A DNA stretch of 64,000 bases from positions 43,251,003 through 43,315,002 of the forward strand of contig CM055106.1 of assembly GCA_029204225.1 (NCBI GenBank), written 5' to 3'. The stretch comes from Diphasiastrum complanatum. Taxonomy: Eukaryota; Streptophyta; Lycopodiopsida; Lycopodiales; Lycopodiaceae. How positions within the stretch are numbered: the stretch's first letter is position 1; the number at the start of each line of letters is the position of its first letter. The notes beneath the pieces were generated by a model that did not search any database, was not told the origin of the DNA, and saw only the letters and a program-made list of their open reading frames with translations. The position numbers and the translations under genes are program-made. Of the stretch, positions 1 to 64,000 are shown in pieces.

Positions 1-781
1 TACCTCAACAGACAAGTCTCAGTTCTACCAACAAAGTGCACAATACTCAAATTCACAAAGGTTAAAGAAACTCGAAACTTGAACATGAACTCGAAACTCG
101 TAACATGAACACGAATTCACGAAATTGAGAAGCTTGAACATGAACTCGAACAATTCACGAGATTGAGAAGCTTGAACACGAAGTCGAACAAATAATTGTT
201 GTGAAACTGTTGCGAACAAACTTCTTGTTCAAACTTGAAGCTTGAAGCTCAAAATTTTCGCAAACTTGTCTCAAAAGAAGACTGTCGCGAAGCAGAAACT
301 GTCAGAGATACTATCACGAAAAAAATATTGTCGCAAATCTTTCGAGAACAGTCAAAACGAATGGATTCTGTTACAGAAGGAAAAAGGCCAAAGGACCTGT
401 CCTGTGATAATATAAATACATGTGCACTTATAGTAATAAGATAGACTCAAGCTCAGACTTAGATTCAGACTGAGTTATTTACGTATGCACTTGCGCACTT
501 ACGTACTCTTTGTAAGAGAGATACCACAAGGCAACAAGAAATGTATATCGATTCAGACTCAAAATTATAAAAATTTGTTTTCTGATCAAAGTTTCAGTCA
601 TTTATTTGATTATCTAGTTGTTTATCACATAGTCTCACATTCACGCATAATTCAATCAAAATAGAACTGCTCTATTAGTACATAGATCTGATTCAGGCAT
701 GATTAAAATGCTGATATTGGTGTGATTTGTTCAACCTCTAATTGTGTTCTCTGAGGAAGAATTCGCAAAACTTTTCCTACA
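1..781 (+). mobile_element. LTR-C copy 1, 5' end clipped by the window
   Basis: Solo LTR in the opposite orientation to the Copia-A integrase that follows. The full copy at 23719 begins TGTAGAACACC, so only a few bases are missing here. It ends CCTACA at 781 and is followed by ggaag (782-786), the complement of the cttcc target duplication seen at the other copies. A TATAAATA box lies at 411-418 on this strand. Bases 60-200 are degenerate repeats of a word like CTTGAACATGAACTCGAA. No coding capacity seen. Confidence 0.75.
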
Positions 782-1528
782 GGAAGTTCTTGGGTCGACT
801 ACTTTGATGCTTGAATAGCTCTGCAGATAGCGAGCTGTTGAAACTGCTTCAGCCCAAAAATTCTTGGGGAGCTGAGCATTTGACGGCATTGATCATGCTG
901 CATTAAGTAATGTTCGGTTCTTCCTTTTGGCTACATTCTGCTGTGGTGTGTAGCTGGTGGTGAACTGATGATGAGTGTCTCATGATGATAAGTAGTCAGA
1001 CATTTCGTCTAACAAGAACTCTCCACCACTGTTTGTACGCAGGGTCTTGAATCTTTGACCAGTCTGTGTCTCAGCAAATTGCTTGAATTCTTTGAAACGG
1101 TTAAATGCCTCAGACTTGTTCTTAATGAACATAATACTGGTGAATCTTGAACAGTCATTGATAAAAGTGAATAAATATAGTGTTGAACCTCAGAGAGGGA
1201 ATACTGACAGGGCCACACAAATGACTATGTATCAATTCTAAAATGGACTTAGGTCTAGTGGCTTGTCCCCTTGGAAATCTCGATCTAGGTTGTTTGCCTA
1301 GTAGGCACATCTCATAGACATGTCAAATGTTAGTGGAGGCAACATTAATATTTAGATTCTTGATACTATTATGATGCATTTACAAGATAGATCTCATGTT
1401 TAAGTGTCTTAATTTTTGATGCCATAATTGAGCATTTGAAGTACTCACATTAAGTGCATATTCATGACTCAAAATGTACAAATTGCCTTCTCTATTTTCA
1501 GAGAGGACTTCTTTACAGTTCTTATCCC
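782..1528 (-). pseudogene. Copia-A copy 1: integrase and GAG-pre-integrase fragment
   Basis: Minus-strand Ty1/copia pol fragment. Read from 1528 downwards it gives the GAG-pre-integrase segment (LYILSHEYALN, then LWHQKLRHLNMRS, the H-x4-H half of the integrase zinc finger), the C-x2-C half (CEMCLLGKQ), the core, and the segment ending at the LTR-C insertion. Stops and frame changes break it, so it makes no product. Upstream it runs into a TG/CA palindrome, so gag and the 5' LTR are missing. It lacks the internal tandem duplication present in the inverted-repeat arms. Confidence 0.85.
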
Positions 1529-1736
1529 CTGCGCGCACGCACACACACACCAACACATTCATATGTATGTATATATACAAACACCCACATATGTACACAT
1601 GTGGGGGTACATATGTGGGTGTGTGTATATATACATACATATCAATGTGTTGGTGTGTGGGTGTGGGTGTGGGTGTGGGCGTGGGCGTGGGCGTGGGCGT
1701 GTGTGTGTGCGTGTGTGTGTGCGTGTGCGTGTTTTA
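1529..1736. repeat. Alternating TG/CA palindrome 1
   Basis: Alternating purine-pyrimidine tract with an imperfect palindrome centred near 1600. The left side reads ACACACCAACACAT..ATGTATGTATATATAC..CCACATATGTAC and the right side is its complement, giving arms of roughly 55 bases. A G-rich tail of GGGTGT/GGGCGT units follows, then TTTTATTTGATAAATGC. The long reading frames across it are low-complexity and not genes. The same block occurs at 14004, 28650 and 51838. Confidence 0.9.
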
Positions 1737-3378
1737 TTTGATAAATGCCTGGAGGTCTATGCAAGATATTGATTGTGAAATATCTTTTTTAAAATTTCTA
1801 CGAGTAACAAGACAACACAAGGTGGGTGGACCCTTCATTCACAAGTTTCTATAATATTGGAGATGGCTCCATATTTCAAGAGATTTGATCTCATATTAGA
1901 TTGACCACAATCTTTCATTTATTCTAAGTGTCGATGGAAAAGTATCCAGAAAAATTCCAACTTTTTGGATGGTTGACATTTTGAAATATTAAAGTAACTA
2001 CATGTTGAACTTGAGTTGGAGCTTCTAGAATTTTGCTCTACATTTAGCAAGTAGAAATTTTTTTGTCTACAGACATACTATGAATCTGATTCTAAATCAA
2101 CTTTAATAGTCATTTTCACTCAATAGATAATGTTTCTTGTGTGCATTAAGAAACCTTTAAGCCTCTAATCAATCACTGCTTCAAAAAGGGTCTTGGTAGG
2201 AAAAGTCCACACCCAAGATTTCTCTCCTTGGATTTTAGCCTTACACATACCAAAATAACACCATACAACATCTATTGAGAGGTAAAGAAGCCATGCATTC
2301 TAACGATGAGCAATGACTGATTCGAAATGTGTTCAAGAACGATTGAGAACATAATTGCCAGTCCAAAGTTTACCTTAAGTATTATACCAATTTTTGAGTT
2401 GAAATCAATGTGCTGATGATGAAAGTTTTTACCGAATTCGGAAACATGATGATTAGACTAATTTTTTGATGAAAAACTCTAAGTTTTCAACAAAAATGTC
2501 AGCACCTCTCTTCCAACCTTCACCAGTCCTACTTAGCATTCCAAATATAATGGTTTTATTTAATGAGTTTGGCAAGAGTTAATTCCATTAGAATTTTTGC
2601 AATAAAGATTGTTTCTTCAAAATATTCATTTTAACCCTCGCCTACAAGCGGAATTTTGTTTTCAATTTGCCAAAAGAACCGTCACCTGAACTACCATATA
2701 TCTATTTGTGTAAAATCTATCTCCAGTCAGACGAGCAAAAGTTAGTTTTTCAGATTTGTCAGAAACAACCATTTAAGTGAGTTTTTTTTAAAATCCAAAA
2801 TAGTAAATGTGAACCCTCGCTAAGCGAACACTCTTACTCACTTTTACTTCAATCATGTCTTCCTCTACTGAAATTGATAGCTTTGCATCACCCAAATGCC
2901 GCATAAGCGTGATGTTCCTACTGAGACGAGCATCATGGCTTTGGCTAGCACTGAATTAGTGGTGGAATGGTTAACCCTTGTTGAGCCCTTGCTCAAGGCG
3001 ATGGGCATCCATTCACCACTGTATCCTCAAACAAAATCAGTATGGAGTCTATAAGTATGGCTTTTGACACTTGGGATGAGGCGAAGGCGAAGTTTTATGT
3101 TAAGTACCATGGTGTAGTACAAAAGGTGCGCGTGATTTTGGTCGCCCTTGTTGTTGTAGGGGTAGTTTATGGCCCTAGGTCCAATCCATCTCATAAGGTG
3201 GCCCATAGTGTTATTAAGCCTTTCCTAGACACCCGTACGACTCAATTGTAGAGCAACGAATATGGCTACCTCATTGAAACCTGCATCTTGGATTATGTAA
3301 TCCAAGTCGCCGCCAATCTTTTGAACCACTTCCTTATGGTTGGCAACCTGTGCAGGAGAGGGTTGCATTTTTTTTCTT

Positions 3379-3381
<3 letters not shown>
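1737..3381. repeat. Block M copy 1
   Basis: Unrecognised repeated block, also present at 28846-30487, inverted at 13151-14003 and 50330-51837, and as a short inverted piece at 39616-39892. It starts after the palindrome with ATAAATGCCTGGAGGTC and ends at a GA tract. Words of the type AACCCTCGC or AACCTTC occur near 2517, 2636 and 2812. They resemble the GCGAAGGTT words in the Gypsy-G leader, so M may derive from a gypsy-type leader. That is inference. Confidence 0.7.
2896..3365 (+). pseudogene. Decayed coding-like stretch in block M
   Basis: Two short overlapping frames look protein-like and are kept in the copy at 30 kb. The first, 2896-3054, starts MPHKRDVPTE and includes TELVVEWLTLVEPLLKAMG. 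The second, 3042-3251, starts MESISMAFDTWDEAKAKFY and continues in frame past its stop with EYGYLIETCILDYV to about 3365. A single frameshift near 3045 would connect them. I do not recognise the family; the FDTWDEAKAKFY segment faintly recalls FAR1-type domains, but that is weak. Probably a fossil of a transposon or gene exon. Confidence 0.35.

Positions 3382-3468
<87 letters not shown>
3382..3468 (+). repeat. (GA)n microsatellite
   Basis: About 43 uninterrupted GA units. The equivalent site in the duplicate at 30488 has only about ten units, with one AA interruption, so the tract changed length after the duplication. Confidence 0.97.
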
Positions 3469-3470
<2 letters not shown>

Positions 3471-4227
3471 TTTTTTAAATCATATGTTTTCATGTATTCA
3501 CTTCAGTGCCACACTTCGTAATAAGAGTGTGGGTGAACTAATTTGAGTAATGTAACTACATTTCAATTACTATTTTCGATTCGTAAAATCAATTTTTTCC
3601 TTTCTACAAAGAAAATGGAGGCGCCTCCTTGTGTGGAATTTGCGCGCCTCCCATTTTTTTTATTATCAAAAGGTGCATGTAAAAACAATTTACCTTTTGT
3701 TACGTGTATCTTTTGATTGGAATGTGGATGTAAAAAAAATTATGAAAATAAAGGTTAAAAAGAAAGGAAAAGATATTTTAGTGTCGAGGAAGATCCGCAT
3801 CCTTGACTGTTCCATGGTACGAGGGACCTTCTGCCTTAGGCTACCATTCTTGGATGAAAGCCCTTCCTCAGCGAAACCTCGGATGCATATGGGGGACGTC
3901 CACCCCCGCCCTGTCAAGTAGAGATTCCATTTGAGAGGAGTGCATTTGAGTCCCCCCCAAGCTGTGAAGATGCGAATGCCAATAGTCCTTAGACAAACAA
4001 GAGTGGAAAGGCCTTGAAAAGATAATTTAGTGTCGAGGAAGATATTTGAGTGGAAAGGCCTTGAAAAGATATTTTAGCGTCTCCTCAACTGCGCCTCAAG
4101 CCCCAGATGATGATGATTCATCGAGAATTTTGTGTATTGTAGGGCCAGAAGATCTAGACGATTAGGTTGTCGAGTCTCAGTGGAGCAGCCTGGAGGAAAT
4201 TGCAGCGAGCGAGACCGAGCGAGGTGG
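3469..4227 (+). other. Upstream region of GRP-1
   Basis: No gene recognised. Contains GGAGGCGCCTCC (3616-3627), a perfect palindrome, then an AT-rich stretch. A repeated phrase of the form GTGGAAAGGCCTTGAAAAGATA occurs near 4000 and again near 4050. The same sequence precedes GRP-2, GRP-4 and GRP-5, so it travels with the gene and probably holds its upstream control region. Open frames here on both strands are not supported as genes. Confidence 0.5.
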
Positions 4228-4235
4228 TATAAATT
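4228..4235 (+). promoter_or_regulatory. TATA box of GRP-1
   Basis: TATAAATT, 129 bases upstream of the first in-frame ATG. Conserved at the same place before GRP-2 (31292), GRP-4 (39151-39158, minus) and GRP-5 (62147-62154, minus). Position and sequence fit a plant TATA box; the transcription start is not shown. Confidence 0.55.
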
Positions 4236-4356
4236 AAGCTCTAACTCTCGACTAACATTATCAGTCAGGCTTTTCAAAGGATTATAGCATCTCAAGTCGA
4301 CGAGCCAATATCTGATCAATTTCTGTAGTATTGTTTATGAATCTGTTGAATCTTTC

Positions 4357-5171
4357 ATGACAATAGTTGTACGAATTGGCAAGATGGATAGAAATGAGGT
4401 AGCTAATAGAAAGTTATTGCTTTTCATCGCTGGTATATGGTTGCTTTGTGTGGAGTTAGTGCATGCCCGCGATAACACCTTTCAGCCCGTGCGGACGGTT
4501 CTACGTTACTCACAACCTAATGCTGCTGCAACAACGTCCGAGGCATCATCACATTTTACAGAAAAGAATGTTGCTGGTACAGATCACGGAGGTGGCAGCT
4601 CTGATAATTCCAAATACTACGCCGACAGCCAAAGTCGAAGTCCAGATCATGGATTAAATTCAATCGATCGAAAGAAATTTGGAATTGGACTTGACCTTGG
4701 TCATGAGAATAACAATATTGGATTGGGTCTCGGAAATGGCATCGGAGTGGGTCTAGAAAACGGTGCCGGCACAGAAATTGGAACTCGAATAGGCGTTCGC
4801 ATACTCAATGGAGCTACAAGTGCTCATGATAGAGGTTCTGGCTCTGGTCAAGATCTGGGAGCTGGAAATGCAAACGGTAGTGGTTCTGATTTAGGTGGCG
4901 AAGGTGCTGTTGGGCAAGGCGGTGGAGCTGGAGGTGAAATATATTGGTAGTGGTGCTACAGGTGGTTCTAAAGGTGGCAGTGGTCAAGGAAATAGAGCAG
5001 GAGGCGGTGGCTCAGGGGGAAACGAAGATGGAAATACTGTTACTGGAAAAGGAGACCGGTAATGGTAGTGGTAGCGGAAAAGGAAATGAAAATTCTGCCC
5101 CTGGAAAAGAAGAAGGTGCGGGACATGGTGCTGGCAAAGGTAGCAGGAGAGGAAAAGAAAATGGAAATTAA
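4357..5171 (+). pseudogene. GRP-1: glycine-rich secreted protein, two frameshifts
   Basis: Same gene as the intact copy at 31421. The frame opens at 4357, with a second Met at 4384 directly before the signal peptide (LLLFIAGIWLLCVELVHA). It runs through the Gly-rich body to a premature TAG ending at 4950. Compared with the intact copy there is one extra base near 4937 (GGTGAAATATATTGG against GGTGGACATATTGG). A second extra C lies near 5055 (GGAGACCGG against GGAGACGG). The original C-terminal tail (APGKEEGAGHGAGKGSRRGK) is still readable up to the stop at 5171. If expressed it would lose the last quarter of the protein. Promoter and 3' flank are intact, so a transcript is possible. Confidence 0.85.
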
Positions 5172-6442
5172 TATTGCTCCCAGAAATGGACAGTGATTGG
5201 GTGGTGAATCAACTACATTTCACCTCTAATTCTCAGCCTGTCGCTGTGTGTGAGATTTTTTATTAAGTACACAATGATAGTTACTAGCTGCATCTACTAG
5301 CGGTCAAGAGACTGCTATAGTATTGATGTGAATAGAGATGGCAATGAGCCGACAAGGAATTAAACCAAGAATTGTAACGTAAAATTAAGTCGAAATAGGT
5401 ACTGTACACCCTTGAAAAACTTAAACGACAATGATGTGGTTGGATTTATGTCAAACTTTATCAGAGTAATTTTCTTCCTCCTTAGCAAACTGAAATATCT
5501 AGAGCTGCAACCATCGTCAACCCTTCAATAAAGCATATGAATATGTGATATTTTAAGTATCTATCCATATGTTTTTCTTTAAAACAACATCAAAATATGA
5601 ATCTCTTTCCGCACAATATGTTCTGATCATTGGTGACATGCATGCAATATGTTCTGATCATTGGTGACATGCATGCAATATTTGTATTTTCTTGCATTGA
5701 TACGTTGAAAATTTGTGCTAACAATCATCAACATTGTTGCTCATATCTTAATATGGGAATCCATTTCCTAAAATTCATGAACACTAGCATAATACCTTTT
5801 TTACAATAGCTTATTGCAAAGGAAGAACATTTGAAAGTTCACATATTAGATAAAACAACGCTTGTCCATGGTGATAATTGCGATGTGTATAATTTTTTTT
5901 CTCCCTATATTGTAGAACGCAAGTAATAAAATCAATCTCCAAATAAAAAACTTGTAATTTGCTTTTAGACACTGTTCCCATTATAAAAAGGTGGAATTAA
6001 AACATCTCACCATAAACTAAGCTATTGACAACATGCATGCTTTTGTCTCTAGCATAAGCATTAATTAGATACTTAAAATAAGTATGAATTTGTGCATGCA
6101 ATAAATTGATGTTGTTTAACATCAATGATGCACTTGTCCATTTCTTTATCAAAAGAACACATGGAATGGAGATCGCATTTGACAATGCAACTCCTATATT
6201 CTTCATTACAATCGATGAGAGACACATTGAAACGTTGATTGATTTTTCTCTTATACGTCCTTTCCAATGCACACGAGTGGAATCAAGCTTCAAACCTTAA
6301 AGTTAATAAAAGGATATGATTTGTGATTATTGAGATATTTTTCATAACCGATATTAACAAACCACACAATCTCTAAGATCTTATTGGTATTGAAACTCAA
6401 AGGTAAATGCACTACATAGAGAGCTTATGTCATGCAAGAGAG
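5172..6442 (+). other. 3' flank of GRP-1
   Basis: No gene recognised. A possible polyadenylation signal AATAAA lies at 5527-5532, about 355 bases after the stop; it is conserved after GRP-2. A 31-base tandem duplication lies at 5614-5675. Short frames at 5997-6300 on both strands are conserved in the copies at 33.1-33.4 kb and 11.8-12.1 kb but match nothing I know. The flank ends where LTR-B begins. Confidence 0.5.
5614..5675. repeat. 31-base tandem duplication
   Basis: Two adjacent copies of a unit beginning CAATATGTTCTGATCATTGG. Two copies are also present near 32690-32755, but only one in the inverted module near 12385-12420. It therefore separates the direct-duplicate lineage from the inverted copy. 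Confidence 0.9.
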
Positions 6443-6937
6443 TGTTGGATTTACTCCTACTACTAAATCCCATTTTAGTCTACGTCCATTCATGTTGCAT
6501 ATTTACTAACGTTGTCACGCAGTCTGCATATTTACATGCAAATTCGCACAGGCGAAGAAAAGGCGAACAAATCACGACACTGTGTTCTTACACAGGTTAT
6601 GGTGACAGGCGAAAAGGGGACACTATCTTATAGAATGCCAAAGGTGTCCTAAAAGCAAAGGCACCCTGTAAATCTAATCCTAAGGCTGTTCATAAGAAGT
6701 GACGCACTTTTCGCATCAGCACCAACGTTCACTTCAGTACTGACTGACGTCGCACCCTTTTCACGCTCACCCCATGCAATTGCGCTAACAGATTGGACAA
6801 GAATGCAGCCACCCACGATCTCTTTCAGACAGCACATCCACTCTGTACTTTCACATTTGCACACCTATAATATCATGTATATATATATTGGATACCATCT
6901 GGGTATTCGAGTGGATGAGGTTGATGAAACCAAGAAG
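6443..6937 (+). mobile_element. LTR-B, 3' truncated
   Basis: Begins TGTTGGATTTACTCC right after the GRP 3' flank (CATGCAAGAGAG). It ends abruptly after GATGAAACCAAG, where block V begins. It matches the 5' LTR of Copia-B at 33513 and, inverted, at 11625. The pol part that follows those copies is absent here, so this is the left remnant of the same insertion. Confidence 0.75.
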
Positions 6938-7170
6938 AAGACTTAAAACTTGTGGTGAGGTCAAAAAGTCAAATTCTTCCCCAAGTAGGCCAACCATAAA
7001 ATAGTCTCAGGTCCCTTTATGGATTCAATGTGACGGGACAAAGAATCTTCATTTTAACACAACCTTCATGATGAAGGTTGCATAAATTGAACAATCTTAT
7101 GTGCAAAGGCTTGTTCAAATAATAATAATAATAAATCTCAAATTTGAATTTCACATTGGACAAGGGGCCC
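6938..7170 (-). repeat. Block V fragment (minus)
   Basis: Inverse of the start of block V that follows the Copia-A RNase H end at 15053, 18754 and 59341. Includes an AAT triplet run near 7120 and the short palindrome CAACCTTCATGATGAAGGTTG near 7062-7082. No gene seen. Confidence 0.7.
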
Positions 7171-7430
7171 TTCTCAACACTTTAGTCAAGATATCCGCCA
7201 ACATACTGTCAGTTGGACAGTAACTTCATTCGACAACCTTGTTCAGAACTTTCTCTCTAAGAAAATGAAATTGAACTTCGATGTGCTTAGTTCTGGAGTG
7301 AGGTTGTGGGTTCAGAGATAGAGCAATACAGCTTTGATTGTCGCAATAGAGTATAGTTGGACTATATTGAGGGATCATAGACCCCGAAGCAATCTTCTAA
7401 GCTAGATGATTTCCTTTACTACAGAGGTTG
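7171..7430 (-). pseudogene. Copia-A RNase H C-terminal fragment
   Basis: Minus-strand end of a copia RNase H, homologous to 18473-18753. The start is EIIWLRR-like and the end LADILTK-like. Frame changes are visible, and the element's 5' part is lost beyond the adjoining LTR-A. Confidence 0.75.
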
Positions 7431-8341
<911 letters not shown>

Positions 8342-8880
8342 CTAAGTATGTTGTTTCATAAATGTAAATGCCAAAGTTGGCCTAGATGGAACTCGAGCCA
8401 TATGGATTTATCATATCTAGTTGGTAGAATACAACTTGCATATAGATTGCATATAGTGAAATGGACACATGCATGATGATTTGTACAATTCTAGTTAGAA
8501 ATAGGACACTTGGTAAAAGTAGGTAGAGATACATGCATGAGATGTGACAAATGTTACTTAGACTCTAGTTTTCACTTTAGATGTAATTGAAAGGTGGATG
8601 GATGTCGTTCTACCTCGAGCTACCTCAAACTCCATAAATATGTGTAGCTATTCTCATAATTTTTGTTGAAGAACCAAAGCTTTGTAGCTATTCAATGCCA
8701 TTTTGGATCTATATCAAATTTTGCTTGAATATCTCTCTCTCTCTCTCTTTCTCTCTCTAACTCGTGTTGAGACTAATGCTCATACACTAAATTCTTGTAC
8801 TTTTACTCCCTCGAAAGTAAAGCTATCATTCTCTGATTCTTAGCATGCTAGATTGTTGTTAAGCCATTAGATTATGTACT
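8342..8880. repeat. Block X copy 1
   Basis: Inverted relative to 49611-50216. Contains a short CT-rich tract (8730-8758) and repeated CATGCATG words. The other copy has about 90 extra bases, which are deleted here near 8450. No gene recognised. Confidence 0.7.
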
Positions 8881-9162
8881 AGTATTGCCCTACAGTAATC
8901 CGAAGAGAGAGAGAGGTGTGCAACAGTTGCCTTTAAGAAATGCGAAGCTATGAGGCTCTGGCTGTGTGGAGGTGCTCCGAGGTAGGCACTAAAGAATGAA
9001 CGAGGCTCCGAAAATCCTGAATAGTGCAAAATGTGTGACAATGGCCCTTTAGATATGCAGTGCCTTGCCTTTGAAAATAGCGAGTTGCCCTTAGGAAATG
9101 CGAAGATGGCGGTTTATAGTCAGCCGCTAAAACTGCCATTGAAATTGGACTCTCTCACAAAG
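8881..9162. other. Single-copy spacer
   Basis: Not seen elsewhere in the window. Carries a roughly 22-base phrase, GTTGCCYTTARGAAATGCGAAG, twice (about 8925 and 9084), 159 bases apart. Overlapping short minus-strand frames have no recognisable content. Confidence 0.5.
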
Positions 9163-9835
9163 CTAGGAACTCGAGTTGGACCCTTTTTATAGTAGAGAGG
9201 AGGACCCTGGCCTCTGAATCCTATTGGTCCAGTCTTCCCTCTCTTTTTATTCAAATTTGAAAAAGTGTGGGAACCATCCAAATTGGAGGGAGACACAACT
9301 TTATTCACTTAACTTGACATTTAGGCCCTGCGACATTAAAAGTCTCGCAAAAAGGCCTAAACTCCTTTTATTGACTTTTAACTAATCAACCAAATAGCTA
9401 TGTGATCATCGGGTTGGACTTACACAAGCAGGGTGCCAAATCCTCTCACTTATTAACTAGGGTTAGGGTTGCCTTGGGATCTGCAAACCCTCCAACAGTT
9501 AGATGCTTCAAAAGAAAACACTAATGATACTCAGAAGGCTCAAAGGTGTTCAATTGCATCAAACTTAGTCTTGATCGTCAGTTTCTTGTGCAGGATGCTC
9601 AAAACAATGGATTCAAAATCAAGCAACATTGAATCAAATCAAAAAGTGCTCACTCGGATTTTGGACCTCTCCCTACCCTCTTTAAGAACTTATAACTCTT
9701 GATAGACACATTAGATTGATTTGGTATCAATTTCTATGGAAAGTACTCTTCATACTTTCCATCAAGCTATAACACCACTATCTTTGGACCAACTAGCAAG
9801 GAAATAGAAGGGACTGAAAATCATTGATTTTCACA
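9163..9835 (-). mobile_element. LTR-G fragment
   Basis: Matches 48612-49284, the U3 and TATA portion of the Gypsy-G LTR, in the same orientation. It starts (minus strand, from 9835) TGTGAAAATCAATG and includes the TATAAAAAGGG box near 9180-9195. The R/U5 part is missing. LTR-B lies immediately beyond it. Confidence 0.7.
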
Positions 9836-9851
9836 CATTTGATAAAATGTG

Positions 9852-10465
9852 AAGAGAGGGGAGGAGATGAGCGCATCACCATTGCACAAGAGAGAGAGGC
9901 GTTGATTTTTCATCTTTTAGGATTTTTTTAAGTTTTCTTAGATTTGAGATGAATATGTCGTCTTCTTCTTGGTTTCATCAACCTCATCCACTCAAATACT
10001 CAGATGGTATCCAATATATATATACATGATATTACAGGTGTGTAGATGTGAAAGTACAGAGTGGATGTGCTGTCTGAAAGAGATCGTGGGTGGCTGCAGT
10101 TGTTGTCCAATCTGTTAGCGCAATTGCATGGGGTGAGTGTGAAAAGGGTGCGACGTCAATCAATATTGAAGTGAACGTTGGTGATGATGCGAAAAGTGCG
10201 TCACTTCTTATGAACAGCCTTAGGATTAGATTTACAGGGTGACTTTGCTTTTAGAGCACCTTTGGCATTCTGTAAGATAGTGTCCCCTTTTCACGTGTCA
10301 CCATAACCTGTGTAAGAACACAGTGTCGCGATTCGTTCGCCTTTTATTCGTCTGTGCGAATTTGTGTGTAAATATGCAGACTGCGTGACAACGTTATTAA
10401 ATATGCAGCATGAATGGAGACAAATTAAAATGGGATTTAGGAGAGTAGAAGGAGTAAATCCAACA
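9852..10465 (-). mobile_element. Copia-B 3' LTR (LTR-B)
   Basis: Minus strand, starting TGTTGGATTTACTCC at 10465 directly after a polypurine tract. It is the longest LTR-B copy and shows the part missing from the truncated 5' LTRs, beyond GATGAAACCAAG. The far end near 9852 is uncertain because no clear CA end or target duplication could be fixed. Confidence 0.7.
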
Positions 10466-10473
10466 CCCCCCTT
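10466..10473 (-). promoter_or_regulatory. Polypurine tract of Copia-B
   Basis: AAGGGGGG on the minus strand, abutting the TGTTGG start of the 3' LTR. This is the standard site for plus-strand DNA priming in LTR elements. It fixes the element's orientation and LTR boundary. Confidence 0.8.
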
Positions 10474-10474
10474 A

Positions 10475-11124
10475 ATTTGGATCCGTGAATGCCTTGATCT
10501 TCAGATTGAGCAACGCACAAAATCTGTTGTGTGCATTAACGCTGAGTGCTTTCGTGAAAATGTCTGCAACCATGTACTGCATTCTGTAGTACGTTAAGCT
10601 TACCACTCTGTCAAGAACCTTGCCCCTGATGTAGTGATATCTTATCTCAATGTGCTTACTCCTAGAATGAAATCTAGGGTTGGCCGATAAGGCAATAGCA
10701 CTTTGGTTATCACAAAATAAAATTGTAGGGCTGTATTGATACAGCTTGATGTCTGACATCAAATTTCTCAACCAAAATGCTTCCTTGATATATTCTGCTT
10801 CAGTAGAAGAAAGTGCGATAGATATTTTCTTACGACTATTCCGCAAATTGGGATCGCCGTTGAGGAAGAAAGTAAATCTAGATGTGGACTTACGATTTTC
10901 TGCATCTCCTCCCCAGCTTGCATCAGAATAACTACTGAGCTGATGAAGATTGTCGTTGCTAACATCTCCATCACAGATGCACTGGTCCATGGTAGCTCAA
11001 AAATATCTCTTGACTCAAATAAGAGCCTTCCAACGGGTAATTCCAGGATTAGCCATGTATTGGATGAGTGAGGTAACATCAAAAGAGATATCTGTTCTTG
11101 TACAGAACATTGTGTACATGAGAG
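10475..11124 (-). pseudogene. Copia-B reverse transcriptase end and RNase H
   Basis: Minus-strand copia pol remnant. The end of the RT region (HWKALIRVKRYF-like) leads into an RNase H with YSDASWGGDAENRKSTSRF, ALSSTEAEYI, FCDNQSAIALSANP and VADIFTKAL. The first RNase H aspartate (SDAS), the glutamate (STEAE) and CDNQSA are kept. A small gap follows EAEYI, where the copy at 34 kb has about five more residues. All of gag, protease, integrase and most of RT are missing. The upstream junction, at about 11125, joins pol directly to a truncated 5' LTR. The same junction occurs at 34010, so the deletion predates duplication. Confidence 0.88.
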
Positions 11125-11625
11125 ATTCTTGGTTTCATCAACCTCATCCACTCGAATACTCAGATGGTATCCAATATATATATACATGATATTACAGGTG
11201 TGCAGATGCGAAAGTACAGAGTGGATGTATTGTCTGTAAGAGATCGTGGGTGGCTGCAGTCATTGTCCAATCTGTTAGCGCAATTGCATGGGGTAAGCTT
11301 GAAAAGGGTGCGACGTCAGTCAGTACTGAAGTGGACGTTGGTGATGATGCAAAAAGTGCGTCACTTTTTATGAACAGCCTTAGGATTGGATGTACAAGGT
11401 GCCTTTGCTTTTAAAGCACCATTGGCATTCTGTAAGATAGTGTCCCCTTTTCGCATGTCACCATAACCTGTGTAAAAACATACTGTCATGATTTGTTCGC
11501 CTTTTCTTCGTTTGTGCGAATTTGCGTGTAAATATGCAGATTGCGTGACAACATTTGTAAATATGCAACATGAATGGAGGCAGACTAAACTGGGATTTAG
11601 GAGAGTAGAAGGAGTAAATCCAACA
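11125..11625 (-). mobile_element. Copia-B 5' LTR (LTR-B), 3' truncated
   Basis: Minus strand, TGTTGGATTTACTCC at 11625 down to GATGAAACCAAGAA at 11125. Corresponds to 33513-34010 and 6443-6937. No primer site remains because the deletion removed the LTR end and leader. Confidence 0.75.
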
Positions 11626-12835
11626 CTCTCTTGCATGACACAATCTCTCTATGTAGTGCATTTACCTTTGAGTTTCAATACCAATAAGATCTTAGAGATT
11701 GTGTGGTTTGTTAATATCGGTTATGAAGAATATCTCAATAATCACAAATCATATCCTTTTATTAACTTTAAGGTTTGAAGCTTGATTCCACTTGTGTGCA
11801 TTGGAAAGGATGGATAAGAGAAAAATCAATCAACGTTTCAATGTGTCTCTCATCGATTGTACTGAAGAATATAGGAGTTGCATTGTCAAATGTGATTTCC
11901 ATTCCATGTGTTCTTTTGATTAAGAAATGGACAAATGTATCATTGATGTTAAACAACATCGATTTATTGCATGCACAAATTCATACTTATTTTAAGTATC
12001 TAATTAATGCTTATGCTAGAGACAAAAGCATGCATGCTATCAAAGGCTTAGTTTATGGTAAGATGTTTTAATTCCACCTTTTTATAATGGGAATTGTACA
12101 AAAGCAAATTACAAGTTTTTTATTTGGAGATTGTTTTTCTTACTTGCGTTCTACAATATAGGAAAAAGAAATCATACACATCGCAATTATCACCATGGAC
12201 AAGCGTTGTTTTATCTAATATGTGAACTTTCAAATGTTCTTCCTTTGCAATAAGCTATTGTAAAACAGGTATTATGCTAGTGTTCATGAATTTTAGGAAA
12301 TGGATTCCCATATTAAGATGAGTAACAATGTTGATGATTGTTAGCACAAATTTTCAACGTATCAATGCAAGAAAATACAATTATTGCATGCATGTCACCA
12401 ATGATCAGAACATATTGTGCGGAAAGAGATTCATATTTTGATGTTGTTTCAAAGAAAAACATATGGATAGATACTTAAGATATTACATATTAATATGCTT
12501 TATTGAAGCGTTGACGATGGTTGCAGCGCTAGATATTTCAATTTGCTAAGGAGGCAAAAAATTACTCTGATAAAGTTTAACATAAATCCAACCACATTAT
12601 TGTCGTTTAAGTTTTTCAAGGGTGTACAGTACCTATTTCGACTCTCTAAGTGTCTTAATTTTACGTTACAATTCTCGGTTTAATTCCTTGTCGGCTCATT
12701 GCCATCTCTATTCACATCAATACTATAGTAGTCTCTTGACCGCTAGTAGATGCAACTAGTAACTATCATTGTGTACTCAAATAAAAATCTCACACACAGT
12801 GACAGGCTGAGAATTAGAGGTGAAATGTAGTTGAT
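11626..12835 (-). other. GRP 3' flank, inverted copy
   Basis: Reverse complement of the 3' flanks after GRP-1 and GRP-2, with the AATAAA motif and a single copy of the 31-base unit. No gene recognised. Confidence 0.6.
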
Positions 12836-13150
12836 TCACCACCCAATCAGTGTCCATTTCTGGGAGCAATAATAATTTCCATTTTCTTTTCCTCTCCTTC
12901 TACCTTTGCCAGCATCATGCCCCGCATCTTCTTCTTTTGTAGGGGCGGAATTTTCATTTCCTTTTTTGCCACCACTACCGTTACCGTCTCCTTTTCCAGT
13001 AACAGTATTTCCATTTTCGTTTCCCCTTGAGCCACCGCCTCGTGCTCTATTTCCTTGACCACTGCTACCTTTAGAACCACCTGTAGCACCACTACCAATA
13101 TGTCCACCTCCAGCTCCACCGCCTTGCCCAACAGCACCTTCGCCACCTTT
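12836..13150 (-). pseudogene. GRP-3: C-terminal fragment with lost stop
   Basis: Minus strand. Holds about the last 100 residues of GRP from GGEGAVGQGGGAGG onward. The normal TAA after KENGN is changed to TAT, so the frame would run on through YYCSQKWTLIGW to a TGA at 12836-12838. The 5' two thirds of the gene, its promoter and about 2.3 kb in all are deleted. At 13148-13151 the gene joins block M directly (CGCCACCT|TTTAATGG). There is no promoter. Confidence 0.85.
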
Positions 13151-14003
13151 TAATGGAATTAACTCTTGCCAAACTCATTGATAAAAAAACCATTATATTT
13201 GGAATGCTCAATAGGACTGGTTGGAAGAGAGGTGCTGATATTTCTGTTGAAATCTTAGAGTTTTCCATCAAAAAATTAGTCTAATCATCAGGTTTCCAAA
13301 TTTGGAAAAAACTTTTATCATCAACACATTGATTTCAACTCGAAAATGGGTATAATACTTAAGGTAAACTTTGGACTGGCAATTATGTTCTCGATCGTTC
13401 TTGAACACATTTTGAATCAGTCATTGCTCATTGTTAGAATGCATGGCTTCTTTACCTCTCAATAGGTGTTGTATGGTGTTTTTTTGATATGTGTAAAGCT
13501 AAAATCCAAGGAGAGAAATCTTGGGTGTGGACATTTCCTACCGACCCTTTTTGAAGCAGTGATTGATTAGAGGCTTAAAGGTTTCTTAATGCACACAATA
13601 AACATTATATATTGAGTGAAAATGACTATTAAAGTTGATTTAGAATCAGATTCATAATATGTCTTTAGACAAAAAAATTTCGACTTGCTAAATGTAGAGC
13701 AAAATTCTAGAAGCTCCAACTCAAGTTCAACATGTAGTTACTCTAATATTTGAAAATGTCAACCGTCCAAAAAGTTGGGATTTTTCTGGATACTTTTCCA
13801 TCGAAACTTAGAATAAATGAAAGATTGTGGTCAATCTAATATGAGATCAAATCTCTTGAAATATGGAGCCATCTCCAATATTATAGAAACTTGTGAATGA
13901 AGGGTCCACCCACCTTGTGTTGTCTTGTTACTCGTAGAAATTTTAAAAAAGATATTTCACAATCAAAATCTTGCATAGACCTCCAGGCATTTATCAAATA
14001 AAA
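13151..14003 (-). repeat. Block M, inverted and truncated
   Basis: Reverse complement of the first ~850 bases of block M. The part with the MESISMAF-type frame is missing because of the deletion that also truncated GRP-3. Confidence 0.75.
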
Positions 14004-14256
14004 CACGCACATGCACACGCACACGCACACGCCCACACCCACACACCACGACATTGACATGTATGTATATATACAAATACCCACATATGTACATGCACAT
14101 GTGTACATATGTGGGTGTGTTTATACATACATACATATAAATGTGTTGGTGTGTGTGTGGACATATGTGGGTGTGTTTATACATACATACATATAAATGT
14201 GTTGGTGTGTGTGTGTGTGTACATATGTGGGTGTGTTTATACATACATACATATAA

Positions 14257-14288
<32 letters not shown>

Positions 14289-14345
14289 ATATGTACATAT
14301 GTGGGTGTCTGTATATGTACATACATATAAATGTGTGTGTGTGTG
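14004..14345. repeat. TG/CA palindrome plus ~60-base minisatellite
   Basis: Starts as the CA side of the palindrome (CACACGCACACGCCC), then has about four tandem units of roughly 60 bases. Each holds ACATATGTGGGTGTGTTTATAC, ATACATACATATAAATGTG and a TG run. The same units occur at 52500-52790 and inverted at 27898-28130. Here the two TG blocks that are 500 bases apart in the arms are fused, which suggests deletion between them. Confidence 0.85.
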
Positions 14346-14636
14346 TTTGTAAAAAAGGGTATATATACCTGACTTCAAAGTTTAGAAAGGTCATATCACA
14401 CCTCTATATATATTTAACTACGGCTTTGAAGTGTAGAAAGGTGATATGTCAAACTAAAAGAGTCAATCACTCTTCTTTCCCTAATATATCACTATCATCA
14501 ATGATGGATAGATAAGAAAGTGTCTTTGGAGTCATTAAATCATTGTGCTTTGGATAAGACAAATCGATGCCCCTTCACAATAGCTTCTTTTTTCAAAAAA
14601 TTAATTTATATGTAATTCTCAACTCTCAATAACAGC
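14346..14636. repeat. Block W fragment
   Basis: Matches 52790-53060 and the inverse of 27610-27900. Includes GTCATTAAATCATT and ATTCTCAACTCTCAATAA. No gene. It ends where Copia-A sequence begins, at 14637. Confidence 0.65.
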
Positions 14637-15052
14637 ACCTTCGAGTGTTTGACTATCTTGGTTATGTGCAGATTCCTTCTGATATGAGAAAGAGGCTTGA
14701 CCCTATCAGCTGCAGGAGTATATTCATTGGATACTCAACATCACACAAAGCTTGTTGAATCTATGATGTTGAGTCAAGCCACATCTTAGTCAGCAGTCTA
14801 GATGTTGTGTTCCTGGAAGACAAATTTTACGACTTCAAGTAGAAGTAGCCGATGCAAGAATTAGTTCCAACAACTCCCATCACCATCGACAGGCCTCGAC
14901 CTATGACTATTCCGACAATCAAAGATACCCATGTCACACAACAAGGAGAATCATCATCTCAGCAACTGACTTTTGTTCGAAGATCTGCCCAACGTCGACA
15001 ATGTTGGCTGATATCTTGACTAAAGGGCTGAGAAGGGCCCCTTATCCAATGT
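14637..15052 (+). pseudogene. Copia-A fragment: integrase C-terminus joined to RNase H end
   Basis: Plus strand. Begins in the integrase C-terminal region (YVQIPSDMRKRLDP, SIFIGYSTSHKA, LDVVFLEDKFYDFK), continues into the linker (LTFVRRSAQRRQ) and then jumps to the end of RNase H (LADILTKGLRR-like). The whole RT is deleted. In-frame stops and a frame change are present. Confidence 0.85.
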
Positions 15053-15914
15053 GAAATTCAAATTTGAGATTTATTATTATTATTATTTGAACAACCCTTT
15101 GCACATAAGATTGTTCAGTTTATGCAACCTTCATCATGAAGGTTGTGTTAAAATGAAGATTCTTTGTCCCATCACATTGAATCCATAAAGGCACCTTAGA
15201 CTATTGATAAAAACTAACAGTCTGATTTCATGTTTGGCCTACTTGAGGAAGAATTTGACTTTTTGACCTCACCACAAGTTTTATGGCTTGAACTTTTGAA
15301 GTTTGTTGTGTTTAGGACACCTCCTCAGTTTTCCTTTGATAGACTACATCTTTGAGAGTATGTTGAGTTTTGAACCATAATGTCAACTAAAGCTTTCAAC
15401 TCAGATGTTGTCTTCTAAACTCCTATGACTACTAAACGTTTTCTTTGACTATAATAGTTAATCCATTCAATAAAGTGACACATTGACAACAACAACAACA
15501 ATAACACATTGATTAAGTTTTCTTGATTTGTTGAGAATGTAGCTATCATTATTTAAAAAAATTAAAATTCATGAATACTTCATTGTAAGTTAGCATACAT
15601 GTAGCTTTTTCCAAGAATTGTGCAAAAAATAGACCACTCAGGAAGATAGAACTTCACAATTTCAAAATTTTCTATGGTTTCTTAAGATGTTATGTTGAGC
15701 TACATGAGGTCCATTTTCTCCAAAGATTAAGGTTTAAAATCTTAAATATATATATCACTAGTCATAATGCCAAGTGTTTAGTTTTCCTTTTATTATGGAG
15801 GCAACTCCACGAGCAGAAATGTCATATAAAATTTGAAGCAGATTTTTGTGAGCCTTCTTACCACAACTCTTATTTGGACATCTAGTAAAGAATTGACACA
15901 AAACATGGAATTTT
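15053..15914 (+). repeat. Block V copy 1
   Basis: Always follows the Copia-A RNase H end (also 18754, 59341 and, inverted, 20435-21345). Features: a TTA run (15073-15090), CAACCTTCATCATGAAGGTTG (15127-15147), a CAA run near 15485, and near 15800 a segment with CCACCACAACTCTTAT. No coding region. It may be the element's own 3' untranslated part or captured flank. Confidence 0.65.
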
Positions 15915-17365
15915 TTTACATGTGCACGGTAATATGTCCTCATTAGCTGCCACATGCAAATTCACTTAGCAAAAAAATCTAGAAAAACAAGGTTAAAAAA
16001 ATGCAAAAGCAATAATTTGCATGTGGTAATCTATCCTCATTTGATGCCACATGCAAATTCACTTAGTAGAAAATCCAGAAAACAAGGTTAGAAAAATGCG
16101 AAAGCAATTATTTGCGTTTGGCCATTATGTAGAAAAGACAATAAAACAACTACTGACAATGCCTTGGAAGAAATTAATAATGAAATCTACTCAATTTTCT
16201 AAGAAATGCAAGATGTTTGTAAACAACAATAGGACATTAATCCAGCTCATATGATGACGAAGCAAGAGATAAAGATGATGTCGCCATCACCCTCACTCAT
16301 GATAATGTCTGATCATGTTGATGTTGTTCAGGAGGAAACTGAAGATGAAAAGATAGAGGAAGCCATGAAAGTACAAGCCCTAGATTCTGTACATAGATGT
16401 TAAGAAAAAAAAAAGGATCTAATCGAAGTAAGAGAAGATGATTTGATTGACACTGAGGATGATTTTGATGATGTAGCGAATCATATTTTGTAAAGCTAAT
16501 CAAAACTTTCAAACGTACTATGGTTTTTCCACTATTGTTGGTTCAAGTGAGATAAGTTTAGAACTTCAAATGCTTCTGTTTGTATGTGTTCTTTGTAGGA
16601 GGTGACAATGACTTAAGGGTGTTCTCCTGCAATAGTAGTGTTTGGTTTTTGGCTAAGACATGAAGTACATCTAGTGTGAATTCTACACCAAAGATAGCTA
16701 GCGAGTGTGATTCTCGTGTACTATTCATCAAATAAAAAGAGTTCATGTGTCATTCTTTTGTGACATTGGCTCCTACTCCTCAACATACTCTTGTGTCTTA
16801 GTTGTCTCTACTTGGTCTCGTAGTTCAAAATCTTCAATTGTTTTGGTAAATTTGTTGACAATGTATTTGTATTGTTTCTGAAAGTGTCTTTTGTAGGTGT
16901 ATACAAAATCTCTTTCATATATTGGATGAAGAATTAATGGACTTGTCAAAGATGTGTCCTGAGGGCTACGTTATTGATCATGGGAGACGATTATCTAAGA
17001 TTGTGAATACTAAAAAGTGAATATCTTAAATATTGATTGTGATTATTGTGAATACTGATCATAAATACTTGTGAATATATATTGATCATAAATACTTGTG
17101 AATATTGACCGTAAATAATTGTGAATATTGAGTATACTAAAATATCTGAATACTAATCATGATTATTGTAAATACTATTCGTGAATATTCTTGAATCCTT
17201 GTCAACTTTAGAATTCCAAATGATAGAGTTATTTTATGATCAAAATATTAAACCCATTGTAGGAAACATTCATCAAATGTAGGTCACCTATTTGTTAGGA
17301 AAAGCGTTTCGTACACAATTGTTAGTCTTTTTTTCCAATATGCAATCTTAGTTCTATGATTATAT
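15915..17365 (+). repeat. Block U copy 1, with coding-like acidic remnant
   Basis: Recurs at 19671-20434 (-), 36066-37493 (-), 37950-38762 (-) and 60261-61295 (+). It holds exon-like pieces: 16051-16250, then MMTKQEIKMMSPSPS at 16252 running into an acidic stretch (VQEETEDEKIEEAMKVQALD). After a poly-A run comes EDDLIDTEDDFDDVANHIL. A further segment near 16925-17020 reads LSKMCPEGYVIDHGRRLSK and ends in a stop. The pieces look like exons of one unknown gene or transposon, acidic and Lys/Glu-rich. I do not recognise the family. Confidence 0.5.
17030..17200. repeat. AT-rich short tandem array
   Basis: About six degenerate repeats of the phrase ATTGATCATAAATACTTGTGA, also present inverted at 36235-36385. 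It sits just downstream of the last exon-like piece of block U. Confidence 0.8.
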
Positions 17366-17395
17366 TCCGGAGAGTCCAAATATGTCGCAGCTACC

Positions 17396-18472
<1,077 letters not shown>

Positions 18473-18753
18473 CTTCCTCTGTAGTAAAGGAAATCATCTG
18501 GCTTAGAAGATTGCTTCAGGATCTAATGATCCCTCAATACAATCCGACTATACTCTATTGCGACATTCAGAGCTGTATTGCTCTATCTCTAAACCCACAA
18601 ACTCACTCCAGAACTAAGCACATCGAAGTTCAATTTTATTTTCTTAGAGAGAAAGTTCTGAACAAGGCTGTCAAATTAAGTTACTGTCCGACTGACAGTA
18701 TGTTGGCTGATATCTTGACTAAAGGGCTGAGAAGGGCCCCTTATCCAATGTGA

Positions 18754-19670
18754 AATTCAAATTTGAGATTTAAGATTATTATTATTTGAACAAGCCTTTG
18801 CACATAAGATTGTTCAATATATGCAACCTTCATCAAGAAGGTTGTGTTAAAATGATAATTCTTTGTCCCGTCATATTGAATCCATAAAGGGACCTGAGGC
18901 TATTGATAAAAACTAACAGTCCGATTTCATGTTTGGCCTACTTGAGGAAGAATTTGACTTCTGACCTCACCAGAACTTTAATGGCTTGAACTTTTGAAGT
19001 TTGTTGTGTTTAGGACACCTACCTCAGTTTTCCTTTTATGTACCACATCTTTGAGAGTATGTTGAGTTTTGAACCATAATGTCAACTGAACCTTTAGATG
19101 TTGTCTTCTAAAATCCTATGACTGATAAACATTTTCTTTGACTATATTAGTTAGCCCATTCAATAAAGTGACACATTGACAACGACAACAACAATAACAC
19201 ATTGATTAAGTTTTCTTGATTTGTTGAGAATGTAGCTATCATTATTTAAAAAAAATAAAATTCATGAATACTTCAGGAAGTTAGCATACATGTATCTTTT
19301 TCCAAGAATTGTGCAAAAAATAGACCACTCAAGAAGATAGAACTTCACAATTTCAAAATTTTCTATGGTCTCTTGAAATGTTATGTTGAGCTACATGAGG
19401 TCCATTTTCTCCAAAGATTAAGGTTTAAAATCTTAAATATATATATCACTAGTCATAATGCCAAGTGTTTAGTTTTCCTTTTATTATGGAGGCAACTCCA
19501 CGAGCAGAAATGTCATATAAAATTTGAAGCAGATTTTTGTGAGCCTTCCCACCACAACTCTTATGTGGACATCCAGTGAAGAATTGACACATAACATGGA
19601 AATTCGTGTGCATGTAGAGAGACAATGTATGGGTGCCACATGCCACATGCACATTGGCCAAATGCAAATA
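18754..19670 (+). repeat. Block V copy 2
   Basis: Direct copy of block V after the RNase H end. It stops near 19670, where block U in the opposite orientation starts (the outer edge of the large inverted repeat). No gene. Confidence 0.7.
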
Positions 19671-20434
19671 TACTTCATGACGTAGCCAAAAGCCAAACAC
19701 TAATATTGCAGGAGAACACCCTTAAGTCATTGTCACCTCCTACAAAGAACACATACAAACAGAAGCATTTGATGTTCTAAACTTATCTCACTTGGACCAA
19801 CAATAGTGGAAAAACCATAGTATGTTTGAGATTTTTGATTAGCTTTACAAAATATGATTTGCTACATCATCAAAATCATCCTCAGTGTCAATCAAATCAT
19901 CTTCTCTTACTTCGATTAGATCCTTTTTTTTTCTTAAGATCTATGTACAGAATCTAGGGCTTGTACTTTCATGGCTTCCTCTATCTTTTCATCTTCACTT
20001 TCCTCCCGAACAACATCAACTTGATTAGAAATTATCATGAGTGAGGGTGCTGGCGACACCATCTTTATCTCTTGCTTCGTCATCATATGAGCTGGATTAA
20101 CATCCTATTGTTGATTACAAACATCTTGAATTTCTTAAAAAAATGAGCTGATTTCATTATTAATTTCTTTGAAGGCATTATCGACAGTTGTTTTAATGTC
20201 TTTTCTACATAATGGCCAAATGCAAATAATTGCTTTCGCATTTTTTTAACCTTGTTTTTTGGATTATCTACTAAGTGAATTTGCATGTGGCAGCTAATGA
20301 GGATAGATTACCACATGCAAATTATTGCTTTTGCAATTCTTTTAACCTTGTTTTTCTAGATTTTTGTGCTAAGTGAATCTGCATGTGGTAGATAATGTGG
20401 CCATATTACTGCACACATGCAATTTTTTCTAGAA
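19671..20434 (-). repeat. Block U (left arm)
   Basis: Minus-strand copy of U. Also a nearly exact direct repeat of 36733-37493 at a constant offset of 17062 with no indels seen, so those two are very recent duplicates. Coding-like remnants are the same as in U copy 1, with stops. Confidence 0.7.
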
Positions 20435-21345
20435 TGTGCATGTGGCATGTGGCACCCATACATTGGCTCTCTAGATGCACATGAATTTACATGTTTTGTG
20501 TCAAATCTTTACTAGATGTCCACATAAGAGTTGTGGTGGGAAGGCTCACAAAAATCTGCTTCAAATTTTATATGAGATTTTTGCTCGTGGAGTTGCCTCC
20601 ATAATAAAAGGAAAACTAAACACTTGGCATTATGACTAGTGATATATATATTTAAGATTTAAAACCTTAATCTTTGGAGAAAATGGACCTCATGTAGCTC
20701 AACATAACATCTTAAGAAACCATAGAAAATTTTGAAATTGTGAAGTTCTATCTTCCTGAGTGGTCTATTTTTTGCACAATTCTTGGAAAAAGCTACATGT
20801 ATGCTAACTTACAATGAAGTATTCATGAATTTTAATTTTTTTAAATAATGATAGCTACATTCTCAACAAATCAAGAAAACTTAATCAATGTGTTATTGTT
20901 GTTGCTGTTGTCAATGTGTCACTTTATTGAATGGATTAACTATTATAGTCAAAGAAAACGTTTAGTAGTCATAGGATTTTAGAAGACAACATCTGAGTTG
21001 AAAGCTTTAGTTGACATTATGGTTCAAAACTCAACATACTCTCAAAGATGTAGTCTATCAAAGGAAAACTGAGGAGGTGTCCTAAACACAACAAACTTCA
21101 AAAGTTCAAGCCATAAAACTTGTGGTGAGGTCAAAAAGTCAAATTCTTCTTCAAATAGGACAACCATAAAATCGGACTGTTAGTTTTTATCAATAGTCTC
21201 AGGTCCCTTTATGGACTCAATGTGACGGGACAAAGAATCTTCATTTTAACACAACCTTCATGATGAAGGTTGCATAAATTGAACAATCTTATGTGCAAAG
21301 GGTTGTTCAAATAATAATAATAATAAATCTCAAATTCGAATTTCA
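20435..21345 (-). repeat. Block V (left arm)
   Basis: Inverse of 18754-19670. The two V blocks face each other across about 0.8 kb of U and form the core of a smaller inverted repeat. No gene. Confidence 0.7.
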
Positions 21346-23718
21346 CATTGGATAAGGGCCTCTTCTCAGCCCTTTAGTCAAGATATCAGCCAACATACTG
21401 TCAGTCGGACAATAACTTAACTTAATCTCAGAGAAAATGAATTTTAACTTCGATGTGCTTAGTTCTGGAGTGAGTTTGTGGGTTCAGAGATAAGCAATAC
21501 AGCTCTGAATGTCGCAATAGAGTCTAGTTTCATGTGTATATACATAACAACAATTCACGAGTATATGTAAGAGGGGACTATGATGAACACACGTGCAAGT
21601 GGAGAAGAGTGAATCAGAGTTCTTGCGTGGACCCCATTGTGTCTTAACTATTTCATTCCATAGAATCAGAGATATATGAGAGAGTTAAAGTCATTCAAAA
21701 AATAGAGATACTTATGAAATTTGTAACTAGCCAAGTAAAACCATTCTTGGACACAAGATCGTGATCTGATCGTTGTATTTACAATAGCCTAATTCAAATT
21801 CTCTATATTCTTATGTGTATTCTACTACGAATGCTTTCTGATAATTTTCTTTCTCAATTGACACTCACTCAATTCGGAATGTCTAATCTCGAAGGAAGCA
21901 TGGTTGTCTCAGACACCTAATTGTTTTCTGCTCCCTTCATGGTTGTCTTTGACACCTACCAGACATTCCTCCATTTGATCTAAGTCAATGTTGATGCTAT
22001 AGTTTGGTAAAGCTGATCATGTTAAAGTTCTCTATGTTGGAGTTGTGTTTCTAATTTCGCACTTAATTTCTTCGAGAGCTCTCCAACAAGTAGTTGCGAC
22101 ATATTTGGACTCTGTGGAAGACAAAGAAATGCATTTCTGCTTTCGACTATTCCATGAAATGGGTCCTCCTACTAGACAGCGAAGCTAGCCAGACGTGGAA
22201 CTTTGTGTGTCCACATTACCGGCCCAATCAAAGCCGGAATAAGAAGGTAATGTTAGAGTGTCCTCTTAGTTTTCATTATAACATAGACGCTTGAATGTAT
22301 CTTAATACTCTTAGTAGAGCTTGTGCCAATGTGCTAACTGCATAGGCAAGATCGGGTCGTGTGCAAACCATGGCATACATGATCGATTCAACTATCGATT
22401 GATAGGGGTATTTGCACATCTCCTTCTTCTCTGCTTTAGTCGTTGGCACATGTCCTTCGATAGTTTGAATCCAAGATGCATATGTGCAGTCTATCGACTT
22501 GTAGTTTTCCATGCCATATCTGTAGAGTACATTGGTTAGACACCTTTCTTGGCTTATTGTGATACTTATGTTTACTCTTTCTTTGGTTATCTCGATTCCA
22601 AGAAGGTAATGTATACGGCTTGAATCGGTCATTTTGAATTCCTTCCACAATAGCAACTTTGTCTCATGAAGTAACTGATTCAAATTGTTGATGATCAAAG
22701 AGTCATCAAAATATAGAGCTATTATGACATAGCTTGAGCCTCTGTGTTTGAGATAAATATTAGAGTCAGCAGATTTAGGAATGAAGTCGTGCTGCAACAA
22801 GGATCGATTGATTCTATTGAACCAGGCCCTGGGAGTTTGCTTTAGCCCATAGAGAGCTTTTTGCAACTTACACACTTTGAGTTGCTAGATGTAGATATCT
22901 TCTTATATGTATCCATTCAGAAAAGCAGTCTGAACATCCATCTGGTGAACTTCTAGATCTTCGGCATCTGTGATAGCAAGTAAAGACCGAATTGACTGAA
23001 GTCTTACAACTGGACTGAAAGTCCATGTGTAGTCAATTACATAGGTTTGTTCATATCCTTTCACGACTAGTCGAGCTTTCCATTTGTCTATCAAACCATG
23101 TGGATTGAGCTTGAACCTGAAGATCCACTTAGTGTCGATAATCTTTGCATTAGGAGGAGCTTCAACAAGACACCATGTCTTGCTCTTCATCAGAAAATTA
23201 TACATGCATGACAGTGTGTCAGTTGTCTGCATTCGAATTTGACAATGCTTCTACTACTAAGGTAGGTCCGTCATAACTGATGAATGCCTAAGGGATGTAA
23301 CGATCAAGCTCTTGTCGACGTTGGGCAGATCTTCGAACAAAAGTCAGTTGCTGAGATGATGATTCTCCTTGTTGTGCGACATAGGTATCTTCAATTGTCG
23401 GAACAGTTGTAGGTCGAGGCCTTTCGATGGTGATGGGAGTTGTTGGAACTAATTCTTGCATTGGCTGCTTCTACTTGAAGTCGTAGAATTTGTCTTCAAG
23501 GAAAACAACATCTAGACTGCTGACTGAGATGCGGCTTGACTCAACATCATAGATTCGACAAGCTTTGTGTGATGTCGAGTATCCAATGAAGATACTCCTG
23601 CAGCTGAAAGGGTCAAGCCTCTTTCTCAAATCAGAAGGAATCTACACATAACCAAGATAGCCAAACACGCGAAGGTGCTTTAGACTTGGTTTGTAGGCAT
23701 GGAAGATTTTGAAGTAAG
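21346..23718 (-). pseudogene. Copia-A copy 2: integrase C-term, RT and RNase H
   Basis: Minus strand, 5' to 3' from 23718. Order: integrase C-terminal region (SIFIGYSTSHKA, LDVVFLEDKFYDFK), linker, RT (22903-23232: DTKWIFRFKLNPHG, KARLVVKGYEQT, HQMDVQTAFLNGYI), stop codons, RT continued (22276-22875: CKLQKALYGLKQTPRAWF, then the YFDD active site at 22702-22713), connection region (TRPDLAYAVSTLAQ), RNase H to 22089, a truncated LTR-A insertion (21528-22088), and the RNase H end (21346-21527). The RT catalytic motif is kept, but stops and a 28-base deletion between the RT halves (relative to the 40-kb copy) make it inactive. Confidence 0.9.
21528..22088 (+). mobile_element. LTR-A insertion remnant (left arm)
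   Basis: Corresponds to the 3' half of the LTR at 17396-18472. It runs from TTTCATGTGTATATAC to CCAACA (22083-22088). The CT tract, the LTR start and part of the adjoining RNase H have been deleted. The same deletion is present in the right arm at 59161. Confidence 0.8.
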
Positions 23719-24660
23719 TGTAGAACACCTCAATAGACAGGTGTCAGTTCTACCAACAAAGTGCACAACAGTACTCAAATTCACAAAGGTTAAAGAAACT
23801 CAAAACTCGAACGATTCGATTCGCGAAATTGAGAAGCTTGAACATGAACTCGAACAAATAGTTGTTGTGAAACTATCGTGAACAATTTCTTGTTCAAACT
23901 TTAAGCTCAAAGCTCGAAATTATCACAAACTCAAACTATTCGCGAATTTGACTCGAAAGATCAAGAAGACTGTCGCGAAGCAGAAACTGTCAAAGATACT
24001 GTCGCGAACAAAATATTGTCATGAATCTTTTGTGAAGAGCAAATCTGTCATGAATAGAAAATCATTCAAGAATCTTTCGCGAATCTTTCGAAAATCTTTC
24101 GACTCTAAGAAACCAAAACGGTGTTGAATATCAACCGTCAAAACGAATGGATTCTGTTACAGAAGGAAAAAGGCCAAAGGACATATCTTGTAACCATGTC
24201 TCAAAAGAAGACTGTTGCGAAGCAGAAACTGTCAAAGATATATCGTGAACAAAATATTGTCACAAATCTTTCGAGAACAGCAAATCTGTCATGAACAAAG
24301 AATCTTTCAAGAATCTTTTGAGAATCTATCGTGAATCTTTCAAGAATCTTTTGACTCTAAGAAATCAGAATGTTGCTGAATATTTTTGAGAATCTTTCAA
24401 GAATCTTTCGATTCAAAATGTATATCGATGCATACTCAGAATTATAAAAATTTGTTTTTTGATGAAAGTTTTAGTCGTTTATCTGATTATCTAATTGTTT
24501 ATCACATAGTCTATCACATTCACGCATAATTCAATCATAATAGAACTACTCTATTGATACATAGATCTAATTCAGGCATGATTAAAACGCTGATATTGGT
24601 GTGATTTATTCAACCTCTAATTGTGTTCTCTGAGGAAGAATTCGCAAAACTTTTCCTACA
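23719..24660 (+). mobile_element. Solo LTR-C in integrase (left arm)
   Basis: 942 bases, TGTAGAACACC...CCTACA. Flanked by gtaag (23714-23718) and ggaag (24661-24665), a 5-base target duplication with one mismatch. Rich in degenerate words such as AATCTTTCAAGAATCTTTCG. It lies opposite to the host integrase. Compared with the copy at 41681 the TATAAATA segment is missing. Confidence 0.85.
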
Positions 24661-26000
24661 GGAAGTTCTTGGATCGACTACTTTGATGCTTGAATAGTTT
24701 TGTAGATAGCGAGCTATTGAAACTGCTTCAGCCCAAAAATTCTTGGGGAGCTGAGCATTTGACGACATTGATCATGCTACATTAAGTAATGTTCAGTTCT
24801 TCCTTTTGGCTACTCCATTCTGCTTTGGTGTGTAGCTGTTGGTGAACTGATGATGAGTGTCTCATGAGGATAGGTAGTCAGACATTTCGTATAACAAGAA
24901 CTCTCCACCACTGTTTGTACGCAGGGTCTTGAATCTTTGACCAGTCTGTGTCTCAACAAGTTGCTTGAATTCTTTGAAACGATTAAATGCCTCAGACTTG
25001 TTCTTAATGAACATAATACTGGTGAATCTTGAACAATCATTGATAAAAGTGAATAAATATAGTGCTGAACCCAAAAAGGGAATACTCATAGGGCCACACA
25101 AATGACTATGTATCAATTCTAAAATGGACTTAGGTCTAGTGGCTTGTCCCCTTGGAAATCTCGATCTAGGTTGTTTGCCTAGTAGGCACATCTCACAGAC
25201 ATCTCTACAGGCAGTTCTTGGGTCGACTACTTTGATGCTTGAATAGTTCTGTAGATAGCAAGCTGTTGAAACTCCTTCAGCCCAAAAATTCTTGGGGAGC
25301 TGAGCATTTGACGACATTGATCATGCTGCATTAAGTAATGTTCGGTTCTTCCTTTTGGCTACTCCATTCTGCTGTGGTGTGTAGCTGGTGGTGAACTGAT
25401 GATGAGTGTCTCATGATAATAAGTAGTCAAACATTTCGTCTAACAAGAACTCTCCACCACTGTTTGTACGCAGGGTCTTGAATCTTTGACCAGTCCGTGT
25501 CTCAGCAAATTGCTTGAATTCTTTGAAACGATTAAATGCCTCAGACTTGTTATTAATGAACATAATACTAGTGAATCTTGAACAGTCATTGATAAAAGTG
25601 AATAAATATAGTGTTGAGAGGGAATACTCATAGGGCCACACAAATGACTATGTATCAATTCTAAAATGGACTACCCTCTAGTGGCTTGTCCCCTTGGAAA
25701 TCTTGATCTAGGTTGTTTGCCTAGTAGGCACATCTCATAGACATGTGAAATGTTAGTGGAGGCAACATTAATATTTAGATTCTTGATACTATTATGATGC
25801 ATATACAAGATAGATCTCATGAGCATTTGAAGTACTCACATTAAGTGCATATTCATGACTCAAAATGTACAAATTGCCTTCTCTCTTTTCAGAGAGGACT
25901 TTTTTACAATTCTTATCCAAAATAGTACATTGTCAACTTGAACAAGGCTCTACAGCCCTGACCTGCAAGCTTGCTTACTGATAGTAAATCTTTGTCAATT
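24661..26000 (-). pseudogene. Copia-A integrase with internal tandem duplication (left arm)
   Basis: Minus strand. From about 26000: GAG-pre-integrase (YALNVSTSNAQLWHQ type), zinc finger, core, then a second complete copy of the segment from CEMCLLGKQPRSRF to SSIKVVDPRT. The repeat unit is about 540 bases (24666-25207 and 25208-25749). The junction includes a few bases of the LTR-C start (TGTAGA), so the duplication followed the LTR-C insertion. All three catalytic positions are substituted: HSHLCGP for the first Asp, RTNSGG for the second Asp, GVAKRKN for the Glu. Frameshifts are also present. Confidence 0.88.
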
Positions 26001-26285
26001 TGGGTACAAAAAATACATCCTTAAGCAAGGTCAATTCACAATTTAGAAGATGAAGGCCAAAGTTCTTTTTCAGTGAGTATCATCTTTATTTTGAAATTCC
26101 ACATGTGGAATTCATCACCGTTGAACTTATTGAACAAAAAATTTTCTGAAGATGTACCTTCCATGATAAATGATCTAACAAATTGTGAAGATAGTCTTGA
26201 ATACTAATAACAGTCTGGAACGATAGTTTTGATACCAACTTGTTGAGTTCCTACTAGTTTGATGCCAACTAGTTGGTTTGTATTA
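26001..26285 (-). pseudogene. Copia-A gag remnant (left arm)
   Basis: Minus strand. Short gag start (MEGTS, then DEFHMWNFKIK-like in a shifted frame) joined to the pre-integrase region (LLKDVFYVPK-like) by a large deletion that removed most of gag and the protease. The same deletion is present in the copies at 40 and 54 kb. Confidence 0.7.
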
Positions 26286-26296
26286 CTCTGATACCA
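26286..26296 (-). promoter_or_regulatory. Primer binding site, Copia-A (left arm)
   Basis: TGGTATCAGAG on the minus strand, 3 bases inside the LTR end. This matches the start of the plant initiator Met tRNA primer site and marks the adjoining LTR as the 5' LTR. Confidence 0.85.
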
Positions 26297-26299
26297 GCT

Positions 26300-27340
26300 T
26301 GTTGGATTTCTTGTATGTATGCGGAAGGATAAGAGCGAATTGAATATGCAAATTATAATAGGATCTTTACCAAACTATAGATTTAGACTATAACTCAGAT
26401 CAACTGGAGGAATATCTTGTAGGTGTTAAAGACAACCATGAAGGGAGCAAAACAGTTAGGCGTCTAAGACAACCATGCTTCCTTCGAGATTGGATATTAT
26501 GAGCGACTCGTGGAGTGAATATCAGTGAGCAAGAGAGAAATTATCAGAAAGCATTCATAGTGGAGCACACATAATAAAATAAATAATCTGAATTAAGTTG
26601 TTGTAAATACAACAATCAGGTCACGATCATGTGCCCGAGAATAGTTCACAGTAATATAGTGCACTTTGTGTTGTAATCTTACTATGCTAGTTAACGATTG
26701 AATACTATCTCTACTTCTTGAATTACTTGCCCGAGAATAGTTCATACGCTAGTTAACGATTGAATACTATCTCTACTTCTTGAATTACTTTCACTCTCTC
26801 TAAAATCTCTGATCCTATGGAATCAGATAATTCTTATACAATGGAGTTCATGAAAGAACTCTGATTCACACTTCCACTAATAAACTCTTCTTCATCATCA
26901 TTATCATCACCATCCTTAGTGTGTTGTTGTTATGTATATATACATGTAACAGTTATAGAAATTGTGTGGGCAACGAGCGTGAAGTAATGTAGTTACCGCA
27001 AAGTACTAAAATGAACTGCGACGTGGTCTGTGTCAGACAATGCGGAGGAAGAGCTCCATTTTGAATGGTAACATTTGACGAGCGTCGAAGATATCAAGCA
27101 AGTCGAGTCGACTGGCTCGCCCTTGAGAAGATGTCGATGTCGACGAAGTCAAGTCGGTAAAGTCGATGACGTGAACGTCGACAAAGTCGATCCTGCTTCT
27201 ACTTCAAGTCGGTGTATTGCACAGACTGTTCGACTTGTGTGAGTAAGATTGGGTGTTGCTGTAGAGAAAGAATACGTACATAGTATACAGGTGCTCATGA
27301 ATTGAATTCAGGTGAGTCAGAGTGAAGATTAACTCCAACA
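26300..27340 (-). mobile_element. Copia-A 5' LTR (LTR-A, left arm)
   Basis: 1041 bases, minus strand, TGTTGGAGTTAATCTTC at 27340 to CCAACA near 26300. A tandem duplication of about 60 bases (a phrase like TAGTTAACGATTGAATACTA) lies near 26690-26791; it is also in the right arm but not at 40.1 kb. There is no CT tract in this LTR-A subtype. A TATATATAC box lies near the middle. Confidence 0.88.
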
Positions 27341-27893
27341 TAATGTCCATGTCGATAGCTAGTGATGGAAGTTGCCACGTGGCACATGCAATTTTGTCAA
27401 CATATGCATGTGCCATGTGGTAACTCATCATTTGTCATCCACATGCACATTTTGTTGTGATTTTCTTTGCTACGTGTCAAAAATTTTCTGGTTGTCCACA
27501 TGAGAGTTGTGGTGGGAAGGCTCACTAGAAATCTACTTGTGGAGGTGCCTCTAGACTAGAAAGGAAAACTGAATACCTAACATTAAAGGAACAAGCTAAA
27601 ATCTTCATGATTTATTGAGAGTTGAGAATTAGATAGAAATTAATTTTTTGAAATAAAAAGCTATTGTGAATGGGCATTGATTTGTCTTATCCAAAGCACA
27701 ATGATTTAATGACTCTAAAGACACTTTCTTATCTATCCGTCATTGATGATAGTGATCTATTAGTGAAAGAAGAGTGATTTGACTCTTTTAGTTTGACATA
27801 TCACCTTTTTACACTTCAAAGTCTTAGTTAAATATATGTAGAGGTGTGATATGACCTTTCTAAACTTTGAAGTCAGGTATATAAAACCTATTT

Positions 27894-27928
<35 letters not shown>

Positions 27929-27970
27929 TTATATGTATGTACATATACAGACACCCACATATGTACATAT

Positions 27971-28004
<34 letters not shown>

Positions 28005-28649
28005 TTATATGTATGTATGTATAAACACACCCACATATGTACACATACACACACACACACCAGCCCATTGATATGTATGTATGTATAAACACACCCAGAT
28101 ATGTACATATGTGGGTGTGTTTATACATGTTTATTGCCATTTCAAAATAGTACACACTAAAGGAAAATGGCATAATTTGCAATGGTCCATTCACTAAGAT
28201 TTGTCTTGTGACAGTTGCGAAACAGACAAGAGCTGATTACATGCCGCAAAGAGCTACCTACAACAATCACCATTGTGGAAGAGCAATAGCTTAAAATACA
28301 ATTCATTAAAATTTGTGTATAGACTCATTCATTCAATAAATGAAAGCCCAAGTTGGGCATCAGTACATGTATTCAAGGCTCCTACACTGAATAATATGGA
28401 GCTGCATTTTATATATACGTATATATTTTCCTATCAATTCTATACATTTTGCTTCTTGGTTTCCAAGGGGAGGCTCGAACCTGGGACCAAAGAAACTTTT
28501 GGACATACATATAAATGTGTTGGTGTGTGTGTGTGTGTGTGCGTACGCATGTGCACGCCGTTCTACACTTCAAACCCTTAGAGGAATTGACTTTTCAAAA
28601 TGACATATGATCTTTCTAAACATTCAAGTCAAATATATAAAACTTATTC
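27341..28649. repeat. Block W with TG/CA minisatellite (left arm)
   Basis: Inverse of 52021-53335. Holds a segment (27440-27600) distantly similar to one in block V (CCACATGAGAGTTGTGGTGGGAAGGCTCAC). The CA minisatellite at 27898-28130 is built of the ~60-base unit. Unremarkable AT-rich DNA lies at 28190-28500. A short TG run with CGTACGCATGTGCACG lies near 28520-28560. No gene supported. Confidence 0.7.
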
Positions 28650-28845
28650 ACACACACGCACGTGTGTGTGTGCGCGCACACCCACACACACACCAACGCA
28701 TTTATATGTATGTATATATACAAACACCCACATATGTACACATGTGGGTGTACGTATGTGGGTGTGTGTATCTATACATACATATCAATGTGTTGGTGTG
28801 TGGGTGTGGGCATGGTTGTGGGCATGTGCGTGTGCGTGTGCGTGT
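28650..28845. repeat. TG/CA palindrome 2
   Basis: Same organisation as 1529-1736: CA side, ATGTATGTATATATAC, CCACATATGTACACATGTGGG centre, then the TG side, ending GTGTTTTATTTGATAAATGC. The G-rich tail is shorter than in copy 1. Confidence 0.88.
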
Positions 28846-30487
28846 TTTATTTGATAAATGCTTGGAGGTCTATGCAAGATTTTGATTTATGAAATATCTT
28901 TTTTAAAATTTCTACAAGTAACAAGACAACACAAGGTGGGTGGACACTTCATTCACAAGTTTCTATATTATTGGAGATGGCTCCATATTTCAAGAGATTT
29001 GATCTCATATTAGATTGACCACAATCTTTCATTTATTATAAGTTTCGATGGAAAAGTATCCAGAAGAATTGCAACTTTTTGGACAATTGACATTTTGAAA
29101 TATTAGAGTAACTACAGGTTGAACTTGAGTTGGAGCTTCTAGAATTTTGCTCTACATTTGGCAAAATATTTTGTCTACAGACATATTATGAATCTGATTC
29201 TAAATCAACTTTAATAGTCATTTTCACTCAATAGATAATGTTTCTTGTGTGCATTAAGAAACCTTTAAGCCTCTAATCAATCACTGCTTCAAAAAGGGTC
29301 TTGGTAGGAAATGTCCACACCCAAGATTTCTCTCCTTGGATTTTAGCTTTACACATACCAAAAAAACACCATACAACATCTATTGAGATGTAAAGAAGCC
29401 ATGCATTCTAACAATGAGCAATGACTAATTCGACATGTGTTCAAGAATGATCAAGAACATAGTTGCCAGTCCAAAGTTTACCTTAAGTATCATACCCATT
29501 TTCGAGCTGAAATCAAGGTGCTGATGATAAAAGTTATTAGTGAATTTGGAAACCTGATGATTAGAATAATTTTTTGATGAAAAACTCTAAGTTTTCAACA
29601 AAAATATCAGCACCTCTCTTCCAACCTTTGCCAGTCCTACTGAGCATTCCAAATATAATGGTTTTTTTATCAAGGAGTTTGGGAAGAGTTAATTCCATTA
29701 GAATGTTTGCAATAAAGATTGTTTCTTCAAAATATTCGTTTTAACCCTCGCCAACAAGCTGAATTTTGTTTTCAATTTGCCAAAAGAACCGTCACCTGAC
29801 CTACCATATATCTATTTTTGTCAAATCTATCTCCAGTCAGACGAGCGAAGTTAGTTTTTCAAATTTGTCCGAAACAACCATTTAAGTGAGTTTTTGTTAA
29901 AATCCAAAATAGTAATTGTGAACCCTCGCTAAGCTAACACTCGTACTCACTTTTACTTCAATCATGTCTTCCTCTACTGAAATTGATAGCTCTGCATCAC
30001 CCAAATGCCGCATAAGCGTGATGTTCCTACTGAGACGAGCATCATGGCTTTGGCTACCACTGAATTAGTGGTGGAATGGTTAACCCTTGCTGAGCCCTTG
30101 CTCAAGGCGATGGGCAACCATTCACCATTGTATCCACAAACAAAATCAATATGGAGTCTATAAGTATGGCTTTTGACACTTGGGATGAGGCCAAGGCGAA
30201 GTTTCATGTTAAGTACCAAGGTGTAGTGCACAAGGTGCGCGTGACTGAGGCCGCCCTTGTTGTTGTAGGGATAGTTTCTGGCCCTAGGTCCAATCCATCT
30301 CATAAGGTGGGCCATATTGTTATTAAGCCTTTCCTAGACACGCGTGTGACTCAATTGTAACCAATGAATATGGCTACCTCATTGAAACCTGCATATTGGA
30401 TTATGTAATCGAAGTTGCTGCCAATCTTTTGAACCACTTCCTTATGGTGGGCAACCTGTGCAGGAGAGGGTTGCATTTTTTTTCTTT
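28846..30487. repeat. Block M copy 2
   Basis: Direct duplicate of 1737-3381, including the short frames MPHKRDVPTE (from about 30004) and MESISMAFDTWDEAKAKF (30151-30360). The inner edge of the inverted-repeat arm (30346) cuts through it, but the sequence continues without a break into the GRP-2 upstream region, so this side is the undisturbed one. Confidence 0.75.
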
Positions 30488-31291
30488 TTGAGAGAGAGAG
30501 AAAGAGAGATGATTATTTAAATCATATGTTTCATGTATTCACTTTAGTGCCACACTTCGTAATAAGAGTGTGGGTGAACTAATTTGAGTAATGTAACTAC
30601 ATTTCAATTACTATTTTTGATTCGTAAAATTAATTTTTCTCTTTCTACAAAGAAAATGGAGGCGCCTCCTTGTGTGGAATTTGAGTGACTCCCATTTCTT
30701 TTATTATCAAAAGGTGCATGTAAAAAATATTTACCTTTTGTTACGTGTATCTTTTGATTGGAATGTGGATGTAAAAAAATTATGAAAATAAAGGTTAAAA
30801 AGAAAGGAAAAGATATTTTAGTCTCGAGGAAGATCCGCATCCTTGATTGTTCCATGGTAGGAGGGACCTTCTGCCTTAGGCTACCATTCTTGGATGAAAG
30901 CCCTTCCTCACCAACACGTCCTCGGATGCATATGGGGGACCTCCACCCGCGCCCTGTCAAGTAGAGATTCCATTTGAGAGGAGTGCATTTGAGTCCCCCC
31001 AAGCTGTGAAGATGCGAATGCCAATAGTCCTTAGACAAAAAAGAGTGGAAAGTCCTTGAAAAGATATTTTAGTGTCGAGGAAGATATTTGAGTGGAAAGG
31101 CCTTGAAAAGATATTTTAACGTCTCCTTGCTATGCTAGATCTGGTGTATCAACTGCGCCTCAAGCCCCAGATGATGATGATTCATCGAGAATTTTGTGTA
31201 TTGTAGGGCCAGAAGATCTAGACAATTAGGTTGTGGAGTCTTAGTGGAGCAGCCTGGAGGAAAATGCAGCAAGCGAGACCGAGCGAGGTGG
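30488..31291 (+). other. Upstream region of GRP-2
   Basis: Short GA tract, then the same upstream sequence as GRP-1 with the GGAGGCGCCTCC palindrome and two GTGGAAAG..TTGAAAAGATA phrases. Near 31130 there are about 16 bases that GRP-1 lacks (CTTGCTATGCTAGATC) and that GRP-4 and GRP-5 have. No gene. Confidence 0.5.
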
Positions 31292-31299
31292 TATAAATT
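31292..31299 (+). promoter_or_regulatory. TATA box of GRP-2
   Basis: TATAAATT, 129 bases before the first ATG of the intact gene. Conserved in all four copies that keep a 5' end. Confidence 0.6.
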
Positions 31300-31420
31300 A
31301 AGCTCTAACTCTCGACTAACATTATCAGTCAGGCTTTTCAAAGGATTATAGCATCTCAAGTCGACGAGCCAATATCTGATCAATTTCTGTAGTATTGTTT
31401 ATGAATCTGTTGAATCTTTC

Positions 31421-32233
31421 ATGACAATAGTAGTACGAATTGGCAAGATGGATAGAAATGAGGTAGCTAATAGAAAGTTATTGCTTTTCATCGCTTGTAT
31501 ATGGTTGCTTTGTGTGGAATTAGTGCATGCCCGCGATAACACCTTTCAGCCCGTACGGACGGTTCTACGTTACTCACAACCTAATGCTGCTGCAACAACG
31601 TCCGAGGAATCATCACATTTTACAGAAAAGAATGTTGCTGGTACAGATCACGGAGGTGGCAGCTCTGATAATTCCAAATACTACGCCGACAGCCAAAGTC
31701 GAAGTCCAGATCATGGATTAAATTCAATCGATCGAAAGAAATTTGGAATTGGACATGACCTTGGTCATGAGAATAACAATATTGGATTGGGTCTCGAAAA
31801 TGGCATCGGAGTGGGTCTAGAAAACGGTGCCGACACAGAAATTGGAACTCGAATAGGCGTTCGCATACTCAATGGAGCTACAAGTGCTCATGATAGACGT
31901 TCTGGCTCTGGTCAAGATCTGGGAGCTGGAAATGCAAACGGTAGTGGTTCTGATTTAGGTGGCGAAGGTGCTGTTGGGCAAGGCGGTGGAGCTGGAGGTG
32001 GACATATTGGTAGTGGTGCTACAGGTGGTTCTAAAGCTGGCAGTGGTCAAGGAAATAGAGCAGGAGGCGGTGGCTCAGGGGGAAACGAAAATGGAAATAT
32101 TGTTACTGGAAAAGGAGACGGTAATGGTAGTGGTAGCGAAAAAGGAAATGAAAATTATGCCCCTGGGAAAGAAGAAGGTGCGGGACATGGTGCTGTCAAA
32201 GGTAGCAGGAGAGGAAAAGAAAATGGAAATTAA
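31421..32233 (+). CDS. GRP-2: intact secreted glycine-rich protein
   Basis: 270-residue single-exon frame, the only undamaged GRP copy. The Met at 31448 (MDRNEVANRK, 261 residues) may be the real start because it places a basic n-region and hydrophobic core (LLLFIACIWLLCVELVHA) at the N-terminus, with a likely cleavage after VHA. After about 70 polar Ser/Thr/His-rich residues comes a body of GLGLENGIGVGLENG-type repeats, then Gly/Ser/Asn-rich repeats (GGGAGGGHIGSGATGG) and a basic tail (KGSRRGKENGN). This layout fits plant secreted glycine-rich proteins, usually wall-associated; the exact role is unknown. A TATA box and a possible AATAAA at 32601 support a gene. Apart from the leader, the only Cys are in the signal peptide. 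Confidence 0.8.
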   Translation: MTIVVRIGKMDRNEVANRKLLLFIACIWLLCVELVHARDNTFQPVRTVLRYSQPNAAATTSEESSHFTEKNVAGTDHGGGSSDNSKYYADSQSRSPDHGLNSIDRKKFGIGHDLGHENNNIGLGLENGIGVGLENGADTEIGTRIGVRILNGATSAHDRRSGSGQDLGAGNANGSGSDLGGEGAVGQGGGAGGGHIGSGATGGSKAGSGQGNRAGGGGSGGNENGNIVTGKGDGNGSGSEKGNENYAPGKEEGAGHGAVKGSRRGKENGN

Positions 32234-33512
32234 TATTGCTCCCAGAAATGGACAGTGATTGGGTGGTGAATCAACTACATTTCACCTCTAATTCTCAGCC
32301 TGTCGCTGTGTGTGAGATTTTTAGTTGAGTACACAATGATAGTTACTAGCTGCATCTACTAGCGATCAAGAGACTACCATAGTATTGATGTGAATAGAGA
32401 TGGCAATGAGCCGATAAGGAATTAAGCCAAGAATTGTAACGTAAAATTAAGACACTTAGAGAGTCGAAATAGGTATTGTACACCCTTGAAAAACTTAAAC
32501 CACAATAATGTGGTTGGATTTATGTCAAACTTTATCAGAGTAATTTTTTTCCTCCTTAGCAAACTGAAATATCTAGAGCTGCAACCATCATCAACCCTTC
32601 AATAAAGCATATGAATATGTAATATTTTAAGTATCTATCCATATGTTTTTCTTTGAAACAACATCAAAATATGAATCTCTTTCCGCACAATATGTTCTGA
32701 TCATTGGTGACATGCATGCAATATGTTCTGATCATTGCTGACATGCATGCAATATTTGTATTTTCTTGCATTGATACGTTGAAAATTTGTGCTAACAATC
32801 ATCAACATTGTTGCTCATATCTTAATATGGGAATCCATTTCCTAAAATTCATGAACACTAGCATAATACCTTTTTTACAATAGCTTATTGCAAAGGAAGA
32901 ACATTTGAAAGTTCACATATTAGATAAAACAACGCTTGTCCATGGTGATACTTGCAATGCGTATGATTTTTTTTTCCTATATTGTAGAACGCAAGTAAGA
33001 AAAACAATCTCCAAATAAAAAACTTGTAATTTGCTTTTGTACAAATCCCATTATAAAAAGGTGGAATTAAAACATCTCACCATAGACTAAGCCATTGACA
33101 ACATGCATGCTTTTGTCTCTAGCATAAGCATTAATTAGATACTTAAAATAAGTATGAATTTCTGCATGCAATAAATTGATGTTGTTTAACATCAATGATA
33201 CATTTGTCCATTTATTTATCAAAAGAACACATGGAATACAAATCGCATTTGACAAGGCAACTCCTATATTCTTCATTACAATCGATGAGACACACACTGA
33301 AATGTTGATTGATTTTTCTCTTATACGACGTTTCCAATGCACACAAGTGGAATCAAGCTTCAAACCTTAAAGTTAATAAAAGGATATGATTTGTGATTAT
33401 TGAGATATTCTTCATAACCGATAATAACAAACCACACAATCTCTAAGATCTTATTGGTATTGAAACTCAAAGGTAAATGCACTACATGGAGAGATTGTGT
33501 CATGCAAGAGAG
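32234..33512 (+). other. 3' flank of GRP-2
   Basis: Duplicate of 5172-6442, with AATAAA at 32601-32606 and the 31-base tandem pair near 32690-32755. No gene recognised. Ends at LTR-B. Confidence 0.5.
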
Positions 33513-34010
33513 TGTCGGATTTACTCCTTCTACTCTCCTAAATCCCATTTTAGTCTGCCCCCATTCATGCTGCATATTTACTAACGTTGTCACGCAGTCT
33601 GCATATTTACACGCAAATTTGCACAGACGAAGAAAAGGCGAACGAATCGCGACACTATGTTCTTACACAGGTTATGGTGACATGCGAAAAGGGGACACTA
33701 TCTTACAGAATGCCAAAGGTGCCCTAAAAGAAGGCACCCTATAAATCTAATCCTAAGGCTGTTCATAAGAAGTGACGCACTTTTTGCATCATCACCAACA
33801 TTCACTTCAGTACTGACTGACGTCGCATCCTTTTTAAGCTCACCACATGCAGCTGCGCTAACAAATTCGACAACGACTGCAGCCACCCACAATCTCTTAC
33901 AAACAATACATCCACTCTGTACTTTCAAATCTGCACACCTGTAATATCATGTATATATATATTGGATACCATCTGAGTATTCGAGTGGATGAGGTTGATG
34001 AAACCAAGAA
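33513..34010 (+). mobile_element. Copia-B 5' LTR (LTR-B), 3' truncated
   Basis: Starts TGTCGGATTTACTCC after CATGCAAGAGAG, the same flank as at 6443. It ends after GATGAAACCAAG, where pol sequence begins. Confidence 0.75.
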
Positions 34011-34560
34011 TCTCTCATGTACGCAATGGTCTGTACAAGACCAGATATCTCTTTTGCTATTAGCTCACTTAGCCAATACATGGCTAATCCTAGAATTACC
34101 CATTGGAAGGCTCTTATTCGAGTCAAGAGATATTTTTGAGCTACCATGGACCAGTGCATCTGCTATGGACGTCGGTCCCATTTTGTGGAACACTCGCAAG
34201 CAAACCTCTATCGCACTTTCTTCTAATGAAGCAGAATATATTGCTGCTTCTCAATCTATTAAGGAAGCGTTTTAGTTGAGAAATTTGTTTTCAGACATCA
34301 ATCTGTATCAGTACAGCCCTACAAATTTATTTTGTGATAACCAAAGTGCTATTGCCATATCGGTCAACCCTAGATTTCATTCTAGGAGTAAGCACATTGA
34401 GATACGATATCACTACATTAGGGGCAAGGTTCTCGACATAGAGGTAAGCCTAACGTACTGCAGAACGTAGGACATGGTTGCAGACATTTTCACGAAAGCA
34501 GTCAGCGTTAATGCACACAATAGATTTTGTGCGTTGCTCACTCTGAAGATCAAGGCATTC
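34011..34560 (+). pseudogene. Copia-B RT end and RNase H
   Basis: Plus-strand counterpart of 10475-11124. Reads RT end, then WNTRKQTSIALSSNEAEYIAA, an in-frame TAG (34273-34275), FSDINLYQYSPT, FCDNQSAIAISVNP, HSRSKHIEIRYHYI, VADIFTKA-like. About 105 bases carrying the first RNase H aspartate region are deleted near 34167. That piece is present in the fragment at 34980. Confidence 0.87.
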
Positions 34561-34571
34561 ACGGATCCGGG

Positions 34572-34979
34572 TGTTAATTTACTCCTACTATCCTAAATCC
34601 CATTTTCTGCCTCCATTCATGCTGCATGTTTACTAACGTTGTCACGCAGTCTACATATTTACACACAAATTTGCACAGACGAAGAAAGGCGAACAAATCG
34701 CGACACTGTGTTCTTAAATAGGTTATGGTGACACATGAAAAGGGGACACTATCTTACAGAATGCCAAAGGTGCCCTAAAAGCAAAGGCACCCTGTAAATC
34801 TAATCCTAAGGCTGTTCATAAGAAGTGACGCACTTTCCGCATCATCACCAACGTTCACTTCAGTACTGATTGATGTCGCACCCTTTTCAAGCTCACCACA
34901 TTCAGCTGCGCTAACAGATTGGACAACGACTGCAGCCACCCACGATCTCTTATAGACAATACATCCAGTCTGTACTTTC
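34572..34979 (+). mobile_element. Copia-B 3' LTR (LTR-B), truncated
   Basis: Begins TGTTAATTTACTCC after a short purine run (GGATCCGGG). It ends after CTGTACTTTC, where another RNase H fragment is attached. Confidence 0.7.
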
Positions 34980-35215
34980 CTGGAATTACCCATTGGAAGG
35001 CTCTTATTTGAGTCAAGAGATATTTTTGGGCTACCATGGACCAGTGCATCTGCTATGGAGATGTCAGCAACGAAAATCTTCATCAGCTCAGTAGTTATTC
35101 TGATGCAAGCTAGGGAGGAGATGCAGACAATTGTAAGTCCACATCTGGATTTACATTCTTCCTCAATGGCGGTCCCATTTTGTGGAACAGTCGTAAGCAA
35201 ACCTCTATCTCACTT
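34980..35215 (+). pseudogene. Second Copia-B RNase H fragment
   Basis: Plus strand. Covers HWKALI-type RT end, MDQCICYGDVSNENLHQLS, SDAS, and WNSRKQTSI, then breaks at about 35215. It contains the segment missing from the copy just upstream. An in-frame TAG replaces the residue after SDAS. Confidence 0.8.
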
Positions 35216-36065
<850 letters not shown>

Positions 36066-37493
36066 CATAGAACTAAGATTGCATATTTGAAAAAAAAGAC
36101 TAACAATTGTGTACGAAACGATTTTCCTAACAAATAGGTGACCTACATTTGATGAATGTTTCCTACAATGAGTTTAATATTTTGATCATAAAATAACTCT
36201 ATCATTTGGAATTCTAAAGTTGACAAGGATTCAAGAATATTCACGAATAGTATTTACAATAATCATGATTAGTATTCAGATATTTTAGTATGCTCAATAT
36301 TCACAAGTATTTATGATCAATATATATTCACAAGTATTTATGATCAGTATTCACAATAATCACAATTAATATTTAAGATATTCACTTTTTAGTATTCACA
36401 ATCTTAGATAATCGTCGCCCATGATCAATACTATAGCCCTCAGGACACATCTTTGACAAGTCGATTAATTCTTCATCTAATATATGAAAGAGATTTTGTA
36501 TACATCCTACAAAAGACACTTTTAGAAACAATACAAATACATTGTCAAAAAATTTACCAAAGCAATTGAAGATTTTGAACCACGAGAACAAGTAGAGACA
36601 AATGAGACACAAGAGTATGTTGAGGAGTAGGAGCCAATGTCAAAGAATGACACATGAACTCTTTTCATTTGATGAATAGTACACGAGAATCACACTCATT
36701 AGCTATATTTGGTGTAGAATTCACATTAGATATACTTCATGTCGTAGCCAAAAGCCAAACACTAATATTGCAGGAGAACACCCTTAAGTCATTGTCACCT
36801 CCTACAAAGAACACATACAAACAGAAGCATTTGATGTTCTAAACTTATCTCACTTGGACCAACAATAGTGGAAAAACCATAGTATGTTTGAGATTTTTGA
36901 TTAGCTTTACAAAATATGATTTGCTACATCATCAAAATCATCCTCAGTGTCAATCAAATCATCTTCTCTTACTTCGATTAGATCCTTTTTTTTTCTTAAG
37001 ATCTATGTACAGAATCTAGGGCTTGTACTTTCATGGCTTCCTCTATCTTTTCATCTTCACTTTCCTCCCGAACAACATCAACTTGATTAGAAATTATCAT
37101 GAGTGAGGGTGCTGGCGACACCATCTTTATCTCTTGCTTCGTCATCATATGAGCTGGATTAACATCCTATTGTTGATTACAAACATCTTGAATTTCTTAA
37201 AAAAATGAGCTGATTTCATTATTAATTTCTTCGAAGGCATTATCGACAGTTGTTTTAATGTCTTTTCTACATAATGGCCAAATGCAAATAATTGCTTTCG
37301 CATTTTTTTAACCTTGTTTTTTGGATTATCTACTAAGTGAATTTGCATGTGGCAGCTAATGAGGGTAGATTACCACATGCAAATTATTGCTTTTGCAATT
37401 CTTTTAACCTTGTTTTTCTAGATTTTTGTGCTAAGTGAATCTGCATGTGGTAGATAATGAGGCCATATTACTGCACACATGCAATTTTTTCTA
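36066..37493 (-). repeat. Block U copy 3
   Basis: Minus-strand copy of 15915-17365. The exon-like piece LSKMCPEGYSIDHGRRLSK is at 36382-36470 and the AT-rich short repeats at 36235-36385. Its last 760 bases are nearly identical to 19671-20434. It ends TTTTTTCTA at 37493, joined directly to GRP sequence. Confidence 0.7.
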
Positions 37494-37495
37494 CG

Positions 37496-37949
37496 ACAGC
37501 CAAAGTCGAAGTCCAGATCATGGATTAAATTCAATCGATCGAAAGAAATTTGGAATTGGACTTGACCTTGGTCATGAGAATAACAATATTGGATTGGGTC
37601 TCGGAAATGGCATCGGAGTGGGTCTAGAAAACGGTGCCGACACAGAAATTGGAACTCGAATAGGCGTTCGCATACTCAATGGAGCTACAAGTGCTCATGA
37701 TAGACGTTCTGGCTCTGGGAGCTGGAAATGCAAACGGTAGTGGTTCTGATTTAGGTGGCGAAGGTGCTGTTGGGCAAGGCGGTGGAGCTGGAGGTGGACA
37801 TATTGGTAGTGGTGCTACAGGTGGTTCTAAAGCTGGCAGTGGTCAAGGAAATAGAGCAGGAGGCGGTGGCTCAGGGGGAAACGAAAATGGAAATACTGTT
37901 ACTGGAAAAGGAGACGGTAATGGTAGTGGTAGCGGAAAAGGAAATACAA
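37496..37949 (+). pseudogene. GRP-4, 3' part
   Basis: Plus strand. Covers the GRP body from DSQSRSPDHGLNS to GSGSGKGN. An 11-base deletion near 37718 (GGTCAAGATCT lost) shifts the frame and gives a stop at 37740. The last ~30 residues are replaced by block U sequence at 37950. Its matching 5' half lies at 38763-39029 on the opposite strand. No promoter. Confidence 0.88.
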
Positions 37950-38762
37950 GTCGATTAATATTTCATCGAATATATGAAAGAGATTTTGTATACATCCTAC
38001 AAAAGACACTTTCGGAAACAATACAAATACATTGTCAAAAAATTTATCAAAACAATTGAAGATTTTGAACTACGAGACCAAGTAGAGACAACTGAGACAC
38101 AAGAGTATGTTGAAGAGTAGGAGCCAATGTCAGAAAAGAATGACACATGAACTCTTTTGATTTGATGAATAGTACACGAGAATCACACTCGCTAGCTATC
38201 TTTGGTGTAGAATTCACATTAGATGTACTTCATGTCTTAGCCAAAAACCAAACACTACTATTGCAGGAGAACACCCTTAAGTCATTGTCACCTCCTACAA
38301 AGAACACATACAAACAGAAGCATTTGATGTTCTAAACTTATCTCACTTGAACCAACAATAGTGGAAAAACCATAGTATGTTTGAAAGTTTGATTAGCTTT
38401 ACAAAATATGATTCGCTACATCATCAAAATCATCCTCAGTGTCAATCAAATCATCTTCTCTTACTTCGATTAGGTCCTTTTTTTTTCATAACATCTATGT
38501 AGAGAATCTAGGGCTTGTACTTTCATGGCTTCCTCTATCCTTTCATCTTCACTTTCCTCCTGAACAACATCAACTTGATCAGAAATTATCATGAGTGAGG
38601 GTGATGGCGACATCATCTTATCTCTTGCTTCGTCATCATATGAGTTGGATTAACATCCTATTGTTGATTACAAACATCTTGCATTTCTTCAAAAAATGAG
38701 TCTATTTCATTATTAATTTCTTCCAAGGCATTATCAGTAGTTGTTTTATTGTCTTTTCTACA
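37950..38762 (-). repeat. Block U fragment between GRP-4 halves
   Basis: Minus-strand U sequence. Together with 37496-37949 it is the reverse complement of about 60480-61752. The join to GRP at 37950 (GGAAATA|CAAGTCGATTAAT) is the same one found in GRP-5. Confidence 0.75.
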
Positions 38763-39029
38763 TACGTAGTATTTGGAATTATCAGAGCTGCCACCTCCGT
38801 GATCTGTACCAACAACATTCTTTTCTGTAAAATGTGATGATGCCTCGGACGTTGTTGCAGCAGCATTAGGTTGTGAGTAATGTGGAACCGTCCGCACGGG
38901 CTGAAAGGTGTTATCGCGGGCATGCACTAATTCCATACAAAGCAACCATATACAAGCGATGAAAAGCAATAACTTTCTATTAGCTACCTCATTTCTATCC
39001 ATCTTGCCAATTCGTACTACTATTGTCAT
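38658..39029 (-). pseudogene. GRP-4, 5' part fused to block U
   Basis: 123-residue open frame on the minus strand. The first 89 residues are GRP: start, signal peptide, polar segment ending SSDNSKYY. The remainder (from VCRKDNKTTTD) comes from block U. The TATA box is at 39151-39158 and the upstream region is intact, so a short secreted chimeric peptide could be made. The GRP-4 break lies between the YY and the DSQSR codons. Confidence 0.85.
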
Positions 39030-39892
39030 GAAAGATTCAACAGATTCATAAACAATACTACAGAAATTGATCAGATATTGGCTCGTCGACTTGAGATGCT
39101 ATAATCCTTTGAAAAGCCTGACTGATAATGTTAGTCGAGAGTTAGAGCTTAATTTATACCACCTCGCTCGGTCTCGCTCGCTGCAATTTCCTCCAGGCTG
39201 CTCCACTAAGACTCCACAACCTAATCGTCTAGATCTTCTGGCCCTACAATACACAAAATTCTCGATGAATCATCATCATCTGGGGCTTGAGGCGGAGTTG
39301 ATACACCAGTGCTAGCATAGCAAGGAGACGCTAAAATATCTTTTCAAGGCCTTTCCACTCAAATATCTTCCTCTACACTAAAATATCTTTTCAAGGCCTT
39401 TCCACTCATTTTTGTCTAAGTACTATTGGCATTCGCATCTTCACAGCTTGGGGGGACTCAAATGCACTCCTCTCAAATGGAATCTCTACTTGAGGTCCCC
39501 CATATGCATCCGAGGACGTTTCGCTGAGGAAGGTCTTTCATCCAAGAATGGTAGCCTAAGGCAGAAGGTCCCTCCTACCATGGAACAGTCAAGGATGCGG
39601 ATCTTCCTCGACATGCAGGTTTCGATGAGGTAGCCATATTCGTTGGTCTACAATTGAGTCGTACGGGTGTCTAGGAAAGGCTTAATAACACTATGGGCCA
39701 CCTTATGAGATGGATTGGACCTAGGGCCAGAAACTATCCCTACAACAACAAGGGCGGCCTCAGCCACATGCAGCTTGTGCACTACACCTTGGTACTTAAC
39801 ATAAAACTTCGCCTTGGCCTCATCCCAAGTGTCAAAAGCACTTATAGACTCCATACTGATTTTGTTTGAGGATACAGTGGTGAGTGGCCATG
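39030..39892 (-). other. Upstream region of GRP-4 and block M fragment
   Basis: Minus-strand upstream region with TATA. At about 39615 it is joined to a block M piece (MESISAFDTWDEAKAKFY frame, 39648-39896) because the GA tract and about 450 bases are deleted. M is cut at about 39892 by a partial LTR-A. No gene supported. Confidence 0.6.
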
Positions 39893-40550
39893 TCACAGTT
39901 CATTTCAGTACTTTGCAGTAACTACACTACTTCACGCTCGTTGCCCACACAATTGTTATTACTGTTACATGTATATATACATAACAACAACACACTAAGG
40001 ATAGTGATGATAGTGATGATGAAGAAGAGTTTATTAGTGGAAGTGTGATTCAGAGTTCTTTCGTGAACTCCATTGCATAAGAATTATCTGATTCCATAGG
40101 ATCAAAGATTTTAGAGAGAGTGAAAGTAATTCAAGAAGTAGAGATAGTATTCAATCGTTAACTAGCGTAGTAAGATTACAACACAAAGTGCGCTATATTA
40201 CTGTGAACTATTCTCGGGCACAGGATCGTGATTTGATTGTTGTATTTAGAACAACTTAATTCAAATTATTTATTTTGTTGTGTGCTCCACTGTGAAAGCT
40301 TTCTGATAATTTCTCTCTCACTCACTGATATTCACTCCATGACTCGCTCATAATATCCAATCTCAAAGGAAGCATGGCTGTCTTAGACGCCTAACTGTTT
40401 TGCTCCCTTCATGGTTGTCTTTGACACCTACAAGATATTCCTCCAGTCGATCTAAGTTATAGTCTGAATCTATAGTTTGGTAGAGATCCTATTATAATTT
40501 GCATATTTAGTTTGCTCTAATCATTCCGCATACATACAAGAAATCCAACG
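39893..40550 (+). mobile_element. Copia-A 5' LTR (LTR-A), 5' truncated
   Basis: Matches the last ~660 bases of the LTR at 53336-54375 and ends CCAACG. It is followed by a degenerate primer site TGCTATCAGAG (40554-40564). It lacks the ~60-base tandem duplication found in the arm LTRs. Confidence 0.8.
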
Positions 40551-43500
40551 AGCTGCTATCAGAGTAATACAAACCAACTAGTTGGTATCAGACCAGTAGG
40601 AACCCAACAAGTTGGTATCAAAACCATTGTTCCAAACTGTTATTGGTATTCAAGACTATCTTTACAATTTCTTGGATCATTCATCATGGAAGGTACATCT
40701 TCAAAAATCTGCTTGTTCAATAAGTTCATCGATGATGAATTCCACATGTGGAAATTCAAAATAAAAATGATACTCAATGAAAAATAACTTTTGCCTTCAT
40801 CTTCTAAATGGTGAATTGACCTTGCTTAAGGATGTATTTTATGTACCCAAATTGACAAAGAATTTACTATTAGTATGCAAGCTCGCAGATCAGGCCTGTA
40901 GAGCCTTGTTCAATTCGACAATGTACTATTCTTGATAAGAACTGTAAAGAAGGCCTCTCTAAAAATATAGAAGGCAATTTGTACATTTTGAGTCATGAAT
41001 ATGCACTTAATGTGAGTACTTCAAATGCTCAATTATGGCATCAAAGGTTAGGACACTTAAACATGAGATCTATCTTGTATATGCATCATAATAGTATCAA
41101 GAATCTAAATATTAATGTTGCCTCCACTAACATTCGACATGTCTGTGAGATGTGCCTACTAGGCAAACAACCTAGATCAAGATTTCCGAGGGGACAAGCC
41201 ACTAGAGCTAAGTCCATTTTAGAATTGATACATAGTCATTTGTGTGGCCCTATGAGTATTCCCTCTCTGGGTTCAACACACTATTTATTCATTTTTATCA
41301 ATGACTGTTCAAGATTCACCAGTATTATGTTCATTAAGAACAAGTCTGAGGCATTTAACCGTTTCAAAGAATTCAAGCAACTTGCTGAGACACAGACTGG
41401 TCAAAGATTCAAGACCCTGCGTACAAACAGTGGTGGAGAGTTCTTGTTATACGAAATGTTTGACTACCTATCATTACGAGACACTCATCATCAGTTAACC
41501 ACCAGCTACACACCACAGCAAAATGGAGTAGCCAAAAGTAAGAACCGAACATTACTTAATGCAGCATGATCAATGTCGTCAAATGCTCAGCTCCCCAAGA
41601 ATTTTTGGGCTGAAGCGGTTTCAACAGCTGGCTATCTACAAAACTATTCAAGCATCAAAGTAGTCGATCCAAGAACTTCCTGTAGGAAAAGTTTTGCGAA
41701 TTCTTCCTCAGAGAACAGAATTAGAGGTTCAACAAATCACACCAATATCAGCGTTTTAATCATGCTTGAATCATATCTATGTACTAATAGAGCAATTCTA
41801 TTATGATTGAATTATGCGTGAATCTGATAGACTATGTGATAAACAATTAGATAATCTAATAAATGACTGAAACTCTGATCAGAAAACAATTTTTTATAAT
41901 TCTGAGTCTGAATCGATATACATTTCTTGCTGCCTTGTGGTATCTCTCCTACAAAGAGTACGTAAGTGCGAAAGTGCATACGTAAATAAATCAGTCTGAA
42001 TGTAAGTCTGAGCTTAAATCTAAGAGTCTATTTTATTACTATAAGTGCACATGTATTTATATTAGCACAGGATAGGTCCTTTGGCCTTTTTTATTCTATA
42101 ACAGAATCCATTTGTTTTCACGGTTGATATTCAACAACGTTTTGGTTTCTCAGAGTCGAAAGATTATCGAAAGATTCGCGATAGATTCTTGACAAATTCT
42201 CGCAAGATTTTTGAAAGATTTTTGAATGATTATCTGTTCATGACAAATTTGTTGTTCTCGAAAGATTTGCGACAATATTTTGTTCACAATAGTATCTTTG
42301 ACAGTTTCTGCTTCGCGACAGTCTTCTTTTGAGACAAGTTTGCGATAATTTCGAGCTTTGAGCTTCAAGTTTGAACAAGGAATTGGTCGTGACAGTTTCA
42401 CGACAATTATTTGTTCGAGTTTATGTTCAAGCTTCTCAATTTCGTGAATTGTTCGAGTTTGTGTTCAAGCTTCTCAATTTCGCGAATTCTTCGAGTTCAT
42501 GTTTCGCGAATTGTTCGAGTTTCGAGTTTCTTTTCAATTTCAGTACTGTGCACTTTGTTGGTAGAATCGAGACTTTTCTGTGAGTTATTTTACACTTCTT
42601 TCAAAATCTTCCATGGCTACAAACCAAGTCTGAAGCACCTTCGAGTGTTTGGCTGTCTTTGTTATGTGCATATTCCTTCTGATCTAAGAAAGAAGCTTGA
42701 CCCTGTCAGCTCCAGAAGTATCTTTATTGGATACTCGACATCACACAACACTTGTCGAATCTATGATGTCGAGTCAAGTTGCATCTCAGTCAACAGTCTA
42801 GATGTTGTCTTCTTTGAAGAAAAAATCTACGACTTCAAGTAGAAGCAGACAATGCAAGAGTCATTTCAAATGACTCCCATCACCATCGATAGACCTCGAC
42901 CTACGACTGTTCCGACAATCGAAGATACCCATGTCGCACAACAAGGAGAATCATCATCTCAGCAATTGACTTTTGTTCGAAGATCTGCCCAACATCGACA
43001 AGAGCCTGATTGTTACATCCCTTAGGCATTCATCAGTTATGATGGACCTACCTTAGCTGCAAAAGCATTGTCGAATTCGAAAGTAGACAACTGGCGCACT
43101 GCCATGCATGTATAATTTACTGATCAAGAACAAGACCTAGCATCTTGTTGAAGCTCCTCCTAATGCAAAGATTATCGACACTAAGTGGATCTTTAAGTTG
43201 AAGTTCAATCCACACGATTTGACAGCCAAATGGAAAGCTCGACTAGTTGTGAAAGGATACGAACAAACCTATGCAATTGACTACACAGAGACAGACTTTC
43301 AGTCCAGTTGTAAGACTTCAGTCAATTTGGTCTTTACTTGCTATCGCAGCTGCCGAAGATCTAGAAGTTCACCAGAGAGATGTTCAGACTGCTTTTCTGA
43401 ATGGATACATATAAGAAAATATTTACATCTAGCAACCCAAAGGTTACATCCTTCAAGGCCAAGAACAAAAAGTGTGTAAGTTGCAGAAAGCTCTCTACAG

Positions 43501-44135
43501 GCTAAAGCAAGCTCCAAGGGCCTTGTTCAATAGAATCAATCAATTACTTCATGAGACAAAGTCGCTATTGTGGAAGAAATTCAAAATGACCGATTCAGGC
43601 CCTATACATTACCTTCTCGGAATCAAGATAACCAAAGAAAGAGTAAACAGAAGTATTACGACAAGCCAAAAAAGGTAACCAGTGTACTCTACAGGTATGG
43701 CATGGAAAACTACAAGTCGATAGACTCGCCTATGGATCTAGGATTCAAATTGTCGAAGGACATGTGTCGACGACTGAAGTAGAGAAGAAGATGTGCAAAT
43801 ACCCCTATCAGTCGATAGTTGGATTGATCATGTATGCCATGGTCTGCACATGACCTGATCTTGCCTATGCAGTTAGCACATTGGCACAAGCATTACTAAG
43901 AGTATTAAGATACATTCAAGCGTCTAAGCACTATGCTCTATGATGATAATAAAAACTCAGAAGACACTCTAACATTACCTTCTTGTTCGACTTTGATTGG
44001 GCCGGTAATGTGGACACACGACAATCCACGTCTGGCTAGCTTTGCTTTCTAGCAAGAGGACCTATTTCATGGAATAGTCGAAGGCATAAATGCATTTCTT
44101 TGTCTTCCACAGAGTCCAAATATGTTGCAGCTAGC
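40551..44135 (+). pseudogene. Copia-A copy 3: gag remnant to RNase H
   Basis: Best single-copy view of the element. Gag start at 40686 (MEGTSSKICLFNKFIDDEF, then HMWKFKIK and a stop after 33 codons). Large gag/protease deletion. Pre-integrase and integrase open for 196 codons (40979-41569): LWHQRLGHLN and CEMCLLGKQ zinc finger, HSHLCGPM, RTNSGGEF, GVAKSKN, so all three catalytic positions are replaced. LTR-C insertion 41681-42594. Integrase C-terminus 42595-42842. RT from 43146 (NGYI end of the palm) with a frameshift at 43290. A ~117-base deletion near 43540 removes the YxDD site. RNase H 43921-44135, cut by LTR-A. Non-functional. Confidence 0.9.
41681..42594 (-). mobile_element. Solo LTR-C in integrase
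   Basis: 914 bases, TGTAGG...TTTACA. Flanked by cttcc (41676-41680) and cttct (42595-42599), a 5-base duplication with one mismatch. The integrase reading frame resumes in register after it. A TATAAATA box on the minus strand (42054-42061) sets the orientation, opposite to the host. Rich in TCGAAAGATT and TTCGAGTTCATG-like repeats. Confidence 0.88.
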
Positions 44136-44452
44136 TGTTGGAGGGCTCTCGAAGAAATTAAGTGCGGAATAAGAAACACAACTCCAACATAGAGAACTTT
44201 AACATGATCAGCTTTACCAAACTACAATGTCAACATTGACTTAGATCAAATGGGGGAATGTCTGGTAGGTGTTAAAGACAACCATGAAGGGAGTGAAAAA
44301 TAATTAAGTGTCTGAGATAACCATGTTTCCTTTGAGATTAGCCATTCCGAATTGAGTGAGTGTCAATTGAGAAAGAAAATTATCAGAAAGCATTCATAGT
44401 AGAATAGTCAAGAGAAAATAGAGAATCTGAATTAGGTTGTTGTAAATACAAC
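44136..44452 (-). mobile_element. LTR-A insertion remnant
   Basis: Starts TGTTGG in the RNase H at the same site as 17396 and runs 317 bases. It is then cut at GTAAATACAAC, where Gypsy-G sequence begins. The rest of RNase H is lost. Confidence 0.8.
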
Positions 44453-46154
44453 ATGCTCACAATTTTCAAAAATGATTTTTCCAGTACTCCAGTTATGAAT
44501 TGCTTGCGCAACTCGTAACCATGGTCGTTCCAATAGAACTCGGTAAACATTAGGCGCTTCTGGTAAGTCCATCACTACGAAAGTATTGACGAACTGTACT
44601 CCTGCAATCTTGACAGGTATATCTTCCACCATTCCTTGTGGACGAACTGTCGTTTGATCAGCTAGCTTAATAGCAAAAGTAGCAGGTTTGATCTTTGTAA
44701 GGCCCCATTTTGCACATAACTTTATAGAGATCAGGTTAACTCCTGAACCACCATCTATCATGTCTGCTTCTTTAGGAAATTGTTTATGCTGTATCGGCAG
44801 AATAATATTTCCTTTGTTCACTTTCCCAAGCGGCTCCAACATGGAGTACTTCATTAGATTCTTCAAATCCAGCACAAAAAAGTGGCTCCTGATGGACTTC
44901 TGGTTCTTCTTGAGCTAACTTTTGTGCTAAGACTTATTTTGCTTTTGGCACCAACTTCAGAAGCTCTCCCAATGAAATATTGATCTTGCTAGACAAAATG
45001 TTTATGAGTAGTTCCGTATGCGCTGCTTCCGGTTCAGTCATCTTGAAGGGTTCTTCAAGATGATGTAATTGATCATTCATATCCGTACGTAAATTTCTTG
45101 GTGGCTGCAATGGTGAAGACTGAACTTCAGCTGTTGCTTTAGCAGATTCAGGCTCCTCTTCTCCTTGCAGATGTCTAATCCACTGCCTCATATCCTCATA
45201 TCTTCATTTTTTTGCACTAAGATTTGGATAGACTCTTGATGTTGTTGGTGTGTCATTTAGTGGTATAGAATCAGCAGGTACGGGATCCACTACTTGTTCT
45301 TTTTGCTTCTGTGCTCTGGTAACCACCATCAAGGGTGCACTTGGTTTATTCTGAGCTACTGGTCTTTGCTTGATTGTTATCAAAATTTATAGGTGTTGTA
45401 GCTAGTGGTGGCTTCGGTCTTGCTGGACAGTCTTTATAGCAATGCCCATAACCACAGTCACAACAGAATGGTACAAATTTTTCTTTATTTGGGCATTCTG
45501 CAACTCTGTGATTTTCTCCACATGCAAAGCATCCAAGTGGTGCTCTGGTCCAATTTTTAGAGGCTTGTTGTTGAGCGGCAGCATAAATGGCATACTATTC
45601 TAAAGATCCACTTGCTTGATCATTTCCATAGTTCCATTGCTCAGCACTTCTGTAAGGTTCAAGTTCCATCAAATTGGCTAGAGGAGCAGAGTGCTTTGGT
45701 GGGGGCATAAAGTTAAATATTTCGGGTATCCAACAGCAGGTTGTCGAGGTCTTGTTGCTGGATTTCCTCCATACTGTGGTTCTCGATATCCCATTTGTGC
45801 ATATCGTTGCTGAATTATCCGAGGGTTGAAGTTGCAAAAAACAGTCTCATTGTCAGGTGAATTACACATATGGCAAACTCTGATTTCTATTCGTTTTTTA
45901 AACTGAGAACACTTGTTCACTTTGTGATTTCCTATACAAATATAACACCAAACATTTTTCTTGGTAGGAAAAGTCTTTGCAAGATTTTCAGGTTCCTTCT
46001 TTGCTTGTCAGTGGAAATTTTCCAATGCTTTGATCTTCTCATCAAATTGCGACTACAACTTTTCCATCTGTTTCTACTGATTATTCCCAAGTTTCTCGAA
46101 CTCATTGAGCATCATTTCTGCAGTCCCTTATGCTTGGTTTCGGCATTGAACTAA
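44453..46154 (-). pseudogene. Gypsy-G gag and aspartic protease remnant
   Basis: Minus-strand Ty3/gypsy. Order from 46154: gag segment (YAQMGYREPQYGGNP), two zinc knuckles of Cx2Cx3Hx4C form (CFACGENHRVAEC and CCDCGYGHCYKDC, 45434-45528), a Pro/Glu-rich linker, then a retropepsin-like domain (44432-44875) with IDGGSGVNLISIKLC, KLADQTT and LLERPWLRVA. Frameshifts and stops separate the parts. It is truncated after the protease by LTR-A at 44452, so RT, RNase H, integrase and the 3' LTR are absent. Confidence 0.85.
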
Positions 46155-48183
46155 GAAGCTAATATTCAAGAAAATGCCAACAAGCTCCTAAACAGGCAGA
46201 AAACAGTTCTTGTAAACAAGAAACAAGGAAGAACTAGTAAACAGATTCTATAGGCTCTGAAGATGTCAACATTTGGCATCGTTGCTGCTTGAACTCCACA
46301 CCTCATAAACACACACCTGCTGCAACAGTGTTCTTGAACAGATCCATAATAGTTCTCATCTGCAGTCTACCTTGCAAACAAACTACCCTATCTGCAAAAC
46401 AACCTGCACGAGACAACAACCGCAGGCAAAACAACTAACTTGCAAATCCGTCTGAAAACCAATTTGCTTGCACCTGAACCTGCAAACCAACCAGCAAGCC
46501 ACAACAACTGCAAACACAAGCGATCAGACTTGCTTTAGTATCAAACTGCAAAACCAGAGCCCACACCCATCAACTACACTCTTTTAGTCGCCCCGTCACG
46601 CTCCATTTTTTCATATCTCATCCGACACTTCCCTTCATATCTCAGCCGACGCTTTCTTCATATCTCAGCCGACACTTTCTTCATATCTCAGCCAACGCTT
46701 TCTTCATATCTCAATCGACACTTTTTTTCCTTCATATCTCAGCCGACACTTTTCTTCATATGTCAATTGACGCTCCATTTCCTTCATATCTCAGTCGACA
46801 CTTTCCTTCAAAACTCAACCGACACTTCTCTTCACATCTCAACCGATGCCCTCCGCTCACATCTCAACCGATGTAGCATAGATCTAAAGAAATCTAACTG
46901 GATTTGTTAATCCATTATATTTGGGTAGATCCAATCGGGGTGCTCTTCTAACAATAATTGGATTGACTTCCTGTGGAGCAGCTCCAGGGGTAGCCATCTT
47001 TACAAATTTAGATCAAGCAGACAATGAGATTGGATCTAGATTTTTTTATCACAACTATCTCATATCAAATCTGTTAGATCTATTCCATTTTTGGAGAATC
47101 TGATTCTATATCATAAAAAAAATTTCGAGATTCAATCAATCGATACTTCTCAACAATGATAAATCTCTCAGAACACAATTCAAAATATATTAGATTTCAT
47201 CCAAATTTTGACAGAGACTTGATCTGGAAAATCAGAAACTAAAAATAGGACTGTTGAAGGTTCACTAGGCGAAGGTTGGCTTGGCGAAAGTTAAACAGTG
47301 CTATTGTGGAAAAAAAACTCTTTGGACACTTTTTTGGCAATTTCTTGAAAAATAACCTTCGCTGACCTCTCAAGTGAAAGATCTGACACACATAGAACTA
47401 TGGAAAATTGAGCGAAGGTTTTTGACACAATAAATTATCGTTTCTATAGTCTGGAGAGGATAAACTTCAAGAATTTCTATGAACTCGAAAATAGTATTTT
47501 ACTATAAATAAAATGTTTTGGAAACTCGGCGAAGGTTCTGGCAAAGAATCAAGCGTAATACTGGTAATTTTGCAAAAAAGTGACTTTTTTGACAAAATTA
47601 TGGCAATATGACAACTGATCCTCTGAAACCCTTTCTATATTTGGTATTATTCTTTGTCGACCTGGCAGTAGATAGAATTCGAGTCACACCTAAGCATAGT
47701 GAATCGAGCGAAGGTTATTTTTCTGTATTTTTAGGATTTTGTCGATTTTTTGGTGTTTTTTGATGGTTTTTCTGATGTTTTTGGAAATCTACCGGGAATT
47801 AATCTTTGCCCTTCAAACCAAAGGTTTTGTGAAGAAAACCAAAGGTGCTTGCAACTCGGCAAAGGTTTCCTGAAAGAGGGTAAAAAGTTCTAAGCTCTGA
47901 TGACATTTTTTGTCTCTTTTTGACCAAATCTGGCAGATTTGACCAATTTTTGTTATTTTCTCTGATATCTCAGATCCAAATAGATCTTAAGATTGGTGAT
48001 TTGAATGGCTCTCCCAATTTTAACAATCATATCAGATTTCAAACAAGCAAATCCACTCAAATCAAGCGAAATCAATCCCAAACTAACCCTAAAATGCATA
48101 TCTAACACTATTCATTACACGACAAAATGCCTAATGCAAGCTAACCATCCAACAATCATGCTGCAAACTAAAAAATTGGCGTA
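46155..48183 (-). other. Gypsy-G leader and decayed gag region
   Basis: No long frame. Includes a CAAAC/TGCAAAC-rich stretch (46380-46560), a minisatellite at 46611-46873, and, at 47260-47880, several GCGAAGGTT words (47269, 47411, 47529, 47707) in AT-rich DNA. Short plus-strand frames here are not supported as genes. Confidence 0.6.
46611..46873. repeat. Minisatellite, ~11 units of 22-28 bases
   Basis: Units of the form TCATATCTCAGCCGACACTT with a variable T/C-rich end, drifting to TCACATCTCAACCGATG at the right edge. Present only once in the window. Confidence 0.93.
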
Positions 48184-48203
48184 GCTCCTCGGCAACAGCA
48201 CCA
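48184..48203 (-). promoter_or_regulatory. Primer binding site of Gypsy-G
   Basis: Minus strand TGGTGCTGTTGCCGAGGAGC, 4 bases from the LTR end. It resembles the tRNA-Asp-type site of plant Ty3/gypsy elements (TGGCGCCGTTGCCGGGGA) with several C-to-T/G-to-A changes, as expected of methylated DNA decay. Confidence 0.7.
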
Positions 48204-48207
48204 AAAT

Positions 48208-49284
48208 TGTAGTGGGATTCTTTCCTTGCCTAACCTGAATCCAAGATCTAGTCAATCTAGCATCAAAGAGACGAAGTTAATTGTCACGCGTAGGTTCGTT
48301 CCGATGAGAGTGATAGTTTAGTCCAGATTTCAACATAAATGGAGGATTCACATCTAACTCTAAAAACCATTAACCCTACAATCCCTTAGAGCTACAACCA
48401 TTAACTCTACGATCCACAATAAAGATGGCTTACTCTTTCTCTCTCATAAAAAGTATAATAACATATAATCCCAATAACAATCAGATCCAACAATTAGTAA
48501 ATCCAAAGAAAGCGTAAAAGATGGAGAAGGAAAGAAAAAGGGCAAGAACATTCATCAATCCATTTTTGAAGAGAACCAATCTGCTTTATTGAAATGAGGA
48601 AATGAACATGTGTAGGAACTCGAGTTGGTCCCTTTTTATAGTAGAGAGGAGGACCCTGGCCTCTAAATCCTATTGGTCCAGTCTTGCCTCACTTTTTGTT
48701 CAAATTTAAAAAAGTGTGGGAACCATCAAAATTGGAGGGAAACCCAACTTTTTTCACTTAACTTGACATTTAGGCCTTGCGACATTAAAAGTCTTGCAAA
48801 AAGGCCCAAAGTCCTTTTATTGACTTTTAACTAATCAATCAAATAACTATGTGATCATCGGGTTGGACTTACACACGCAGGGTGCCAAATCTCTCTCACT
48901 TATTAATTAGGGCTAGGGTTGCCTTGGATCTGCAAACCCTACAACAATTAGATGCTTCAAAAGAAAACACTAATGATACTCATAAGGCTCAAAGGTGTTC
49001 AATTCCATCAAACTTAGTCTTGATCGTCAGTTTCTTGTGCAAGATGCTCAAAACAATGGATTCAGAATCAAGCAAGATTGAATCAAATCAAAAAGTGCTC
49101 ACTCGGACTTTGGACCTCTCCCTACCCTCTTTAAGAGCTTATAGCTCTTGATAGACACATTAGATTGATTTGATATCAATTTCTATGGAAAGTACTCTTC
49201 ATACTTTCCATCAAGCTATAACACCACTATCATTGGACCAACTAGCAAGGATATAGAAGGGACTAAAAATCACTGATTTTCACA
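48208..49284 (-). mobile_element. Gypsy-G 5' LTR (LTR-G)
   Basis: 1077 bases, minus strand, TGTGAAAATCAGTG at 49284 to CCCACTACA at 48208, immediately before the primer site. A TATAAAAAGGG box at about 48633-48643 (minus) is placed correctly for an LTR promoter. Bases 48612-49284 also occur at 9163-9835. Confidence 0.75.
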
Positions 49285-49610
49285 CGTGCGGGATTCCAGA
49301 ATTCCGTACAATCACTGTTCAGACCTGAAAAATCAGTTTCTATCCACTTTGATCCAAATACTTTTTAGAGAAAGGTACAGAAAAGTGATTAACTGCTTTT
49401 GTGCTTGAATTAGCTCTCAAATTCTTGAACAATCAGAGATGTTAGCATGCAAAGCTTAATTTGGCTCTACTACCATGACAAAATTTCCAGAATGTTCACA
49501 CGTGTGGGAATGATCCACAAGTATGATTGATCTTATTAAGCTTTATGATTATCACAATAACTTAATTCTAGATTGAATAGGAACATCTAGTACATAATCT
49601 AGTGGCTTAA
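49285..49610. other. Single-copy spacer
   Basis: Between LTR-G and block X. Carries the phrase ACACGTGYGGGA twice (49282 and 49499). No gene or known repeat seen. Confidence 0.5.
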
Positions 49611-50216
49611 CCACAATCTAGCATGCTAAGAATCAGAGAATGATAGCTTTACTTTGAAGAGAGTAAAAGTACAAGAATTTAGTGTATGAGCATTAGTCTC
49701 AACACGAATTAGAGAGAGAAAGAGAGAGAGAGATATTCAAGCAAAATATGGTATACATCCAAAATGGCATGGAATAGTTACAAAGCTTTGGTTCTTCATA
49801 AAAAATTATGAGAATAGCTACACATATTTCTGGAGTTTGAGGTAGCTCGAGGTAGAACCACATCCATCCACCTTTCAAATACATCTAAAGTGAAAACTAG
49901 AGTCTAAGTGACATTTGTCACATCTCCTGCATGTATCTCTACCTACTTTTTCCAAGTGTCCTATTTCTAGCTAGAATTGTACAAATCATCATGCATGTGT
50001 CCATTTGACTTTGTGCATGCCTTGCATGTCACTATGGATCACTTACAATAAATGCATGTGCTATGCCACGAGTTTCTACAAGCATATTAATGCTCTTTCT
50101 AAGTCTACAATCTATATGCAAGTTGTATTCTACCAACTAGATATGATAAATCCATATAGCTCGAGTTCCATCTAGGCCAAATTTGGCATTTACATTTATG
50201 AAACAACATACTTGCA
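49611..50216. repeat. Block X copy 2
   Basis: Inverse of 8342-8880 with about 90 extra bases near 50010-50100. Short GA-rich tract at 49709-49733. No gene. Confidence 0.7.
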
Positions 50217-50280
50217 TAGTAAGAAGTTTGTAGCAAGCCTAAATTCAAGATAGATGATTTTCATTTTCAACATAGTCCTC

Positions 50281-50324
50281 TGTGTGGCCCTATGAGTATT
50301 CCCTCTCTAGGTTCAACACTATAT
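50281..50324 (+). pseudogene. 44-base Copia-A integrase filler
   Basis: TGTGTGGCCCTATGAGTATT followed by the next 24 bases of the Copia-A integrase (coding for the CGPMSIPSLGS region). It stands alone, six bases before the inner edge of the right inverted-repeat arm. Looks like filler copied in during break repair. Confidence 0.8.
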
Positions 50325-50329
50325 GTTAT

Positions 50330-51837
50330 CACGCGTGTCTAGGAAAGGCTTAATAACAATATGGCCCACCTTATGAGATGGATTGGACCTAGGGCCAGAA
50401 ACTATCCCTACAACAACAAGGGCGGCCTCAGTCACGCGCACCTTGTGCACTACACCTTGGTACTTAACATGAAACTTCGCCTTGGCCTCATCCCAAGTGT
50501 CAAAAGCCATACTTATAGACTCCATATTGATTTTGTTTGTGGATACAATGGTGAATGGTTGCCCATCGCCTTGAGCAAGGGCTCAGCAAGGGTTAACCAT
50601 TCCACCACTAATTCAGTGGTAGCCAAAGCCATGATGCTCGTCTCTGTAGGAACATCACGCTTATGCGGCATTTGGGTGATGCAGAGCTATCAATTTCAGT
50701 AGAGGAAGACATGATTGAAGTAAAAGTGAGTACGAGTGTTAGCTTAGCGAGGGTTCACAATTACTATTTTGGATTTTAACAAAAACTCACTTAAATGGTT
50801 GTTTCTGACAAATCTGAAAAACTAACTTCGCTCGCTTGACTGGAGATAGATTTGACAAAAATAGATATATGGTAGGTCAGGTGACGGTTCTTTTGGCAAA
50901 TTGAAAACAAAATTCAGCTTGTTGGCGAGGGTTAAAACGAATATTTTGAAGAAACAATCTTTATTGCAAAAATTCTAATGGAATTAACTCTTCCCAAACT
51001 CCTTGATAAAAAAACCATTATATTTGGAATGCTCAGTAGGACTGGCGAAGGTTGGAAGAGAGGTGCTGATATTTTTGTTGAAAACTTAGAGTTTTTCATC
51101 AAAAAATAATTCTAATCATCAGGTTTCCAAATTCACTAATAACTTTTATCATCAGCACCTTGATTTCAGCTCGAAAATGGGTATGATACTTAAGGTAAAC
51201 TTTGGACTGGCAACTATGTTCTTGATCATTCTTGAACACATGTCGAATTAGTCATTGCTCATTGTTAGAATGCATGGCTTCTTTACATCTCAATAGATGT
51301 TGTATGGTGTTTTTTTGGTACGTGTAAAGCTAAAATCCAAGGAGAGAAATCTTGGGTGTGGACATTTCCTACCAAGACCCTTTTTGAAGCAGTGATTGAT
51401 TAGAGGCTTAAAGGTTTCTTAATGCACACAAGAAACATTATCTATTGAGTGAAAATGACTATTAAAGTTGATTTAGAATCAGATTCATAATATGTCTGTA
51501 GACAAAAATATTTCTACTTGCCAAATGTAGAGCAAAATTCTAGAAGCTCCAACTCAAGTTCAACCTGTAGTTACTCTAATATTTCAAAATGTCAATTGTC
51601 CAAAAAGTTGCAATTCTTCTGGATACTTTTCCATCGAAACTTATAATAAATGAAAGACTGTGGTCAATCTAATATGAGATCAAATCTCTTGAAATATGGA
51701 GCCATCTCCAATAATATAGAAACTTGTGAATGAAGTGTCCACCCACCTTGTGTTGTCTTGTTACTTGTAGAAATTTTAAAAAAGACATTTCACAATCAAA
51801 ATCTTGCATAGGCCTCCAAGCATTTATCAAATAAAAC
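50330..51837 (-). repeat. Block M (right arm)
   Basis: Inverse copy of 28846-30346. The MESISMAFDTW frame is 50319-50525 on the minus strand. An in-frame 113-residue run on the plus strand (50361-50702) exists in both arms but is low in recognisable content and taken as a shadow. Confidence 0.72.
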
Positions 51838-52020
51838 ACGCACACGCACATGCCCACAACCATGCCCACACCCACACACCAACACATTGATATGTATGTA
51901 TATATACACACACCCACATACATACACCCACATGTGTACATATGTGGGTGTTTGTATATATACATACATATAAATGCGTTGGTGTGTGTGTGTGTGCGCG
52001 CGCACACACACACGTGCGTG
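51838..52020. repeat. TG/CA palindrome 3
   Basis: Inverse of 28650-28845. The centre here is CATACACCCACATGTGTACATATGTGGG. Flanked by alternating CG/CA with GCGCGCGC at about 51996-52003, a strong candidate for left-handed (Z) DNA. Confidence 0.88.
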
Positions 52021-53335
52021 TGTGTGAATAAGTTTTATATATTTGACTTGAATGTTTAGAAAGATCATATGTCATTTTGAAAAGTCAATTCCTCTAAGGG
52101 TTTGAAGTGTAGAACGGCGTGCACATGCGTACGCACACACACACACACACCAACACATTTATATGTAAGATTGATTCAAAATGTATAGAATTGATAGGAA
52201 AATATATACGTATATATCAAATGCAACTCCATATTATTCAGTGTAGGAGTCTTGAATACATGTACTGATGCCCAACTTAGGCTTTCATTTATTGAATGAA
52301 AGAGTCTATACACAAATTTTAATGAACTGTATTTTAAGCCATTGCTCTTCCACAATGGTGATTGTTGTAGGTAGCTCTTTGCGGCATGTAATCAGCTCGT
52401 CTTTTTCGCAACTGTCACAAGACAAATCTTAGTGAATGGACCATTGCAAATTATGCCATTTTCCTTTAGTGTGTACTATTTTGAAATGGCAATAAACATG
52501 TATAAACACACCCACATATGTACATATCTGGGTGTGTTTATACATACATACATATCAATGGGCTGGTGTGTGTGTGTGTATGTGTACGTATGTGGGTGTG
52601 TTTATACATACATACATATAAATGTGTTGGTGTGTGTTTGTGTACATATGTGGGTGTGTTTATACATACATACATATAAATGTGTGTGTGTGTGTGTGTG
52701 TGTGTGTACATATGTACATATGTGGGTGTCTGTATATGTACATACATATAAATGTGTGTGTGTGTGTTTGTATGTGTGTATAAAATAGGTTTTATATACC
52801 TGACTTCAAAGTTTAGAAAGGTCATATCACACCTCTACATATATTTAACTAAGACTTTGAAGTGTAAAAAGGTGATATGTCAAACTAAAAGAGTCAAATC
52901 ACTCTTCTTTCACTAATAGATCACTATCATCAATGACAGATAGATAAGAAAGTGTCTTTAGAGTCATTAAATCATTCTGCTTTGGATAAGACAAATCAAT
53001 GCCCATTCACAATAGCTTTTTATTTCAAAAAATTAATTTATATCTAATTCTCAACTCTCAATAAATCATGAAGATTTTAGCTTGTTCCTTTAATGTTAGG
53101 TATTCAGTTTTCCTTTCTAGTCTAGAGGCACCTCCACAAGTAGAATTTTGGTGAGCCTTCCCACCACAACTCTCATGTGGACAACCAAAATTTTTTTGAC
53201 ACGTAGCAAAGAAAATCACAACAAAATGTGCATGTGGATGACAAATGATGAGTTACCACATGGCACATGCATATGTTGACAAAATTGCATGTGCCACGTG
53301 GCAACTTCCATCACTAGCTATCGACATGGACATTA
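52021..53335. repeat. Block W with ~60-base TG minisatellite (right arm)
   Basis: Inverse of 27341-28649. The minisatellite at 52500-52790 has about five units, one more than can be counted in the left arm. The segment at 53100-53300 has CCACCACAACTCTCATGTGG and GTGCCACGTGGCAAC, similar to part of block V. No gene. Confidence 0.72.
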
Positions 53336-54375
53336 TGTTGGAGTTAATCTTCACTCCGACTCACCTGAATTCAATTCATGAGCACCTGTATACTATGTAC
53401 GTATTCTTTCTCTACAGCAACACCCAATCTTACTCACACAAGTCGAACAGTCTATGCAATACACCGACTTGAAGTAGAAGCAGGATCGACTTTGTCGACG
53501 TTCACGTCATCGACTTTACCGACTTGACTTCGTCGACATCGACATCTTCTCAAGGGCGAGCCAGTCGACTCGACTTGCTTGATATCTTCGACGCTCGTCG
53601 AATGTTACCATTCAAAATGGAGCTCTTCCTCCGCATTGTCTGACACAGACCACGTCGCAGTTCATTTTAGTACTTTGCGGTAACTACATTACTTCACGCT
53701 CGTTGCCCACACAATTTCTATAACTGTTACATGTATATATACATAACAACAACACACTAAGGATGGTGATGATAATGATGATGAAGAAGAGTTTATTAGT
53801 GGAAGTGTGATTCAGAGTTCTTTCATGAACTCCATTGTATAAGAATTATCTGATTCCATAGGATCAGAGATTTTAGAGAGAGTGAAAGTAATTCAAGAAG
53901 TAGAGATAGTATTCAATCGTTAACTAGCGTATGAACTATTCTCGGGCAAGTAATTCAAGAAGTAGAGATAGTATTCAATCGTTAACTAGCATAGTAAGAT
54001 TACAACACAAAGTGCACTATATTACTGTGAACTATTCTCGGGCACATGATCGTGATCTGATTGTTGTATTTACAACAACTTAATTCAGATTATTTATTTT
54101 ATTATGTTGCTCCACTGTGAATGCTTTCTGATAATTTCTCTCTCGCTCACTGATATTCACTCCACGAGTCGCTCATAATATCCAATCTCGAAGGAAGCAT
54201 GGTTGTCTTAGACGCCTAACTGTTTCGCTCCCTTCATGGTTGTCTTTAACACCTACAAGATATTCCTCCAGTTGATCTAAGTTATAGTCTAAATCTATAA
54301 TTTGGTAAAGATCCTATTTTAATTTGCATATTCAATTCGCTCTTATCCTTCCGCATACATACAAGAAACCCAACA
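53336..54375 (+). mobile_element. Copia-A 5' LTR (LTR-A, right arm)
   Basis: 1040 bases with perfect 6-base inverted ends TGTTGG (53336-53341) and CCAACA (54370-54375). TATATATAC at about 53733. Holds the ~60-base tandem duplication at 53884-53990 shared with the left arm. No matching 3' LTR-A of this subtype is seen after the RNase H. Confidence 0.9.
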
Positions 54376-54378
54376 AGC

Positions 54379-54389
54379 TGGTATCAGAG
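54379..54389 (+). promoter_or_regulatory. Primer binding site, Copia-A (right arm)
   Basis: TGGTATCAGAG, 3 bases after the LTR. Matches the plant initiator Met tRNA primer site. Confidence 0.88.
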
Positions 54390-56045
54390 TAATACAAACC
54401 AACTAGTTGGCATCAAACTAATAGGAACCCAACAAGTTGGTATCAAAACTATCGTTCCAGACTGTTATTAGTATTCAAGACTATCTTTACAATTTGTTAG
54501 ATCATTCATCATGGAAGGTACATCTTTAAAAAATTGTTTGTCAATAAGTTCAACGGTGATGAATTCCACATGTGGAATTTCAAAATAAAGATGATACTCA
54601 CTGAAAAAGAACTTTGGCCTTCATCTTCTAAATTGTGAATTGACCTTGCTTAAGGATGTATTTTATGTACCCAAAGTGACAAAGATTTACTATCAGTAAG
54701 CAAGCTTGCAGGTCAGGGCTGTAGAGCCTTGTTCAAGTCGACAATGTACTATTTTGGATAAGAATTGTAAAAAAGTCCTCTCTGAAAAGAGAGAAGGCAA
54801 TTTGTACATTTTGAGTCATGAATATGCACTTAATGTGAGTACTTCAAATGCTCAATTATGGCATCAAAGATTAAGCCACTTAAACATGAGATCTATCTTG
54901 TATATGCATCATAATAGTATCAAGAATCTAAATATTAATGTTGCCTCCACTAACATTGCACATGTCTATGAGATGTGCCTACTAGGCAAACAACCTAGAT
55001 CAAGATTTCCAAGGGGACAAGCCATTAGAGGGTAGTCCATTTTAGAATTCATACATAGTCATTTGTGTGGCCCTATGAGTATTCCCTCTCAACACTATAT
55101 TTATTCACTTTTATCAATGACTGTTCAAGATTCACTAGTATTATGTTCATTAAGAACAAGTCTGAGGCATTTAATCGTTTCAAAGAATTCAAGCAATTTG
55201 CTGAGACACGGACTGGTCAAAGATTCAAGACCCTGCGTACAAACAGTGGTGGAGAGTTCTTGTTAGACGAAATGTTTGACTACTTATTATCATGAGACAC
55301 TCATCATCAGTTCACCACCAGCTACACACCACAGCAGAATGGAGTAGCCAAAAGGAAGAACCGAACATTACTTAATGCAGCATGATCAATGTCGTCAAAT
55401 GCTCAGCTCCCCAAGAATTTTTGGGCTGAAGGAGTTTCAACAGCTTGCTATCTACAGAACTATTCAAGCATCAAAGTAGTCGACCCAAGAACTGACTGTA
55501 GAGATGTCTGTGAGATGTGCCTACTAGGCAAACAACCTAGATCGAGATTTCCAAGGGGACAAGCCACTAGACCTAAGTCCATTTTAGAATTGATACATAG
55601 TCATTTGTGTGGCCCTATGAGTATTCCCTCTCTGGGTTCAACACTATATTTATTCACTTTTATCAATGATTGTTCAAGATTCACCAGTATTATGTTCATT
55701 AAGAACAAGTCTGAGGCATTTAATCGTTTCAAAGAATTCAAGCAACTTGTTGAGACACAGACTAGTCAAAGATTCAAGACCCTGCGTACAAACAGTGGTG
55801 GAGAGTTCTTGTTATATGAAATGTCTGACTACCTATCCTCATGAGACACTCATCATCAGTTCACCACCAGCTACACACCAAAGCAGAATGGAGTAGCCAA
55901 AAGGAAGAACTGAACATTACTTAATGCAGCATGATCAATGTCGTCAAATGCTCAGCTCCCCAAGAGTTTTTGGGCTGAAGCAGTTTCAATAGCTCGCTAT
56001 CTACAAAACTATTCAAGCATCAAAGTAGTCAATCCAAGAACTTCC

Positions 56046-56968
56046 TGTAGGAAAAGTTTTGCGAATTCTTCTTCAGAGAACACAATTAGAGGTTGAGCAA
56101 ATCACACCAATATCAGCGTTTTAATCATGCCTGAATTAGATCTATGTATCGATTGAATTATGCGTGAATGTGATAGACTATGTGATAAACAATTAGATAA
56201 TCAGATAAACGACTAAAACTTTCATCAAAAAACAAATTTTTATAATTCTGAGTATGCATCGATATACATTTTGAATCGAAAGATTCTTGAAAGATTCTCA
56301 AAAATATTCAGCAACGTTCTGATTTCTTAGAGTCAAAAGATTCTTGAAAGATTCACGACAGATTCTCAAAAGATTCTTGAAAGATTCTCTGTTCATGACA
56401 GATTTGCTGTTCTCGAAAGATTTGTGACAATATTTTGTTCACGATATATCTTTGACAGTTTCTGCTTCGCAACAGTCTTCTTTTGAGACATGGTTACAAG
56501 ATATGTCCTTTGGCCTTTTTCCTTCTATAACAGAATCCATTCGTTTTGACGGTTGATATTCAACACCGTTTTGGTTTCTTAGAGTCGAAAGATTTTCGAA
56601 AGATTCGCGAAAGATTCTTGAATGATTTTCTATTCATGACAGATTTGCTCTTCACAAAAGATTCATGACAATATTTTGTTCGCGACAGTATCTTTGACAG
56701 TTTCTGCTTCGCAACAGTCTTCTTGATCTTTCAAGTCAAATTCGCGAATAGTTTGAGTTTGTAATAATTTCGAGCTTTGAGCTTAAAGTTTGAACAAGAA
56801 ATTGTTCACGATAGTTTCACAACAACTATTTGTTCGAGTTCATGTTCAAGCTTCTCAATTTCGCTAATCGAATCGTTCGAGTTTTGAGTTTCTTTCACCT
56901 TGATCAATTTGAGTACTGTTGTGCACTTTGTTGGTAGAACTGACACCTGTCTATTGAGGTGTTCTACA
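56046..56968 (-). mobile_element. Solo LTR-C in integrase (right arm)
   Basis: 923 bases, TGTAGG...TCTACA, flanked by cttcc (56041-56045) and cttac (56969-56973). Partner of 23719-24660. Confidence 0.87.
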
Positions 56969-58598
56969 CTTACTTCAAAATCTTCCATGCCTACAAACCA
57001 AGTCTAAAGCACCTTCGCGTGTTTGGCTATCTTGGTTATGTGTAGATTCCTTCTGATTTGAGAAAGAGGCTTGACCCTTTCAGCTGCAGGAGTATCTTCA
57101 TTGGATACTCGACATCACACAAAGCTTGTCGAATCTATGATGTTGAGTCAAGCCACATCTCAGTCAGCAGTCTAGATGTTGTTTTCCTTGAAGACAAATT
57201 CTACGACTTCAAGTAGAAGCAGCCAATGCAAGAATTAGTTCCAACAACTCCCATCACTATCGAAAGGCCTCGACCTACAACTGTTCCGACAATTGAAGAT
57301 ACCCATGTCGCACAACAAGGAGAATCATCATCTCAGCAACTGACTTTTGTTCGAAGATCTGCCCAACGTCGACAAGAGCTTGATCGTTACATCCCTTAGG
57401 CATTCATCAGTTATGACGGACCTACCTTAGTAGTAGAAGCATTGTCAAATTCGAATGCAGACAACTGACACACTGTCATGCATGTATAATTTTCTGATGA
57501 AGAGCAAGACATGGTGTCTTGTTGAAGCTCCTCCTAATGCAAAGATTATCGACACTAAGTGGATCTTCAGGTTCAAGCTCAATCCACATGGTTTGATAGA
57601 CAAATGGAAAGCTCGACTAGTCGTGAAAGGATATGAACAAACCTATGTAATTGACTACACATGGACTTTCAGTCCAGTTGTAAGACTTCAGTCAATTCGG
57701 TCTTTACTTGCTATCGCAGCTGCCGAAGATCTAGAAGTTCACCAGATGGATGTTCAAACTGCTTTTCTGAATGGATACATATAAGAAGATATCTACATCT
57801 AGCAACTCAAAGTGTGTAAGTTGCAAAAAGCTCTCTATGGGCTAAAGCAAGCTCCAAGGGCCTGGTTCAATAGAATCAATCGATCCTTGTTGCAGCACGA
57901 CTTCATTCCTAAATCTGCTGACTCTAATGTTTATCTCAAACATAGAGGCTCAAGCTATGTCATAATAGCTCTATATTTTGATGACTCTTTGATCATCAAC
58001 AATTTGAATCAGTTACTTCATGAGACAAAGTTGCTATTGTGGAAGGAATTCAAAATGACCGATTCAAGCCGTATACATTACCTTCTTGGAATCGAGATAA
58101 CCAAAGAAAGAGTAAACATAAGTATCACAATAAGCCAAGAAAGGTGTCTAACCAATGTACTCTAAAGATATGGCATGGAAAAATACAAGTCGATAGACTA
58201 CACATATGCATCTTAAATTCAAACTATCGAAGGACATGTGCCAACGACTAAAGCAGAGAAGAAGGAGATGTGCAAATACCCCTATCAATCGATAGTTGAA
58301 TCGATCATGTATGCCATGGTTTGCACACGACCCGATCTTGCCTATGCAGTTAGCACATTGGCACGAGCTCTACTAAGAGTATTAAGATACATTCAAGCGT
58401 CTATGTTATAATGAAAACTCAGAGGACACTCTAACATTACCTTCTTATTCCGGCTTTGATTGGGCCGGTAATGTGGACACACAAAGTTCCACGTCTGGCT
58501 AGCTTCGCTTTCTAGTAGGAGGACCCATTTCATGGAATAGTCGAAAGCATAAATGCATTTCTTTGTCTTCCACAAAGTCCAAATATGTCGCAGCTACT

Positions 58599-59161
58599 TG
58601 TTGGAGAGCTCTCGAAGAAATTAAGTGCGAAATTAGAAACACAACTCCAACATAGAGAACTTTAACATGATCAGCTTTACCAAACTATAGCATCAACATT
58701 GACTTATATCAAATGGAGGAATGTCTGGTAGGTGTCAAAGACAACCATGAAGGGAGCAGAAAACAATTAGGTGTCTGAGACAACCATGCTTCCTTCGAGA
58801 TTAGACATTCCGAATTGAGTGAGTGTCAATTGAGAAAGAAAATTATCAGAAAGCATTCGTAGTAGAATACACATAAGAAAATAGAGAATCTGAATTAGGC
58901 TATTGTAAATACAACGATCAGATCACGATCTTGTGTCCGAGAATGGTTTTACTTAGCTAGTTACAAATTTCATAAGTATCTCTATTTTTTGAATGACTTT
59001 AACTCTCTCATATGTCTCTGATTCTATGGAATGAAATAGTTAAGGCACAATGGGGTTCACGCAGGAACTCCGATTCACTCTTCTCCACTTGCACGTGTGT
59101 TCATCATAGTCCCCTCTTACATATACTCGTGAATTGTTGTTATGTATATACACATGAAACA
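58599..59161 (-). mobile_element. LTR-A insertion remnant (right arm)
   Basis: Starts TGTTGG in RNase H and runs to TATATACACATGAAAC. It then jumps to RNase H (GACTCTATTGCGAC), with the CT tract and LTR start deleted. Same deletion as at 21527. Confidence 0.82.
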
Positions 59162-59340
59162 AGACTCTATTGCGACATTCAGAGCTGTATTGCTCTATCT
59201 CTGAACCCACAAACTCACTCCAGAACTAAGCACATCGAAGTTAAAATTCATTTTCTCAGAGATTAAGTTAAGTTATTGTCCGACTGACAGTATGTTGGCT
59301 GATATCTTGACTAAAGGGCTGAGAAGAGGCCCTTATCCAA

Positions 59341-60260
59341 TGTGAAATTCAAATTTGAGATTTATTATTATTATTATTTGAACAACCCTTTGCACATAAG
59401 ATTGTTCAATTTATGCAACCTTCATCATGAAGGTTGTGTTAAAATGAAAATTCTTTGTCCCGTCACATTGAATCCATAAAGGGACCTGAGACTATTGATA
59501 AAAACTAACAGTCCGATTTCATGGTTGTCCTATTTGAAGAAGAATTTGACTTTTTGACCTCACCACAAGTTTTATGGCTTGAACTTTTGAAGTTTGTTGT
59601 GTTTAGGACACCTCCCTCAGTTTTCCTTTGATAGACTACGTCTTTGAGAGTATGTTGAGTTTTGAACCATAATGTCAACTAAACCTTTCAACTCAGATGT
59701 TGTCTTCTAAAATCCTATGACTACTAAACGTTTTCTTTGACTATAATAGTTTGCCCATTCAATAAAGTAACACATTGACAACAACAACAACAATAACACA
59801 TTGATTAAATTTTCTTGATTTGTTGAGAATGTAGCTATCATTACTTTAAAAAATTAAAATTCATGAAGACTTTATTGTAAGTTAGCATACATGTAGCTTT
59901 TTCCAACAATTGTGCAAAAAATAGACCACTCAGGAAGATAGAACTTCACAATTTCAAAATTTTCTATGGTCTCTTAAGATGTTATGTTGAGCTACATGAG
60001 GTCCATTTTCTCCAAAGATTGAGGTTTAAAATCTTAAATATATATATCACTAGTCATAATGCCAAGTGTTTAGTTTTCCTTTTATTATAAAGGCAACTCC
60101 ACGAGCAGAAATCTCATATAAAATTTGAAGCAGATTTTTGTGAGCCTTCCCACCACAACTCTTATGTGGACATCTAGTAAAGATTTGACACAAAACATGT
60201 AAATTCATGTGCATCTAGAGAGCCAATGTATGGGTGCCACATGCCACATGCACATTCTAG
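59341..60260 (+). repeat. Block V (right arm)
   Basis: Follows the RNase H end. TTA run at 59361-59378, CAACCTTCATCATGAAGGTTG near 59417, CAA run near 59776. No gene. Confidence 0.7.
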
Positions 60261-61295
60261 AAAAAATTGCATGTGTGCGGTAATATGTCCTCATTAGCTG
60301 CCACATGCAGATTCACTTAGCAACAAAATCTAGAAAAACAAGGTTAAAAAAATTGCAAAAGCAATAATTTGCATGTGGTAATCTATCCTCATTAGCTGCC
60401 ACATGCAAATTCACTTAGTAGATAATCCAAAAAACAAGGTTAAAAAAATGCGAAAGCAATTATTTGCATTTGGCCATTATGTAGAAAAGACAATAAACAA
60501 CTACTGATAATGCCTTGGAAGAAATTAATAATGAAATAGACTCATTTTTTGAAGAAATGCAAGATGTTTGTAATCAACAATAGGATGTTAATCCAACTCA
60601 TATGATGACGAAGCAAGAGATAAAGATGATGTCGCCATCACCCTCACTCATGATAATTTCTGATCAAGTTGATGTTGTTCAGGAGGAAAGTGAAGATGAA
60701 AGGATAGAGGAAGCCATGAAAGTACAAGCCCTAGATTCTCTACATAGATGTTATGAAAAAAAAAGGACCTAATCGAAGTAAGAGAAGATGATTTGATTGA
60801 CACTGAGGATGATTTTGATGATGTAGCGAATCATATTTTGTAAAGCTAATCAAACTTTCAAACATACTATGGTTTTTCCACTATTGTTGGTTCAAGTGAG
60901 ATAAGTTTAGAACATCAAATGCTTCTGTTTGTATGTGTTCTTTGTAGGAGGTGACAATGACTTAAGGGTGTTCTCCTGCAATAGTAGTGTTTGGTTTTTG
61001 GCTAAGACATGAAGTACATCTAATGTGAATTCTACACCAAAGATAGCTAGCGAGTGTGATTCTCGTGTACTATTCATCAAATCAAAAGAGTTCATGTGTC
61101 ATTCTTTTCTGACATTGGCTCCTACTCTTCAACATACTCTTGTGTCTCAGTTGTCTCTACTTGGTCTCGTAGTTCAAAATCTTCAATGATTTTGATAAAT
61201 TTTTTGACAATGTATTTGTATTGTTTCCGAAAGTGTCTTTTGTAGGATGTATACAAAATCTCTTTCATATATTCGATGAAGAATTAATCGACTTG
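60261..61295 (+). repeat. Block U copy 4, fused to GRP-5
   Basis: Same exon-like acidic remnant as at 16 kb (MMTKQEIKMMSPSPS, VQEESEDERIEEAMKVQ, then EDDLIDTEDDFDDVANHIL after a poly-A run one base shorter than in copy 1). The inverted-repeat homology ends at 61016, but U continues to about 61295, where it joins GRP after GACTTGT. Confidence 0.65.
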
Positions 61296-62025
61296 TATTT
61301 CCTTTTCCGCTACCACTACCATTACCGTCTCCTTTTCCAGTAACAGTATTTCCATTTTCGTTTCCCCCTGAGCCACCGCCTCCTGCTCTATTTCCTTGAC
61401 CACTGCCAGCTTTAGAACCACCTGTAGCACCACTACCAATATGTCCACCTCCAGCTCCACCGCCTTGCCCAACAGCACCTTCGCCACCTAAATCAGAACC
61501 ACTACCGTTTGCATTTCCAGCTCCCAGATCTTGACCAGAGCCAGAACGTCTATCATGAGCACTTGTAGCTCCATTGAGTATGCGAACGCCTATTCGAGTT
61601 CCAATTTCTGTGTCGGCACCGTTTTCTAGACCCACTCCGATGCCATTTCCGAGACCCAATCCAATATTGTTATTCTCATGACCAAGGTCAAGTCCAATTC
61701 CAAATTTCTTTCGATCGATTGAATTTAATCCATGATCTGGACTTCGACTTTGGCTGTCGGCGTAGTATTTGGAATTATCAGAGCTGCCAGCTCCGTGATC
61801 TGTACCAACAACATTCTTTTCTGTAAAATGTGATGATGCCTCGGACGTTGTTGCAGCAGCATTAGGTTGTGAGTAATGTAGAACCGTCCGCACGGGCTGA
61901 AAGGTGTTATCGCGGGCATGCACTAATTCCATACAAAGCAACCATATACAAGCGATGAAAAGCAATAACTTTCTATTAGCTACCTCATTTCTATCCATCT
62001 TGCCAATTCGTATTACTATTGTCAT
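61183..62025 (-). CDS. GRP-5: glycine-rich protein with a swapped C-terminus
   Basis: 280-residue open frame on the minus strand, second Met at 61998. Residues 1 to about 243 are GRP with no break: signal peptide (LLLFIACIWLLCMELVHA), polar segment, Gly-rich body. After GSGSGKGN the native basic tail is missing and 37 residues from antisense block U follow (TSRLILHRIYERDFVYILQK...), ending at a stop inside U. Promoter and TATA box (62147-62154) are present, so it could be expressed as a secreted chimera. LTR-H has inserted about 530 bases upstream of the ATG. The new tail has no Gly repeats and is hydrophobic/basic. Could equally be a non-expressed pseudogene. Confidence 0.6.
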   Translation of the reverse strand: MTIVIRIGKMDRNEVANRKLLLFIACIWLLCMELVHARDNTFQPVRTVLHYSQPNAAATTSEASSHFTEKNVVGTDHGAGSSDNSKYYADSQSRSPDHGLNSIDRKKFGIGLDLGHENNNIGLGLGNGIGVGLENGADTEIGTRIGVRILNGATSAHDRRSGSGQDLGAGNANGSGSDLGGEGAVGQGGGAGGGHIGSGATGGSKAGSGQGNRAGGGGSGGNENGNTVTGKGDGNGSGSGKGNTSRLILHRIYERDFVYILQKTLSETIQIHCQKIYQNH

Positions 62026-62556
62026 GAAAGATTCAACAGATTCATAAACAATACTACAGAAATTGATCAGATATTGGCTCGTCGACTTGAGATGCTATAA
62101 TCCTTTGAAAAGCCTGACTGATAATGTTGGTCGAGAGTTAGAGCTTAATTTATACCACCTCGCTCGGTCTCGCTCGCTGCAATTTCCTCCAGGCTGCTCC
62201 ACTAAGACTCCACAACCTAATCGTCTAGATCTTCTGGCCCTACAATAAATCAAATTCTCGATGAATCATCATCATCTTGGGCTTGAGGCGCAGTTGATAC
62301 ACCAGCGCTAGCATAGCAAGGAGACGCTAAAATATCTTTTCAAGGCCTTTCCACTCAAACATCTTCCTCGACACTAAAATATCTTTTCAAGGCCTTTCCA
62401 CTCATTTTTGTCTAAGGACTATTGGCATTCGCATCTTCACAGCTTGGGGGGACTCAAATGCACTCCTCTCAAATGGAATCTCTACTTGAGGTCCCCCATA
62501 TGCATCCGAGGACGTTTCGCTGAGGAAGGTCTTTCATCCAAGAATGGTAGCCTAAG
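62026..62556 (-). other. Upstream region of GRP-5, cut by LTR-H
   Basis: Same upstream sequence as the other GRP copies, with TATA at 62147-62154 (minus). It ends at GGTAGCCTAAG|TGTTGT, where LTR-H starts. In the other copies the sequence continues GCAGAAGGTCCC. Confidence 0.65.
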
Positions 62557-63657
62557 TGTTGTAAAGCTGACTCAGGTGCACCCAACGTGCCCTGTAAGAC
62601 TCTAAGGGGTGACACTCCCTAAAGTCCCAGAGCAAGTTAGAACGTCAAGGACTGAGCCTCCGACCTGTGGTGAGCCAGTCAAGTAGTCACAAGTCATGAG
62701 CTAGCTCTGGAGCTCGAGTCATGGCCTAGTCAGGAAGTGTTGCGCCGGCGCCTCAAAGGGCGCTGGGACTTGAGCGGTTTCCCCAACACGCGCTTAAGTC
62801 TAACATTCATCCATCATGCACTTACGTAAAAGCCAGCTCAGAATCGTAACAAGCTTAACCATTCAGACTTAAGAAAACTGGAATCCCAACCAACCCGAAA
62901 GCCAACTCAGAATCCGTCCCCAAAAGGTAACCAAAGGCAAAGACAAGCCACACATGAAACCCAAGGCATAGTGGTCGCCAAACTGACCAATTGGCATAGC
63001 GGCAAGCCCCATGTCGATGACAGGGACCCTTAGGCGCCAGCGACGCAAAAAGGTTGTAGTAAGGGTCCTTCCACTTGGACCAGTCCCGGAGGCGAAACCG
63101 AAATGGTAATCATCCCCAAGGATCAACTTTATTATATTTGGAAGAGGTTACATTCATACATAGACTGACCGGTCTCGGGGCCACCAACACGTGCTGGGCA
63201 TTGTGCCTGGCTCGTGCTGGTAGAGGGAGCTGAGACCTGGCGACTGGATTCCTGGCCATGGTTGAGCTGCCCAAGTTTCTGTCTGCCGGACTCCCCCTAT
63301 ATTTTTGCTGTGATTCGGCGCACCCCCTCTGGTTTGAAACATAGTGCTTTCTGGTAAAGCACGCTTTTTAGGACTTAGTTTTTATTCTGCTGATTAAGCC
63401 TGGCATGCCTGGCAGAATCAGTCTGGCTCCCGGACATGGGTCCCGGGAGCCGTCCCGGCGGCCGAATCAACCTGCTTTCCTGACTAGGCCATGACTCGAG
63501 CTCCAGAGCTAGCTCATGACTTTGTGACTACTTGACTGGCTCACCACAGGTCGGAGGCTCAGTCCTTGACATTCTAACTTGCTCTGGGACCTTAGGGAGT
63601 GTCACCCCTTTGAGTCTTACAGGGCACGCTGGGTGTACCCAAGTCAGCTTTACAACA
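62557..63657 (-). mobile_element. LTR-H with 180-base inverted ends
   Basis: 1101 bases, GC-richer than the rest of the window. Both ends read TGTTGTAAAGCTGACT inward, and 62557-62736 and 63477-63657 are inverted copies (about 95% by eye). On the minus strand a purine-rich tract ACGAGGGGAGGA (63658-63669) precedes the TG start, a TATA-like AAAATATAGGGG lies near 63300, and AATAAAG lies near 63130. This is the order polypurine tract, U3, R of a 3' LTR. Its left edge interrupts the GRP-5 upstream region. No matching target duplication flanks it, so the element probably continues past 64000. A terminal-inverted-repeat DNA transposon is the alternative. Confidence 0.55.
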
Positions 63658-64000
63658 TCCTCCCCTCGTTTGAGAAAGCTGATGTCCTCATCAGGGCCAA
63701 ACTAGAACCTAAGACTCATGGCACGGGCTTAATTCACCGGCCAGACTTTAGTCACATATACAAGGGCACGGGCTTGATTCACCGGCCAAAGGAAACCAAC
63801 TGTAAAGCAGAGTAATGATATTGTGTTTTACACCCAGCACAGGAAAAGTGTGGATCTAGTTCACTTACGTAAAACCTGTGTGAAGCGGCTGCACTTAGAC
63901 ATCAAACTGAAGCTCACTCCTCAATGAGAAATGCGGCTTACTTTATTAGCATGAAAGAAACAGGTACTCACGGCTCCCTTAAGCCTCAGATATGTCGTTG
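63658..64000 (-). mobile_element. Internal 3' region of the LTR-H element
   Basis: Continues beyond the window. Begins (minus) just before LTR-H with GATGAGGACATCAGC and the purine tract. It contains a tandem repeat of about 46 bases (63720-63790) built on GGCACGGGCTTRATTCACCGG. No clear pol frame in the 343 bases available. Confidence 0.45.

Follow-up and report, generated by a model that had tools for sequence, protein, structure and literature searches.

Rearranged retrotransposon and gene-flank DNA in a probable recent inverted segmental duplication within a segment cluster of Diphasiastrum complanatum

An inverted repeat found in Diphasiastrum complanatum most probably arose by a recent segmental duplication, in inverted orientation, of ~10 kb of retrotransposon and gene-flank DNA that had been rearranged beforehand; it lies within a one-chromosome cluster of related segments. 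It is contained in a window of 64,000 nucleotides (the whole stretch analysed, C15:43251003-43315002, from a genome of 1.74 Gb in 5,176 contigs), whose features are collected in Table 1. By an inverted segmental duplication we mean inverted copies of at least 1 kb with at least 90% identity that are not merely one transposon. Here, the two arms align over 10,593 paired columns with 187 substitutions, and the duplicated block crosses several internal junctions that are common only to the arms in the sequence sampled. Judged from the assembled sequence, the arms are sisters over 20432-30346, where they are 98.5% identical. The inverted repeat is real and of a familiar kind, and evidence for a new mechanism is absent.

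The earlier note had described the arms as reverse complements over their full length, and had proposed a self-comparison of the window and a count of arm differences among its checks. BLAST of the window against itself recovered the inverted repeat as three collinear inverted matches, 19671-25821/61016-54885 (97.7%), 25820-28110/54854-52580 (97.7%), and 28506-30346/52167-50330 (98.3%), with paired coordinates summing to 80687 at the outer end and to 80676 at the inner end. When the arms were aligned whole, the 187 substitutions divided into 119 transitions and 68 transversions, accompanied by 17 gaps, the biggest of which (54 bases) lies inside a simple-repeat tract. Reverse complementarity was thereby borne out and the whole 10.7 kb aligns, but the outer 0.76 kb of the left arm is not sister to the right arm. 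The peptide difference reported earlier, AITDAEDLEV (22903-23250, minus strand) against AIAAAEDLEV (57437-57784, plus strand), is also present. The window was without tRNA or tmRNA, and nothing in it matched Rfam at the gathering score.

Table 1. Features of the window, with coordinates counted from its first letter
Feature	Coordinates	Strand	Evidence or remark
Older inverted copy of 20433-21528, just outside left arm	18547..19655	+	91.7%, self-BLAST
Templated insert of 15 bases, left-outer edge	19656..19670	+	recurs at 20214-20228
Conversion-like tract, outer end of left arm	19668..20431	+	99.48% to 36730-37493; bins 94.0-96.4% to right arm
Left arm as first noted	19671..30346	+	97.7-98.3% inverted match to 61016-50330
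Sister core, left arm	20432..30346	+	1.53% from right arm: 150/9,834 columns differ
Copia reverse transcriptase remnants (RVT_2), left arm	22276..23250	-	PF07727, E 2.2e-26 and 9.4e-27
Tandem duplication of Copia integrase sequence	24656..25744	-	24656-25202/25205-25744 at 93.4%; also at 54962-56050
Copia integrase remnant (rve)	24862..25320	-	PF00665, E 0.0006; 20.5 bits, below curated cut-off of 32.6
Internal junction common only to the two arms	26699..26774	+	254-kb sample and genome search
Segment P, inner end of left arm	28674..30346	+	left arm: goes on towards gene G; right arm: truncated at 50330
Spacer, many rearranged pieces of the same cluster	30347..50329		e.g. 30490-34010/3448-6936
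Glycine-rich gene G, open frame of 293 codons	31352..32233	+	hydrophobic stretch at N-terminus, judged by eye
Closest copy of the 19668-20431 tract, within spacer	36730..37493	+	self-BLAST and bin scan
Right-inner edge, CAC common to Copia integrase fragment and segment P	50330..50332	+	compared by eye
Right arm as first noted	50330..61016	-	self-BLAST and end-to-end alignment
Gene G copy fused to segment X	61183..62094	-	frame crosses join 61296/61297

The Ty1/copia content of the arms is evident from the RVT_2 family (PF07727) in the left arm, and the tandem duplication that the earlier note had seen in both arms does occur in both. Five zones of the left arm, namely 21501-21556, 24168-24219, 25176-25220, 26699-26774, and 28100-28527, are crossed by the right arm alone in a 254-kb sample of the cluster, in which matches break at the borders of the 10-kb pieces. 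The junction at 26.7 kb was searched across the genome, where two of the 72 listed matches span it and these two are the arms (best 40 of 1,811 candidates scored); the other four zones were assessed in the 254-kb sample only. These junctions, crossed only by the two arms in the sequence examined, support copying of the block after it had been rearranged, in agreement with the order of events proposed in the earlier note.

The left arm was divided into 43 bins of 250 bp, each of which was compared with the window and with 20 neighbouring 10-kb pieces, 19 of them readable and one all N. The right arm was the best partner of 35 bins and another copy that of five, three being unscorable. All five exceptional bins lie at the outer end, where three group with 36730-37493 and two with a copy from 15479-15729 onward; the latter two (20668-21167) reach 99.6 and 98.0% to that copy versus 96.5 and 97.6% to the right arm. 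Since the outer bins are nearer to other copies than to the right arm, the sister core starts near 20432. Treating the whole 10.7 kb as sister arms is ruled out, as the outer 0.76 kb groups with 36730-37493. Across the 9.9 kb of the core, the scored bins share 96.5-99.6% with the right arm, some of them, including three near the inner end, reaching 99.6%; the highest identity to any other copy lies between 90.7 and 99.6%, depending on the bin, and surpasses that of the right arm in just two bins. Elsewhere in the cluster, a second inverted pair, 43972304-43975053/44010631-44007901, shows 98.5% identity along 2.75 kb and is bordered on one side by less similar sequence (94.5% over 3.3 kb and 93.8% over 0.47 kb). 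Gene conversion would be the simplest reading of both the 0.76-kb and the 2.75-kb tracts, a patchwork of separate copyings being the alternative, and recombination between copies seems to be ongoing in the cluster. Recombination, which the earlier note had expected of such a structure, fits these tracts when it is taken as recombination among paralogues, but the clearest tract joins the left arm to a third copy and not to the right arm.

The other cluster copies served as outgroup and allowed 118 of the 150 differences in the core to be polarised, of which 54 are derived in the left and 64 in the right arm; of the remainder, 15 had split outgroups, 15 were without an outgroup, and 2 fitted neither. 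The derived base of 36 of the 118 polarised differences is found in some other copy too, so that conversion or repeated mutation contributes to the differences. C-to-T changes were biased towards CG and CHG, with changed versus unchanged sites amounting to 15/354 at CG, 15/395 at CHG, and 24/2816 at CHH (chi-square 37.8, p 6e-9). Such a pattern is expected from CG and CHG methylation, as in silenced plant transposons, and decay of this type is in keeping with the remnants of Copia reverse transcriptase and integrase that the arms contain. The same bias rules out that the arm differences stem from sequencing error. As read from these substitutions, both arms have since gathered mutations of the type left by methylated cytosines, and this decay supports the earlier note's view that the arms are two distinct sequences. 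Plant substitution rates lie between 1.3e-8 and 2.5e-9 per site and year, at which a divergence of 1.53% would place the duplication at about 0.6 to 3 million years ago, an overestimate if methylation raised the mutation rate.

One end of each arm continues as other copies do: the left arm extends beyond its inner end, from segment P towards gene G, and the right arm extends past its outer edge like 15916-16946 and 36456-37493. The cut ends are the outer edge of the left arm and the inner edge of the right arm, the latter within P at 50330, so that neither arm can simply be taken as the copy of the other. A genome search with 50230-50430 gave one match out of 40 that spans the edge, 18 that end at 50332, and 21 that start at 50330 or up to 10 bases to its right (best 40 of 747 candidates scored). 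Similarly, one of 40 matches to 19560-19770 spans the edge, with 29 ending at 19655 and 10 starting at 19668 (best 40 of 43 candidates scored). Among the scored matches, each cut edge is spanned at one place, and the pieces on both sides of it are repeated.

Both breakpoints that were read carry features of the kind left by repair. The CAC at the right-inner edge is a weak microhomology of 3 bp, read by eye and with no chance comparison, and the 15-base insert at the left-outer edge, which is found in full at three other sites (20214-20228, 37276-37290, and 60461-60475), has four exact matches in the window against a chance expectation of 0.00, the composite left-outer junction itself occurring once in the window. 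Short copied inserts and microhomology are traces of polymerase theta end joining or of replication template switching. The duplication was probably made by one of these routes, end joining or template switching. In our model, a broken or stalled DNA end would have copied the block in reverse orientation; to go by the two edges, rejoining might then have proceeded by microhomology or template switching, either in an MMBIR/FoSTeS-like manner or by polymerase-theta end joining, and later gene conversion involving a nearby copy may have overwritten the outer end of the left arm.

The inverted repeat is not isolated, as 256 collinear pairs of at least 1 kb (137 direct and 119 inverted) were found in the 254-kb cluster sample. 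Identity is below 90% in 77 of them, 90-96% in 175, 96-97.5% in one, and at least 97.5% in three. The inverted repeat is the longest of all pairs (10,292 aligned bases, 97.8%), the other two in the top class measuring 1,389 bp and 1,283 bp, the shorter of which, at 98.7%, exceeds the arms. Within the spacer, 35735-37493 and 39888-41924 match other places in the cluster. Just to the right of the window lies a compact palindrome (C15:43317414-43318802/43318976-43320359, L015) with 1.39-kb arms that are 97.6% alike and 173 bp apart, in a 10-kb piece of 48% G+C. Two further pieces, L032 and L033, are 99.5% alike over 2,492 bp though inverted and 2.35 Mb apart. The window also contains pure GA/CT runs of 86-141 bases at 3382-3467, 7553-7670, 18208-18348, and 35601-35707, the first of which sits at a segment border (3401/3448).

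The cluster multiplies a protein-coding gene and would be useful for asking how large genomes reshuffle gene clusters. Gene G matched no Pfam family at E 0.01. Genome-wide it is represented by 43 match pieces, of which 23 are on C15 (at 43.25-44.01 and 45.56-45.61 Mb), 14 on C21, two on C8, one on C4, and three on small contigs. Outside the cluster, gene G relatives form a group at C21:34.29-34.97 Mb, and those at C8:64001228 and 64038376, placed 37 kb apart in opposite orientation and with equal scores, are perhaps another inverted duplication. The C4 copy sits inside a 7.7-kb block, parts of which are 97.4-99.0% identical to pieces dispersed across the window and the neighbouring piece on its right, among them 14634-16946, 38765-39887, and 60267-62556. 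One gene G copy in the window is joined to segment X at 61296/61297, and its frame therefore ends in X-derived residues; the C4 block contains this stretch, join included, at 97.9% identity over 2,292 bp. The same join is also seen in the spacer (37494-38764), in inverted orientation. For six of eight retrieved copies of gene G, compared over their opening 150 codons, pN/pS was 0.76 when pooled over 15 pairs and 0.41 to 2.09 in single pairs, with very few changes; one copy of different length and one with its start unrecognised were left out, and the ratio says little.

Several other explanations were weighed against a recent duplication. The pair might be older and held alike by gene conversion between its arms, in which case the 1.5% would not date the duplication. 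This would be in line with the conversion-like tracts of the cluster (19668-20431/36730-37493 and the 2.75 kb at 98.5% beside 94%) and with the bins reaching 99.6%, three of them near the inner end. We nevertheless consider it unlikely, as the scored core bins remain at 96.5-99.6% throughout 9.9 kb, and the junctions common to the arms, one of which is arm-only genome-wide among the listed matches, are simplest to understand as the outcome of a single copying event. Very unlikely, in our view, is an assembly artefact in the form of a duplicated haplotype or a spacer misoriented between the arms. Although the region is rich in repeats, was judged from the assembly and not from reads, and has ~10-kb arms that could mislead an assembler on the orientation of the spacer, the sequences past the outer and inner ends differ between the arms. 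Furthermore, an assembler would hardly make the microhomology and templated insert at the edges, and 187 substitutions to 17 gaps, together with C-to-T changes biased to CG and CHG, are unlike read error; the orientation of the spacer is to be taken as provisional.

The arms could also belong to a functional inverted-repeat locus making hairpin RNA and siRNAs, a role that would be compatible with a segmental-duplication origin, and the CG and CHG decay does suggest methylated DNA. The size is near that of the soybean I locus, at which, as described in PMC6710647, chalcone synthase genes lie in two 10.91-kb inverted repeats separated by 5.71 kb. However, the arms studied here are broken retrotransposon sequence and hold no reading frame above 202 codons in the open-reading-frame list of the window, and a double-stranded RNA would need transcription through ~41 kb, including the 20-kb spacer, which makes such a locus highly improbable. 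CG and CHG decay is, moreover, expected of silenced transposons generally, and cruciform extrusion across a 20-kb spacer is physically unlikely. The cruciform and double-stranded RNA roles suggested in the earlier note are unsupported. Extremely doubtful, too, is an origin in which the duplication was made by a DNA transposon undergoing alternative transposition, or by a mobile element that carried the block as a whole: pieces of the cluster are also found on C4, and maize Ac elements are described as able to make tandem direct duplications (PMC3744419), but inspection by eye found no terminal inverted repeat or target-site duplication at the arm edges.

We thus favour a recent inverted segmental duplication. 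Instead of serving a programmed function, it is likely chiefly to promote more recombination between copies, of which flipping of the spacer would be an example; inversion of the spacer via arm-arm recombination is plausible. A broader and more tentative idea, for which our confidence is limited, is that the cluster might be a standing rearrangement hotspot, where repeated template switching and conversion cut, invert, and re-paste small blocks around the gene of a glycine-rich secreted-type protein, yield chimeric frames, and export blocks to other chromosomes, the inverted repeat being the latest large product.

In this well-preserved example, age order, breakpoints, and the conversion that followed can all be read side by side, and the locus shares traits with several known systems. 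Like the human inverted duplications with a disomic spacer for which a fold-back model was put forward, it has a spaced inverted copy and short features at its joins (PMC3907307). The human cases, as that source describes them, are large duplications in patients, whereas ours is interstitial, its spacer holds duplicated sequence, and its arms are cut at different ends. It also resembles mammalian sex-chromosome palindromes in having inverted arms amid signs of conversion; however, the palindromes are described as keeping an arm identity above 99% by arm-arm conversion (PMC8981503), while the arms here are less alike and the clearest conversion-like tract is shared with a third copy. With the soybean I locus, our inverted repeat has in common its setting on a plant chromosome, a similar arm length, and a segmental-duplication cluster prone to non-allelic recombination (PMC6710647). 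Yet the soybean arms, according to the same account, are identical, gene-bearing, 5.71 kb apart, and siRNA-spawning, in contrast to arms that are 98.5% alike, consist of broken retrotransposon DNA, lie 20 kb apart, and are known from sequence alone. The soybean I locus, as portrayed there, makes clear that gene-bearing arms of this size can be of consequence (PMC6710647).
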